Below, piece by piece: positions 1 through 64,000 of a DNA stretch of 64,000 nt. The DNA is from Tomocerus qinae (Eukaryota; Arthropoda; Collembola; Entomobryomorpha; Tomoceridae). The stretch lies in assembly GCA_020055645.1 (NCBI GenBank), contig CM034546.1, forward strand, positions 10,602,001 through 10,666,000, read 5' to 3'. The translations under genes were made by a program, and so were the position numbers. Under the pieces are notes generated by a model, which saw only the letters and a list, made by a program, of their open reading frames with translations, made no database searches and was not told the DNA's origin. Numbering within the stretch: the stretch's first letter is position 1; every line of letters starts with the position of its first letter.

Positions 1-1030
1 ATATATAACTCTATAAGCCCAATTCATACATATATATGCCCAATATATACCTATATATGCTGAATACATACCTATGTATGACCAATATGTACCTATATGT
101 ACCTATATATTCCCAATATATAGCTATATATGCCCATTATATAGCTATATTTGCCCAGTATATACCTATATATGCCTAATATATACCTATATATGACCAA
201 TATATACCTATATATGACCAATATATACCCATATTTGACCAATATATACCTAATATATACCTATATATACCCAATATATAGCTATATATGCCCATTATAT
301 ACCTATATATACCCAATATATAGCTATATATGCCCATTATATACCTATATATGACCAATACATACCTATATTTGACCAAAATATACCTATATTTGACCAA
401 TATATATCTATATTTGACCATTATATACCTATATATCCCCAATATGGTCCTATATATGTCTAATATATAGCCATATATACCTAATATATACCTATATATG
501 CCCATTATATTACTATATATGCCCAACACATACCTATATATGTCCAATATATACCTACATTTGCTCAATATATACCTATATGTACGTATATATGCCCAAT
601 ATATAGCTATATATGCCCATTATATAGCTATATATGCCCATTATAGAGCCATATATGGCCATTATATAGCTATATATGCCCATTATATAGCTTTATATGC
701 CCATTATATAGCTATATATGCCCAATATGTAACTATATATGCCCAATATATACCTATATATGCCCTACATATACCTATATATGCCCTACATATACCTATA
801 TATGCCCTACATATACCTATATATGCCCAGTATATACCTATATATGCCCACTATATACCTATATACGCCCAATATATATCGATATATGCCCAATATGTAG
901 CCATAAATTTCTAATATATAGCCATATATGTCTGATATATTGACATATATGCCCAATATAGGGGCATATACGCCTAATATATAGGCCTTTATCCCTAATA
1001 TATAACAATATATGTCTAATATACGCATCT
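1..1030. repeat. 21-bp AT-rich minisatellite
   Basis: About 49 imperfect copies of a 21-base unit that alternates TATATATGCCC with an ATATATAGC or ATATATACC half. The array begins at or before the window edge and fades into unique sequence near 1030. Because 21 is divisible by 3 and the unit contains few stops, both strands carry open frames that encode a seven-residue period rich in Tyr and Ile. These frames are by-products of the repeat and not genes. Confidence 0.9.
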
Positions 1031-2141
1031 GTTAATTATCTAAACATTTTAATATAAGTAGATGGGTTGGAAAACCTATTTAATATTTTAATTAACCAGT
1101 TTCATTTTTATGCCATTTATGAAACCCTGGACTAATTTTGTTCGAATATAGTCATTTTTTGCCAAACTTTGAACGACATTATCTCCGGCGTCCCACAATT
1201 GCCCACGGCGGAATAAATTGCATCTGTTTCGTCAGATTCCCGTTATTCCGATTCAAGTCAAACTTCCATGGGCAATTGTGGGACACGCTTGTTATTCTCA
1301 ATTGAAAAAAATTTGGAAATTTTGATCTATTTCGAAAAACGCGAACAATGAGAAATAAAATTTGTTTCTATACTAATCTACAATACCCATTTGTATTTTT
1401 AAAAAATATTTCTTACTGATACCTTGCACTGTTACTGAGATATAATCATCTCATTATTTAGTCACACATGATTTTCTGTAATTTCTGTTTACTTTTACCC
1501 CCCTTGGGAGGTGTTTAGAGATTTTTAGAAAATGTTTGAACCACTTATTCTTGTAGTTGACATTTCTGATTTTTTGAGACTATACTTATGGTAATCTAAG
1601 ATGTCGATTTTATTCATTGGTTGTCCATAGATGGATTCACTCTAACGCGCATTAAATTTACAAAGAAAAAAGAGTAATTTGGTATAATATACAAATTCTA
1701 TTAGATCAACTGAATCTTACGAATAAATTAATTTACCTTATACTTGTGTAAATTAGATATTGTACTGTAATCATACATCACTGAGCAATTCCCGTAAAGC
1801 TGTTTTACCTAAACCTAAATTAGTTGTGCTTCCATCATAAATTTATTGTAACTTGAAGTGCATCGTAATCCTGAGTAGAATTAAAAAGCATCAGGAACAG
1901 ACTCTTAATATTCTCTTATGTTAATAGGTGTGTTTCAAGCTATCGAAAAACCGGGGTTTTTTAGGAAAAAACTTTCTACCCCAGGTTTTTTGGATTTCAG
2001 GGTTTTTTTTATATAATTATAGGCATAAATACAAGCCTATGCTATATAGCATATAGATAGGAAAACTTCTAGCCCTATTCTCACCATTTGTTCCTATTTG
2101 TATAATGTATGGTATACAGCATCAACATTAAGCCAAAGTAT
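1031..2141. other. Intergenic, no gene seen
   Basis: AT-rich sequence with no supported open frame. It contains a 16-base inverted repeat (1190-1205 against 1269-1284, core CCCACAATTG) that could form a stem around a 63-base loop. It also contains a G/T-run stretch at 1950-2010. Confidence 0.6.
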
Positions 2142-2749
2142 ATATCGTCCCTTAAGGATCGAAAAAGCCTCTATCCACTTTCAGATTGGTGGACGAATAA
2201 GCCTATATCCATTTTTTGTTTGGTGGACGAATAAGCCTATATCCATTTTTTGTTTGGTGGACGAATAAGCCTATATCCAATTTTCGTTTGGTGCAGGAAA
2301 TAGCCTCTGTCATCTTACAGCATTACGTAAAGTTGTCGGGGCACAGTAAGAATAAACAAGTTGACGAAATGAAGATTTTACTATTTTTATGTTGATACTT
2401 GAAATATATCATGCTAGAATGTACATAAACATTATAAATTTTAGCTAATTACACAGTAAGACAAAAACAAAACTTTTAACGACACAAATTCGTATTTTGA
2501 TATTGGATAAAACTGAACTGGCTGGAAGGAAGAATAAAATTTCAATATTTCCGCCACCCATATTAACTATGTATCAATACGCCCCTATAACTTTACAAGC
2601 AAAGCTGCAAGAGGATAGAAGCTATTTCCTGCACCAAACGAAAATTGGATATAGGCTTATTCGTCCACCAAACAAAAAATGGATATAGGCTTATTCGTCC
2701 ACCAATCTGAAAGTGGATAGAGGCTTTTTCGATCCTTAAGGGACGATAT
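2142..2749. mobile_element. MITE with long, repeat-containing TIRs
   Basis: A 608-bp non-autonomous DNA element. The left arm (about 2142-2307) is the reverse complement of the right arm (about 2612-2749), and both end in ATCGTCCCTTAAGG. Each arm contains tandem copies of a block that includes GGACGAATAAGCC, three on the left and two on the right. The interior has no convincing coding capacity. The same terminal CGTCCCTTAA occurs in the smaller element at 14031-14212, so this is a family. The superfamily is unassigned because no clear target-site duplication is visible. Confidence 0.75.
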
Positions 2750-3732
2750 TTAGTAACAAGAAACTACTTATCAATGTTATATACGCATACTCATACGATA
2801 CATTGTAATTATAACACTCACGTATGAATTCTGAATGTAAATTAACATTGTAACCTTGGCCTCTTCACTGGCTTTGACAGAAACAGAACGACAGAAAGTT
2901 ATTTCAACAGAAAGTTATTGCATAAACGATGTATGCTAAACTTTTCATCGGTAAATATTATAAACATTGGTTCAGGTATAACGTAAGTCGCAAAGGAACA
3001 TGAACATTATGAATGATGTTATTACACCTAAAATAATATTTGCTTGCTTTCATGGCAAGACAACTTCAAAATAATAATAGTTTTGAACTTTAAATTATTG
3101 TATTTCCAATATTTTTCTTATAAAGTTATTTCAGGTGGTGCTTTTGGGTTTCCTCATACCTTATAAGTATTTATTTAACACTGTGACAAAGTTTACTAAC
3201 CAATAAAGAATTAAAATTCCAAACTTTCGTTGCGCTTATCTAGCATTTACGAGTAGCTTCTTGTGCAATACATTTTTACATGTCTTCCATCAATTATGGT
3301 AACCATTAAATCCAAACAATGTGAATGAGACGGTCTCCAGGCATTATTTATAATATGAATGTATAATTTAGCCTCGGACGCAGCCAGAAAAATATTATAA
3401 TCGTCTATAATTATTTATTGCGGTGCACAATGTACTTAGTAATTATGTAGTATTTGCACCCAATAATCTATGTTTCAGTTTATAATTATTGACCAATACT
3501 ATTAAATAGCTCACTATGAATGCATACCTTGGAAAACAATTTAATAATGCTCGCTTACATGTAATTATTTCAAACAAAGCAACTGCAGACAGTTGTTGGA
3601 GAAGTAATGACATGCAATTTGTGCTTATGTTGGCCTCTATTTATTGAGCTAGTCAGATTTACAATGATACTCACCATTAACATCTTGCCATCATTCTCAC
3701 AGGCAACATTTCAGAGTAAAAATCCTATTAAA
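2750..3732. other. Intergenic upstream of receptor gene
   Basis: No supported gene. This is probably 5' flank and promoter of the plus-strand receptor gene that follows. No unambiguous core promoter could be picked in such AT-rich DNA. Confidence 0.5.
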
Positions 3733-5685
3733 ATGCAATATTTTCGATTATTGCTGTTAATTTTTCTACAAGCAAAAGTGGAATCATATTCTCTAATTAA
3801 AATTCCCGATCTAGAACTGATGATAAACGAATTTCCTGACTGTGCAGTTTATTTCGCGTATGACGACTACTCTCCAGACTTAGATGGAAATTTAAAGTTT
3901 CCTGTTTCAATTATACACCTTCATAAATTGGAGCAGAGGCCAGTAAACCGAAAATGGACATTTCCCTATGTAATAATAACGATACATTTTGAACGATTTA
4001 AATATCCTACATATGACGACCAAAAATGCTTTGGCCGTGGAAATGTGAAAAAATCTCTATTTTGTTACGGACCGTTTTATCATATCTACATCGTTCCAGA
4101 ATTCACTACAGATATACCACTGGGTACCGGTCTTTCCCTAATTTTGACATCTAATAAAATAGAGCATCAGATGGGATGTATGTTATTCGAAATAACAAGT
4201 GTACAAACGGTCTGCATTGGTTGCGTTTTTGTGACTAAGTTAAACATAGCAATTCGCCGTCCTCCTCGGTTATCGGCAATAACAAATATATTACCATTTC
4301 CAGATGATTCTGACAGGAGAATACAAACGCAACAGACATTTCGTAACTTTCACAAAGAATTTTACAATTCGAAAATTGTGTTTCAAATGAATGAGTTAAA
4401 TCTATGGCAACAGTACAATTCAAATTTCACAATTTTAAATCAAACATCAATTGATGCAAAATGGATAAATCCGTTCAAATCTTTAGCTGCTCAGAAATTG
4501 TCGTATGAAGATGTTCTCGAAACGTTTTTATGGGACAGTTTCAAAATCATCACGTCAGAAAACAAATACAACTTTAAAGTAGATCTAAGTCGGGCTAGTA
4601 ATATTTTTCCGAGTCCCCAAGTATGGTACAAAATGGATAGCATTAAGTTTCTAACTTGTTCAGGTGGATTGAGGTATCCTGTGCTGCAATTATACATCAT
4701 GCCTTACGATAAAACTTCTTGGATTCTTTTATTCTTATCTATGATTCTGCTTACACTTTCGTTTACCTTACAAGAATCGCAACAGAATGGAATTTACAGA
4801 AATAGAATTTGTTACAATTTTTTGGGATTTTTTTCCGTTTTGGTTGAACAATCATTTAACATTGGGAAAAGGGAGAATAAAACAATGGGTTTAACCTTAG
4901 GGATTTGGATCATTTTTGGAATTGTTATTAGCAATGGGTACAAAGGAACTATTACGAGTCAAATGACAATTCCACGTCCGATAAATTTTTCCATTAATTA
5001 TTTTGATGACCTCGTTAACTTTACATATATTGCCCCAGGAACTTTGAAACAACCTTTGGAATTAAAAAAGCGTGCAATACGTTATAACAGACATTGCGAT
5101 TCGCCGTTATGGTATTGGGAGGAACAGAGATATTTACCATTTTGCTCAATTGATGGAAAACACAAAAACGGAAGCGATTCGTGTGGAACATTTAATCCAA
5201 AAACGTGCGAAAGAGGGAATTTTTTTTGGAAACCAGGTGTGTTCACTACTGGAAAAACTGTGTTAACAGAGAATAATATCGTAGGAGATGAAATGACAGA
5301 GTGGAATTGGTACAACTTGCCTAAAAATGAGTCCAATCTACAGAATTGTCCAAATATCCTTAGAAAAGGCAACATTGGTTTCCCAGAAGCCAGATGCGAT
5401 GAAAGAAATGAGCATAATGAACAATTATTTTTTGGAAGAGTAACATCTTTCCTCAAGAAATGTTCGCAGAAAAGAGTCTACATTGATTACGAAAGCGTTT
5501 TGCATCTCTACCGCCAATATCGATTTGACAATAAGGATTATATGATTAGCAAAGATGCCATACCGTTTTTGCACGGTGGAGTAATTAAATTTCCTAATTA
5601 TGCTACTAAACAGCAACTGTACTTGCAAATGCTAAATTTTGTGAGTTCCGGAATCAACCAACTATTTCTAAGTTGGGACTTCTAA
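3733..5685 (+). CDS. Ionotropic-receptor-like protein (IR/GluR fold)
   Basis: Probable ligand-gated, chemosensory-type channel subunit of the plasma membrane. The open frame runs upstream to 3607, but the ATG at 3733 begins a good signal peptide (MQYFRLLLLIFLQ), so I prefer that start (650 residues). In this numbering a divergent extracellular region occupies about 20-325. M1 lies near 330-346, a pore-like segment near 362-378, and M3 near 385-409. M3 ends in the family signature GYKGTITSQMTIP. A long Cys-containing S2-like lobe follows. The expected final membrane helix (M4) is absent from this frame but is found just downstream in another frame. That implies a one-base shift between about 5640 and 5685, or a sequence error. 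The pore and M3 signature make the family call firm. Ligand and function are unknown. Confidence 0.75.
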   Translation: MQYFRLLLLIFLQAKVESYSLIKIPDLELMINEFPDCAVYFAYDDYSPDLDGNLKFPVSIIHLHKLEQRPVNRKWTFPYVIITIHFERFKYPTYDDQKCFGRGNVKKSLFCYGPFYHIYIVPEFTTDIPLGTGLSLILTSNKIEHQMGCMLFEITSVQTVCIGCVFVTKLNIAIRRPPRLSAITNILPFPDDSDRRIQTQQTFRNFHKEFYNSKIVFQMNELNLWQQYNSNFTILNQTSIDAKWINPFKSLAAQKLSYEDVLETFLWDSFKIITSENKYNFKVDLSRASNIFPSPQVWYKMDSIKFLTCSGGLRYPVLQLYIMPYDKTSWILLFLSMILLTLSFTLQESQQNGIYRNRICYNFLGFFSVLVEQSFNIGKRENKTMGLTLGIWIIFGIVISNGYKGTITSQMTIPRPINFSINYFDDLVNFTYIAPGTLKQPLELKKRAIRYNRHCDSPLWYWEEQRYLPFCSIDGKHKNGSDSCGTFNPKTCERGNFFWKPGVFTTGKTVLTENNIVGDEMTEWNWYNLPKNESNLQNCPNILRKGNIGFPEARCDERNEHNEQLFFGRVTSFLKKCSQKRVYIDYESVLHLYRQYRFDNKDYMISKDAIPFLHGGVIKFPNYATKQQLYLQMLNFVSSGINQLFLSWDF

Positions 5686-5810
5686 CCTTTGATTCGTCCC
5701 ATTATTTTCATATTTGTGGTTTCATTGCCTTTGTATGCTTATGTGCTTTAATAATATTTTGTTTCGAACAAATTGTATGTTTAAAATTTAGGCAGGGTTT
5801 TAAGTCCTAG
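5640..5810 (+). other. Displaced M4 segment of the receptor gene
   Basis: In the frame offset by one base from the receptor frame, a stretch open to the TAG at 5808-5810 encodes FHICGFIAFVCLCALIIFCFE. This is a hydrophobic helix followed by Glu, as expected for the M4 end of an ionotropic receptor. Both frames are open across about 5640-5685, so a single-base indel anywhere there would account for the break. It may be a true pseudogenising change, a polymorphism or an assembly error. Confidence 0.6.
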
Positions 5811-6623
5811 TGAGGTCACTGAACAATACAATTCATATGATTTTTTAATTCAAGGTTTCGCACATCGCATAAAAGTACATAAGTATCTCCTCTCTCTGGT
5901 AAGGGGATTAGACAGTTTCCCAAAACATTAGTATAAACCTTCTATACTCCAAAATCCTAAACTGTAATAACGTCAATCAATTTCCTTACTCAATAAAAAC
6001 TGTTGTATAAAATTGAGTATTTTCAATTTTTATTGCCAGGTTAATGCTATTTCTGCATGCAGCTTCGTATACATAGTAAATATTGTAGGGTTTGCCATGC
6101 ATCATAATTTCTTATCATAACGTTAAATGGATACCTGTAAGTAATATTTATAATGCAAACATTGAAGCTTTGCCAGAACTTTTTTATCCCCTTTAGTATT
6201 AAAAAACAAGGAGGTAATTAGGTGGTGGACGGTAGTGATTTAGGTTGATGCCTCTATAAATAACTGGCATTTTCATATAAATCAAATTGCATAAGTCGGT
6301 TTAATTACTCATTACTCCGTAGAAATTATTCACGCAATTTTACAATGAATGTAAAAGATCAATATGATTTACATGACATCAGTTTCTTTTCAAGTTTTTC
6401 TAGTTATAAAAAATGTCGTAGCTTTAAGATGGTAGCAACAGTAATACGGGTAACGAAGTTGAATTTAAGCCTAATAAATAATGTCAATAAACATTAGAAA
6501 ACGTTTTTGTTGTCTTTTTAGCTATAATAAGTTATCTCTATTATTCTAGTCACTCTATTATTATTATTATTATTAATCTGTTGTACGTTTCATAGCAGGA
6601 AGTAGTAAAGAGTAGCTTCTGGA
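5811..6623. other. Intergenic between two genes' 3' ends
   Basis: No gene seen. It holds a short TTA microsatellite near 6558-6576. It lies between the 3' end of the plus-strand receptor and the 3' end of the minus-strand small membrane protein copy. Confidence 0.5.
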
Positions 6624-7471
6624 TTAAAAATCAGAGCCATGATTAAACGAAGACTGATGGTGAATTTCAATGTGGCTTTTAGGAAAACAAAGTTTGGAAT
6701 TCTTTTATATCGAATTGACATAAGAAAATTGTTTTGCATGCGGAAATATTTCTGAATTTACCTTATCGCCAATTGGTGGTGCAGGTTATCATGAGTTATC
6801 GGTGTATCATTTCTGGTGTATGTTGGCCATCCATCTGAAAACAATGAATTAAATTTTTATTTCCTGGGACCAACCTGAAAGGGACTTTAGTCTATCATAA
6901 TCTCATCTTTAGTCTAAAAGGAACAATTATTTGTAAAATTACTACGGTTTTTCATTATTTTATATGACTTACTGGTGTGTATCTTCAAGGTCTTCAAGTC
7001 ATCAAATTTTGCACAATAGCGTAAACAAAGTACTAGAATTATAAATAGTAATACAGTAGAGCCAACAGCCACAAGAATTATAGTATTCGCATCATTCTCA
7101 TCCCTGTGTGAATTCCATTCAGAGAAATATTTAACAAATTGCAGTCAAAATAACTGCATTTAGGTTCAAGTTAGACATCGAACACGTTTTGAATACTTCT
7201 TTTAAATTCTATTTCTTGTATAGTCACTATTTAATGACAAATTAATTTAAATAATATGTGCAGGAATTCAATGGTAATTAATATAGTAATACAGAAAAGT
7301 AAAGTATGTAATTTCCATAAAATGTCTCATTACATAATGTTATTGTATTTCGATTTATATTTTAGTTATCATTTTATAATTTACTTACATGCCTCTATTT
7401 GAAGATTGTGCAGTGACACTTTCGAACGTAGACAAAAGAGAAACTAATACGCCAACAAAGGTGAAATTCCA
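6624..7471 (-). pseudogene. PPSY-cluster membrane protein, decayed copy D
   Basis: Paralogue of the genes at 10920-12178 and 16041-17367, read on the minus strand. Exons inferred: 7389 to about 7471, 6973-7103, 6762-6834, 6624-6675. All junctions are GT-AG with the same phases as the paralogues. Exon 1 encodes the signal peptide (FVGVLVSLLSTFESVTA), exon 2 a short acidic ectodomain, one membrane helix (ILVAVGSTVLLFIILVLCL) and a Cys-containing basic junction. Two defects are visible. The position of the usual ATG reads TTG with no in-frame ATG just upstream. The proline-rich exon 4 ends at a TAA, so the PPSY exon is not reached. It could still be expressed from an unseen upstream exon, but decay is the simpler reading. 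Confidence 0.55.
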
Positions 7472-8329
7472 AAGAGCAAAAAAGGACCTTTTATTGCATT
7501 TTCCTTTTTTGCTTTTTTGTAAAAAAAGGTAAGTGCAAAATTGTAAATAAGATAACCTTTTTCCTTTTTTACGTTTCTAAAAGTTGCAAAAAAATAAATA
7601 AAATGTCTTATTTGGTGGTCTGATATTTCTAGATTAGTGTTCTATTGATTTCAAACACTATTTCCCACCACAAATGTTTACATTATGTTGGTTTCTATAT
7701 ACGCGTCAGATCTAAAAACGATTACCTACATAGCTTTTGATGATGTTATCAAGGGCACTGACTGTATATGTATATTATGAATAGGATTAAGAACTTAACT
7801 AAATTGACTTGTTTTTTTGTTATCAATTGATGTAATGCAAACTGCTTTAGAGATAATTCATTGCAATGACTAAGCCAACTTTAACCCTTTCATGTCATGA
7901 ATTCCCTATGCTATAAGTGGCTGTTATTGTTCACAATCAGCTTTATTAACGTGACATCATAGGCTCATAAATTACACGAATTGAAATCAGTAACAACAAT
8001 TAAGCTACCACTGATCTTTCCCCAAAGTCACAAATAACAAGACAGAATTATTGCGAAGTAGCAAAATACAATGTTTATATTTAATACATTTTGTAGAGGT
8101 CATTCCGTTTAGAAATTATTAGTTGGTTCACACGATCGATCAGCATATTTAGGGATAGTTCTTTGTACACCCATTTTCGTGGAAGATTATTCCAAGCCAT
8201 TGCTGCTGCGTGCTTTTTACCGAAGTTGACCTTGATGCTACAATAAAACTTTGGGGAAACAGTTACAATAATTATATCTGACATTACACCATCCTTCCGT
8301 ACCTAGGTACCGTAGATATTAGCCCCTTT
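7472..8329. other. Intergenic with cluster-flank repeat
   Basis: No supported gene. Positions about 7720-7870 match, in direct orientation, the sequences at 10455-10570 and 12430-12580; all contain AGGATTAAG or AAGGATTTAACTAA-like blocks. They appear to be the retained 5' flanks of successive duplicated cluster units. A minus-strand frame at 8081-8284 faintly resembles the Trp-Asn-x-Leu-Pro tail of LINE reverse transcriptases, too weak to call. Confidence 0.45.
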
Positions 8330-8388
8330 TCATCTGTCGTTTAAAAAACCGAAATTCTTTACAGCATTTTGATAACTGGGTTGTGCCT
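8330..8388 (-). pseudogene. Orphan last exon of a PPSY-cluster gene (copy E)
   Basis: A 59-nt minus-strand segment preceded by a TTCTAG acceptor encodes AQPSYQNAVKNFGFLNDR and a TGA stop. It has the same length and phase as the last exon of the gene at 10920-12178 (APPSYQDAVKNSRFLNDR), with PPSY changed to QPSY. Intron similarity continues to about 8460 and then stops. No exons 1-4 of this copy are visible between here and its apparent 5' flank at 10360-10570. A chemoreceptor fragment occupies that interval instead. It is most likely a remnant. Confidence 0.6.
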
Positions 8389-8685
8389 CTAGAAGTTGAA
8401 ATAGTATATTTTATGATATGTTTTATTATAATTAAGTCCTATGGCCTTGCAATGTAGACACTACATTCAAATAATGAAATCAATTTATATCCCTCAACGT
8501 GATTTTATAGAGCCGTTTAAACGAAAAGTTCGTACACTATCCCCAGCCTCCCCTACTACGTTTTGTTAATGGTTGCCCCAACACGGTTGAGTTATTGTAT
8601 CATTAAAAGCGATTAGAACAGGATTTTTTTACTAAATAGCCTTGCCAATTGACGAGTTTAATGTTTGATTCAAATGATTTAAGCT

Positions 8686-9486
8686 TTATAGATTTGCAGA
8701 AGAAATAAGAAGGGATGTTGTAATATTGAGACTGGCGTCATAACAGTCTAAAGTGTACTGGTGTTTTACCACTGGGAATACTCCGTATCGGACTCCAAAA
8801 GCCTTACTGCTGACGAGCATTTGATTGCAATATTTTTTATCACAACTGGCGGCTGGTAACTCCATTCGTAATGTATTCAGAGTGTCCCATGAACTTTTGT
8901 AACAAACAGAGCAAGAGAATAAAAGGAGAATGAGAGGAATTCCACTTGCACCAAATGCTACTGTCATCAGAACTACATGTTCTATTTCGTCTGTGTTTTG
9001 CTTTATAAGACCAAACACAGAGATCGATTGCATAATCACAAACGAATATATAGCAGATGAAAGAAATTCTTTGAGGAGACAGTCGTTGAATATCTTGTTT
9101 AAAATGCGTAACCCATTGTAGGTTCTGATTTTCTCCTCCAGAGATGCTTCACTTTTTCTGCCAAGAATATATCATTGAAATCTCCATTTATAAATAAAAC
9201 ATGGAATAACAATTTCCGACTTGAATCAAAATTGCCAACCTTATCATATCCAAATAGACACGTTCTTGTTGAGTGGATAGTACGGCCGTCAATATGCTCT
9301 CCAGTTTGTTAAGATGGAACATTTCCAACTCTTTGACGCCTTGCTCAACAACATATCTACCTAAAACCACATTAAATGCTAAATAAGGACCAAAGAAACT
9401 GGGGATAATGTAGATTCCTGTAATCCATTTTGATAACAGCACTTCCCGGAACACGAAGTCTTTAATTCCTGGTTTTTGCCACCAGC
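8686..9486 (-). CDS. 7TM chemoreceptor, gustatory-receptor-like, 3' exons
   Basis: Two joined minus-strand exons, 9240-9486 and 8686-9157, spliced across a GT-AG intron in phase 2. The join restores Arg and continues one frame to the TAA at 8686. The 239 codons encode a WWQKPG-type start, a helix (GIYIIPSFFGPYLAFNVVL), a charged loop with a Lys-Ser-Glu-rich stretch, and two further helices around SAIYSFVIMQSISVF and VLMTVAFGASGIPLILLLF. A short C terminus follows. The layout fits the second half of an arthropod gustatory-type receptor. The 5' exons were not found; exon 9486 starts in mid-codon, so more must lie upstream if the gene is whole. The family call rests on topology and residue pattern only. 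Confidence 0.5.
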
Positions 9487-10919
9487 CTATGTAGAAAATT
9501 AATTAACAAAATGACGATTTCAATGATTGCTATCTTAACATGTCATAAAATATTACAATTCTTATACTTCAATAATTAATTATGGAAAATTCTTTTAATT
9601 CATACCATATTTTATACGCAGGAAAGTTTAAAATTTAGCTATCCATATTGAAGCTATATTTTTTTCAATTCGCAAATGATTTTAAGCTAATAGGAGGTTC
9701 GGTTAGGTTAGGTCCCTTAATAAATGAGTATAGAGTATTTCTTTAATGTGATGCCATTTTCGTTGGTCATAGTCATGAATGTCATGGAAGTCATGGAATT
9801 TTACCCAACATCCCCATCCAGGTGTTTGGATGGGCTGGAAGGGATGTGTTGGTGATGGCTGTATTGGGTGGTTTACTTTATTTGGATGTTGGTGATCGGC
9901 TTAACTGGATGGTTTAGCTTATTTGGATATTGGTGATGGGCTGGATAGGATGTTGATCTTTTCTTGGGTGTTTGGTGATGATGGTTCCTGGATGTTCCAT
10001 CTTTTGCATCGGATGGAATGTTTACCTACAACTTACATCTATGCTGCTAAGTGTTATTCTGTTTTATCCGAAATAAACTGCACGCACCAGGTGGGTGAGG
10101 GAAAGAATTTTCTGAAATACATTCCAACTTACAATATTGACCTGAAATACACACTAGCTTTATTTATAACAGGGCCTGGGCCCTGTGACCGGCTAGTATA
10201 TTATAAAACTATTTGGCTCTCCCTACAATACATAGATACGTAGGTGGAAAAATGTAATAAGTCTACGATTATAATATAGATTAGGAAATGAAGCCGAAGT
10301 TTATAGACGACGAATTGGAGCGAATGAATTAAGATGTATTTGATGTATTGTTATGTTATGATCCGTTAACAAAATGAAATTGGTTTTGCCGGCTTATATC
10401 GGGTTGGTTTATATAATATGTAAATTTTCTTCAGAACCAAAAACACTATTGACTATCTTATCAAGGGCCAAAGGCATAAGCTATATTTATTATGTGATGA
10501 ATATAGGATTAAGGATTTAACTAAATCAACAAGTAATCAGTTAATGTAATCCAAAATACCGCAGAAATACATTCGTTACAGCCTACAGTCAGTCCCCACA
10601 AAAAGTCACACTTTACAGATAAATTCCCTGTGAAATAAGATGAGACCATGAAATTTCAGTTGTGTGCTAATTTTAAAGGGACACTAAAACGTTTTGCAAT
10701 GAAACTGGGGTGAACCTGAGATTTGCTTTGGGATAATTCAATTTTTTGTGTGAAGTGGAATAAAATTGTTCCCAATCTTTGACCAAATAAATAACTCACA
10801 GAAATTATATAATAAATTTTTTTATTGGTTTTTTTGCTAGTAATAAGTTAAGTCAATCCATCATTATTTATGCGTTGTTTGTTGTACCCTTATATGCAGT
10901 AGTAAGTATTAGTCCCTTT
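9487..10919. other. Intergenic with degenerate GGATG repeats and cluster flank
   Basis: No supported gene. 9810-9995 is an imperfect repeat of TTGGATGTTGGTGAT-like blocks, which explains the open frame beginning at 9923. 10360-10570 resembles the 5' flank of the cluster gene at 12300-12580, suggesting a lost or displaced copy here. Confidence 0.5.
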
Positions 10920-12178
10920 TTATCTGTCATTTAGAAAACGGGAATTCTTTACAGCATCTTGATAACTTGGTGGTGCCTCTAGAAACAGAAATAGTATATT
11001 GTATTAGATACTTTAGTTTAACAAATTAAAATTGGTGCACCAATTGACCAATTAAGTCCTATGACCTTGTAATGTAATTAAATCTTGCCAAAATCTATTT
11101 ACAAAGTTTTAAACCAAAATCTATTTACAAAGTTTTAAACCAAAATCTATTTACAAAGTTTTAAACCAAAATCTATTTACAAAGTTTTAAACCAAAATCT
11201 ATTATAGTGCCATTTCTACAAACAACGACAATTATCATTTCAAACAAATGCTTACCAAATGGAGATGGGTCTGTATGTTTTGTATTCCCAAAACCAGGAT
11301 TAAAAGGAGGCTGTGACAATTCAAGGCTTTTGAAGTAACAAATTATATAATTTTAAGTTAGACATGGTCGGTAAGTGTACAAGAATGATTTGGATCTTTT
11401 ATGCATATAGAATTGAATTTTAAAAATCATTTTGCATGAAATATTTTCTGCATTTACTTAATTGCTACTGAAGTTGTGTTTAAGATTTCCGCATTTGTTT
11501 CTGCATCTGCATTTGGTTGCATTGCTTCTGTTGAATGGATAACTGAAATCAAAAACAAAATTTCTATTTCCTCGGCCAAATTGAAAGACACTATCATGAT
11601 CGTAGCTTTCGTAGAACTATAAAATTAGACTTACGCTGATTTTCAGAACATAACCATTTTTTGATCTTTGCTTTTTTGGTGTCACACCAAATACAAAAAC
11701 CACCTATTAGAGTAACAACTAGGAAGACAGAGAAAATGGTCCAGCCTCTGTGAATTTCAATTCAAAGAAACATTTAGTCAAATTTTAATTAATACATAAT
11801 ATTGAAGTATTCCATATACACGATGAGTCACAATGACTGCAATTGGCTTCAAGGTTAAATAAAATTGAACACATTTTTAAAAATTATCGTTTTTAAACTT
11901 AAAATTCCATTTCCTGAAAAATCGCTGAATTAAAATTTTAGAAATAACAGACAGATAGCTCTAACCCAATAATGCAGATTAAAAATGGTAATTCACAAAG
12001 CAATAGAGAAATAATACAAAGTAAAGCTCCAAATTTTTGTATTTAATGGTGTTTAAGATGTATTTTACAGTAATTTATAATTTACTTACTCTTTGTTGTT
12101 AAATTCAGTCTGTTGTGCGTTGATACCTTCAAAAAAAGACGCAAGGGAAATTAGTAAACCAACAAGGATGAAATCCAT
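10920..12178 (-). CDS. Small single-pass membrane protein with PPSY tail (copy A)
   Basis: Unrecognised family, modelled as five exons: 12090-12178, 11635-11747, 11458-11542, 11256-11326, 10920-10978. All introns are GT-AG and the frame is continuous (417 nt, 138 residues). Residues 1-23 form a signal peptide (MDFILVGLLISLASFF). About ten ectodomain residues follow, then a membrane helix (IFSVFLVVTLIGGFCIWC) ending in juxtamembrane cysteines. The cytoplasmic part is basic, then Ser/Thr/Gln-rich, then proline-rich (SQPPFNPGFG). It ends with PPSY at 122-125 and the tail QDAVKNSRFLNDR. PPxY is the canonical ligand of WW domains, for example of Nedd4-type ligases, so an adaptor role is inferred, not shown. 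It is the best preserved copy, with every exon intact. Confidence 0.7.
11088..11203. repeat. 26-bp tandem repeat in intron 4 of copy A
   Basis: Four and a half near-identical copies of a 26-base unit beginning CCAAAATCTATTTAC, located between exons 4 and 5. The copies are nearly identical, so the expansion is recent. The other cluster members lack it at the matching place. Confidence 0.9.
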
Positions 12179-12292
12179 TTTAAAAAATTTAATTGCTGTC
12201 AGCTGTTGCATCCGTTTGCACTAGAATCAAACATTAAGTTTGAAATGAAGGACATTTGTCGTAAAATTACGAATTGAACTTAACAGACGCGA
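12179..12292 (-). promoter_or_regulatory. Conserved upstream block of copy A
   Basis: The sequence immediately upstream of the copy A start codon matches that upstream of copy B (17368-17482) almost base for base through TAACAGACGCG. Introns of the same genes have diverged much more. It is likely 5' UTR and core promoter. No TATA position can be fixed with confidence. Confidence 0.5.
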
Positions 12293-14030
12293 AATGGAGA
12301 CGGCGAGATGGCTATAATAACAGGTCAGTTAACGAAATAAAATTGTGTTTAATGGTTTATAATATAGTGTAGGTGTAGATATTTATTTATTTGCGTCAGC
12401 ACAACAAAAAAAAGATTAAATGTCTTAAAGTAATCTTATCAGAGAAGTGCAGGGTAGTAATTATATTTATATTATATATTATGAGTACGATATCAGACTA
12501 AGGATTTAACTAACTCTACCAGTTATTGTTATCAGTTGATGTAATACAAAATACCTCAAACAGGCAAATTCATTGAAAGGAACTAAGCCAGCAGAGGTAT
12601 ATAATATTATATGTAACTACCCTCTCTGAAATTGTTGATTGGAACTTTCGGAATACCTTTTGATTAATTATAGCCACTGGCTAGTTGGCAGGTGGCCAGG
12701 GGACAAAATGGGCAAAAGTAAAAAAATATGCTTTTAAAATTAGCACAAAAAATTTTCAAACTTACGCAGGTAATTAACTGTTTGTCCTTGAAAATCGGAG
12801 CGAATTATATTGTAACAAGCTTGATTTTTAGGATAAAATAATTACGACTTAGACTTTTGCCTCTTTTGCCCGGGTGGGTGGGCAAAATGTAAATTGCATG
12901 ACTGAAATAGAAAACTCTGAAAACATCCAGAAAGTCCCTTGATCTAAAATTTGCAATAAGCATTATTAGGTTGTTGGTGCTGAAACTGAAGCGCAATATA
13001 CATTTTTTGGGTAGTTGGTAGTGAAAATTTGCGCAATATATATTTTAGGTTGTTGTTAGTCAAACTGCTCAATGTTCAAATGAAAAGGAATAAAATTAAA
13101 AGTTAAGGGACCGTATTTTATATTATATAGCGCAATATAGTTGAGCTATATAATATGGTGATGGTGTAAAATCATCTTTTTCAAATTAACATATTGTAGG
13201 ATTTGTGATCGATGCTCACTGTTGTCAAACTGGCGCTCATTCATACATATGATTGAAACCATTAGCTGTTCGGTGCGTCAGGGATGATGGTAATCTGCAT
13301 AAGCAGAGTTAAGCTTGCATCATTACATAATCTGGAACATTGAAGCAGCCACACCAGCTTAATGCATCAAAGTCAAAACTAGTGATTGTATTGTCAACCC
13401 AGACGTTTGACTGAATTATTCAGGCTTAGTATGCAATTTATACACTCAAAATAACAATGTATTAAAATACATTTGAAATGAACATTTACGTTACAGATAC
13501 TTAGCGCTAACATGCATCAACTCAAAAAGGATGATTGTAATAGTTTTACATCTACATCAGAACATTGATAAATACGCTTACTACCTAAATAACTTGACAG
13601 TAACATAATACTACGAACATCTATCATATTTATTCAGGGCCTAACAACACTGGGAGTCTCTATATAGATACTGTATTCAATAGCTATTCAATGCGATAGA
13701 GTAATAAAATTCACATGCAAATATATTAATCTTTATGCCGTCCCCATAGATATAGTAACTAGTAACTAGTGAAGTACGATCACATGATTGAACTTTGTTT
13801 ACATTTCGTATTTAATTAAAGCGAGGCAAAATACAAACAATGCTGCTTATCTAATAGAAACACAAAAGTCACATTCCCAATGTTGTCAAAAATATAGATT
13901 GAGCTTTTGAATTTAGCCCTCTGTTTTCTTAATTCACTCTTAGCCTGTTCTTCGCAGGTCATAAAAATGCAATATATATTGAATGAACGTAGTCTTCTCA
14001 TCTAGATGCTATATAGTTACTATATCTATG
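12293..14030. other. Intergenic, no gene seen
   Basis: Contains the cluster-flank repeat at 12430-12580. A short block at 13619-13680 (TTTATTCAGGGCCTAACAAC) also occurs at 17522-17575 upstream of copy B. In copy B it lies about 150 bases from the start codon and here about 1.4 kb, so extra DNA of about 1.3 kb seems to have entered this flank. Confidence 0.5.
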
Positions 14031-14212
14031 ACCGTCCCTTAAATAACCATTTAGCCTAAATCCATTTTTCGTTTTTTGTACGAAATAGCCTGTATTCACT
14101 TTTTGTTTGGTTATTGCGGATATTTAGTACACAAAACAAAATGGGGATTTAGGCCATTTCATACACAAAACGAAAAATAGACTTAGGCTAATTTGTTCCT
14201 TAAGTGACGATA
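14031..14212. mobile_element. Small MITE sharing CGTCCCTTAA termini
   Basis: A 182-bp inverted-repeat element. The left end ACCGTCCCTTAAATAACC and right end TTCCTTAAGTGACGAT are imperfect inverted repeats. The internal block around TTAGCCTAAATCCATTTTTCG is mirrored by CGAAAAATAGACTTAGGCTAA. It has the same terminal signature as the 608-bp element at 2142-2749 and looks like an older or internally deleted relative. Confidence 0.6.
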
Positions 14213-15022
14213 TGTGGTACGAAGAGCCTAAATACACAAGTCCACTTCTAAACCGAAAAGTATTATTGAATTCCATGTGACAGTTTTAAAAACCATTTAA
14301 AAATTTTGGATGTCACCCACATTGAGTTAAAATCACCCGAAATGTCATCTTTAGCAAATAATATTTACTTCTTGATACTTAAAAACTTTTCTGAGATACC
14401 TTTGTTCCATTTTTTGAATAAAACCTCCGAGAATCAAATATGCATATTTATCATTTTTTAAAAGCGTCAATTCCTAAAATTATATTTGTTGACTCATACA
14501 ACAACACACTGCCACAATTTAAACCAATGGGACACGTCGAGCAATAATAAATGATACAATCAGATGTAAAAATTCTTGGCAGCGTAAACTACATGAACTT
14601 GTCATGCAATATTTCGCACAGCCGATTTTTATGCAAACGTTAAGTAAAGTTTTGACGTAGTAGGATATTGATTTTAACTGATCTAAGCCTGGATTTACGA
14701 CGATATCATTCAACTGAATTTTAAAAATGACCACCCACCTTTGTATTATTCTACTACGCAAAACAGTGCATTATGTATAGATTGTTCTGCTCTGCCGGCT
14801 GGGTATAATTTGTGTATAGCCCATAGCCGTGTATACAAAAGCATAATTATTACAATGTCAATATAGTAATTATATAATCACCAATTGATACAAACAATAC
14901 ATAATTATCTGTCACAATTATATCAATCATTATACCATTCTAACTGATTAGATTTTAAGCCTTTGGGACAATGCATAGCTGATGTAAAAGAAGGATATAT
15001 AACTATACCGCATTAATCTTAC

Positions 15023-15157
15023 CTTTCCTGTTTGCTGACGATGAATTCCATCAACAAATGAATCATTCATTCTGAATCCAATGATCCATCTGCGAGAAGT
15101 ACCAAAAATAGATAATTTAACTGCACGAGGAATTCCCTGAATTGGACGCAAATGTTG
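15023..15157 (-). other. Exon-like 45-codon segment, unrecognised
   Basis: Minus-strand open segment bounded by CAG and AAGGTAAG, exactly 45 codons in phase 0-0. It encodes QHLRPIQGIPRAVKL, FGTSRRWIIGFRMND and HRQQTGK. Its duplicate near 27237-27365 keeps LRPIQRIP, SLFGTSRRWII and MNDS and ends in CAGGTACGG, but lacks the matching acceptor. The protein pattern survives better than the surrounding DNA, which hints at a former coding exon. No companion exons were found. Confidence 0.3.
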
Positions 15158-16040
15158 CTGTCAATGCTCAAGGTTTATTTATAACTATCATTACGCCTAT
15201 CTATCCGCCTGCAATATCTGTGCCTAAAGCTAAACCCATCAGCAATATAAATCTTGCAAAATTTGCATAAAAGTAATCACGATATAATTATAAGTAAATT
15301 TTGCTCATTATTAGATAACAATTTGTAAGTTAATTAATGGATGAGAATGTATTATTATGATTATTCGTTATTTCATATTTTTGAAACCAGACAATTTAAA
15401 TGTAAATTTTAAATATTTTTTGTTTAAATTTATTACTTATAATAGTATTTCATTAAATGTCTCTCGGATGACTTCAGTTTGAACAAGTGATCAAATTAAA
15501 TTAGTAAATCAGGAATTTTAGCCTTCTTAGCATTAAAATCTTCAAAACATGTGGCAAAATGATAATATAATCAACTGAACATGAGGTACATCTGAACTAG
15601 AGGCTGCAGTAGGGATAGGTAATCTACTATGAGATATTCAGTTTTTAGTATATTCGAACAAGGGATATATTTTAAATTGATACCTCCACATGTCATCTAT
15701 CGTCTTCCATTTGCATAAAAGCTGAAAAGTTAGGTATACTCCAAAGAAAGTTTCCAAAATTATTTCTAAATGAATGTGAAAATTATATACATCATGTCAA
15801 TTTATTTCCAAGATATCATACAAGTGACAATTATAGATTTCACAGTTTTTAATTAGCTAGAATCTATTTTAAATATATCACAGTTACAATTATATACAAT
15901 TAAATTAAAAAAACATGGGTTATGTTCTTTAATTGTCGTTTTTCAAGCAATAAGTTGCTCCGATTTATTAGTACCAGTAGTAAATGTTGTCCCTGGAGTT
16001 TGGCTCGGTCTTATAGAAAATCGTAACTCCTTACAGCATC

Positions 16041-17367
16041 TTAATAGCTAGGTGGTGCCTCTAAATAGAAATAGCACAACGTGCATGAGATATTAGTCTT
16101 AAATTACACCTGATATATCAACAAGTCCAATGATATAGTAATAATGTAATTAAAATCTATCGACAGAAGTTTAAATGAAAAATGCTATTGAGATTCATTT
16201 TATTCTGTAAACTGTGACAATTATCATTTCAAACATGTGCTTACCAAATGGAGGCGACTCTAAATTTATTTTATTTTCAATACCAGGATTAAAAGGAGGC
16301 TGCGGCTGCGGTTGGGACACTTCAATGCTTTTGAGGGAACAAATTCCATAATTTTATGTTAGACATGATTTATAAGTATACATAATGGTTTTTGAAACCC
16401 TTATACTTATTATTAAGTAATTTAAATATTCATTTTGGATGGAATAATTTCTGCATTTACCTCGTTACTGGAGGAATTGTGATCGAAATTGCAGTATTTG
16501 GTTGTAATGGTTGTATTGAGTTACCTGAAAACAATAAAATAATTTATTATTTTGTTGACCAAACTGAAAGCGAATTTAGTCTATTTTATCATACTGATTG
16601 AGAAACCAGTATTTCTGTCATTTTCATAAGATAATACCACCTACTTACGTTGGCTTTCAGGTACTTCTAAACAGTAAGAATTCCTTTCGACACAACCGCA
16701 GCAAAACATAAGAATAACAGCACAGCCAACAATCAAGAAAATTATTATTATCGTGGTATCCAGTTTATCTTCATACCTGTGGTAAAATCAATTCAGCGAC
16801 ATTTATTGACATTTATAACAATTAAATATTGTATTTAAAAGGTTGACATTTTATGTTCGACCATAGTAAATACTCACAATAACTGCAATTTGGTTCAAGG
16901 CTGAAATCGAACACGTTTTGAAAACATGTTTATCTTAATCTTAATATAATACTGCCTACAAAATTGCAATAAGACGTTTCCCACAATTGCTTTCTGGTCA
17001 CCAGTTGAACTGAAGCTTAGTAGATGGAGGTAGAGAATTATACATTAAAAATCCTGAAAATATCATGTTTCCATCTACTGAGCTTCAGTTCAACTGGTGA
17101 CGCTTTCAAACGTCTATTAAAATTTTTAATATTAAATGGCAGGTAGAATGTGCAGGAATTCGACTGTAGTTAGTACAATGAATATGGAAATCGTAGCGGA
17201 AAGTGAGTCACATTATTTTTACCTAGTGTTACTGTTTATATTGTAATTATGTATCATTTTATAATTATTTTATAATTTACTTACTCGCCATCGTGGTTAG
17301 ACTGTGCATCGACACTTTCGAAAGTAGACAAAAGTAAAATTAATACCCCAACAAGATTGAAATCCAT
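16041..17367 (-). CDS. Small single-pass membrane protein with PPSY tail (copy B)
   Basis: Five exons: 17285-17367, 16649-16776, 16461-16524, 16245-16327, 16041-16060 (378 nt, 125 residues), with the same intron phases as copy A. The signal peptide is MDFNLVGVLILLLSTFES. A short ectodomain contains NHDGE and YEDKLD. The helix TTIIIIFLIVGCAVILMFCC is followed by a CGCVER palmitoylation-like junction. The cytoplasmic part has a Pro/Gln run (SQPQPQPP) and ends in APPSY. The codon after Tyr is TAA where the paralogues have CAA, so the last 11 residues are lost. The former stop lies at 16011-16013. The PPSY motif is thus placed at the extreme C terminus, still potentially able to bind a WW domain. 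Confidence 0.65.
16972..17118. mobile_element. Hairpin insertion in intron 1 of copy B
   Basis: Two 32-base arms (16997-17028 and 17070-17101) are reverse complements with one mismatch, around a 41-base loop. A further outer pair AGACGTTT/AAACGTCT is present. The duplicated locus at 28.1-29.6 kb lacks it at the matching intron position, so it entered after the duplication. It is either a tiny MITE or a foldback that could be transcribed as a hairpin RNA. Confidence 0.6.
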
Positions 17368-17506
17368 TTAAAAAAATTTACTTGATGTCGCAGCTGTTGC
17401 ATTCCTTTCCACTAGAATCAAACATTAAGTTTGAAATGAAGGACATTTGTCATAAAATTACGATTTGAACTTAACAGACGCGATATATATATATATATAT
17501 ATCGCG
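17368..17506 (-). promoter_or_regulatory. Conserved upstream block of copy B with CG-capped AT palindrome
   Basis: 17368-17482 is nearly identical to 12179-12292 upstream of copy A. It runs directly into a perfect 28-base palindrome at 17479-17506, a TA repeat capped by CGCG at each end. The palindrome is absent from copy A. The shared part is likely 5' UTR or promoter. Confidence 0.5.
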
Positions 17507-19263
17507 TTATATACAGTCATCTATTATATTTATTCAGGGCCTAACAACATTTTGAGTTTGAGTGAGTCTCTATATTATTAAGTTACAGCCGATGCTGCAC
17601 GCTAGCTTGATTCATGGTTCTGTTCTACAGTATATCTTCTGTGCATTGTTTGATTTATGTTTACACTATTAGACTACTATGAATTATAAATTTCTACTAT
17701 TGCCCCATAATCAATGATATCCATAAATATGTATTATATGTAATTCTAAAACTAAACTCGCACAAAGCAATGCTGTTTAGTTTTTTAATTATGGCTTGGG
17801 AGTAGAAATTCATCAGCATGTTTTTGATTTATGTTGAATCCACCTTGTTCGATGACATCGGTAGATTTTGACACTGTGGATTTTTCTTCCAGCTTCTTCA
17901 TGTTTTTTATATTTTTGCCTGGAAGGAGGAGAGAATTTGTGTGGGGAGGATTGTGAGGGTTGGCCCGTTGGATTGAACGACAATTCCGCCGCTCCGTCAT
18001 AAGGGAATGCAAACGGAAAAAATTGGAACTGAAAAAAGTTTCAAATGTCACTTGATTGAGTCTACTAAAAAAGAATTACGCAAATTACATGTCGATACTG
18101 CTGTCATTCCTGGAGGTTGCACTAAATATGTACAAGCAGCTGATGTGTGTTAGATTAGATACTGTACAACATTTGTTATTTGTTTATTACTATACTTTGG
18201 GTTTACCCCAGCCCATCAGGAGGACTAGTGTATTTGGAAAATAAACAGTCCAGAAACAAATCTCTGCGAAGTAGTAAAATCATTTTTTTATTCAAAACAT
18301 TTCATCTGTTTATATTAGGTAATTTATAAAAATAGCGTCCGTTGGATTTAAATATTCACTGCTTAGCTCTAGCCCGTTCAAGCAAATAGCCATATTTTTA
18401 GTGCAGCTTTAGGTTCTTCGATTTTGGTATAGGTAACCTTAAGCAACGTCTTCTAAAAAAAGTGACATTTTCTATCTTTCAAATTCAGAGAGACGGTGGA
18501 GACAAAAGCTGGAAATTCAAATTTCATTTTGTCATTTCAAGCTTTAATACTTAGATTACTAATGAAATAATAGGCTTATCGATTATTTTAGTTTTACTTT
18601 CCACAGTGGAATGACGAATGTCTGTAATACAGTATCTGTTGTACTTTCACCAAGAAAGACAAATCGATTTCCGGAGAAGAACTTCTTTGAATTATTTATT
18701 TGGTTGAGGCCTTGAGACTAAAGTCACGAATATTATAGAATTTAATGCTTTATGCTTAGGCCAACTTCTACAATGTATATAGTCTACACGAGCAGCGATT
18801 AGGTTACAAAGCGGTATAATTTGCCGAAGGTCTGTAATACCTTGCTTTGTTAAGCCTTCGGTAAGGAATACAAATCCGTGGTTAGAGAATAGCCACTTTC
18901 AATTTTTTAGTATTTTGCTTCATACTTGAGAAATTCAGGAATGTTATAGAATTTAATGTCTATATATAATAATAATAGGAATGTCTGCTTTTACAAAGTA
19001 GAGTCTGAAAGAGAAGCGAGTATAGATTCCCTAACTAAAGCCTTGTGGCAGATATTAATAACTTCAGTTTCAGTTCGCACTATCAGTAAGTTATAAAATT
19101 GGTTCATTTATTACTGTGTGTCTTTTTGTTAATCGAAGATGGAAACGTAAAGACGTCGTAGGTATTGAAAAAAATGTTATATTCATATAATTTTGCTGCC
19201 AAAATCTTTGAGTAGCCAATATGTGAAAGAAGAGATATTTCATAGTATCACAGTAGTAGATTA
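17507..19263. other. Intergenic, no firm gene
   Basis: A minus-strand frame of 88 codons at 17785-18051 has ordinary composition but no recognisable domain and no paralogue here; I do not call it. At 18660-18990 two diverged blocks repeat GAATTTAATGC and AATATTATAG, suggesting an old duplication. Confidence 0.4.
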
Positions 19264-19760
19264 GGAAAGTATAAATATATTCATAAAATGCTTTAAATGG
19301 CTTTCTTTAAGAACTTTGGAAGTTGCGTAAACATAAAATAAGCATGTATAAAATATGTGATGTGTTTGAAATGATTCTAAATGGCGAAAAATACAGTCTT
19401 AGCACACATTGTAAGGTATCCATGGGGTTAATAAAACCGTGAATCAGTCTCTACTCGTTATTACATAAATATTGCCACATTTCCATCTGTGTATTACATC
19501 TGTTTGTTAAATTAGTGGTTAAGCTTTCGCCGGAAGACGATGAATCAGCAAGAAAATAATATTTCTGTCGAATCACAAACGAAATGCATAACAAATGTAT
19601 TAAGTAACTGTATATAAAAATGGAGTAGTAGTAATATCTGAAGCATTCAACAGGTATCAAAGAAGACTGACTGGCGTCTGCTGAAGGCCTTTTTGTCTCA
19701 GAGACATGAAGTGGTAATTCAAACACACGTGTATGTTATGAATATTGAATGATATACCTT
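19264..19760. repeat. Direct duplication, copy 1
   Basis: An uninterrupted segment of about 500 bp. Its parts recur in the same order at 19838-20154 and 20925-21085. Shared landmarks include TTCCATCTGTGTATTACATC, TCACAAACGAAATG and TCTCAGAGACATGAAGT. The minus-strand frame here ends in NRCNTQMEMWQYLCN, and that of the second copy in NRCNTQMEMSEYLCN. I do not treat either as a demonstrated gene. Confidence 0.7.
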
Positions 19761-20154
19761 GAAGTAAAACATAGTCTATGTATATAGCTCATCTATCCCC
19801 TCAAAGCATTTACAAGTATGGCAGTTTGGAGCTTAGGGAACTATAAATATTTAACTAATTTTAAAATGCTTTAAATGAGTATCTTTAGGATATTTTTCCA
19901 GTTTCGTAAGCCTATATAAAATTTGTGGTGTATTTGATTCTAAATGACAAAAAATACAGTCTTAGCTTATATGCTAAAGTACACCAAAGACCGGAAATAA
20001 GTCTCTAATTGTAATTACATAAATATTCCGACATTTCCATCTGTGTATTACATCTGTTTGTTAATGTATTGGTTAAGCTTACACCAACAGGCAAGCAATG
20101 AATCAAAAAAGAAAATAATATTATTTCTGTCGGATCACAAACGAAATGAAGTAC

Positions 20155-20630
20155 TGAATTTTGAATAAAATTCGCCGCTAATACATAAAATACCTTTGCA
20201 GCTGACGATTGTTGTCCCAATTTGACTACCTAACTTAACGTGTTGTAATTATTCCGAGAAAGAGTCTCGTCAAATTCTTTGGGACTGAATTGAACTGAAT
20301 TGGGACAAAATCGTCCTTATTTACTTGTTGAATTATTAATTTTAAATTTAATTAAATGAGAATTTTTATAAATTAAATGAAAGTTGGCTGTACCAAGCGA
20401 ATAAATGTCGTTTAAAGTTTAAATGACTTTTTAACTACTTTCAGTCAACATTCAAATATAAATCTTAATTAGAAAAATTTTAGAGAAAATAGACCATGAA
20501 AACTTATTTTAATGTGCCGTTTGTGTATCTCTAGTAGGTATTCACTATAATTTACCATTTTTACCATTAAATAGATTTTTTACCATTGCATTAAGTGGAT
20601 GTAATGGCTAAAAGGTGGTAAATTTTATAA
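20155..20630. mobile_element. Diverged copy of the TTTACCATTTTTACC MITE
   Basis: Shares an interior (AATTTTGAATAAA, GACGATTGTTGTC) and a right end (TTTACCATTTTTACCATTAA, AAAGGTGGTAAATTTT) with the better preserved element at 24969-25557. The left terminus and target duplication are not recognisable, so it is an older or truncated copy. Confidence 0.5.
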
Positions 20631-20637
20631 AGCAGAA

Positions 20638-20925
20638 TGACGTTGAGGACGAAGAAAAGGATGTTGATCTAACAGAGCCTATGGACGTAACTCTATCCTC
20701 TGACGACGACGTTGAAAAATAAACTCCTTTCAATGTACTCATCCAGTAGATTTATAATTTAATTTTGCATTGAAATAATACAAACATTTGATTTGCCCTT
20801 CGAAATATAGTTCCCCATATCATAATAATTCCCCATGTGGGGAACTATAAGAATATTTTTGACGAAAAAATGGTCTCCAAATGGGAGTTCCCCTGGGGAA
20901 CTAAATCGATTAATACGGTAAGTCT
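20638..20925 (+). mobile_element. 3' remnant of a pogo-like DNA transposon
   Basis: Begins with a short acidic reading frame that ends at a TAA (LTEPMDVTLSSDDDVEK). Acidic ends of this kind are typical of pogo/Tigger transposases. A non-coding part with AATTCCCC...GGGGAACT inverted motifs follows, ending in AATACGGTA. A homologous remnant is at 26475-26820. Only the 3' part is present. Confidence 0.4.
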
Positions 20926-21085
20926 ATACTTTATAATAGAGTTGCATTTAGAAGTAGTAATATCGGAAGCATTAGATAGATATCAAAGTGGACAGACTGG
21001 CGTCAGTGGAAGGTCTTTGTTTCTCAGAGACATGAAGTAGGGATTCAAACACAAGTGTATATTATGAATAATGGATGATAACTAG

Positions 21086-21807
21086 AAGGAAAGAATAGTC
21101 TATTTAGATAGCTCATACTCATACTTCAACTTAAAGGATTTCCGCATAAGGCAGATTGGACCTGGGTATTTCTCCCAGTGGTCATTTAAAGGTTTGATAA
21201 CGGTATTTCCGTGAAATATTTTTTGAAGGTGATACATAAGTGAAAGGTAAAAGACAACCGTATTTACAGGGAAAAATTGGATTTTTTCGGCATTAAATCG
21301 TGGTTCTAAATCCCAAAATATAATTATATCACACATTATATAAAATTTATTACAATTTATTAATGAGCATGGGCTATTGAAACCATTATAATGTATACGT
21401 TCGACTTTTTTTGTTCCTAAGCAAACCAAATGAGTTTCAAAGCTTGCTTTTGATGTGTTTAAAATTTTCATGTCCATTTTCCCGTTTTGTGTGACATTGT
21501 AATAATAAATAGCCCAGCATCGATCGAGCAGGACATTGGTCTGCTACGCTGTTTTCGTTATTTTAAGTATCGTGTTCTCCTTCCGCCTTTGTTTGCTTTC
21601 ATAAGCTTTATAAATAGAATGGCTTCGAGCGGAACATAAAAACTATAAAGGAATGAAACCAATTTTCCTCACAGTACAGTTGTTTCTTTCCACTTTATAC
21701 TTAAATATGAATACAAATCTCATTCCTTCTTCTATACAATTTTTTGTTTCTTTTCATCGCCCAGTGCGCCCTGACCAGATATAATTTAAAATTAAATAAG
21801 TATCAAT
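21086..21807. other. Upstream region of receptor gene
   Basis: A minus-strand open frame of 125 codons (21100-21477) has no recognised domain, signal peptide or paralogue, and I leave it uncalled. The rest is probably the 5' flank of the receptor gene that starts at 21808. Confidence 0.35.
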
Positions 21808-23787
21808 ATGTGTTTTATTCATTCATTCATTCTATTTTTATTATTTTTTATTATTATTAACAAAGTTCAATGTTTTCGAAATTTATCGTTTTATAGTAAT
21901 TGTGATTTTAACATGATTACTTTTAATCAATCCCAGTGGCAGACAGAATTTATGTTGTCGAACCAAAATGGCCAACCCTGGACCTTAGCTACAACAAATT
22001 ATAAGAAAACACTTTTTCGTCGCCATGAAAAATATCCTCGAGATTTATCAATAAATTTGTGCACTGTAAATATTCTAATAGAGCCAGACCCTGGTTTGGA
22101 ACATTTGGTCATTTTTGGAAAAGAAATAAATCGATTTAATTCAAGATTCATTATCGTCATTAAAGATGAATTGAAAACAATCAATTCAAACTGGCAATTA
22201 AGACTGATTCAAGATATGGTGTCCCCACTCTTTATATTGGCAATGAAAGGTGGGAACAATTATTCGGTTTACACGACATTTCTCTACAATCCTATCACAG
22301 AGTTCCCAGTTTTTCGTAAACTTGAAATTGGAGACTCGGAAGAAATATGGGAAAGAATTTGGAATAAGTTGAATGGGAATCTTCATGAAATTCAAATTGG
22401 TTGTACTTTATTCAATCTTTGGTCTCCAAACAGACAAAATAGAAAAATGGCAAAATGCAGGAAATCAATCTATACAACAATGAAAATTCAATATTATTGT
22501 CGAAATTCAGTAAGAGCTGTTGAATTAATGGCTGAAAGATTGAACTTCACTGCAGTTTATGGAAGGAGATATAAAAATTTAGAAGCAGAACATAAGCGGT
22601 GTGGAAGAATTGTTATGTTTACAGCAAAGAATGAGCCTTATAAAATAGATTGGTATGAAACTCTTTTCATTGAATACTTTAGGGAAATGATTCCGTATTA
22701 TTGCGAAGCCAATTATCGTTTTCTTGATACTCCTTTGGCGGTTCTTATCCAAAATACATTTGATGAATATTGCTGGTGGCTGATATTCTCGCTATTCCCC
22801 ATTTCATTTTATCTTTTGGGTATAAGATTTTCTACCTTATATAAGAAATTCGAGTACATTATTGTATCTACAATATCCGTTCTATTATATCAGGAAGTCT
22901 CCAATAAAGGGAGGAACATTTTGTACTTGGTAATTGTGACCATGGGATTTGTAATTGCTATTCAATATGATACTTGGATAACAAGCGAGATTATTGCACC
23001 GCCAGACAGAAAACAATTTATAGACTTTAAAGATCTCATCGTAAACGGATACAAATTGCTCTTAGAGAAAGACGATAGAGAGGGTGTGGATGACGAGAGC
23101 CCCGAATATTTTGAGAAATATAAAATTTTGAAGAGATATAACAAAAGTGTCCACAGATTCGATTTTGAAATCGATACATCACCTGATGACAAGGAAATGA
23201 GTAACACTTATATTAGATGGAAATTGTTGAACAACTTTTTATTGAAGATATTTGTCGTAATGGACAAAATGAGTAGTGAATACCTTGTGAACTCAATACC
23301 ATCTGAAGACACTTCAGATGGTGTTTGCATGACAGTAAAAGAAACGGATCTTGCTATTCCGATATCTTATTTATTCAGAGATTGTTACCGTTATAAATTC
23401 CAATCGTATTTTCATGTCATGCAAGAGAGAGGATTCTTGACATATTTTAGACAACAACACAATTTCGACTATCAATTAGAGAACAGACTATCCCATGCCA
23501 AACTGAAGTATGAAGAGTCTCGAAGTGTGGCAATAAGTCTTTCGATGAAGATTCACACCATTTTCTTCGTTTGTGGATACTTCTTACTTGGCTCATTTAT
23601 TACTCTGCTTCTAGAAAGATTGTGGCATCATAGACTAAATTTGCAAGTAATCCTTTTAGAGATTTTAGAAAAAACTAAAAATATTCACAAAAAGGTTAAA
23701 AGTGCAAATCGTGTAATTCCTGTTGCAATGGATGACGTCTTTGAATTGCGTAAGCCATTTTTAATAAATAAGGATTTCCCAAGGTGA
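21808..23787 (+). CDS. Ionotropic-receptor-like protein, paralogue 1
   Basis: Open frame of 659 codons. A strong signal peptide (SFILFLLFFIIINKVQC) starts at the ATG. The extracellular region (about 24-315) carries FYSNCDFNM and SNQNGQPWTLAT, shared with the 60-62.5 kb paralogue. M1 is about 322-341, the pore segment about 348-362, M3 about 369-391 (VTMGFVIAIQYDTWITSEI) and M4 about 582-603. It is a divergent IR/GluR-fold channel, probably chemosensory and at the plasma membrane; the ligand is unknown. Near the C terminus TTGCGTAAG matches the splice donor used in the paralogue. The coding sequence may therefore leave the frame at 23749 and join a later exon that I could not identify. The last ten residues are provisional. 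Confidence 0.75.
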   Translation: MCFIHSFILFLLFFIIINKVQCFRNLSFYSNCDFNMITFNQSQWQTEFMLSNQNGQPWTLATTNYKKTLFRRHEKYPRDLSINLCTVNILIEPDPGLEHLVIFGKEINRFNSRFIIVIKDELKTINSNWQLRLIQDMVSPLFILAMKGGNNYSVYTTFLYNPITEFPVFRKLEIGDSEEIWERIWNKLNGNLHEIQIGCTLFNLWSPNRQNRKMAKCRKSIYTTMKIQYYCRNSVRAVELMAERLNFTAVYGRRYKNLEAEHKRCGRIVMFTAKNEPYKIDWYETLFIEYFREMIPYYCEANYRFLDTPLAVLIQNTFDEYCWWLIFSLFPISFYLLGIRFSTLYKKFEYIIVSTISVLLYQEVSNKGRNILYLVIVTMGFVIAIQYDTWITSEIIAPPDRKQFIDFKDLIVNGYKLLLEKDDREGVDDESPEYFEKYKILKRYNKSVHRFDFEIDTSPDDKEMSNTYIRWKLLNNFLLKIFVVMDKMSSEYLVNSIPSEDTSDGVCMTVKETDLAIPISYLFRDCYRYKFQSYFHVMQERGFLTYFRQQHNFDYQLENRLSHAKLKYEESRSVAISLSMKIHTIFFVCGYFLLGSFITLLLERLWHHRLNLQVILLEILEKTKNIHKKVKSANRVIPVAMDDVFELRKPFLINKDFPR

Positions 23788-24968
23788 GGTAAATTTCTAT
23801 AGCAATACATTTATCGTAAATACACAGGTGAGGAAAGGACTCTATATTACCATTGAAATGATAAGGACAAACTTTGGGACGAATCGTCCCAGCTCATGGT
23901 ACCAATCCAAATTCAGTTAGGAACTCATTTTCATTTGAATGATCACAGAGATTACCATACAATTTGATAGTCATTTAGTTTCAAAATTAATTTTAAGTAC
24001 TTATGACATAATACTTATGGATCGAGATTAACGTAAAATTTTCAACAAATTAAATTCAGGATGCAATCTATGCAATGGAACACGCAGCAATTGCAATCAT
24101 GTATATTATGCAATCATGCCTGTCAATATGAGAAATATGCATGCAAGGAATCTAAGATGGGGACGGGACTGCTGGGACAAAAATTCATATTTTTGTCCCA
24201 GAGTTTGTCCACCGATATAAAGGTCCTTTCCCCACCTGTCTATGGATTTCCTAAGTTAATTAGATCACAAGTTCAAACTTCGGCCATGTAATTTGAAATA
24301 TTTTGCTGAAGTAAATCAGAATTTTTTCAAATCTAAAAGTAAAATGCTCAAGTTAGTGGAATCAATTGGGTAGATAGTTTATTTTTTATTTATATGCGCG
24401 TTATACATGTTTCAAATTTTAACAATTTTATTTCATACTTAGATATAACTAAACATGCATTGTCCTTTCAGGAAAAGGTTTTAATAGTTGACTTTTTTGA
24501 ATTGAACATGCAGCTAACAATATTCTGAAGGTGGATAAAGAACACAACAGTGACCAGTTCTTACCTGTAACTACCGATGCCATGTGACGGTTGAATTTAT
24601 TGAACATCGATCTCCGATATCTTTATCATTTCATCTCTGCTCATTTTCCTTTGCATTGAATGGAATGGACGCAAGGCCATAGCGAGGTTGCACGTGCCTC
24701 AGTGTCCCTATCTTCCGAAATCGAGAAAAATAAAGAAAATTTTTTCTTAAAACCCAAAAATTCGCTAAAATTATCATATTGTTTCTCATTATTTTTGTTG
24801 CTACCCCCTTGACCATGCTTCTAGATACTTGCCTAAATAGAGGATTATTAAAGAGGTATGTACTTGTAGCTTTATGTACTACTTTTCTGTCTTTGTTCAA
24901 TTCGCTGTCTATATATAGTACGGCCGCATTGTGAGGTTTTGGTCTTTTCATTATTAGCGGTTCTTGAG
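23788..24968. other. Downstream of receptor, no firm gene
   Basis: May contain an unrecognised 3' exon of the receptor gene. A minus-strand open frame at 24631-24993 runs into the end of the hAT-type MITE and shows no known domain. Confidence 0.35.
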
Positions 24969-25557
24969 CAGTGTACAAAATACCATTTACCACTTACCAC
25001 TGGTAAGTGGTTTTTAATGGTATTTAACGTTAAATACCACTGCCTAAAAAGTAGTGGTAAGTGGTATAAATGGTAAAAAAGGTAAAAATAGTTTCATTTA
25101 AATTTCGTGTTGGAATTTTGAATAAAGTTCGGTGCCAAAGTATGAAATAGCTTAGCAGATGATCATTGTTGTCACAAATTGATAAGTGTTCATCAATCAG
25201 AGTAGGATTCAACCAATGGGGCGCTAACAACCCTTGCCGATTAAGAAATTAATTGCAATTAAATTAGCATCAATTTTAAATGGGCGATATCAAATACAAT
25301 CTTTCCTTCTTCATTTTTTTGATACTTTTGGTTACAATATGATTAATTTAATTGATTAAGGGGCTAATTGGAAATATTTCATAGAAAATAAAGTTTTAAA
25401 ACTTATATAATTTAGGAAGTCTAGTGTATCTGTATTTTGCTGTCTAATCAATTGCTGAAATTTACCATTTTTACCATTAAATGCATTTTTACCATTAAGT
25501 GCATTTTTACCACTGTGATGGTAAAAAAGGCTAAAAAGTGGTAAATTTGGTACACTG
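24969..25557. mobile_element. hAT-type MITE, 589 bp, with 8-bp TSD
   Basis: Ends CAGTGTACAAAATACC and GGTAAATTTGGTACACTG form the terminal inverted repeats. The 8-base sequence TTCTTGAG flanks both sides (24961-24968 and 25558-25565). Eight-base duplications and CAG...CTG ends are hallmarks of the hAT superfamily. The subterminal regions consist of many TTTACCAT/ATGGTAAA motifs in both orientations. No transposase is encoded, so it is non-autonomous. Confidence 0.85.
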
Positions 25558-25689
25558 TTCTTGAGCTTGCTATGATAATCAATTAAAATTTCAGAAATAC
25601 TTTAATTGATAAATACCACTTTTTAACTTATCGTATGTAATCGCTTGCCTTGCCATTCCTAGTGATCAATAAATTGTTTCTGACAGAAC

Positions 25690-26410
25690 TATTTAAGGTA
25701 TCATCAAATATTCATAACATACTTGTGTGCTTTCGCTCGGAAGTTTGTGCTTTTAATACATGAAGGTTTCGGACGTGAATCGGTTTCCCACAAAATGCAA
25801 TTTGCTTATTCCGTTTCTAGTGTATATATGATGTGTTACGTGATCCCTTTGTAAAAGACCTGTAATGGTTTTTGTGGTATAATTAACGTTTCAGATTTTG
25901 TGGAAAATTTGTGAAAAATGATTGTTTTTAAGTAGGCTTCGGCATCATTTGTGTTATTAAGTTGCCAAAATAATATATGATTTTACTTGTGATTTGAGAA
26001 TTTGCTAACTGGTTAATAAAAGTCTATAAAATCACTTCTTAAATTTTAATACATTTTATTTCATTTTATGTACTAATAAAACTTGGTAGATCCTCGCGTT
26101 GTTATTTTACCAGGACATGACTACAACGACCGCTGGAAACATCCGATTTCTGCCTCGAAAACTTTTCGCAGCAGTTTTTAATAATTCATTTGGCATTTTG
26201 GTAACGATAATTTTCAGCATCAATCTACTGTACAGCCATTCCAGAAAAAGGAAAAGAAAACAATGATTCTGGCAGAAGTATTTAGGGTCTCATCAAACAT
26301 TCATAAGATACCTGTGTGTTTTGGCCCGAAAGTTTGTGCTTCTAATAGACGAAGGTCCTCGCTGATGTCAATCGATTTCCTACAAAATAGATTGAGGGAG
26401 TTCTGTTTCT
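25690..26410. repeat. Direct repeat pair (25690-25820 and 26270-26410)
   Basis: The two segments of about 130 bp share TCATCAAA.ATTCATAA, GAAAGTTTGTGCTT-like and TTTCC.ACAAAAT blocks in the same order, separated by about 450 bp of unrelated sequence. A plus-strand frame in the second copy is not conserved in the first. Confidence 0.55.
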
Positions 26411-26474
26411 GTGTTGGAACAAACCTTTCAAGGACTCCATCCGGGTACAATACAATGACTGGGTGACAACACCT

Positions 26475-26820
26475 GGAAGCATTGAATTAACCAAAGGAGG
26501 AAACCCCAAGCCACCCCCTCATTACTTATTGTCTGCAATTGGATCAAGGAAGCCCGGGATAACATTCCTAAAGATGTAATAAAAAATAAACGGAACCTAT
26601 GGAAGCATTACTCTCCTCTGACGAAGAAAATTAATTACATTCTAATAAAACTTTTTTTAAATAATGCATTGATAATCTAAAAAATATTGATTTTGAAACT
26701 ATAATTCCCCGTTTCGAAATAATTCCCCATACGGGGAACTACATCGATTTTTCTTGGACAAAAAGTGGCCATAAAAACTATAATTCCCCCGAGGTGCTAA
26801 TTCAATAAACACGGTATACG
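26475..26820 (+). mobile_element. 3' remnant of a pogo-like DNA transposon, second copy
   Basis: One frame reads IVCNWIKEARDNIPKDVIKN, the pattern of the conserved C-terminal end of pogo/Tigger DDE transposases (WI.EAW..IP...I). An acidic stretch and the same AATTCCCC/GGGGAACT non-coding end as at 20638-20925 follow. It is out of frame and partial, so inactive. Confidence 0.45.
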
Positions 26821-28149
26821 TAAAATATAATGTAAAAGTGCTTTTTCTTCTTCTATGCCGGTCTTTGTATATTTATAATCAACAATGAAAAAGCATCACT
26901 ACATATATAAAGTTCTTTTGTTGTTATGAAAAATGACCACACACCCTTATATTATAGTACTGCGCAAAACATTGTTCAGTTCAGTGTCCATAAGTTGTTC
27001 TGCTCTGTCCGTCTGGGTATAATTTGTGTGTAGTCATGAATAAAAAAAGCACAATATTAAAATATCCATATAGTAATCACTCTCTCACCAATACATAGAT
27101 ATATATCTGTCACAATTATATGAACCAATGAACCATTATACAATTCTAACAGATTAGAATTCAAGCCTTTGGGACAAAGTATAGCTGATGTAAATGAAGG
27201 ACATATAACTAATTCATTAATCGTACCGTACCTGATTGTCCACAATGAACTTTATCAAAAAGTGAATCATTCATTCTAATGATCCATCTGCGTGAAGTAC
27301 CAAAAAGTGATAATTTATGTGCATGAGGAATTCGCTGAATTGGACGCAAATGTTTATGTAGACAATAAAATGCCCAAAACTTATTTATAACTATCATTAC
27401 GTCAATGCAATATCTGTGCTAAAAGCTACTGCACCCATCAACAATATAAATACTGAAAAAGTCCCATCAAAATAATCACGATATAATTATAAGTAAATTT
27501 TGCTCAATATTAGATAAAAATTTGTTAGTTAATTAATGCATAAAAATGTATTATTATGATTCTTTGTTACCTATATTTTTAATCTTTTAAACCATGCACA
27601 ATTCGTTGTAAATTTTAAATAATTTTTGTCTGCATTTATTACTAATTGGATTTCAATAAATGCCTCTTGGGTGCCTTCAGTTTGAACAAGTGGTCAAATT
27701 AAAGTAGTAATTCAGGAATTTTAGCCTTCTTAACATTGAAACCTTCAAACTAAATATGATAATCAATCAACTATGAGATAATCAATTTTTAGTATATTCG
27801 AACGAGGCAAATTTTAGATTGATACCTCTACATGTCATCTATCGTTTTCCATTTGCAGAGAAGCTGAATAATTAAGTATACACCAAAGAAAGTTTTCAAA
27901 ATTATTTCAAAATGATTGTGAAAAATATTTACATCATGTCAATTTATTTCTAAGATATACAAGTGACAATTATAGATTTTGCAATTTTTAAGTGCCTAGA
28001 ATCTATTTTAGAGGTATCACATTTACAGTTTATATAATTTAATTTAAAAAACATTGGGCATCATCCTTTATTGTCGTTTTTAAGTAATCAGTTACACCAT
28101 TGTTATTAGCACCAGTAGTAAATAATGGCCCCTGGAATTTGGATCGGCC

Positions 28150-29372
28150 TTATAGAAGATCGTAATTCCTTAAAGCATCTTGATAACTAGGTGGTGCCTC
28201 TAAATAGAAATAGCAAAACGTGTATGAGATATTAGTCTTACATTACACCTGATATATCAATAAGTCCAATGATATAGTAATAATGTAATTAAAATCTATC
28301 GACAGAACTTTAAATGAAAAATCCTATTGAGTATAATTTTACTTTTGTAAACTGACAATTATCATTTCAAATATGTGCTTACCAAAAGGTGGCGGCTCTG
28401 TATTAATTGTATTCCCAAAACCAGGATTAAAAGGAGGCTGCGGCTGGGACATTTTAAGGCTTTCGAGGGAACAAATTCCATATTTTTATGTTAAACATGA
28501 TTTATAAGTGTTAGAGAGCAGAGCTCCCTATAATGCCTACGCTAAAAGGAGCGAACAGCCCGTAGTGCGCCGTTCCCTCCAACCCAACATTCCTTCCAGC
28601 AAAGCAAGTTGTCGTAGTAGTCGACATGCTGCTCCGCCACAATCTACACTTCCATTCGGTCAGCCATTGCACCAACACTGAGAACCTCGTCTTCTCCAGT
28701 ATTTCTTATATTCTAAATTCAATTCTGATCTTTGTCAATTAAGTAACTGTCATATTAAATTGTGCTTTCTTTAAACTATACTACGGAAGTCTATTGGCAA
28801 TTGGATTGATTGGGCAAGCACGAAACCTAACCCCGAGATACATTGAATCATAATTCATATTATATTATTATTTATATTCAGTAATACACATACAACATTA
28901 CATCCACATTTCCTAAAATTATTATGAGTTTGCTGTTACTACAGTAGAGCAGCGGCAGACTCATAATATAAGTATACAGAATGGATTTTGGCCCTATTAT
29001 AGTTTACCAATAGGAAAGTCTTTTAAAAAATAATTTTGCATGGAATAATTTCTGCATTTACCTAATCGTTACTGGAGGAATTGTGTTTGAAATTGCAATA
29101 TTTGGTTGTACTGAGTTACCTGAAAACAATAAAGTAATTTATTATTTTGTTCACCAAAAAGTAAATTTAGTCTATTTTATCATACTGGTTAAGAAACCAG
29201 GATTTCTGTCATTTTGATAAGATTGTATGACTTACGTTGGCTTTCAGCGTCTTCTAAACATTTAGAATTCTTTGTGCGATAGCGACAGATAATTATAGCA
29301 ATTAAAATTATTATTCCTGAAGAGATAACAATCCCAAGGATTACTGTCGTAGTATCCAGAATATCGTCATCC
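28150..29372 (-). pseudogene. PPSY-tail membrane protein, copy C, lacking exon 1
   Basis: Exons 2-5 are intact: 29236-29372, 29062-29119, 28383-28459, 28150-28199, all GT-AG and in the family's phases. Exon 2 encodes an acidic juxtamembrane segment (DDDILDTT), a helix (VILGIVISSGIIILIAIII) and CRYR. Exon 4 encodes SQPQPPFNPGFG. Exon 5 encodes APPSYQDALRNYDLL and a stop. No signal-peptide exon was found upstream; the duplicated sequence ends within intron 1. It is either a 5'-truncated pseudogene or a gene with a new, distant first exon. Its reading frame beyond exon 1 has no defect. Confidence 0.55.
28510..28971. mobile_element. Insertion of about 460 bp in intron of copy C
   Basis: A block richer in G+C than its surroundings interrupts the duplicated segment. 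TATAAG stands on both sides and may be a 6-base target duplication. The sequence starts with TGTTAGAG and has no coding frame. It could be a solo LTR fossil or another non-autonomous element; the class is not settled. Confidence 0.45.
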
Positions 29373-29640
29373 CTGTCAGTTCAATTAAGAGAAATGTTTA
29401 GCCACCATATTCAAATACCCATTTACAAATAAAATATTATATTTAAAACGTTAACATCACATGTACCCTCACAGCCAAAATGGCCGCAATTGGGTTCAAG
29501 GTTGAAATCGAACACATTTTGAAAACTTATTTATTTATCTAACCTTAAAATAATATTTTATCCAAAATTGCAATAAAAAATTTTAATATTAATTGCCAGA
29601 TAAAATGTGCAGGTATTCGACTGTAGTTAATACTATGAAT

Positions 29641-31357
29641 TAAATGGGGCATTTGGAGCACTCATAGGGATTTAGCATGTAACTTTCATTTCCTCTTGGA
29701 GGCCGAAAATCTAATTGATGCACAACTTTTACATTAACAACGTATTTACGTCATAATTAATGCTTATCGATTAACTTTTCATTGGCCTACTTTCAAGTTA
29801 GAAATTTGTCAATACCAGTTTTAAAAACAAAACCTTCATTTTTTTGCAACTGTTCCGTTTCGCCATTGAGATTGATGTGTCCCTAATGTTTATTAAATGC
29901 AAGCCGTTACTCGTCATATTTGGGGATGTTGTTGACAGTCGATTCCACATTGAATGACCCTTTTCCACAGTGGTAGTGGTGGTATTGTGAATTGGCGGGC
30001 TAGAAGGCTTAATCCCATTCAACTTGTTTTCTCTGCATGAATGGAGCTATCCCACATCTGAGGGGTCTAAGAGTCCGACGAACCATTTTACACTCGAAAA
30101 AACTGATAGCTATTGCTGTATAACTGTTTGCAGATTACATCCTACCAAATGTTAATCAACACAAAAATGAGTAAATTTAGTGATTTATACAACACACTCC
30201 CACAGTTTTAACTTTAGCTACGCCGCATGTCGAGTCACAAATAATACAATTCTATCAGAAAATTACTATTCTCATTATAATAATAGCTACACAAGTACTC
30301 TTTAACATCAACCTACGACTTTCAAGAGTGTTCATCCCATAGTCAGAACCTTAAATGATCAGTTTCATAACGATCGGTTTCATAGAAATCGTTTTATGAT
30401 TTTTTGAAATTCAAATTTTAACATGGGAGGGATAGGGAAAAACTCAAATTGCAAAACCTATCTTCTCCTACAGCACAGTTTTCAACCAATCATTATCAAA
30501 TTATTTTTGCAGCTTCTAAGGATCAATATTGAGGTCCTCAAGTAGCGGATTTTTGATATTTTGATTCTACGATTTTTAAATGAATTTAGAAAATTCAATT
30601 ATCCATTCGTCCTTCTCCGTGTTTAAGGGGCTACTGTAAATACGCACCGTGAATGCGACCATGGCTGACATAGGTGGCGCATGTTCTATTTCCCTTCAGC
30701 TTTAGTTACACCTAAACCTGCTCCGTTGTTGGGGCTGCGAGAAACGAACAGTTTAATAGTTTCAATAAACATAAGTTGAAACAGATATAAATTTTTCGAT
30801 TCTTCAGTTTTCATCTTTGAATATCTGTCAAATCATTCATGATTTACAGTAAAATAATTGGAACAATAAAAATATAAGGGGTAATTAAAATAACCCGTGA
30901 CAAAAATAAGTGACGGGATAGATTAAAACTAAATAACGAGGAAGATTAAAACTAAATAACGAGAAAGATTAAAATGAGTAAAAAAGATTAAAGTAACAAG
31001 GTTAACTAAAATAACGAGGTTAACTAAAATGTTGAAAATGTTTGAAATTAAGTGTTTGTTTAAAATGACGGGGTTATTTAAAATGACAGGTTATTTAAAA
31101 TGACGGGGTTATTTAAAATGACGGGGTTATTTAAAATGACGTGGTTATCTATATAATAATAGCAATTCATTTCACCTTTAACATCAATCTACGACTTTCA
31201 AATTTTTACAAGATGTTAACATCATAGTCAGAACCCCAAACCTCAATTTTCAAAACGATATCTTTCATAGAAATCGTTTTATGATTTTTTGAATTTCGAA
31301 TTTTAACATTGAAGGAGTGGGAGAAAACGCTCCGATCTGTCACCCTTTGTCCAGAAA
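29641..31357. repeat. Unique and short-tandem DNA left of the satellite
   Basis: No gene seen. A diverged direct repeat pair is present: 30280-30470 and 31150-31345, both with ATAGAAATCGTTTTATGATT. Between them lie short tandem arrays. One at about 30890-31040 is built on GATTAAAACTAAATAACGAG. Another at about 31060-31146 has about five units of an 18-base repeat with AAAATGACGGGG. Confidence 0.65.
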
Positions 31358-33882
31358 ATGTAGATATAAAGTATAAACCAATTCAATATAAAATATTTAT
31401 TAAAGTTTGCTAGTCTATACATGAAAACCAGGCAACAAGACGGCTTTTGCAATATATACATTACACTCCCTCAAAGTGCCATTAGTGTTTTACATTCGTT
31501 TGCAAAATCAAAAAATATATTCCAAATCATATACATAAATATAATTAGAAGTTAATTTAGGCACATTACAAATCCGATAACCGGTATGCTTATCCAAAGG
31601 GTACAGATAGTTTCCCTAAAACACAAATACCGTTTCATATTTGAAAAATATATATGGCAATAAAAAATAAACCAAATCATTTTTAAAAAATACTTTAAAA
31701 TTGTTAGTGATACAATAGAGACCAGGGAACCCTTATGTTTTTGTAATGTATTCATTACACTCATACAAAATTCCAATACTGTTTTACAACGATAACATTG
31801 ATAGTAAAAAATATTTATAGTTGTCGTTGTCAATACTATTGAAAATTAAGTTAAGTTGAAATTAAAACTATATAACCAGAACGTTTTTCAAGGGGGCAGA
31901 TCTTGTCCTCTCAAAAATCCATTACAGTTTTATAAATGTAAAAATGTGGATATAAAGTATAAACCAATTCAATATAAAATATTTATTAAAGTTTGCTAGT
32001 CTATACATGAAAACCAGGCAACAAGACGGCTTTTGCAATATATACATTACACTCCCTCAAAGTGCCATTAGTGTTTTACATTCGTTTGCAAAATCAAAAA
32101 ATATATTCCAAATCATACACATAAATATAATTAGAAGTTAATTTAGGCACATTACAAATCCGATAACCGGTATGCTTATCCAAAGGGTACAGATAGTTTC
32201 CCTAAAACACAAATACCGTTTCATATTTGTAAATATATGGCAATAAAAAATAAACCAAATCATTTTTAAAAAATACTTTAAAAATTGTTAGTGATACAAT
32301 AGAGACCAGGGAACCCTTATGTTTTTGTAATTTATTCATTACACTCATACAAAATTCCAATACTGTTTTACAACGATAACATTGATAGTAAAAAATATTT
32401 ATAGTTGTCGTTGTCAATACTATTGAAAATTTAGTTAAATTGAAATTGAAACTATATAACCAGAACGTTTTTCAAGGGGGCAGATGTAGACCTCTCAAAA
32501 ATCCATTACAGTTTTATAAATGCAAAAATGTGGATATAAAGTATAAACCAATTCAATATAAAATATTTATTAAAGTTTGCTAGTCTATACATGAAAACCA
32601 GGCAACAAGACGGCTTTTGCAATATATACATTACACTCCCTCAAAGTGCCATTAGTGTTTTACATTCGTTTGCAAAATCAAAAAATGTATTCCAAATCAT
32701 ATGCATAAATATTATTAGAAGTTAATTTAGGCACATTACAAATCCGATAACCGGTATGCTTATCCAAAGGGTACAGATAGTTTCAATAAAACACAAATAC
32801 CGTTTCATATTTGAAAATATATGGCAATAAAAAATAAACCAAATCATTTTTAAAAAATACTTTAAAAATTGTTAGTGATACAATAGAGACCAGGGAACCC
32901 GTAAGTTTTTGTAATGTATTCATTACACTCATACAAAATTCCAATACTGTCTTACAACGATAACATTGGAAGTAAAAAATATTTATAGTTGTCGTTGTCA
33001 ATACTATTGAAAATTAAGTTAAGTTGAAATTAAAACTATATAACCAGAACGTTTTTCAAGGGGGCAGATCTAGTCCTCTCAAAAATCCATTACAGTTTTA
33101 TAAATGTAAAAATGTGGATATAAAGTATAAACCAATTCAATATAAAATATTTATTAAAGTTTGCTAGTCTATACATGAAAACCAGGCAACAAGACGGCTT
33201 TTGCAATATATACATTACACTCCCTCAAAGTGCCATTAGTGTTTTACATTCGTTTGCAAAATCAAAAAATATATTCCAAATCATACACATAAATATAATT
33301 AGAAGTTAATTTAGGCACATTACAAATCCGATAACCGGTATGCTTATCCAAAGGGTACAGATAGTTTCCCTAAAACACAAATACCGTTTCATATTTGAAA
33401 ATATATGGCAATAAAAAATAAACCAAATCATTTTTAAAAAATACTTTAAAAATTGTTAGTGATACAATAGAGACCAGGGAACCCTTATGTTTTTGTAATG
33501 TATTCATTACACTCATACAAAGTTCCAATACTGTTTTACAACGATAACATTGATAGTAAAAAATATTTATAGTTGTCGTTGTCAATACTATTGAAAATTA
33601 AGTTAAGTTGAAATTAAAACTATATAACCAGAACGTTTTTCAAGGGGGCAGATGTAGTCCTCTCAAAAATCCATTAGAGTTTGATTGATTGATTGATTGA
33701 TTAGCTTTATTGTCAAACATTGTTCAGCTAGCAAACAAGCTGGTCTCCCACAAGGGACATTAAAATATTACAAAGAAAATGTCAATATGTAATAATTACA
33801 GTAAATACAATATGAATACAGGTAACCGTTATTTATAGTTAATTATATTGATAGCAGTAAAAAAAACCGAAATATGAAAAGA

Positions 33883-36111
33883 CTATTGTATCCGTTTAAA
33901 ACGAAGATAGTCAGACAAATCATTTTTAAAGTTACTGAGACATTGACACGTTTTTAGATCATACGGCAAATCATTCCATAACTTAATACTTCTAAAAACA
34001 AAGGAGTTTTTGTAGAATTCACGCGTATGTTTTGGTTTAGAAAATTTGCTGGATTTATTTAAATCTTTTTTTTCCCAATGACGGGTTAGAGATTTAGGGT
34101 AGAACGTTTTGTGAACAACTAACGGATACAATATTACAAGAGTGGTATAAATAATAAACTTTGATACAGATAGTAAACCAAAACTATCATATAGATTAAA
34201 CATATTAGGACAGCTAACGTTACCTGCATTTACTCTTTCAAGAAATTTCCTACTGTAAGTATACTCCAAAAGAAAATTATCAATAATATTTTGTATTTTA
34301 TTTATATTTGCTGTTGATGTAGCAGAATAAATAGGGAGACCATATTCTACAAGCGATACAACTAAAGCACGAAATAATATGGGCATTACCTTATGAGGAA
34401 TGAATCTTTTATATCTCAATAAGTTTAAAGCTCTAAAAGACATTTTATGTGTAATATAAGTAACATGTTCATCAAAGGAGAGCTTTTCATCAATAATTAT
34501 TCCTAAGTATTTAGCAGAGGAACATCGCATTAAAGTATTATTATTACCATCAGTGACACAATTAAAATCATTGGGGATAATGACCGATTTACTTCTAGGA
34601 TTTTTAAATAAAACAAAACAGGATTTGTCCCAATTTGGCTTAGAATAATTATCAAGACACCAAGCGTTAAGACTAGACATAGATGTTTGTATATCCTTAG
34701 TTAGACATGCTGAATTTTCAGCAGTCAATGGATTTGAGACATCATCAGCAAAGATAGTTAGCGATGACATAAAATATTCATTCAAATCACTAATATAGAT
34801 ACAATAGGCGAGAGGACCAAGTATTGAGCCTTCAGGCGATCCACCAAGCACAGGAAAAGTATCAGATACAAAATTATCAAGGCGAATACAAATTTTCCGG
34901 CTTAAAAAATAGCTGCACATAATTTTAAGTACATAATTAGGAGGGGAAAACTTATCCCTAATTTTAGTAATCAATTTAACATAATTTACGGATGGGAAAG
35001 CCTTACAAATGTCAAATAAGGTTACACCAACTAGTTTTCCATCCTCAATACCATCATGAACAGTATTCATAAGATTAATTATAGCATGAGTTGTTGATAA
35101 TCTTTTTTGAAAACCAAACTGATTCTCAAAATGAATATTATTTGCACGCATTGACAGATAGAACTTATCAGCAATTATGGACTCCAGAACCTTACCTAAA
35201 TAAGGGATAATAGAGATGAGTCTGTAATTAGACGGATTGTTACTTTTACCACCCAATTTAAATAACGGAGTTGCCTCTGACTGTTTCCAAATGTCAGGAA
35301 AATCACCAGTTGCTAAAGCAAAATTAAAGATTTTTGTTATTTTGTCCGCCAATGTAGACAAAAACAATTTAATTAATTTTGGGGGGACATTAGAGTTTTT
35401 TAATGTAACACTAGGCTTTACTTTAAGTAAGTGCTTTGAGACTTCATCTACAGATAAATCATGGAAACATGTTGTAGAAAAACTATTCCATAAGGACAGT
35501 AGTTCGTCCGAATTGTCAGTATGAGATAAGGAAAAAGTATTTACAAAAGCTTCAGCAATTTCAGATTTCTCACAAAAAAGACGGTCATTTACACTAAGCT
35601 CATTGACAGTAGACTTCTTAGATTTACAATTAGTTAAAGTTTCATAAGTGTTCCAGTAATTATCATCAGTCTTACAATTGAGAAACTTATTACGAAAATA
35701 GTTGCGCTTAGCAGAGCGTAATGCATTAGTTACATAGTTTTTCACCTTAATACTATACTGCTGAAGTAGATAATTATCATCAAACATAACAAGTTTTTTA
35801 ATATGATCACTATAGTGAATTAGCTTTTTTAATTCAGGAGTAATCCATTCCTGTTGAGCAGATTTTACATTTCTTTTAAGAGTAGGAACTAAGCGATCAA
35901 AAACTTCTAAACATAAAGATTCAAAACAAGATATCATATCAGAGACACAATCACTAGAATCCATAACTGACCAAGGAATCTTATTTAACTCCTCAATAAC
36001 CAAATCACTATCAATATTTTTAAAATTGCGCGTAACGATCACATTTCTTGACTTTTTTATCTTACATTTTTTACGCACTATATACGTCATTTCATGATCA
36101 GACAAATTCAA
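33883..36111 (-). CDS. LINE ORF, reverse transcriptase part
   Basis: 742 codons in the same reading frame as the upstream piece, separated only by one TAA codon. It opens with LNLSDHEMTYI, the endonuclease SDH end. The reverse transcriptase follows, with ISIIPYLGKVLE, NQFGFQKRLSTTHAI, GSPEGSILGPLAY and the active-site FADDVS. The C-terminal domain ends in SFVFRSIKLWNDLPYDLK and a short tail. No further stop interrupts it. The copy is probably inactive because of the one stop, unless it is read through. Confidence 0.85.
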   Translation of the reverse strand: MNLSDHEMTYIVRKKCKIKKSRNVIVTRNFKNIDSDLVIEELNKIPWSVMDSSDCVSDMISCFESLCLEVFDRLVPTLKRNVKSAQQEWITPELKKLIHYSDHIKKLVMFDDNYLLQQYSIKVKNYVTNALRSAKRNYFRNKFLNCKTDDNYWNTYETLTNCKSKKSTVNELSVNDRLFCEKSEIAEAFVNTFSLSHTDNSDELLSLWNSFSTTCFHDLSVDEVSKHLLKVKPSVTLKNSNVPPKLIKLFLSTLADKITKIFNFALATGDFPDIWKQSEATPLFKLGGKSNNPSNYRLISIIPYLGKVLESIIADKFYLSMRANNIHFENQFGFQKRLSTTHAIINLMNTVHDGIEDGKLVGVTLFDICKAFPSVNYVKLITKIRDKFSPPNYVLKIMCSYFLSRKICIRLDNFVSDTFPVLGGSPEGSILGPLAYCIYISDLNEYFMSSLTIFADDVSNPLTAENSACLTKDIQTSMSSLNAWCLDNYSKPNWDKSCFVLFKNPRSKSVIIPNDFNCVTDGNNNTLMRCSSAKYLGIIIDEKLSFDEHVTYITHKMSFRALNLLRYKRFIPHKVMPILFRALVVSLVEYGLPIYSATSTANINKIQNIIDNFLLEYTYSRKFLERVNAGNVSCPNMFNLYDSFGLLSVSKFIIYTTLVILYPLVVHKTFYPKSLTRHWEKKDLNKSSKFSKPKHTREFYKNSFVFRSIKLWNDLPYDLKTCQCLSNFKNDLSDYLRFKRIQ

Positions 36112-37326
36112 TTATAGGACGCCCGAATCTTTTACATATTCAACTCTATTACAATAAATATGATCCAACAGAGACTTATACACAATAATTGACTCATTTA
36201 CTTTACGAGCTCTGATATATGTGGGATCTTTTATAAATTGATTGAGACCAAAAGCTTTCATAGTAGATAACAAAAATTTAGACTTATCAGGAACAAATAT
36301 GTCACAATTATAGTCCCCAACAAAAATTAATTCATTTGAAAATTTTTTCAAGTGTGAAATCAAATTACTTATTTCGGTGGTGAAACCATAAGAAACAGAT
36401 CCATCATCATTAAAGATATCAGTAATACGAGATTCAGGGTGTCTATAAACATTAGCAACCACAAAGGGAGACGTGTTCGGTAGCTTAACCTTAATACATA
36501 AGCATTCATTTTCACTTGTAAAATCATCAAAAGATATATCCTCAATGCTAAGAGTATTCTTATAGTAAATTAACAAACCTCCTCCCTTTCTAGGTCTATC
36601 TTTTCTTAGCATATTATAATTAGGAATAATATAAGCATGATCTGGGTAAGAATCATTACCATGTCCTTCAGATATGCAAATAATATCCATATCAAAGTGA
36701 AATATATAAAACATAATTTTGTCAAGCTTATAAAAAAGACCATTTATATTAATATGAGTTATTAACATACCATTAGGTAGACGCTGAGAATCCTTAAAAT
36801 TATCAATGCAGGGTAAAGTAGGAGACAAAATATCATCAGCATCTAAGGATAGTAACTCAAAAAATTCAGCATCAGTAACATTAGAAAAGGGAAAAATACA
36901 ACCCAGGCAATAGTATTTTGAATAACTAGACATGTTACAACGATCACCTATGTTAGGTAAATGACACCTATGAAATGGTAAGGTACAAATATCACAATAC
37001 ACAATGATAAGATTTTTCTGATATTTTAAACAGCACATTCCTGTAATTTGCATATTGGAGATTATAGGATCGGGTGAACGTACTTTTGTCGTTTTGCAAT
37101 CATAGCATAAAAATGATTTTTTAGAAAAAGCAAACAAAAATTTATCATGTGTAAAGGATGTACATAATCGATGAAAATAGAACTTACAATTAGTGCAGTA
37201 TAAACCATTTTTTCTATCATCTATACGATTGCACTCGATGCACAAAGCTTGTTTTGTAAAAATTCTTGGAGCCATAACAAGAGCAGGAATAATCAGAGGG
37301 CAGCAACAATACGGCAAGTACTTCAA
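36112..37326 (-). CDS. LINE ORF, zinc-finger and endonuclease part
   Basis: 404 codons. Residues about 28-80 hold a PHD-type Cys/His array (CIEC, YCTNC, HRLC, CYDC) and about 97-145 a second one (CDIC, HRC, CLGC). An AP-endonuclease-like domain begins near LITHININGLF, with CISEGHG, GGGLLIYY and GDYNCDIF. The frame stops at a TAA right after LLDHIYCNRVEYVKDSGVL. The final catalytic SDH motif is the first thing in the adjoining frame, in the same register. A single in-frame stop therefore splits the endonuclease. Confidence 0.8.
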   Translation of the reverse strand: MKYLPYCCCPLIIPALVMAPRIFTKQALCIECNRIDDRKNGLYCTNCKFYFHRLCTSFTHDKFLFAFSKKSFLCYDCKTTKVRSPDPIISNMQITGMCCLKYQKNLIIVYCDICTLPFHRCHLPNIGDRCNMSSYSKYYCLGCIFPFSNVTDAEFFELLSLDADDILSPTLPCIDNFKDSQRLPNGMLITHININGLFYKLDKIMFYIFHFDMDIICISEGHGNDSYPDHAYIIPNYNMLRKDRPRKGGGLLIYYKNTLSIEDISFDDFTSENECLCIKVKLPNTSPFVVANVYRHPESRITDIFNDDGSVSYGFTTEISNLISHLKKFSNELIFVGDYNCDIFVPDKSKFLLSTMKAFGLNQFIKDPTYIRARKVNESIIVYKSLLDHIYCNRVEYVKDSGVL

Positions 37327-40300
37327 ATTAATTAAAAGGACTTCACCAGGTTAATTTTTAAGAGCTGGCACTCTTAGCACCATACAGATGGGTTAGTTAC
37401 TACTAACCGTGGTTATTATTAGGCACCAGGAGGGCCTTGCAGGATACAGATGGGCTAGTGCATAGCCGTGGCAATTATAAGGCGCCAGGAACCTGTATAT
37501 GGAAGTAGGAGTACAAGCAAACAAAAGACGGCAGAGGCAAAGAGAATAGGCAGTGTGGAGGAGCAAACAGAGCTCACCTCACAGCTCGCTGGAAGCTGGA
37601 AGTGAACTGAAAGTTTTAGAAATGCAAAGATGTGGTTATAAAGTATAAACCAATTCAATATAAAATATTTATTAAAGTTTGCTAGTCTATACATGAAAAC
37701 CAGGCAACAAGACGGCTTTTGCAATATATACATTACACTCCCTCAATGTGCCATTAGTGTTTTACATTCGTTTGCAAAATCAAAAAATATATTCCAAATC
37801 ATATGCATAAATATTATTAGAAGTTAATTTAGGCACATTACAAATCCGATAACCGGTATGCTTATCCAAAGGGTACAGATAGTTTCCCTAAAACAGAAAT
37901 ACCGTTTCATATTTGAAAATATATGGCAATAAAAAATAAACCAAATCATTTTTAAAAAAGACTTTAAAAATTGTTAGTGATACAATAGAGACCAGGGAAC
38001 CCTTATGTTTTTGTAATGTATTCATTACACTCATACAAAATTCCAATACTGTTTTACAACGATAACATTGATAGTAAAAAATATTTATAGTTGTCGTTGT
38101 CAATACTATTGAAAATTAAGTTAAGTTGAAATTAAAACTATATAACCAGAACGTTTTTCAAGGTGGCAGATCTACTCCTCTCAAAAATCCATTACAGTTT
38201 TATAATAGCAAAAATGTGGATATCAAGTATAAACCAATTCAATATAAAATATTTATTAAAGTTTGCTAGTCTATACATGAAAACCAGGCAACAAGACGGC
38301 TTTTGCAATATATACATTACACTCCCTCAAAGTGCCATTAGTGTTTTACATTCGTTTGCAAAATCAAAAAATGTATTCCAAATCATATGCATAAATATTA
38401 TTAGAAGTTAATTTAGGCACATTACAAATCCGATAACTGGTATGCTTATCCAAAGGGTACAGATAGTTTCCCTAAAACACAAATACCGTTTCATATTTGA
38501 AAATATATGGCAATAAAAAATAAACCAAATCATTTTTAAAAAATACTTTAAAAATTGTTAGTGATACAATAGAGACCAGGGAACCCTTATGTTTTTGTAA
38601 TTTATTCATTGCACTCATACAAAATTCCAATACTGTCTTACAACGATAACATTGGAAGTAAAACATATTTATAGTTGTCGTTGTCAATACTATTGAAAAT
38701 TAAGTTAAGTTGAAATTAAAACTATATAACCAGAACGTTTTTCAAGGGGGCAGATCTAGTCCTCTCAAAAATCCATTACAGTTTTATAAATGTAAAAATG
38801 TGGATATAAAGTATAAACCAATTCAATATAAAATATTTATTAAAGTTTGCTAGTCTATACATGAAAACCAGGCAACAAGACGGCTTTTGCAATATATACA
38901 ATACACTCCCTCAAAGTGCCATTAGTGTTTTACATTCGTTTGCAAAATCAAAAAATATATTCCAAATCATACACATAAATATAATTAGAAGTTAATTTAG
39001 GCACATTACAAATCCGATAACCGGTATGCTTATCCAAAGGGTACAGATAGTTTCCCTAAAACACAAATACCGTTTCATATTTGTAAATATATGGCAATAA
39101 AAAATAAACCAAATCATTTTTAAAAAATACTTTAAAAATTGTTAGTGATACAATAGAGACCAGGGAACCCTTATGTTTTTGTAATGTATTCATTACACTC
39201 ATACAAAATTCCAATACTGTTTTACAACGATAACATTGATAGTAAAAAATATTTATAGTTGTCGTTGTCAATACTATTGAAAATTTAGTTAAATTGAAAT
39301 TGAAACTATATAACCAGAACGTTTTTCAAGGGGGCAGATGTAGACCTCTCAAAAATCCATTACAGTTTTATAAATGCAAAAATGTGGATATAAAGTATAA
39401 ACCAATTCAATATAAAATATTTATTAAAGTTTGCTAGTCTATACATGAAAACCAGGCAACAAGACGGCTTTTGCAATATATACATTACACTCCCTCAAAG
39501 TGCCATTAGTGTTTTACATTCGTTTGCAAAATCAAAAAATGTATTCCAAATCATATGCATAAATATTATTAGAAGTTAATTTAGGCACATTACAAATCCG
39601 ATAACCGGTATGCTTATCCAAAGGGTACAGATAGTTTCCCTAAAACAGAAATACCGTTTCATATTTGAAAATATATGGCAATAAAAAATAAACCAAATCA
39701 TTTTTAAAAAAGACTTTAAAAATTGTTAGTGATACAATAGAGACCAGGGAACCCTTATGTTTTTGTAATGTATTCATTACACTCATACAAAATTCCAATA
39801 CTGTTTTACAACGATAACATTGATAGTAAAAAATATTTATAGTTGTCGTTGTCAATACTATTGAAAATTAAGTTAAGTTGAAATTAAAACTATATAACCA
39901 GAACGTTTTTCAAGGTGGCAGATCTACTCCTCTCAAAAATCCATTACAGTTTTATAATAGCAAAAATGTGGATATCAAGTATAAACCAATTCAATATAAA
40001 ATATTTATTAAAGTTTGCTAGTCTATACATGAAAACCAGGCAACAAGACGGCTTTTGCAATATATACATTACACTCCCTCAAAGTGCCATTAGTGTTTTA
40101 CATTCGTTTGCAAAATCAAAAAATGTATTCCAAATCATATGCATAAATATTATTAGAAGTTAATTTAGGCACATTACAAATCCGATAACCGGTATGCTTA
40201 TCCAAAGGGTACAGATAGTTTCCCTAAAACACAAATACCGTTTCATATTTGAAAATATATGGCAATAAAAAATAAACCAAATCATTTTTAAAAAATACTT

Positions 40301-43300
40301 TAAAAATTGTTAGTGATACAATAGAGACCAGGGAACCCTTATGTTTTTGTAATTTATTCATTGCACTCATACAAAATTCCAATACTGTTTTACAACGATA
40401 ACATTGATAGTAAAAAATATTTATAGTTGTCGTTGTCAATACTATTGAAAATTAAGTTAAGTTGAAATTAAAACTATATAACCAGAACGTTTTTCAAGGT
40501 GGCAGATCTACTCCTCTCAAAAATCCATTACAGTTTTATAATAGCAAAAATGTGGATATCAAGTATAAACCAATTCAATATAAAATATTTATTAAAGTTT
40601 GCTAGTCTATACATGAAAACCAGGCAACAAGACGGCTTTTGCAATATATACATTACACTCCCTCAAAGTGCCATTAGTGTTTTACATTCGTTTGCAAAAT
40701 CAAAAAATATATTCCAAATCATACACATAAATATAATTAGAAGTTAATTTAGGCACATTACAAATCCGATAACCGGTATGCTTATCCAAAGGGTACAGAT
40801 AGTTTCCCTAAAACACAAATACCGTTTCATATTTGAAAATATATGGCAATAAAAAATAAACCAAATCATTTTTAAAAAATACTTTAAAAATTGTTAGTGA
40901 TACAATAGAGACCAGGGAACCCTTATGTTTTTGTAATTTATTCATTGCACTCATACAAAATTCCAATACTGTTTTACAACGATAACATTGGAAGTAAAAA
41001 ATATTTATAGTTGTCGTTGTCAATACTATTGAAAATTAAGTTAAGTTGAAATTAAAACTATATAACCAGAACGTTTTTCAAGGGGGCAGATCTAGTCCTC
41101 TCAAAAATCCATTACAGTTTTATAAATGTAAAAATGTGGATATAAAGTATAAACCAATTCAATATAAAATATTTATTAAAGTTTGCTAGTCTATACATGA
41201 AAACCAGGCAACAAGACGGCTTTTGCAATATATACATTACACTCCCTCAAAGTGCCATTAGTGTTTTACATTCGTTTGCAAAATCAAAAAATATATTCCA
41301 AATCATACACATAAATATAATTAGAAGTTAATTTAGGCACATTACAAATCCGATAACCGGTATGCTTATCCAAAGGGTACAGATAGTTTCCCTAAAACAG
41401 AAATACCGTTTCATATTTGTAAATATATGGCAATAAAAAATAAACCAAATCATTTTTAAAAAATACTTTAAAAATTGTTAGTGATACAATAGAGACCAGG
41501 GAACCCTTATGTTTTTGTAATGTATTCATTACACTCATACAAAATTCCAATACTGTTTTACAACGATAACATTGATAGTAAAAAATATTTATAGTTGTCG
41601 TTGTCAATACTATTGAAAATTTAGTTAAATTGAAATTGAAACTATATAACCAGAACGTTTTTCAAGGGGGCAGATGTAGACCTCTCAAAAATCCATTACA
41701 GTTTTATAAATGCAAAAATGTGGATATAAAGTATAAACCAATTCAATATAAAATATTTATTAAAGTTTGCTAGTCTATACATGAAAACCAGGCAACAAGA
41801 CGGCTTTTGCAATATATACATTACACTCCCTCAAAGTGCCATTAGTGTTTTACATTCGTTTGCAAAATCAAAAAATGTATTCCAAATCATATGCATAAAT
41901 ATTATTAGAAGTTAATTTAGGCACATTACAAATCCGATAACCGGTATGCTTATCCAAAGGGTACAGATAGTTTCCCTAAAACACAAATACCGTTTCATAT
42001 TTGAAAATATATGGCAATAAAAAATAAACCAAATCATTTTTAAAAAAGACTTTAAAAATTGTTAGTGATACAATAGAGACCAGGGAACCCTTATGTTTTT
42101 GTAATGTATTCATTACACTCATACAAAATTCCAATACTGTTTTACAACGATAACATTGATAGTAAAAAATATTTATAGTTGTCGTTGTCAATACTATTGA
42201 AAATTTAGTTAAGTTGAAATTAAAACTATATAACCAGAACGTTTTTCAAGGTGGCAGATCTACTCCTCTCAAAAATCCATTACAGTTTTATAATAGCAAA
42301 AATGTGGATATCAAGTATAAACCAATTCAATATAAAATATTTATTAAAGTTTGCTAGTCTATACATGAAAACCAGGCAACAAGACGGCTTTTGCAATATA
42401 TACATTACACTCCCTCAAAGTGCCATTAGTGTTTTACATTCGTTTGCAAAATCAAAAAATGTATTCCAAATCATATGCATAAATATTATTAGAAGTTAAT
42501 TTAGGCACATTACAAATCCGATAACCGGTATGCTTATCCAAAGGGTACAGATAGTTTCCCTAAAACACAAATACCGTTTCATATTTGAAAATATATGGCA
42601 ATAAAAAATAAACCAAATCATTTTTAAAAAAGACTTTAAAAATTGTTAGTGATACAATAGAGACCAGGGAACCCTTATGTTTTTGTAATGTATTCATTAC
42701 ACTCATACAAAATTCCAATACTGTTTTACAACGATAACATTGATAGTAAAAAATATTTATAGTTGTCGTTGTCAATACTATTGAAAATTAAGTTAAGTTG
42801 AAATTAAAACTATATAACCAGAACGTTTTTCAAGGTGGCAGATCTACTCCTCTCAAAAATCCATTACAGTTTTATAATAGCAAAAATGTGGATATCAAGT
42901 ATAAACCAATTCAATATAAAATATTTATTAAAGTTTGCTAGTCTATACATGAAAACCAGGCAACAAGACGGCTTTTGCAATATATACATTACACTCCCTC
43001 AAAGTGCCATTAGTGTTTTACATTCGTTTGCAAAATCAAAAAATATATTCCAAATCATACACATAAATATAATTAGAAGTTAATTTAGGCACATTACAAA
43101 TCCGATAACCGGTATGCTTATCCAAAGGGTACAGATAGTTTCCCTAAAACACAAATACCGTTTCATATTTGTAAATATATGGCAATAAAAAATAAACCAA
43201 ATCATTTTTAAAAAATACTTTAAAAATTGTTAGTGATACAATAGAGACCAGGGAACCCTTATGTTTTTGTAATTTATTCATTGCACTCATACAAAATTCC

Positions 43301-44064
43301 AATACTGTTTTACAACGATAACATTGGAAGTAAAAAATATTTATAGTTGTCGTTGTCAATACTATTGAAAATTAAGTTAAGTTGAAATTAAAACTATATA
43401 ACCAGAAAGTTTTTCAAGGGGGCAGATCTAGTCCTCTCAAAAATCCATTACAGTTTTATAAATGTAAAAATGTGGATATAAAGTATAAACCAATTCAATA
43501 TAAAATATTTATTAAAGTTTGCTAGTCTATACATGAAAACCAGGCAACAAGACGGCTTTTGCAATATATACATTACACTCCCTCAAAGTGCCATTAGTGT
43601 TTTACATTCGTTTGCAAAATCAAAAAATATATTCCAAATCATATGCATAAATATTATTAAAAGTTAATTTAGGCTCATTACAAATCCGATAACCGGTATG
43701 CTTATCCAAAGGGCACAGATAGTTTCCCTAAAACACAAATACCGTTTCATATTTGAAAATATATGGCAATAAAAAATAAACCAAATCATTTTTAAAAAAT
43801 ACTTTAAAAATTGTTAGTGATACAATAGAGACCAGGGAACCCTTATGTTTTTGTAATGTATTCATTACACTCATACAAAATTCCAATACTGTTTTACAAC
43901 GATAACATTGATAGTAAAAAATATTTATAGTTGTCGTTGTCAATACTATTGAAAATTTAGTTAAATTGAAATTAAAACTATATAACCAGAACGTTTTTCA
44001 AGGGGGCAGATGTAGACCTCTCAAAAATCCTTTACAGTTTTATAAATGCAAAAATGTGGATATT

Positions 44065-44670
44065 AGATGCAAGACATAATTAGAACATTGTTATTATTAT
44101 CATTATAAAATTTTGAGTAGTAAGTCTCATTATTATAATTACTAATTGTGTCCACAATGCATAATACCCGAATAATTGATAGATATGAATTATTATATAC
44201 TTAAATCATTTAGACTGGCCATATTTAATCTAATTAAAATGTACATTGTGAAATGAATTTGAATTCAAGAAGCACAATATTTGATTGTGGACTAAAATAT
44301 ACCAAAGCAGAACTGTACAACTAAAATGCCTAATTGCATATTTCATCTTTTCGGTACCAACTTGAAATTCCATATTCGGTATTTTCGTTGCTGCCCGACG
44401 ATGAATTTTCGGTAATTTAAGGTACGAGATGTAAGATGTAAGAATGAACAATTAATAGTGATAACTCTGATAACATTGATAAGAACATTTTGTGAGAATC
44501 AAAATTGACGATTTTAAAACTTTAAATAAAATTGTAACATTGCTGATTTGATCAGACTTTCAAAACAATTATCAAAGCTAAATATTGTACCATTTATTAC
44601 AATAATTTACAAATATTTTGAAAATATAGAAATTTCAACAAGTGACATAACCGACATTTAATTTTGACAA
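44065..44670. other. Intergenic between satellite and acyltransferase 3' end
   Basis: No gene supported. A minus-strand frame of 73 codons (44230-44451) has no recognisable features. It likely includes 3' UTR of the acyltransferase. Confidence 0.4.
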
Positions 44671-46781
44671 TTACACTACAGATGAGTTCTTCCATTGACT
44701 CAATTCCTGCCGAATATATTTCTCAATGTCATAAACTTCATTCTCATTTGAGAGAAGATGTCTTTGGATTCCAAAGCTAACAAAGAAATGGTTCTTGAAT
44801 TTAAGGACGTATACTGATAAAGCTGCAAAACCAAAAATTCATTAGAAATCATTAATACCCGAGATGATTATTTATTCCAAAAATTGTGTAACTGTATTAG
44901 CGGTATTTATTAATGATAAATGGTTGTGATAGATAGATTAATCCAGAGCGTACGTAAACTCATAACTTCAAGTTCAATTGTAAAGTAAGTTCCAATGACT
45001 CGACAGCCCAGACATATAACTTCGTCGGAAGGGGACTGCAAATGGAGTGGGACAGTTGACATAATCATGGTCAGAAAGTTCGATTCCTTATAATGGTACA
45101 TAGAATTAGCGGCTGGAAAGGACTCCAATATTGGTTTTACTATTAATGGTGTACCAATGAGCAAACTAGTTCGGACTCTTGCATGGAGTCTTTTTTCAAT
45201 AAGTTTCAACCCTTTTGGTTCACTGCTACAATCAGTCGGAATATCAAAAACAGTCGCAGACCTATAAAATGCAAAACAAACATTACAAATGCATATTTTT
45301 GGGACCGAGAAGTACCAAGTGTTCATATCCATACGAGCGATAACCAAGATATCTGAATTTTGATAGAAGCCTTAGACAAAAAATTGAAGGTGTGCCTCAT
45401 CTAAGCTGCAGAGCTTAGAGTTTATAGGCGGCGATTCGACACGGTTTAATTACAGTAATACAATTTGTAATAAATTAGGAAATACGAGAAGGTTGTTATT
45501 CACTTTTTATATGAAATGGCACAGGTGAAGAACAAAAATTTTAACAAAAAATTTCAGTGATTAATTATTAATTAGTACTCTAAATTAAATACACTTACGA
45601 ATGCGTTGTGAGTTTATCAGGATGATTAGGCAAAGGAAGTGCAAAACAATTTCGAATACTTTTGGGGGTCTCCAACCCTTTTTCAGTCATCATTCTTCTG
45701 AATGCCCCAACACAGACAGAATGGAGCACAGCAGTAACACTGACATGATTGTCCCGACTAATTTCTTTGACCAACGTAGTTTCAATTGGTGGAAGAGTGC
45801 AAAAAATAGTTTCTGAATAATCTTTACAATTATGCCATGAATTTTTATCTTGAAATTTGTCATAATTGTAAATTATATTAAATAGCATGCTCGTTAGTAG
45901 CAACCAGAAGTCAATAAAAGCTGAGACAATGATGATAATTTTCTGATGGATATTTCGTTTAGGCGCGGTTGACGAATCATTAGGACTACGAAATGATTTC
46001 AATTTTTGTTTCCCAAGAGCTTCCCAGAATAGCAAAAGTGTCGCGTAACCATCTGTTATAAAATCAAAATATTTATATTAAATGCCAACCTTATCACTCC
46101 GTTGTAAGGAGAGAGCCACAGATTCGGTAACAATGTAACACAAGTTTCACCTGCCAATGCGTGATGATATTTAAAAATAATCACAGAATATTCTTCGCCA
46201 TCTTCTTTACTGTCCAATTTGTAATTATTGACGATGAGTAACTCCCAAGGGCTCCTCTTTTTTGGAAATAACGGTTTCATGAATTCCTTGCGGATTTTAT
46301 CCAATTTTATCCTATCAATGACAGAATGCGAATCTGAATCTGTATAGAGTTTAATGTGATTTTTCAAATCAAAAGTCTTGTCCCGTTTGTAAAAACTGTA
46401 ACCTCTAAAATTTACAATGTAGCTTTGCAGTTCTGGAAATTTTAAATTGCCATTCGGTAATAATTTCTTCATGATTAAATTATCCCATTCGGTTAAAAAT
46501 TCTTGAAAATTCAATTTGCCGGAAAGAATCAATTTCACAGAGACGAAAGGGTCTCTTGCCGCGTAGACATTTCCTTTAGCAATGAAGTTGTCAATGCCAT
46601 CGAGACTCGTCGCTTCTGGTAGAGCACATTTAGCCCATAAAATTACAAACTTTCTGTAGAGATAATTAAAACTGCCACTAATTATATAAATAAGTATAAA
46701 AGAGATTAATAACGAAACTGTAAATAAAACTGCGACGGGGAATAGAATCACATTCTTAAAAATGATAATCATTTTTGCCAT
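44671..46781 (-). CDS. Wax-ester synthase/DGAT-family O-acyltransferase
   Basis: Catalyses, by family, transfer of acyl-CoA to a fatty alcohol or diacylglycerol, probably at the ER membrane. Modelled as four exons, 46151-46781, 45599-46052, 44954-45261 and 44671-44822, with GT-AG introns and one continuous frame (1545 nt, 514 residues). Two N-terminal hydrophobic helices lie at about 8-40. The catalytic HHALADG motif is created only by splicing exon 1 (HHALA plus G) to exon 2 (AT GGT), which supports the model. Exon 2 carries KEISRDNHVSVTAVLHSVCVG, typical of the family. Exon 3 has LLIGTPLIVKPILESFPA and the Asn-Ser pattern of the C-terminal domain. Exon 4 ends in ELSQWKNSSVV. Such genes are expanded in springtails, plausibly for cuticular waxes (inference). 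Confidence 0.85.
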
Positions 46782-48861
46782 AATTTAAGATTATAACATT
46801 CACACCTGTTATTCCTGTTGCATGCAAATCCTATGTATTCTACAAATATATTGTAGCTTTACAATTCTTCAACACTATCAAAATTAAAGATTGCATGAGA
46901 TGAATATATAAAAAACGTGAGAGTAAAATAAGGATCAATCATCACGTAGACCTATTAACCTGTTGACATGCAACCAACAAATCTCTGCACACTCTGTAAC
47001 AAATAGAAAACAAAGGTTTCCTTTTTACGTTACTGGAATTAGAAAAGGAGAGACAAATAACGCTTATATTTTTCTCTACACAATAATTTTAATAATTTCG
47101 TAATTAAATAAATGTTGGCAATTTGTTTTTAAAATTTGCAATCTGCAAAATATTTTCTAGTTCAGAAAATAATTTACGGAAGTAGATTTTTATGTTGATA
47201 AAATAAATAATTCCGTAATATACGAAACAATGATTATAGCAAAACAACAAAAAAACCATCATTTTTTCTTCTCCGTGATAATACTTTTCGACGGTCCTGA
47301 ATGAATAAACTAAACAACAATAAATCCAAACTAGTACTTATCCATGCAATTACTTATACTCAGTTCTCATGAACACGGAATGCAGTTGTTTTTGCAACCA
47401 AGGAACAAGGTGCAGTTGCAGTTTGCAGGTTATAATTCAGTGTTGAAATCAAGTGAAATTTTATAGCACAGAAACAATACATTCACATTTCACAGGAACC
47501 ACTTAAGATAATCTCCTATTCCAATGAAAACATGATATGTAATTTAATGATAAGAATACTTACAAATCATGCAGATAAATATAAATAAAATGTGTAAGTA
47601 AGTTAATTTAATCATATTCGAATTCTAAATCATTGATGCAATGCGCATCTGATTAAATATAAACGTGGTCTGTTGACTTTTGCGATCGTTTTTTCCCACG
47701 TGAAACGTTATCACTGTAAAATTAGCCTCATTTGATAATAAATTGCTACAAATACGCAATTAATATGCAAAATTGGAAAAACCGAACAATGTAGTAATAA
47801 AGTGGGTATTATTGACCATTTGAAAATATCAGCCAGCATAATTGTTGGTGCGGTCAGAGTGTATAACGACATGGAAAGAAGTTCAAGTTTAATACACGAA
47901 CATTAAGGGGATGGATACTGAATAAATCTTTGATTGTTTTTAAGAATTATGCTGATTGTTAATTTAACGGAATTGGCAAACTAAAAGGGATAACTTATAT
48001 GTTAATTAAATTTGCATGTTAAATATTTTAAAAAAAGATTTGCAAAAATTTAAAAATAATTTTATAGGTTAAGCATTGTGTCAACTAGGTAAGAGTAGTG
48101 CTTGCACTAATATTATGGTCAGTTGTAATCATAGTGACCAGTGTGAATTAATATTGTATTGATGTAGACACATTAATAAATCTGAATTTTTTCGGTCTGG
48201 AGAGAAACAATAATATTTCTGAGAGATCGACAATGAAAAGTTTTTATTTAGGAAATTATTTCATTTGATTTTTAAAACAGGATTAGGAGTAAAAAGTAAT
48301 TACTTCAGTAAGCTTTTTTTACAATGTAAGTTAGGGCAAATAAATTACACTACAAACATATCCGTAATAAACCGATAATATTGTAAGAATTTTGCTAATT
48401 ACATTATAAACACGTTTCAGCCTCAATGATAACTGTGCAGGATAAATATTTCATTACAGTACACTGGGAAGGTCATGTTACAACGTATAATCAGCCATTA
48501 TTGATGTACAATCATCTACAGTACCTTAATAATATTAAAACCAATAGTAATTAGTACTATCAATTAAATAAAAAATTCCAAACATAATACAGTAGAAAGC
48601 CTGGATAAAACTGAAATAAGTTAATGCCTTTAGTTAAGTTACAAGAAGCATAATAATTATTTTATCAGTTGCAATATAACCTTGAACATCTCAAGACCAG
48701 AATTGTTCAGCATTGAAAAATTTGATGACGATGATTGCTGACACGCATAATTAAATAATTGCCATATTCTCGTTTCACATATCAGTTAACTGCTAATGGA
48801 ATAAGTGTAGAATAATCACTGATATGAATACTTAAGGAAAGAAAAATTTGTTGTTATCTGG
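46782..48861. other. Intergenic, no gene seen
   Basis: About 2 kb of AT-rich DNA between the acyltransferase 5' end and the DNA transposon. The promoter of the acyltransferase is expected within the first few hundred bases. No open frame, RNA gene or repeat stood out. Confidence 0.5.
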
Positions 48862-49551
48862 TGCAGACAGGAATTATTAGAGATGCGAAAACGAAAAAAA
48901 ACATGTAACTCTAGAGTAAAATCATTTAGGTATTCTAATAGCTTATGACATTACAAAAAAACAGTTTGAAGGAATAAATTGATTTCCGCCCCCTTCAGGG
49001 GCAGGGGGTTTTTAGAGATAAGTTTTTTCAGAATTTTTTAAAAAATAACTACTGAACCGATTTGAATGATACTTTTACCAAAGTTTAAGTAACAACTTTG
49101 TCCAGACTTATTTTTAAAATTATTTCGAAATTTTGACTTTTACTGTTTCAAAAACGCATATGAAATTTTGAAAATGTGTTTTCATGAAAACAAAAGGCTT
49201 TTAAAAAAATTCTGCCGGACTCAAATCAAAGAAGATCTTTAATGTCGACATCGTAGGATACAAGTTTAGCTACCACCTGTCACCCCTAATGGGGGTCAAA
49301 GGTCAAAAAACTCAAGTTGGTAAAAAAGCATCATGTGACGTATCAATCGAAAGGTAAAGATTTGAGCAGTCATAAAACGATATTTATTTAATCTTAAAAT
49401 GACCTCCGAGGGGTGTCAAAGGTCAACCATAGATATTTGTTCAAATATTATGGTGTGATATATCCATCGAAAGGTAATGACTTGGAAAGTCATAAAATGG
49501 TCTTTATTGTTTCATAAAATGACCTCCGGGAGTAGGCAAAGGTCAAACATG
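48862..49551 (+). repeat. Left terminal inverted repeat of DNA transposon
   Basis: 690 bp, matched by the reverse complement of 54438-55127. It contains CCCCTTCAGGGGCAGGGGG. Toward its inner end are three diverged units of about 110 bp, each with AATGACCTCC or an AATGGGGG-like block, AAAGGTCAA and ATCGAAAGGTAA. These are good candidates for repeated transposase-binding sites. Confidence 0.9.
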
Positions 49552-50257
49552 CATTTTTATGGTCTGGTTACGTGCAGAACCATGGCAGTAAATGCTTGCG
49601 CGGATAATTGTATACAATTTATGGCTGAAGGTCAACCGACATCTCGTGATATTGACTACTAAACCCAACTGTTGATAGCATTCAAAATCACTCCAAACAC
49701 GTTTTCCTTATGCGGCTTGACTGCTCATTATGAGGCTCAATGTGGTTAAAGAAAAGTATGCAACTTTAAGTGAAGGAGTCATCAAGTGAAAGTTGAGTTA
49801 AAGTCTTACAACGAGTCAACATTGGAATTAAACAGTTGGCTCTCAGCAATAAAAAAATTAAATTACCAAATCAACTGATATATAAAACACAATTTCCCCG
49901 AATGGTAATTAAGATTATTGGAATGCCAGTAGATTTAGATATGACTCAAAACCGATTGTTGGTAATAAAATATCACTGAAGATATTTACAATATACTCTC
50001 AACTATTAATTTTTAACATTTTCACTGTTGACGGTTGTTGTTGCTTATGTTTTAATAAAACTATAATAAAAGCAATTTTAAAATGGTAGTGTAGCAATTT
50101 TATTAACATATTATTCCACCCATATTTCTACAATTATGCATCCACTGTCAATTTTGTCCCCATGTTACAATACATAATTTTTTAAACGATCATATTTTAT
50201 CTATTTATTTTGCAGTCTGGAAACAATTATATGCAACAGTGGCATAACAAAATAACA

Positions 50258-53200
50258 TCAAACAAACGTTCCATCCCGTAGGCCAGCATTAAAAATACGA
50301 ATCATGTTATCGTACTCCGCGTCAGACAACTTAGAGAACCTACCACTAGCAGTTGTATTTGTTGGAGCACTCACTATGCAAATAACATTAACACGAGGGA
50401 TTGTATCAATAGTTTCGATGGTAGGCCATCGAAAACTGTTGGCTCGGCTTGCTCTTTTCATAAACTGAATTCGAACATCGTCATTTGTCAATGATAGTAC
50501 GAGTCCAATCTGACAAGCTCTATTCTCTACAACTGCTACGTAAACTCCTACTTTTATAGAAATTATTTCTTTGGTTCCTGTCTCATCTTGGTATGTAAAC
50601 TTTTTACAATTATGGGCAGCCGAAAAGATTTTCATTTCTAACACTCCAGATTTTGGATAAAATGCATGAAATTGACGAATTCCGGGTATTTTCTTTGCAT
50701 TATCTCTTCTCTCTACATTTGCTGTTTCAAACTGTCGAACTGTCTGATCAGAAACGTGTATAAAAGTTAGTTTCTCAGACTGTAACCTTTGGCAACAAAA
50801 CTCATACATTTCCTGTGAGTTTTGTATTACTTTATGTGGCAACAAACTTTCACGACGGGTGCTGCATTTTACCACAGCAGACATAGCATCACATGTGGAT
50901 TTTCCATGACATGTTGCTGTAAAGTGCCACTCTGTTGCGATACCGAAATCCTCGGAATGTTTCATTAAATTGTAAATATTGAATCTGTTTTTATATTGTG
51001 CAGAAGTACCATCTGTTACATAATATAATTTTTTCAAAAACGGTAAATCTTGCATCAATCTAGCTATCATTTCTACATTGAACACATGAAATGATGATGC
51101 GTCGTGTGACAAGCAGTCACTTATTACGAAATACGTTTTGTAATTTATCTCTTTGGTGGTTTTATCATACCAATGGATCACAAATGGGTGTATAGTCGCT
51201 TGTTGGTGTGACCAATGAAAACCGGCTACGGCATCCTGTATTAGAAATGTATAGTTTTGACCAAAGTCAGCTTGTATAACAGCACTTTGTTCTAGCTTGA
51301 TATTTTCTGTTTTTAAACGCTTTATAAAGTCCATTTGCTTTTTCATTATGTAATGATGCCTAGTAATTATTGGGAAATAGGATTTAAAACGAATGGAAAA
51401 GCTTTCGATATCCTCAGTTATTTTATCAAACGTTGTTCTATCGACTTGAGCCCATTGATAAAATTCAATCTCATCGTCATCAATTTCTTCTAATGCTGTA
51501 TCTAACACTGATTCGTTAGGACATAAGTCACAAAACCCTAAATAGCAATCGGTGCTAGCCGAGTTGCAAATTGCTGTTTTAATGAATTCGCCCACTTTTT
51601 TATCCGTGCCAATAGCTCGAAGCATTAGATCAAAATTCTCGTGGTATATGCAAGTGCACGTATTGTGGAAACCACGATGGTTGGGCCAAACACATTCCTT
51701 AGGACGTAATAGTCTAAAGGATGAAATCGACATATTATCATTATTGAATTTCTCTAAATATTGATGATATACGTCTTTGAGAGGGAAAAGTATTTCACGC
51801 CTGGCAACGATTACTTTTTCAGAGGTTAATAGATCTTTTACAGTCCTTGTTCTTTGAGATGAAGGATTAACCCTGCTTATTTCATCTGTATAATAAAAAT
51901 CCTTCACCCGTTGCTTAATATCTTCACATAATCCCATGCGACCCCTATACATACTTCCATAGCTGTATGGACCTTTAGTTTTCTTTAAAGCAGATGCCTG
52001 TCTGGCTTCATAACTTGTGCAACGAAATAAGTGTTGCATATCTTTTATAGTCAAAGTGCGGGGTGAACAAGTCAAAATTTGCATTCTATCCTTTCTACCT
52101 GAAACATCTAAAAACTTTTGCGGCAAATGCTTTAGCAACCAACCACAGTCTTGGCAATTTTTCCTCCTTTGTGGAGTTTCTATAACGCCAACTTTGGATA
52201 CTGTACATAATTTCTGCTTTACATCCGCTTTCGCTGATTCATAAAATTTTTCTAGTCGTTTTTTCTTGTAAGTATCGGTTTTGCTAACCTTTTTCTGTGA
52301 GGTAGGTAATGATTTGTTAATATCAGCTATATAAACTGAACTTGATATTGAATCTAATGATTCTGCAGTTCCTGCACTTTCGGCACTTGACGACTCAGTC
52401 ACTTCCAGAGTTGGTGTAGCTATTACAGCTGGCGGGAGAGATGCTGAAGAACTTGTAGTTTTCGGAAGATTTTCTGATGTTCTGACCGCTAGTGAATCTA
52501 TTACTTCTAAATAAGGATAAAGCCGCGAACCGTGCAGATATATTTCTTTTTCTGTGTAATTAAAAAATGCATACGAATTTGCATTAAATTGCGCTGTATA
52601 AAATGTGCAAATATCCTAAGTTTTTAAAGTGTAAAAACGAAAGTTGAAATTCATGTTTCCTTTCGTCTGGTTGTTGATATCCTATGTCATTACCTTGATC
52701 CTCACTCTGTTTATCTAATTCCATGTCGCTTTGTACTTGGGGTCCTTTAGAAATACTTTCATCTTCGCTACTCGTATTGGAATCATGATCTGAAATTATT
52801 ATAAGTTACATTTAAGGCCAACCAAATTAAAAAATAATTAAAATTCAACCATTAAGTCTTTTTTCTAGTCAACGGCTATTAAAAGATGTGAAAAACCCCT
52901 GAAAGTGATTTATATGTGTAATATTCATAAACTACATTTGTCAAGTATTACATTTATTACCTTTTGAAGTACTTGGTACATCCGTTGATTTAGATGTACG
53001 CCTCTTTTTTCCAAAATTTTTAATCTTTTGGGCCATAACAGATAGCTTTTGTTTGGATTTTGAGGCCGCAATTTTCGATAAAATGTATAAACGACATTCT
53101 TGGCACAAAAAGCTGCCTACTGGGAGAACAAAAGACGGTAGATATAGTTTGCACTCATCAATGTATTTCATAGTGACGTCGTAACCATATTTGGTTTTAG

Positions 53201-53258
53201 GATTCGTGTGCTGAGGCGTGAATTCTGGATTGCAACAAGGGCCTTTTTTTCTGCCCAT
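50258..53258 (-). CDS. Transposase of the long-TIR DNA transposon
   Basis: Three exons, 52961-53258, 52694-52789 and 50258-52506, joined by GT-AG introns into one open frame of 2643 nt (880 residues). Exon 1 has a zinc-binding-like region (CCNPEF, CKLYLPSF, FLCQECRLYI) and a basic stretch. Exon 2 is acidic (NTSSEDESIS). Exon 3 has a Ser/Thr-rich linker, a CQDCGWLL motif and a helical DNA-binding-like part. A nuclease-like core follows with candidate acidic residues in QADFGQNYTF, YVTDGTSAQYKN and HGKSTCDAMSAVVK. I read these as a DDD-type RNase H-fold triad. This SDG-QYKN/HGK-CD pattern recurs in many uncharacterised invertebrate proteins. No stop or frameshift is visible, so the element may be autonomous. 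Confidence 0.75.
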
Positions 53259-54437
53259 GTTAAGTTTTCTATTAATTATAACTAAATTTATTTTAAATAA
53301 TAACTAATTAATGAATTGAATAATGAAATTTTAATTGTTTCTCAAAAATCTAAAATTAATGTTTAGAGACTTTTCCAACTGACCACTTCTACTATATTGA
53401 GTCACATAATGCGTATTCAAGTCACATGAGAAGAATGTGTGTGGAGCGCAACTGACTGATTTTGAATGCTACTATCTTCTATGCAAGTGGGCTGACAGCT
53501 CTGAATATGCTAGTGTACCTCATTCTTCGTTTTGAAGCTATCAAGTTCAGTTGATAATAACTCGGAAACTAATACAAGTAGGGATCTGAAATTAGCACCA
53601 CTAAAAAACTTAAATTGTCAGCTTTTTGATGATGTATCACATTACTAAGGTTGTCATAAATTGTGAAGATATAACTACTCAAACTGCGGTATCGAAATTC
53701 AGAATATGAGTTTTTCTTCCAGTTTTCTGAATTTCAATAAAATGGCAACTACATTTTAAAAATTACAGAAAAGAATGAATTATTCAACTTCCATTAATTT
53801 AGGCATAGAAATCAGGAATTGTCAACGTTTCAAATGACTTAAAAGAAAAAAGTTATCGTCCATGTTATTCGCCCGTATTTGGCCCCACACACGCCCATGT
53901 ACGTTCTTGGCTTTTTTCTCATGATAATAATCATGGGCCACGGGTTCGGTATAGTTTGAGTAGTTATATCTTTCGGTTGCAACTTGATCCAGCCAAATGG
54001 TTTGCAGGATAGTGTAGTTGGACATGCATGTAGTTGGAAAAAATTCTATGGAAAACTGCCCGTTTTCAAACATTTTGTTTAAAAAAGTTCAAAAACGGGT
54101 AAAATGAAAATTTTGACCTCAACATTATATGACAACCCTATGCGTGTGATACATCAACGAAAAGCTGATATTTCAAGTTTTTGGTGGAGCTAATTTATTA
54201 ATATTACGTGTATTAGTTGCCAAGTTATTAGCAGCTGACCTTGATATCTTCAAAACTAAGAATGAGGCACCCGACCACATTCATAGATGTCAGGCAGCAG
54301 TGCTATGGTTCATTTGGTTTAGTAGAGTTCCCCCTAACATTATGAGTTTTCAAGTCATTACTTTTGATGAATTTTTGATAAATATGCAATATCTTTTGAT
54401 TGATAGTACGTCTAATTACTTTACTGAAAGAGAAATC
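53259..54437. other. 5' non-coding region inside the DNA transposon
   Basis: Sequence between the transposase start and the right TIR. A minus-strand frame of 83 codons (53822-54073) has unusual, non-simple composition but no recognised domain, and I do not call it. The promoter of the transposase should lie here. Confidence 0.4.
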
Positions 54438-55127
54438 CATGTTTGACCTTTGCCTACTCCCGGAGGTCATTTTATGAAACAATAAAGACCATTTTATGAC
54501 TTTCCAAGTCATTACCTTTCGATGGATATATCACACCATAATATTTGAACAAATATCTATGGTTGACCTTTGACACCCCTCGGAGGTCATTTTAAGATTA
54601 AATAAATATCGTTTTATGACTGCTCAAATCTTTACCTTTCGATTGATACGTCACATGATGCTTTTTTACCAACTTGAGTTTTTTGACCTTTGACCCCCAT
54701 TAGGGGTGACAGGTGGTAGCTAAACTTGTATCCTACGATGTCGACATTAAAGATCTTCTTTGATTTGAGTCCGGCAGAATTTTTTTAAAAGCCTTTTGTT
54801 TTCATGAAAACACATTTTCAAAATTTCATATGCGTTTTTGAAACAGTAAAAGTCAAAATTTCGAAATAATTTTAAAAATAAGTCTGGACAAAGTTGTTAC
54901 TTAAACTTTGGTAAAAGTATCATTCAAATCGGTTCAGTAGTTATTTTTTAAAAAATTCTGAAAAAACTTATCTCTAAAAACCCCCTGCCCCTGAAGGGGG
55001 CGGAAATCAATTTATTCCTTCAAACTGTTTTTTTGTAATGTCATAAGCTATTAGAATACCTAAATGATTTTACTCTAGAGTTACATGTTTTTTTTCGTTT
55101 TCGCATCTCTAATAATTCCTGTCTGCA
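54438..55127 (-). repeat. Right terminal inverted repeat of DNA transposon
   Basis: 690 bp, the reverse complement of 48862-49551 with hardly any differences seen by eye. It carries the same three internal units. The near-identity of the arms argues for a young insertion or recent gene conversion between the ends. Confidence 0.9.
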
Positions 55128-55639
55128 TCGAAACTTCCTACAAGTTTAACTTCTCTAAAAGTCAATGTAAGAATTTATGCAACAATGCGCACACCAACCA
55201 TAATATAATTGCAATAGGTACAATAGGCGTCAGATAATTATAGTAATAAAATGACGCAGTTCATAAATTCGACAATAAATATTGAATTTCCGCAACAAAC
55301 GGCTAATGAGCGTAATATGTCGCTCAAAAAAGATAGTCCAGGAAAGCCACACCAATTCTACGTTTGAATACTCCTAGTTTTTTAAATCTATAAACTAGTG
55401 AAATAGTATTTATGATATCATTTTGTTGTAAGCCATCGTAGCTTTGGAAAATTGCTCTTGAAATTGTACCTATCAAAAAATAATCTAAAATAAAGAAAAT
55501 GCAATATTGTTCCATTGTTAGTGTTTTGATTTGTTTAAATTTATTTCTCCAAGCTGCCAATGCATTAAGAAACGATTTAAGAAGTAAGTCTTACAATTAG
55601 TTTTCCTATTGATTTTAGTTTGAAGAAAATAATATTTTT
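55128..55639. other. Spacer between two mobile elements
   Basis: No recognised gene. A minus-strand frame at 55324-55560 (about 78 codons) encodes a helix-prone stretch with SLVYRFKKLGVF, unassigned. Confidence 0.35.
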
Positions 55640-58080
55640 GTTTGTTTTAGTTACCGGAGGAGTATGTCAAACTCCAAACAGCTATTGGTAGTAGTCGATC
55701 ATTTCACTAAATGGGTCGAACTTTTTCCTTTAGTTGACGCTAGAACTAGCAAAGTCATGGACGTATTACAGCAACAAATTTTTTCTCGTTTCGGTGCACC
55801 AAACGCTCTGTTGTCTGATAATGCCACAAATTTTCGTTCCAAAGACTTAGATAATATGTGCAAAGATTGGGGAATAAAACATAAGTACACTACTACTTAT
55901 CATCCGCAGAGTAATATAGTAGAGCGAGTCAATCGTAATATTAGGGCAATTCTTTCATCATATATTAGCAAGCAGCATAACAAATGGGATGAAAACCTTA
56001 ATATGGTGGCGTTAGCTTTACGTACTGCAATTAGTGATACAACAGGTTTTTCACCGGCTATGCTTACATTTGGTCGCGAGCTTAAACTGCCTATCGATCA
56101 TTGGTTAGAAGATGATTGCGAGGAAGTCATAGAGTCACGTGTTGTATATAAAAATGAATTAATTTCTAGGTTAAAACGTGTCTATGACGTAGCCGTGTCT
56201 AACATGACAAAAGCACAAGCTAGTCAAGCTGTTCATTATAATAAAAAGCATAAACCTGTCTCATACAAGTTAGGTGATTTAGTTCTACTCAGAACCCACT
56301 ACTTGTCAAACAAAGATAAAAAATTTGTTAAGAAATTTGCGTTTAGATTTATCGGTCCTTATCGAGTAGCCAAAGTAGTCACTGATTTAACATATGAGTT
56401 AATTGACGTTTTCACTGGTGAAAATAGAGGAGTACACAACACCATGAATCTTAAACCATATTTTGATAGACCCAACAATGTTTACAATTTTTAAGGATAT
56501 TATTGTAAGTTGAGGAATTATATGTTCGGCCAAGGTCCATGTAACTCTGCAGAATTTCTACATACCTTGTCGCCCTTGTAAAATTAATTAAAGTTAATTA
56601 ATTATCATAATCACTAGTTTACTTCTAATTAAAATCCAGATGGATACTCCTATTAATTGGGAACAACAGAAGTTCGAACATTATCGTGATTTCTTCCACC
56701 GAGTTCGTACTCAAATGCTTGCAATTCCGTACTATGCACGACTACCAGCTCAACAATTTGAATTTGAAGCTACTCGTCGCACTTGCCTTGGGTTATGTCC
56801 GGAACTAGCGAAATATCTCCCACCAAACCCGAAGGACCATCCGACTTGTGGAGTTACTCTTCGCATTGCTTTGGATCCAGTTCTCTTCGATTGGGCTCTT
56901 GCTGTCGCTTTGAAAAATGATGTCGATTCGGAAACTAGTGGCCACATTTCTGAAGACAGATCATTTGAAATTCCAGCATCACAGAGTACACCGCCCGATC
57001 TAACAATCTAAATCGCAAATTCTCCGCAGGCGAAAGAAACTCCAAGGAACGTCTTAAAAGTTAAGCGTCTTCGAAAATCCAGGGATGGAAAAATTGTTCT
57101 AAATTGCTTCAAGTGCCATCTACCTGAGCATTTTCGTTTTGAGTGCCCGTACGATAAAGCTCCAAGATGTTGCTTCCGTCGCATGAAATGAAGACAAGAG
57201 CAAGCCAAATTGCAACGACAATAGATGTCGCTTTTTTCGGTGGGGGGCTATATAAGGTACAACCGTGTGTGGTTGTACTTATTTGTGTATAATCTGGAGC
57301 TGTCTATGCTAATGCGCATAGAGCAGCACCCAGAGCTAGTTTGTTTATTGTTGCATGCACAAAAGTACCGTTAGAATTGTAGTATGCACCTACCTAGCTA
57401 TAAGTACATTTATGTAACTAAAAACTATATGTTACCTACCTAATCCCTATGTCTTTTGTAAAAAAGTCCCGTTAATCCTAAAGTCCCTTTCTCTTAATTT
57501 TCCTAAAATAATATTTAGGAAAATTAAGGGACAATTAGATGCAAGCAGCATTCGGCCATAAGAGCCCATATATTAGTTTTTCTATTTTAATCCCTAAAAA
57601 TTAAATATTAATTAGGGACTTGCATCTTATTATTCGGGGTCAAAAGACAAAGGACCTCGAAGGGTATAAAAGCCTTCGAGCTCCTTTAGTCGGGATCAGA
57701 AGCTATCCAGTAAGTTGCTTGACAACTCTGAGGATCCGCTCTCTGTTGCCTGAAGTATCTTTCGATACTAGATCGGCTGTATTTGGAGATTGCTTTCGCC
57801 AATCGGATTGGGTTACCCCAATACTTATCATACGTGAAGTTGCACTAGCCAACTAGTCGTATGTCATTCTTTGATATATTTAAGTTTAGGTTTTAGTCGT
57901 TAAGTTAGTTAGTTAATTAGTATTTAGTTAGTAGTTAGTAATAATAGTAGCTAGAGTCATTGTATTATATTATTTGTCAAAGTTCTTCAACGAACAAATA
58001 ATATCCGTTCCTCTTGCTACACCCTGTAGTCTCATGTGTTTTGTGTACCTCTCATTCCTCACCTAACATGAAGCATATCT
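55640..58080 (+). mobile_element. Ty3/gypsy-type LTR retrotransposon fossil, partial
   Basis: 3' portion of an old LTR element on the plus strand. Parts seen are an integrase core and C-terminal region (about 55664-56494), a downstream open region beginning at 56640 followed by a CCHC zinc-knuckle-like stretch, and a purine-rich tract near 57239. The LTR-like terminal region runs about 57250-58080, with its end uncertain. The 5' part is not present in the window, so the copy is broken. Confidence 0.7.
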
Positions 58081-58363
58081 ATCTTTAAGTTAGCATAGAG
58101 AATCGTCCATACTGACTCACATACGCATTATTCCCGCCAATCATCCAGCTTTCATAATAATAATATTTTCATTATTAATATTTTGCCTTAGCTTTTAGCA
58201 ATTTTCAGCTTAATTACTATTTAGTTATATAGGATTTGAGATTATCTTGAATACAAAAGGAAATGTATCGAGCAATTTAATTGGCCACTTATGAAATGAG
58301 GTTTTCTGTTTAAAACACTTAAAATTAAATCTGCCGATCTGAGTGGATAATGACAATTAAATC

Positions 58364-58578
58364 ACGTATTTAGAAGGGGCACTACACCCACTCCCCCTAA
58401 ATCTCGAAAGTGGATTTTTTATAAAAGAAGATTGTTGAAACTCATAAATTTTTTCGCGCTTCGCGCGATAATGTCGTATTTTTGGCAATATATTGTGGCG
58501 TTCTAATTTATTTGACTTAAGCAGGACCTATTTTAAAAATTAGCACCCCCTTGATTCAATTTCTAGATACGCCCTTGC
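58364..58578. mobile_element. Small hAT-like MITE with GC hairpin
   Basis: About 215 bp between imperfect inverted ends ACGTATTTAGAAGGGGC and TTCTAGATACGCCCTTG, a pattern common among hAT-derived MITEs. The interior holds a CGCGCTTCGCGCG palindrome. It abuts the 3' side of the ionotropic-receptor exon and seems to have cut it. No target duplication was identified. Confidence 0.5.
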
Positions 58579-59026
58579 TGGTAATATGTGGACATTAACC
58601 TTGGTTCGTATGGCGATTCCCCTTGAATTGAATTGACAACTGAAATGTCATCCAAAGCAACAATTTCTTGAAAAGACTCGATTTGTCTTACAGCTCTCGG
58701 TTCAGTTAAATCCGTGATGACGATGCCTGCATAGCCGTATGTAAGAACGATGAACATTAGTAGAAACGGACCTAAAACAATTTTGAACCAGAAATATTTC
58801 TCCAATATTTTCGGGTAACCGCAATTGTTACAGACAGCGAAAGCACAGCAAGTGAAGATGAATTGGTAGATTTGGTTAAACTTCAAATACAAAGTGAGTT
58901 GGAAGAAGGATGTGACCAAAAATATTGTCAATAGAATCCCAATCCAAGCAGAAGGTTGAAATGGACGAAATATATACAATAATTTGGTTTGATTCCTTAC
59001 ACTAGCCAAAAACTTCTATTTGAATA
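58563..59026 (-). pseudogene. Ionotropic-receptor pore exon, truncated
   Basis: Minus-strand open segment preceded by a pyrimidine-rich TTCAAATAG acceptor at 59027. It encodes FLASVRNQTKLLYIFRPF, M1 (WIGILLTIFLVTSFFQLTL), a pore-like segment (FIFTCCAFAVCNNCG), M3 (IVLGPFLLMFIVLTYGYAGIVITDL) and the start of the S2 lobe. Sequence identity with the element at 58364-58578 begins right after STYYQQGRI, so the rest of S2 and M4 are missing. No upstream exons were identified. It is a fragment of a receptor gene distinct from the other three in the window. Confidence 0.6.
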
Positions 59027-59027
59027 A

Positions 59028-60003
59028 GAAAATAAACAGTCGTTTCTTGAAATTCAAAATCATTTCTCCGTCTGTTATAGCAGGTACTCCGCAATGATAA
59101 ATAAATAAGGTTTTCCAAATACGGGATAGTGTCTATCAAACCTGAAATTAAGACCTATGTAGTCCTAGTCAGTTATATATTCGTTGCGTTTCGTAGCGTT
59201 GAAGTTAAGCCTTTTGTATCGTAATGCAACATGTCTTTCGAATACAAAGAGATTAATGTGACAGCGAAATAGTATTAACTAACAACAATGTTGCATGCAA
59301 ATCCAAAATCAATATTAATTTGCAAATTTGTTAACAGCCCTATCACCAATAGCTGTATTAACCGATGGATAAAGTTCTTCATTGTCCAAGAGGACAAACG
59401 GTAGAGTCAGAAAATATAAATTTGTTGTTCATATATTAAATAATTCTTCCGATACTTCTGTCATAAATCATAAACATTATGTATAATATAAAGTATGCTT
59501 TTTATAACAGAGATGGCTAATGGATGAAAGTATTATTTATTTTGACAAGACATCATGTCTTAATTGTATTATAGTGACTTATCACAATTACTAAAGTATA
59601 ATTGAATTATTTATTATCTGTGATCTGTGGTAAGCTATAGCTAACACAAGCCTTTTAGCGATACTGGAAATGAAACGTCCATATAGTATGTACTCAGTTT
59701 AAAGCATAATTTCATGACTGTTATGTTAAGAAGTGCCCTTTAATGGCTAGCCATTGTACTATATAGACGCTAAATTCATTATTATGGTTTATATTATATC
59801 CTGTAGTGAACTTTTGTGTCTGATTTTTTTTTACTTTAACTTTTACATTTTTAATAATATTATAATTACAACAAATTAACCAAAAATCCATCATAAATTT
59901 TTACTGATTTTCATTTTCATTGCAACTAGTCCTTAGAGGCAGCTTTTTATTTTAGCCATCCATTTTAACTAAATAGCAGGCAGGTCATCGAACACTATCT
60001 TCA
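59028..60003. other. Intergenic, no gene seen
   Basis: Separates the truncated receptor exon from the C-terminal exon of the next receptor gene. It may hold remnants of the truncated gene's upstream exons, but none is recognisable. Confidence 0.45.
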
Positions 60004-62529
60004 TCAGGTGTTGGCATGCATGGAGTATGTATAGAACGTTGGTCGATAGATGTCTGTTTGTAGGAATGTAAAGGTGGCATTTAAATTGTTTCTTTGATTT
60101 AAATATTCAGGTGATTGTCCAAATTGAAAATTACTTACCAAATTGGTTTGTGGAAAGGTGGATTTTGATAATGTCATTTCATCCTCGGAAGTCGAAGAAG
60201 AGCAAGTTTGGGTTTCTCTTTTATGACAGCCAGTCGAATCAGATGTTAGCTCTTCTGTCCCCGACTTCGGTCTGACTGTAATCAGAGAGGCTTTAAACAA
60301 TAAATAGAATCAGTTTTGCAACCCATTTCCAAAAAATATTTGTAAATAGAAAAATCTAAACGGAACTAGAGTACTTCAAAACCCTGTATTGTACTTTTTG
60401 TTTCACTTCTTTCTTTCCGTCATCAATAAATGGGATCATTAAAGCTACAATCCATTATTTTAAAATACTCATTAACTTTTGAATTCAAAAATTTCCTTAT
60501 TTCTTCTTGCAAAATATTTCAGATGACATTCCTGAGTGTCTGATTGCCATTTCATGGAGATTTAGATTTAACTAATGCATGAATAAATCAACTTACGCAA
60601 TTCAGAGACATCATCCATTGCAACTGGAAATACACGATTTGGAATTTTCGTAGTGATGATCTTTAGTTTTTTTAAAAACCCCAAGACATGTACTTGCAAA
60701 CTATGCCAAATCCTTTCTAGGAACAATATAAAGGAAGATCCAATTAAGAAGTATCCACAAACAAAGAAAATGTTATGAAATTTCATCGACAGGCTTATGG
60801 CCACGACCTGAGACTCTTGATGCTTCAGTTTTGAATGGGATATTATATACTCTAAATCATTTTTAAACTCGTATTGTTGCTTAAAATATTTTAAGAAGCC
60901 TCTTTCTTGCATGATCTGAAAATATGAAAGGAATTTGTAACGGTAGCAATTTTGTAATAAATATGATACTGGTTCAGTGAGATCAGTTTCTTTTACTGTC
61001 ATGCAGACTCCGTCCAAAGACATTTTGGTCGGTATTAAGGGCACGAAGTATTCACTTCCGTCTTTCACAATTACGGTAAATACTTTCAATAAGAAGTTGG
61101 TCAACAACTTCCATGTAAATTTCAATAATCCCATTTTTCTGTCATTAGGTGATGCATCGGTTTGCCAATCGATTCTATAGACACTTTTATTGTATCTGTC
61201 CAGAATTTTATATTTCTCAAAGAATTCGTGTCGTCGTTGTTCCAAATTCTGAGTGATGTCTTTCTGCAACAAAAACTTGTATCCATTTTCGACGAGATCT
61301 TTAAAGTCTACAAATTGTTTTCTGTCTGGCGGAGCAATAATCTCGCTTGTTATCCACGTTTCATATTGAGTAGCAAGTAGAAATCCCATGGACACAATTA
61401 CCAAGTACAAAATGCTTCGCCTGTTATGGGGAACATCCTGGTGTAGAAGAACGGCTATTGTGGATACCAAAGTTATTTGCATTCTCTTGAATAAAGAAGT
61501 AATGTTGAAGCCCAAAACATAAAATGAAATTGGGATTAGCGAGAATATCAGCAACCAGGAGTAACTATCAAAAGTATTTTGAACTAGAACTGTCAAAGGA
61601 GTGTCGAGAAGACGAGGATTAGCTTCACAGTAGTACGGAATCATTTCATTAAAGTATTCAATGAAAAGAGTTGCATACCAACCTATATTATAAGTTTCCA
61701 CTCTATCCCCAAGCATATAAATTTCTCCATACAGTTTTTGTTCTTTTACATCATTATTTGTCCTTCCATATACCGCAGTGAAGTTCAATCTTTCAGCCAT
61801 CAATTCTACAGCTCTCACTGTATGTTGACAATAATATCCCATTTTCATTGTAAAGTAGATTGTTTCACGGCATATTGGAAATTCTAGAGATCCTTCGAAC
61901 GAAAAATGCATATAATAACCACCAATGGAAATACCATGAAGATTGCCATTTAAAGTAATCCAAATGTTTTCCCATTCTTCCTCGAATAATCTGTCTTTGA
62001 TTCGATAAAAAGATAAACCCTCACTTTCGGAATTATAGAGAATTGGAGTGTAAACTGAATAATTGTTCCCTCCTCTCACTGCAAATATAAAGAGAGGAAC
62101 CATCAAATCTAGACTGAGAAATGATCCCCAATTTGGATTCATCCATTTCGAATCATCTTTGATGACAATTATAAATCTTGAATTCCGACGATGTATCTCC
62201 TTTCCAAAATATCCAACCACATTTGTCAAAGTAGAGGGTGGCTTCATCAGAATGTTTAAATTGCACAAATTTCTTGACAGATCGCGGGGATAGGCCCAAT
62301 GACGACCAAAAATAGTTATGTTATAGTCGTATGTTGCCAAGGTCCAGGGTTGGCCATTTTGGTTAGACAATATAAAATCCGTCTGCCATTCGGATTGGTT
62401 AAACGTGACCATGTTAAAATCACAATTACTATAAAATGACAAACTTGGAAAACATTGGACATTGTTGATGACAATAAAAATTAATAAAAATAGGATAAAG
62501 CGGCGCATAAAATATATTTTCATATGCAT
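60004..62529 (-). CDS. Ionotropic-receptor-like protein, paralogue 2
   Basis: Two exons, 60597-62529 and 60004-60275, with a 321-bp GT-AG intron. The join is in phase 1 and gives 2205 nt (734 residues). The signal peptide is RRFILFLLIFIVINNVQC. The extracellular region shares FYSNCDFNM and SNQNGQPWTLAT with the 21.8-kb gene. M1 lies near WLLIFSLIPISFYVLGF, the pore near LVSTIAVLLHQDV, M3 in VSMGFLLATQYETWITSEI and M4 in IFFVCGYFLIGSSFILFLE. Exon 2 supplies a hydrophilic cytoplasmic tail (RPKSGTEELTSDSTG, SSSTSEDEMTLSKS) rich in Ser/Thr, a possible phosphorylation region. It is a probable chemosensory channel subunit. If exon 2 is rejected, the first frame reads on to 60568. Confidence 0.75.
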
Positions 62530-62720
62530 TTTGTTAAATATAATACTCGGCTTATCTGAAAAATTATTTTAATATTTAAAAATGTGTAATGCTAGTAAAC
62601 ATTTTTGTCCTGGTATAAGCACAGGACGTTCCTAACCTCAGTAAATATTATACAGTATCGTTAATTCAATTCAGAATGATTGAACCATTTCAATTTGTCT
62701 ACTAAATTGATAGTGGAGCT
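62530..62720. other. 5' flank of receptor paralogue 2
   Basis: Short AT-rich flank expected to carry the promoter of the minus-strand receptor. It ends at the target duplication GTGGAGCT (62713-62720). Confidence 0.4.
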
Positions 62721-63409
62721 CAGGGTTACCAGATTTACTTCAACGAATTTAAGTATCCTAGCCAACGATAGCCATTTACCAACTCGCGCCCTTCGGGCGC
62801 GTCTAGGTAGATGCTTACAAATGTCATACAGCCGTATTTGGCGCAATCATATGAGCGCAGCTAACAAATTTACGGTTTTTTGTTGAAAAAGAAGCAAAAA
62901 TGAGTAAATTACGTATCATGAAATAAATATTCTTACATATTACTTCGTATATGAAGGAGGAAATCAAGAGAAAATACCGATTCGCGCGAAGCGCGAGAAA
63001 TTTTTGAAATTCAACTTCAAAACTGATCAATAAAGACTTAACGAAATTTGAATAATTTAGCTTTAACGGTTTAGTGACATAGTTGAGGAAGAGAGGTTTG
63101 TTATGTATACCCCATTGATAAGTTATTAATGGATTTCCTTCGAAATTGGAAGACTATTAAACTGGATTTAAAGAAAAAAATACTTAAATTCGCGCGAAGC
63201 GCGAGAAAATTTCAATTATTAAACGTATCTGAACGATAACAAAGTGTGTTCTATATTAAAGGACATTAAGTTATGTCACTGTTTTCGATTTTAACTGATT
63301 TAAGTATATTTAAGTATAATTTAAGTATTTTAAAATACTTGCAAGTATTTTAAGTATAGGGCCCAATTTAAGTATAATACTTGCCATTTAAGTATACCTG
63401 GTAACCCTG
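62721..63409. mobile_element. hAT-type MITE, 689 bp, with 8-bp TSD
   Basis: Ends CAGGGTTACCAGATTTACTT and AAGTATACCTGGTAACCCTG are inverted repeats. GTGGAGCT occurs on both sides (62713-62720 and 63410-63417). The right subterminal region is packed with TTTAAGTAT motifs. Two CGCGCGAAGCGCGAG palindromes (near 62973 and 63192) and a CGCGCCCTTCGGGCGCG palindrome (near 62786) stand out from the AT-rich background. No coding capacity. Confidence 0.85.
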
Positions 63410-63417
63410 GTGGAGCT

Positions 63418-64000
63418 AGTGCTTACATAAAATTGAAATATTTGCACATAATAAACTATTTAGTTTGTAATAACAATTTTCGTCTGCTTCAGTTCTGTCG
63501 GCCTTGATGACTTGATAACAACGTTTAAATTATTTGAAAGCAATATTGAGGTCTGACTGAATCGGACTTTCTATCACAAAATATAACCTTTGTTCAGACC
63601 ACTTTAAAATGTATATAGTGTAATTACGTCGAAACAAAAAAAGTAGCTAATAATAAGTCTAATACACCTTCTCTGTAAAATTCGTGTATCGGCTAAGCGT
63701 TATAAAGCTGATGATGTCAAGATTCAAGTTAGCACAGGTTAACTTCTCAATTGTTTTGTAGCGGCACTTCGCAGCACAAATATCAAATAAACTAGTCGAC
63801 TGGAACATTTATGGATTTAGTTTATATTTAGTGAAAATCATAAATCAGAACGAAATCCAGATCTATAAAATGTTAAAATTAAACTCCCAATTTATAATAT
63901 TGAACCTGATTGAACACATCCAAAGTATTATGATAGAACTACTAACACAATATTCATAATAATGTCTCCCCTGAATAAACAGTCCGCTATCTCTTCACAC
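63418..64000. other. Window end, no gene seen
   Basis: AT-rich sequence without a supported gene, repeat or RNA. Confidence 0.5.

Follow-up and report, generated by a model that had tools for sequence, protein, structure and literature searches.

The question raised by this locus is whether a group of small membrane-protein genes, recognisable by a PPSY motif in the tail, makes up a family of working ligase adaptors and whether it can be joined to any known family of that design. The window, which is the whole stretch of 64,000 nucleotides analysed from the springtail Tomocerus qinae, had been described in the first-pass annotation as holding five such loci on the minus strand (A, B, C, D, and E), and this was borne out. 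The cluster is real: when four products were searched by tblastn across the entire window, no other locus appeared at E≤0.1, and five weaker places with E values of 0.23-0.83 were judged to be chance. The loci and their exons are as follows.

Copy A, 12178-10920, minus: complete five-exon frame, 138 aa
Copy A exon 1, 12090..12178, minus: ATG, predicted signal peptide (GINA/QQ by eye), phase-2 donor
Copy A exon 2, 11635..11747, minus: ectodomain end, TM helix, juxtamembrane Cys
Copy A exon 3, 11458..11542, minus: cytoplasmic linker
Copy A exon 4, 11256..11326, minus: LELSQPPFNPGFGNT...PSPF
Copy A exon 5, 10920..10978, minus: EAPPSYQDAVKNSRFLNDR, then stop
Copy B, 17367-16041, minus: complete five-exon frame, 125 aa
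Copy B exon 1, 17285..17367, minus: ATG, predicted signal peptide (SVDA/QS by eye)
Copy B exon 2, 16649..16776, minus: TM helix, juxtamembrane FCCGC
Copy B exon 3, 16461..16524, minus
Copy B exon 4, 16245..16327, minus: QPQPQPPFNPG...SPPF
Copy B exon 5, 16041..16060, minus: EAPPSY, then stop; TAA in place of the CAA of A and C
Copy C, 29372-28150, minus: exons 2-5 open, without exon 1
Copy C exon 2, 29236..29372, minus: TM helix; upstream exon 1 not found
Copy C exon 3, 29062..29119, minus
Copy C exon 4, 28383..28459, minus: QPQPPFNPGFGNT...PPPF
Copy C exon 5, 28150..28199, minus: EAPPSYQDALRNYDLL, then stop
Copy D, 7470-6624, minus: no start before the signal peptide; stop in exon 4, without PPSY
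Copy D exon 1, 7389..7470, minus: signal-peptide-like, without ATG
Copy D exon 2, 6973..7103, minus: TM helix
Copy D exon 3, 6762..6834, minus: assigned from flanking splice sites; coding part hardly alignable
Copy D exon 4, 6624..6675, minus: SHIEIHHQSSFNHGSDF, then TAA; without PPSY
Copy E, 8388-8330, minus: orphan exon 5 with QPSY
Copy E exon 5 (orphan), 8330..8388, minus: EAQPSYQNAVKNFGFLNDR, then stop

Two of the five loci are whole and PPSY is kept in three. Receptor-like proteins are encoded beside and between the copies, at 3565-5685 and 21796-23787. No tRNA was found, and Rfam gave no match in the window.

The introns of A and B have the phases 2-1-2-1 in both copies with matching splice sites, as the earlier description of four introns of identical phase had it, the order of the exons is in register across the copies, and the open-frame lengths of 138 and 125 residues given for A and B are correct. 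Signal peptides and helices were called by Kyte-Doolittle hydropathy in 19-residue windows. The peaks are 1.87 (residues 3-21) and 2.27 (residues 33-51) in A and 1.6 (residues 1-19) and 3.11 (residues 37-55) in B; C and D have one peak above 3 each, and the signal segment of D is below 1.6. A strong helix is present in A, B, C, and D, and by hydropathy the signal peptide and single helix of PY-motif membrane adaptors are predicted. In A and B, Cys residues lie in the helix end or just past it. No Cys comes before the helix in A, B, D, or exon 2 of C. In the tail, QPPFNPG and PFEAPPSY are unchanged across A, B, and C. A and B begin with ATG. Of the plan that had been ascribed to the complete copies, the signal peptide (as a signal-peptide-like exon 1), the one strong helix, the Cys, and the tail with PPSY stood in A and B, but the terminal position of PPSY did not stand in both. 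It is found in B alone, where the next codon is TAA and the old ending can still be read past the stop (EAPPSY-stop-DAVRSYDFL-stop), whereas A and C continue with PPSYQDAVKNSRFLNDR and PPSYQDALRNYDLL, respectively. The Pro/Gln-rich character claimed for the cytoplasmic part is clear in B and C but less so in A, whose 138 residues include 8 Pro and 6 Gln. E has QPSY, and the exon-4 frame of D has neither PPxY nor LPxY. A single PPxY is weak evidence, since 12 arise in the six-frame reading of the window (127,996 codons), three of them being those of A, B, and C; the longer pattern [PL]PSY[DEQN][DEQN]A[VLI] occurs twice in the same codons, in A and C. A Cys-rich exon missed in intron 1 of A-D was considered and, on inspection by eye, rejected: the copies share an element resembling TTGAACC..AATTGCAG, and by eye its splice sites look usable in B alone and its length would break the frame. 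When exon 4 of copy D is skipped, an open frame ending in RGINLNHYRPPPNYLLVF and a stop is obtained, a post hoc observation on a frame that has no start.

The cluster is more decayed than the earlier wording implied, and these loci might be mostly dead duplicates, that is, what is left of a gene whose working copy sits at another place in the genome, while the window yields no working protein. No match to exon 1 was found upstream of exon 2 of C, whose homology with B ends within intron 1, near 29640. D is startless: neither its exon 1 nor the preceding 30 codons contain an ATG, and its first Met falls at the exon 1/2 junction, downstream of the signal peptide. It also has an early stop. E is a single exon, and B stops earlier than A and C. 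The Ka/Ks of B-C, 0.64 (0.37-1.12), is indistinguishable from 1, and since this interval and that of C-D (0.81, 0.36-1.62) include 1, neutrality is not excluded for these two pairs. However, A and B are intact, and the simulated probability that a neutral frame has no stop was 0.001 for A and 0.005 for B at 30% divergence and 0.05-0.06 when 15% was charged per copy. The Ka/Ks of A-B, 0.41 (bootstrap 0.22-0.74), is below 1, and in exons 1 and 4-5, which align best in this pair, differences affect 18 of 38 synonymous and 36 of 139 nonsynonymous sites (rounded counts; p=0.016 by Fisher's test). Gaps between B and C are divisible by three in 4 of 4 cases in exons and in 4 of 16 outside them, alignment-end gaps counted. 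In the A-B DNA alignment one of five exon gaps is divisible by three, but exon 2 has an identity of just 42% in it and the gaps are not reliably placed. Exons 4-5 of A and B (79% and 76% identical) are hardly more alike than introns 3-4 (76% and 70%), so that the identity of the tail is partly due to shared ancestry or conversion. Coding constraint in A-B has support but is modest, and we consider it unlikely that the loci are mostly dead.

We favour instead, with moderate confidence, the explanation that the cluster is an animal gene family, duplicated in tandem and in birth-and-death turnover, whose products are single-pass type I membrane proteins that serve Nedd4-type ligases as PY adaptors. 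That small single-pass PY proteins form a locally duplicating family had been proposed before, and gene anatomy and Ka/Ks support it; the exon anatomy, the phases, the motif, and the moderate A-B constraint are all read from the DNA. If the copies are transcribed, cleavage of the signal peptide would leave about 11-15 residues of ectodomain, none of them Cys, followed by a single helix whose cytoplasmic end carries Cys and by a flexible tail with the conserved PPFNPG block and PPSY near or at the C-terminus. The PPSY tail would bind WW domains of a Nedd4-type HECT ligase, the helix may associate with other membrane proteins, and the cargo, or the ligase itself, would thereby be steered to ubiquitination and endolysosomal sorting. 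Under birth-and-death turnover A and B would be the complete members, C one that has no first exon, and D and E the decayed ones. What weighs against the adaptor reading is that three of the five copies are incomplete and that B has no residues past PPSY. Most likely this is a family that is unmatched and partly decaying and yet of known functional design, and the putative adaptor mechanism is drawn by reasonable analogy from Comm, PRRG4, and CYYR1. Ndfip and PMEPA1/LDLRAD4 are also membrane PY adaptors for Nedd4 ligases, as proposed for the cluster; Ndfip has three helices, and PMEPA1 combines two PPxY with a Smad motif.

No significant relative was found in any of the collections searched, all of them other than arthropod collections, and the earlier claim that the family is undescribed holds to that extent. 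None of the pattern matches in viral contigs (6 and 18) or in genome contigs (22) was confirmed by tblastn in these non-arthropod collections. One search of PDB sequences gave no match and another gave three at E 0.28-3.5, NCBIfam gave five at E 0.043-0.19, all far under cutoff, and neither an Rcr1/Rcr2 nor a Gla-domain (PRRG) family was among the Pfam matches listed. Two sub-threshold Pfam matches, CYYR1 on C (E 0.014, 16.3 bits, cutoff 31) and WBP-1 on B (E 1.8, 9.7 bits, cutoff 28.1), raise the alternative of a divergent member of the Shisa-like/STMC6 group (Shisa, WBP1, VOPP1, CYYR1) that has lost the Cys-rich ectodomain. Each model matched one of the four products scanned, spanning the helix and the Pro-rich tail, and neither was matched by any of 10 segment-preserving shuffles (five of C and five of B). 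As far as they are described, CYYR1, the Shisa-like proteins, WBP1, and VOPP1 also combine a signal peptide and one helix with a PPxY tail, as the cluster proteins do, and CYYR1 is described as using its PPxY motifs to recruit WWP1 at late endosomes (PMC11399591). However, both scores are far under the curated cutoffs, the unrelated families Mid2 (E 0.0082 on D) and Tetraspanin (E 0.013 on B) did as well or better, and 3 of the 10 shuffles matched other models below threshold, at E 0.046 at best. According to the account in PMC5578492, most members of the superfamily are marked by an ectodomain with six Cys in the pattern C*C*CC*CC, and the cluster proteins, being without it, fall outside this definition. 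CYYR1 is described with three PPxY and the cluster proteins have one; shisa genes are given as one or two in those protostomes that have any (PMC7653359). A Shisa-like origin is improbable.

It is doubtful, too, and rather strongly so, that these are Commissureless-like sorting proteins that do the job of Drosophila Comm, through descent or convergence. Comm and PRRG4 are also described as short single-pass proteins, and their extended PY motifs, GLPSYDEAL, which is essential in Comm, and GLPSYEQAV in PRRG4 (PMC5578492), are close to PPSYQDAV in A and PPSYQDAL in C; the ectodomain of Comm, in the same description, is likewise Cys-free. However, the likeness is one short motif, which has PP where Comm has LP and which is missing in B and D. 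No signal sequence is described for Comm in that account (PMC5578492), whereas exon 1 of A and of B looks like a signal peptide. Comm and PRRG are described with more than one L/PPxY and the cluster proteins have one PPSY each; PRRG has a Gla domain, unlike the short ectodomain of the cluster. No Comm-type family was among the Pfam matches to E 10, and Pfam may hold none. Literature searches found nothing joining Collembola with commissureless and nothing on the strings PPSYQDA, PPSYEDAL, and PPSYDEAL, whereas LPSYDEAL appears in one paper. Yeast Rcr1/Rcr2 are described as having a Comm-like plan with PPSY and VPEY, Rsp5 being bound by VPEY with PPSY cooperating (PMC5578492), and their likeness to the cluster proteins is confined to PPSY. 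Since the midline control of Robo by Comm is reportedly independent of Nedd4 binding, and the chitin activity of Rcr1 reportedly independent of Rsp5 (PMC5578492), a PY motif need not work through the ligase.

If the products of the proposed adaptor family do bind Nedd4-type ligases, they would be another lineage of short membrane PY adaptors beside Comm, PRRG, the Shisa-like proteins, and Rcr, having a minimal Cys-free ectodomain and several diverged copies that lie clustered, and they would be an example of PY adaptor turnover through duplication and decay. At present this is a modest annotation result.

Exon 2 is fast-diverging. Between B and C its identity is 65% vs 90% in intron 2 (p=4e-6). 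Positive selection on exon 2 was considered and rejected, because the divergence is not confined to coding sequence: the final 120 nt of intron 1, with 64% identity, are as diverged as exon 2, and a recombination block or an older paralogue segment is a simpler explanation than selection. It is conceivable, though very unlikely, that the copies are lineage-specific exon-modular PY adaptors in which all share one tail that recruits the ligase (exons 4-5) while the helix exon (exon 2) changes fast and is swapped between copies by recombination, each copy choosing a different membrane cargo, possibly the neighbouring receptor-like proteins. Within part of the divergent block C is closer to D than to B, and between A and C the identity of exon 3 (38%) is below that of exon 2 (42%).

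The five minus-strand loci A to E, which the first-pass annotation had read as genes for small membrane proteins with a PPSY tail, all hold pieces of one gene type. A tblastn search with the four products of A to D against the 64 kb gave no further family locus in the window at E ≤ 0.1, and five extra places at E 0.23-0.83 were judged to be chance. The loci are:

Copy A, 12178-10920, minus strand: five exons, uninterrupted spliced frame, 138 amino acids
Copy B, 17367-16041, minus strand: five exons, uninterrupted spliced frame, 125 amino acids
Copy C, 29372-28150, minus strand: exons 2-5 open
Copy D, 7470-6624, minus strand: exons 1-3 an open frame, exon 4 ending SHIEIHHQSSFNHGSDF and a stop
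Copy E, 8388-8330, minus strand: isolated exon 5 with QPSY

The 138- and 125-residue frames predicted for A and B were both recovered from the spliced exons. The four introns had been described as having identical phases, and this stands for A and B (2,1,2,1 in both, with donors gtaagt, gtaagt, gtaaat and gtaagc and matching acceptors). Since homology of C to B stops within intron 1, near 29640, and an upstream search found no exon-1 match, exon 1 of C is missing or replaced. In D there is no ATG in exon 1 or in the 30 codons preceding it. A different PPxY ending was noted post hoc in D, a copy that lacks a start ahead of its signal peptide: if the stop-bearing exon 4 is skipped, exon 3 runs in frame into a stretch with an exon-5-like acceptor at 6253-6199 (minus strand), which reads RGINLNHYRPPPNYLLVF and a stop.

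A and B have two hydrophobic peaks, the first signal-peptide-like, with a probable cleavage point, placed by eye, at an A-Q junction, and the second a strong transmembrane helix. This helix is also in C and D, and the signal-like segment of D is below the 1.6 threshold. No Cys precedes the helix, and the juxtamembrane Cys that had been reported lies late in the helix or directly after it.

Ka/Ks was run on all six pairs with protein-guided alignment, which lowers the ratio flatteringly at high divergence, and was 0.41 for A-B (bootstrap 0.22-0.74), 0.64 for B-C (0.37-1.12), 0.46 for B-D (0.25-0.95) and, in partly misaligned pairs, 0.59 for A-C (0.33-0.99), 0.81 for C-D (0.36-1.62) and 0.25 for A-D (0.22-0.73). 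Because of this flattery and misalignment, the best-aligned A-B exons, 1 and 4-5, were tested alone, and synonymous sites differed more often (18/38) than nonsynonymous ones (36/139; p=0.016, rounded counts). Gaps between B and C were multiples of three in 4/4 cases in exons against 4/16 outside (end gaps counted), unlike the A-B DNA alignment (1/5), where the low identity of exon 2 (42%) is the probable reason. In neutral simulations at 30% and 15% divergence, respectively, the frame escaped a stop with probability 0.001 and 0.05 in A, 0.005 and 0.06 in B, and 0.02 and 0.15 in D; for C, simulated at 10%, the value of 0.26 was uninformative. When exon 2 was allowed to drift 35-50%, the open frame and strong helix were both kept in 0.6-4% of runs. 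Taken together, these results favour A and B as real, moderately constrained proteins, and for C and D they favour neither reading.

In the A-B and B-C pairs no exon has diverged as far as exon 2; in A-C exon 3, at 38% identity, falls a little below exon 2 at 42%. Between B and C, identity is 65% in exon 2 and 90% in intron 2. Diversifying selection on exon 2 was considered and rejected since intron 1 is diverged alike (64%) over the 120 nt that border the exon, and a recombination block would account for the divergence more simply. In A-B the tail exons, at 79% and 76%, hardly surpass introns 3-4 in identity (76% and 70%), and thus tail identity alone is no proof of selection. A 96-nt stretch (12200-12295 and 17391-17486), lying slightly more than 20 nt upstream of where A and B start translation, is 94% identical, against 67% for exon 1; this may reflect constraint on a common promoter or 5'UTR, or else a recent conversion.

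The PPSY had been called terminal, and this is true only of B, where the next codon is TAA; A ends PPSYQDAVKNSRFLNDR and C ends PPSYQDALRNYDLL. Since A and C continue past PPSY and the old ending of B is still readable downstream of its TAA, the ancestral tail probably extended beyond PPSY. QPPFNPG and PFEAPPSY are invariant across A, B and C. According to PMC5578492, the short protein Commissureless (Comm) has a single helix and an essential GLPSYDEAL motif that can bind Nedd4, PRRG4 carries GLPSYEQAV, and in yeast Rcr1 VPEY binds Rsp5 with PPSY cooperating; that paper also states that Nedd4 is not required in Comm's midline control of Robo. CYYR1 is shown in PMC11399591 to recruit WWP1 at late endosomes via PPxY. 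The PPSYQDA(V/L) of the window genes fits this design and therefore we lean, by a little, towards reading the products as PY adaptors, whose tail, if they are expressed, would bind a Nedd4-type ligase and bring it to a membrane cargo. The motif is short enough that its likeness could be convergence.

A Pfam scan of the four products gave sub-threshold matches only: SYS1 and DUF2976 for A, Tetraspanin and WBP-1 (E 1.8) for B, CYYR1 (E 0.014) and ASFV_P17 for C, and seven families, the best being Mid2 (0.0082), for D. Among ten segment-preserving shuffles none matched CYYR1 or WBP-1, and three matched other models below threshold (best E 0.046). Kinship with the Shisa-like superfamily would thus be a weak hint at most, and placement there was rejected as the six-Cys ectodomain is absent. 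No significant relative was found in NCBIfam, PDB, or viral or prokaryotic contigs. Judged from sequence, this is a partly decayed family of functionally well-known design that matches no model searched in the collections covered (Pfam, NCBIfam, PDB and viral and prokaryotic contigs, none arthropod).

Elsewhere in the window, two long intact frames of ~660 amino acids, 21796-23787 (plus strand, between copies B and C) and 60568-62568 (minus), are mutually 61% identical and have no meaningful Pfam match; we take them to resemble divergent ionotropic receptors. A 706-amino-acid frame at 3565-5685 (plus) matches the ligand-gated ion channel model Lig_chan below threshold (E 7e-06, 26.4 bits against a cutoff of 30.8). 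Membrane-protein-like fragments at 8686-9502 (minus), gustatory-receptor-like by eye and with no Pfam match, directly precede copy E, the orphan exon 5. A reverse transcriptase frame lies at 33883-36111 (minus; RVT_1, E 3e-17) and a retrotransposon-type integrase at 55619-56494 (plus; rve, E 1.6e-15). Arrays of long repeat units occupy 31300-33700 (by eye) and 38100-43100, the latter with a 91-amino-acid frame present five times.
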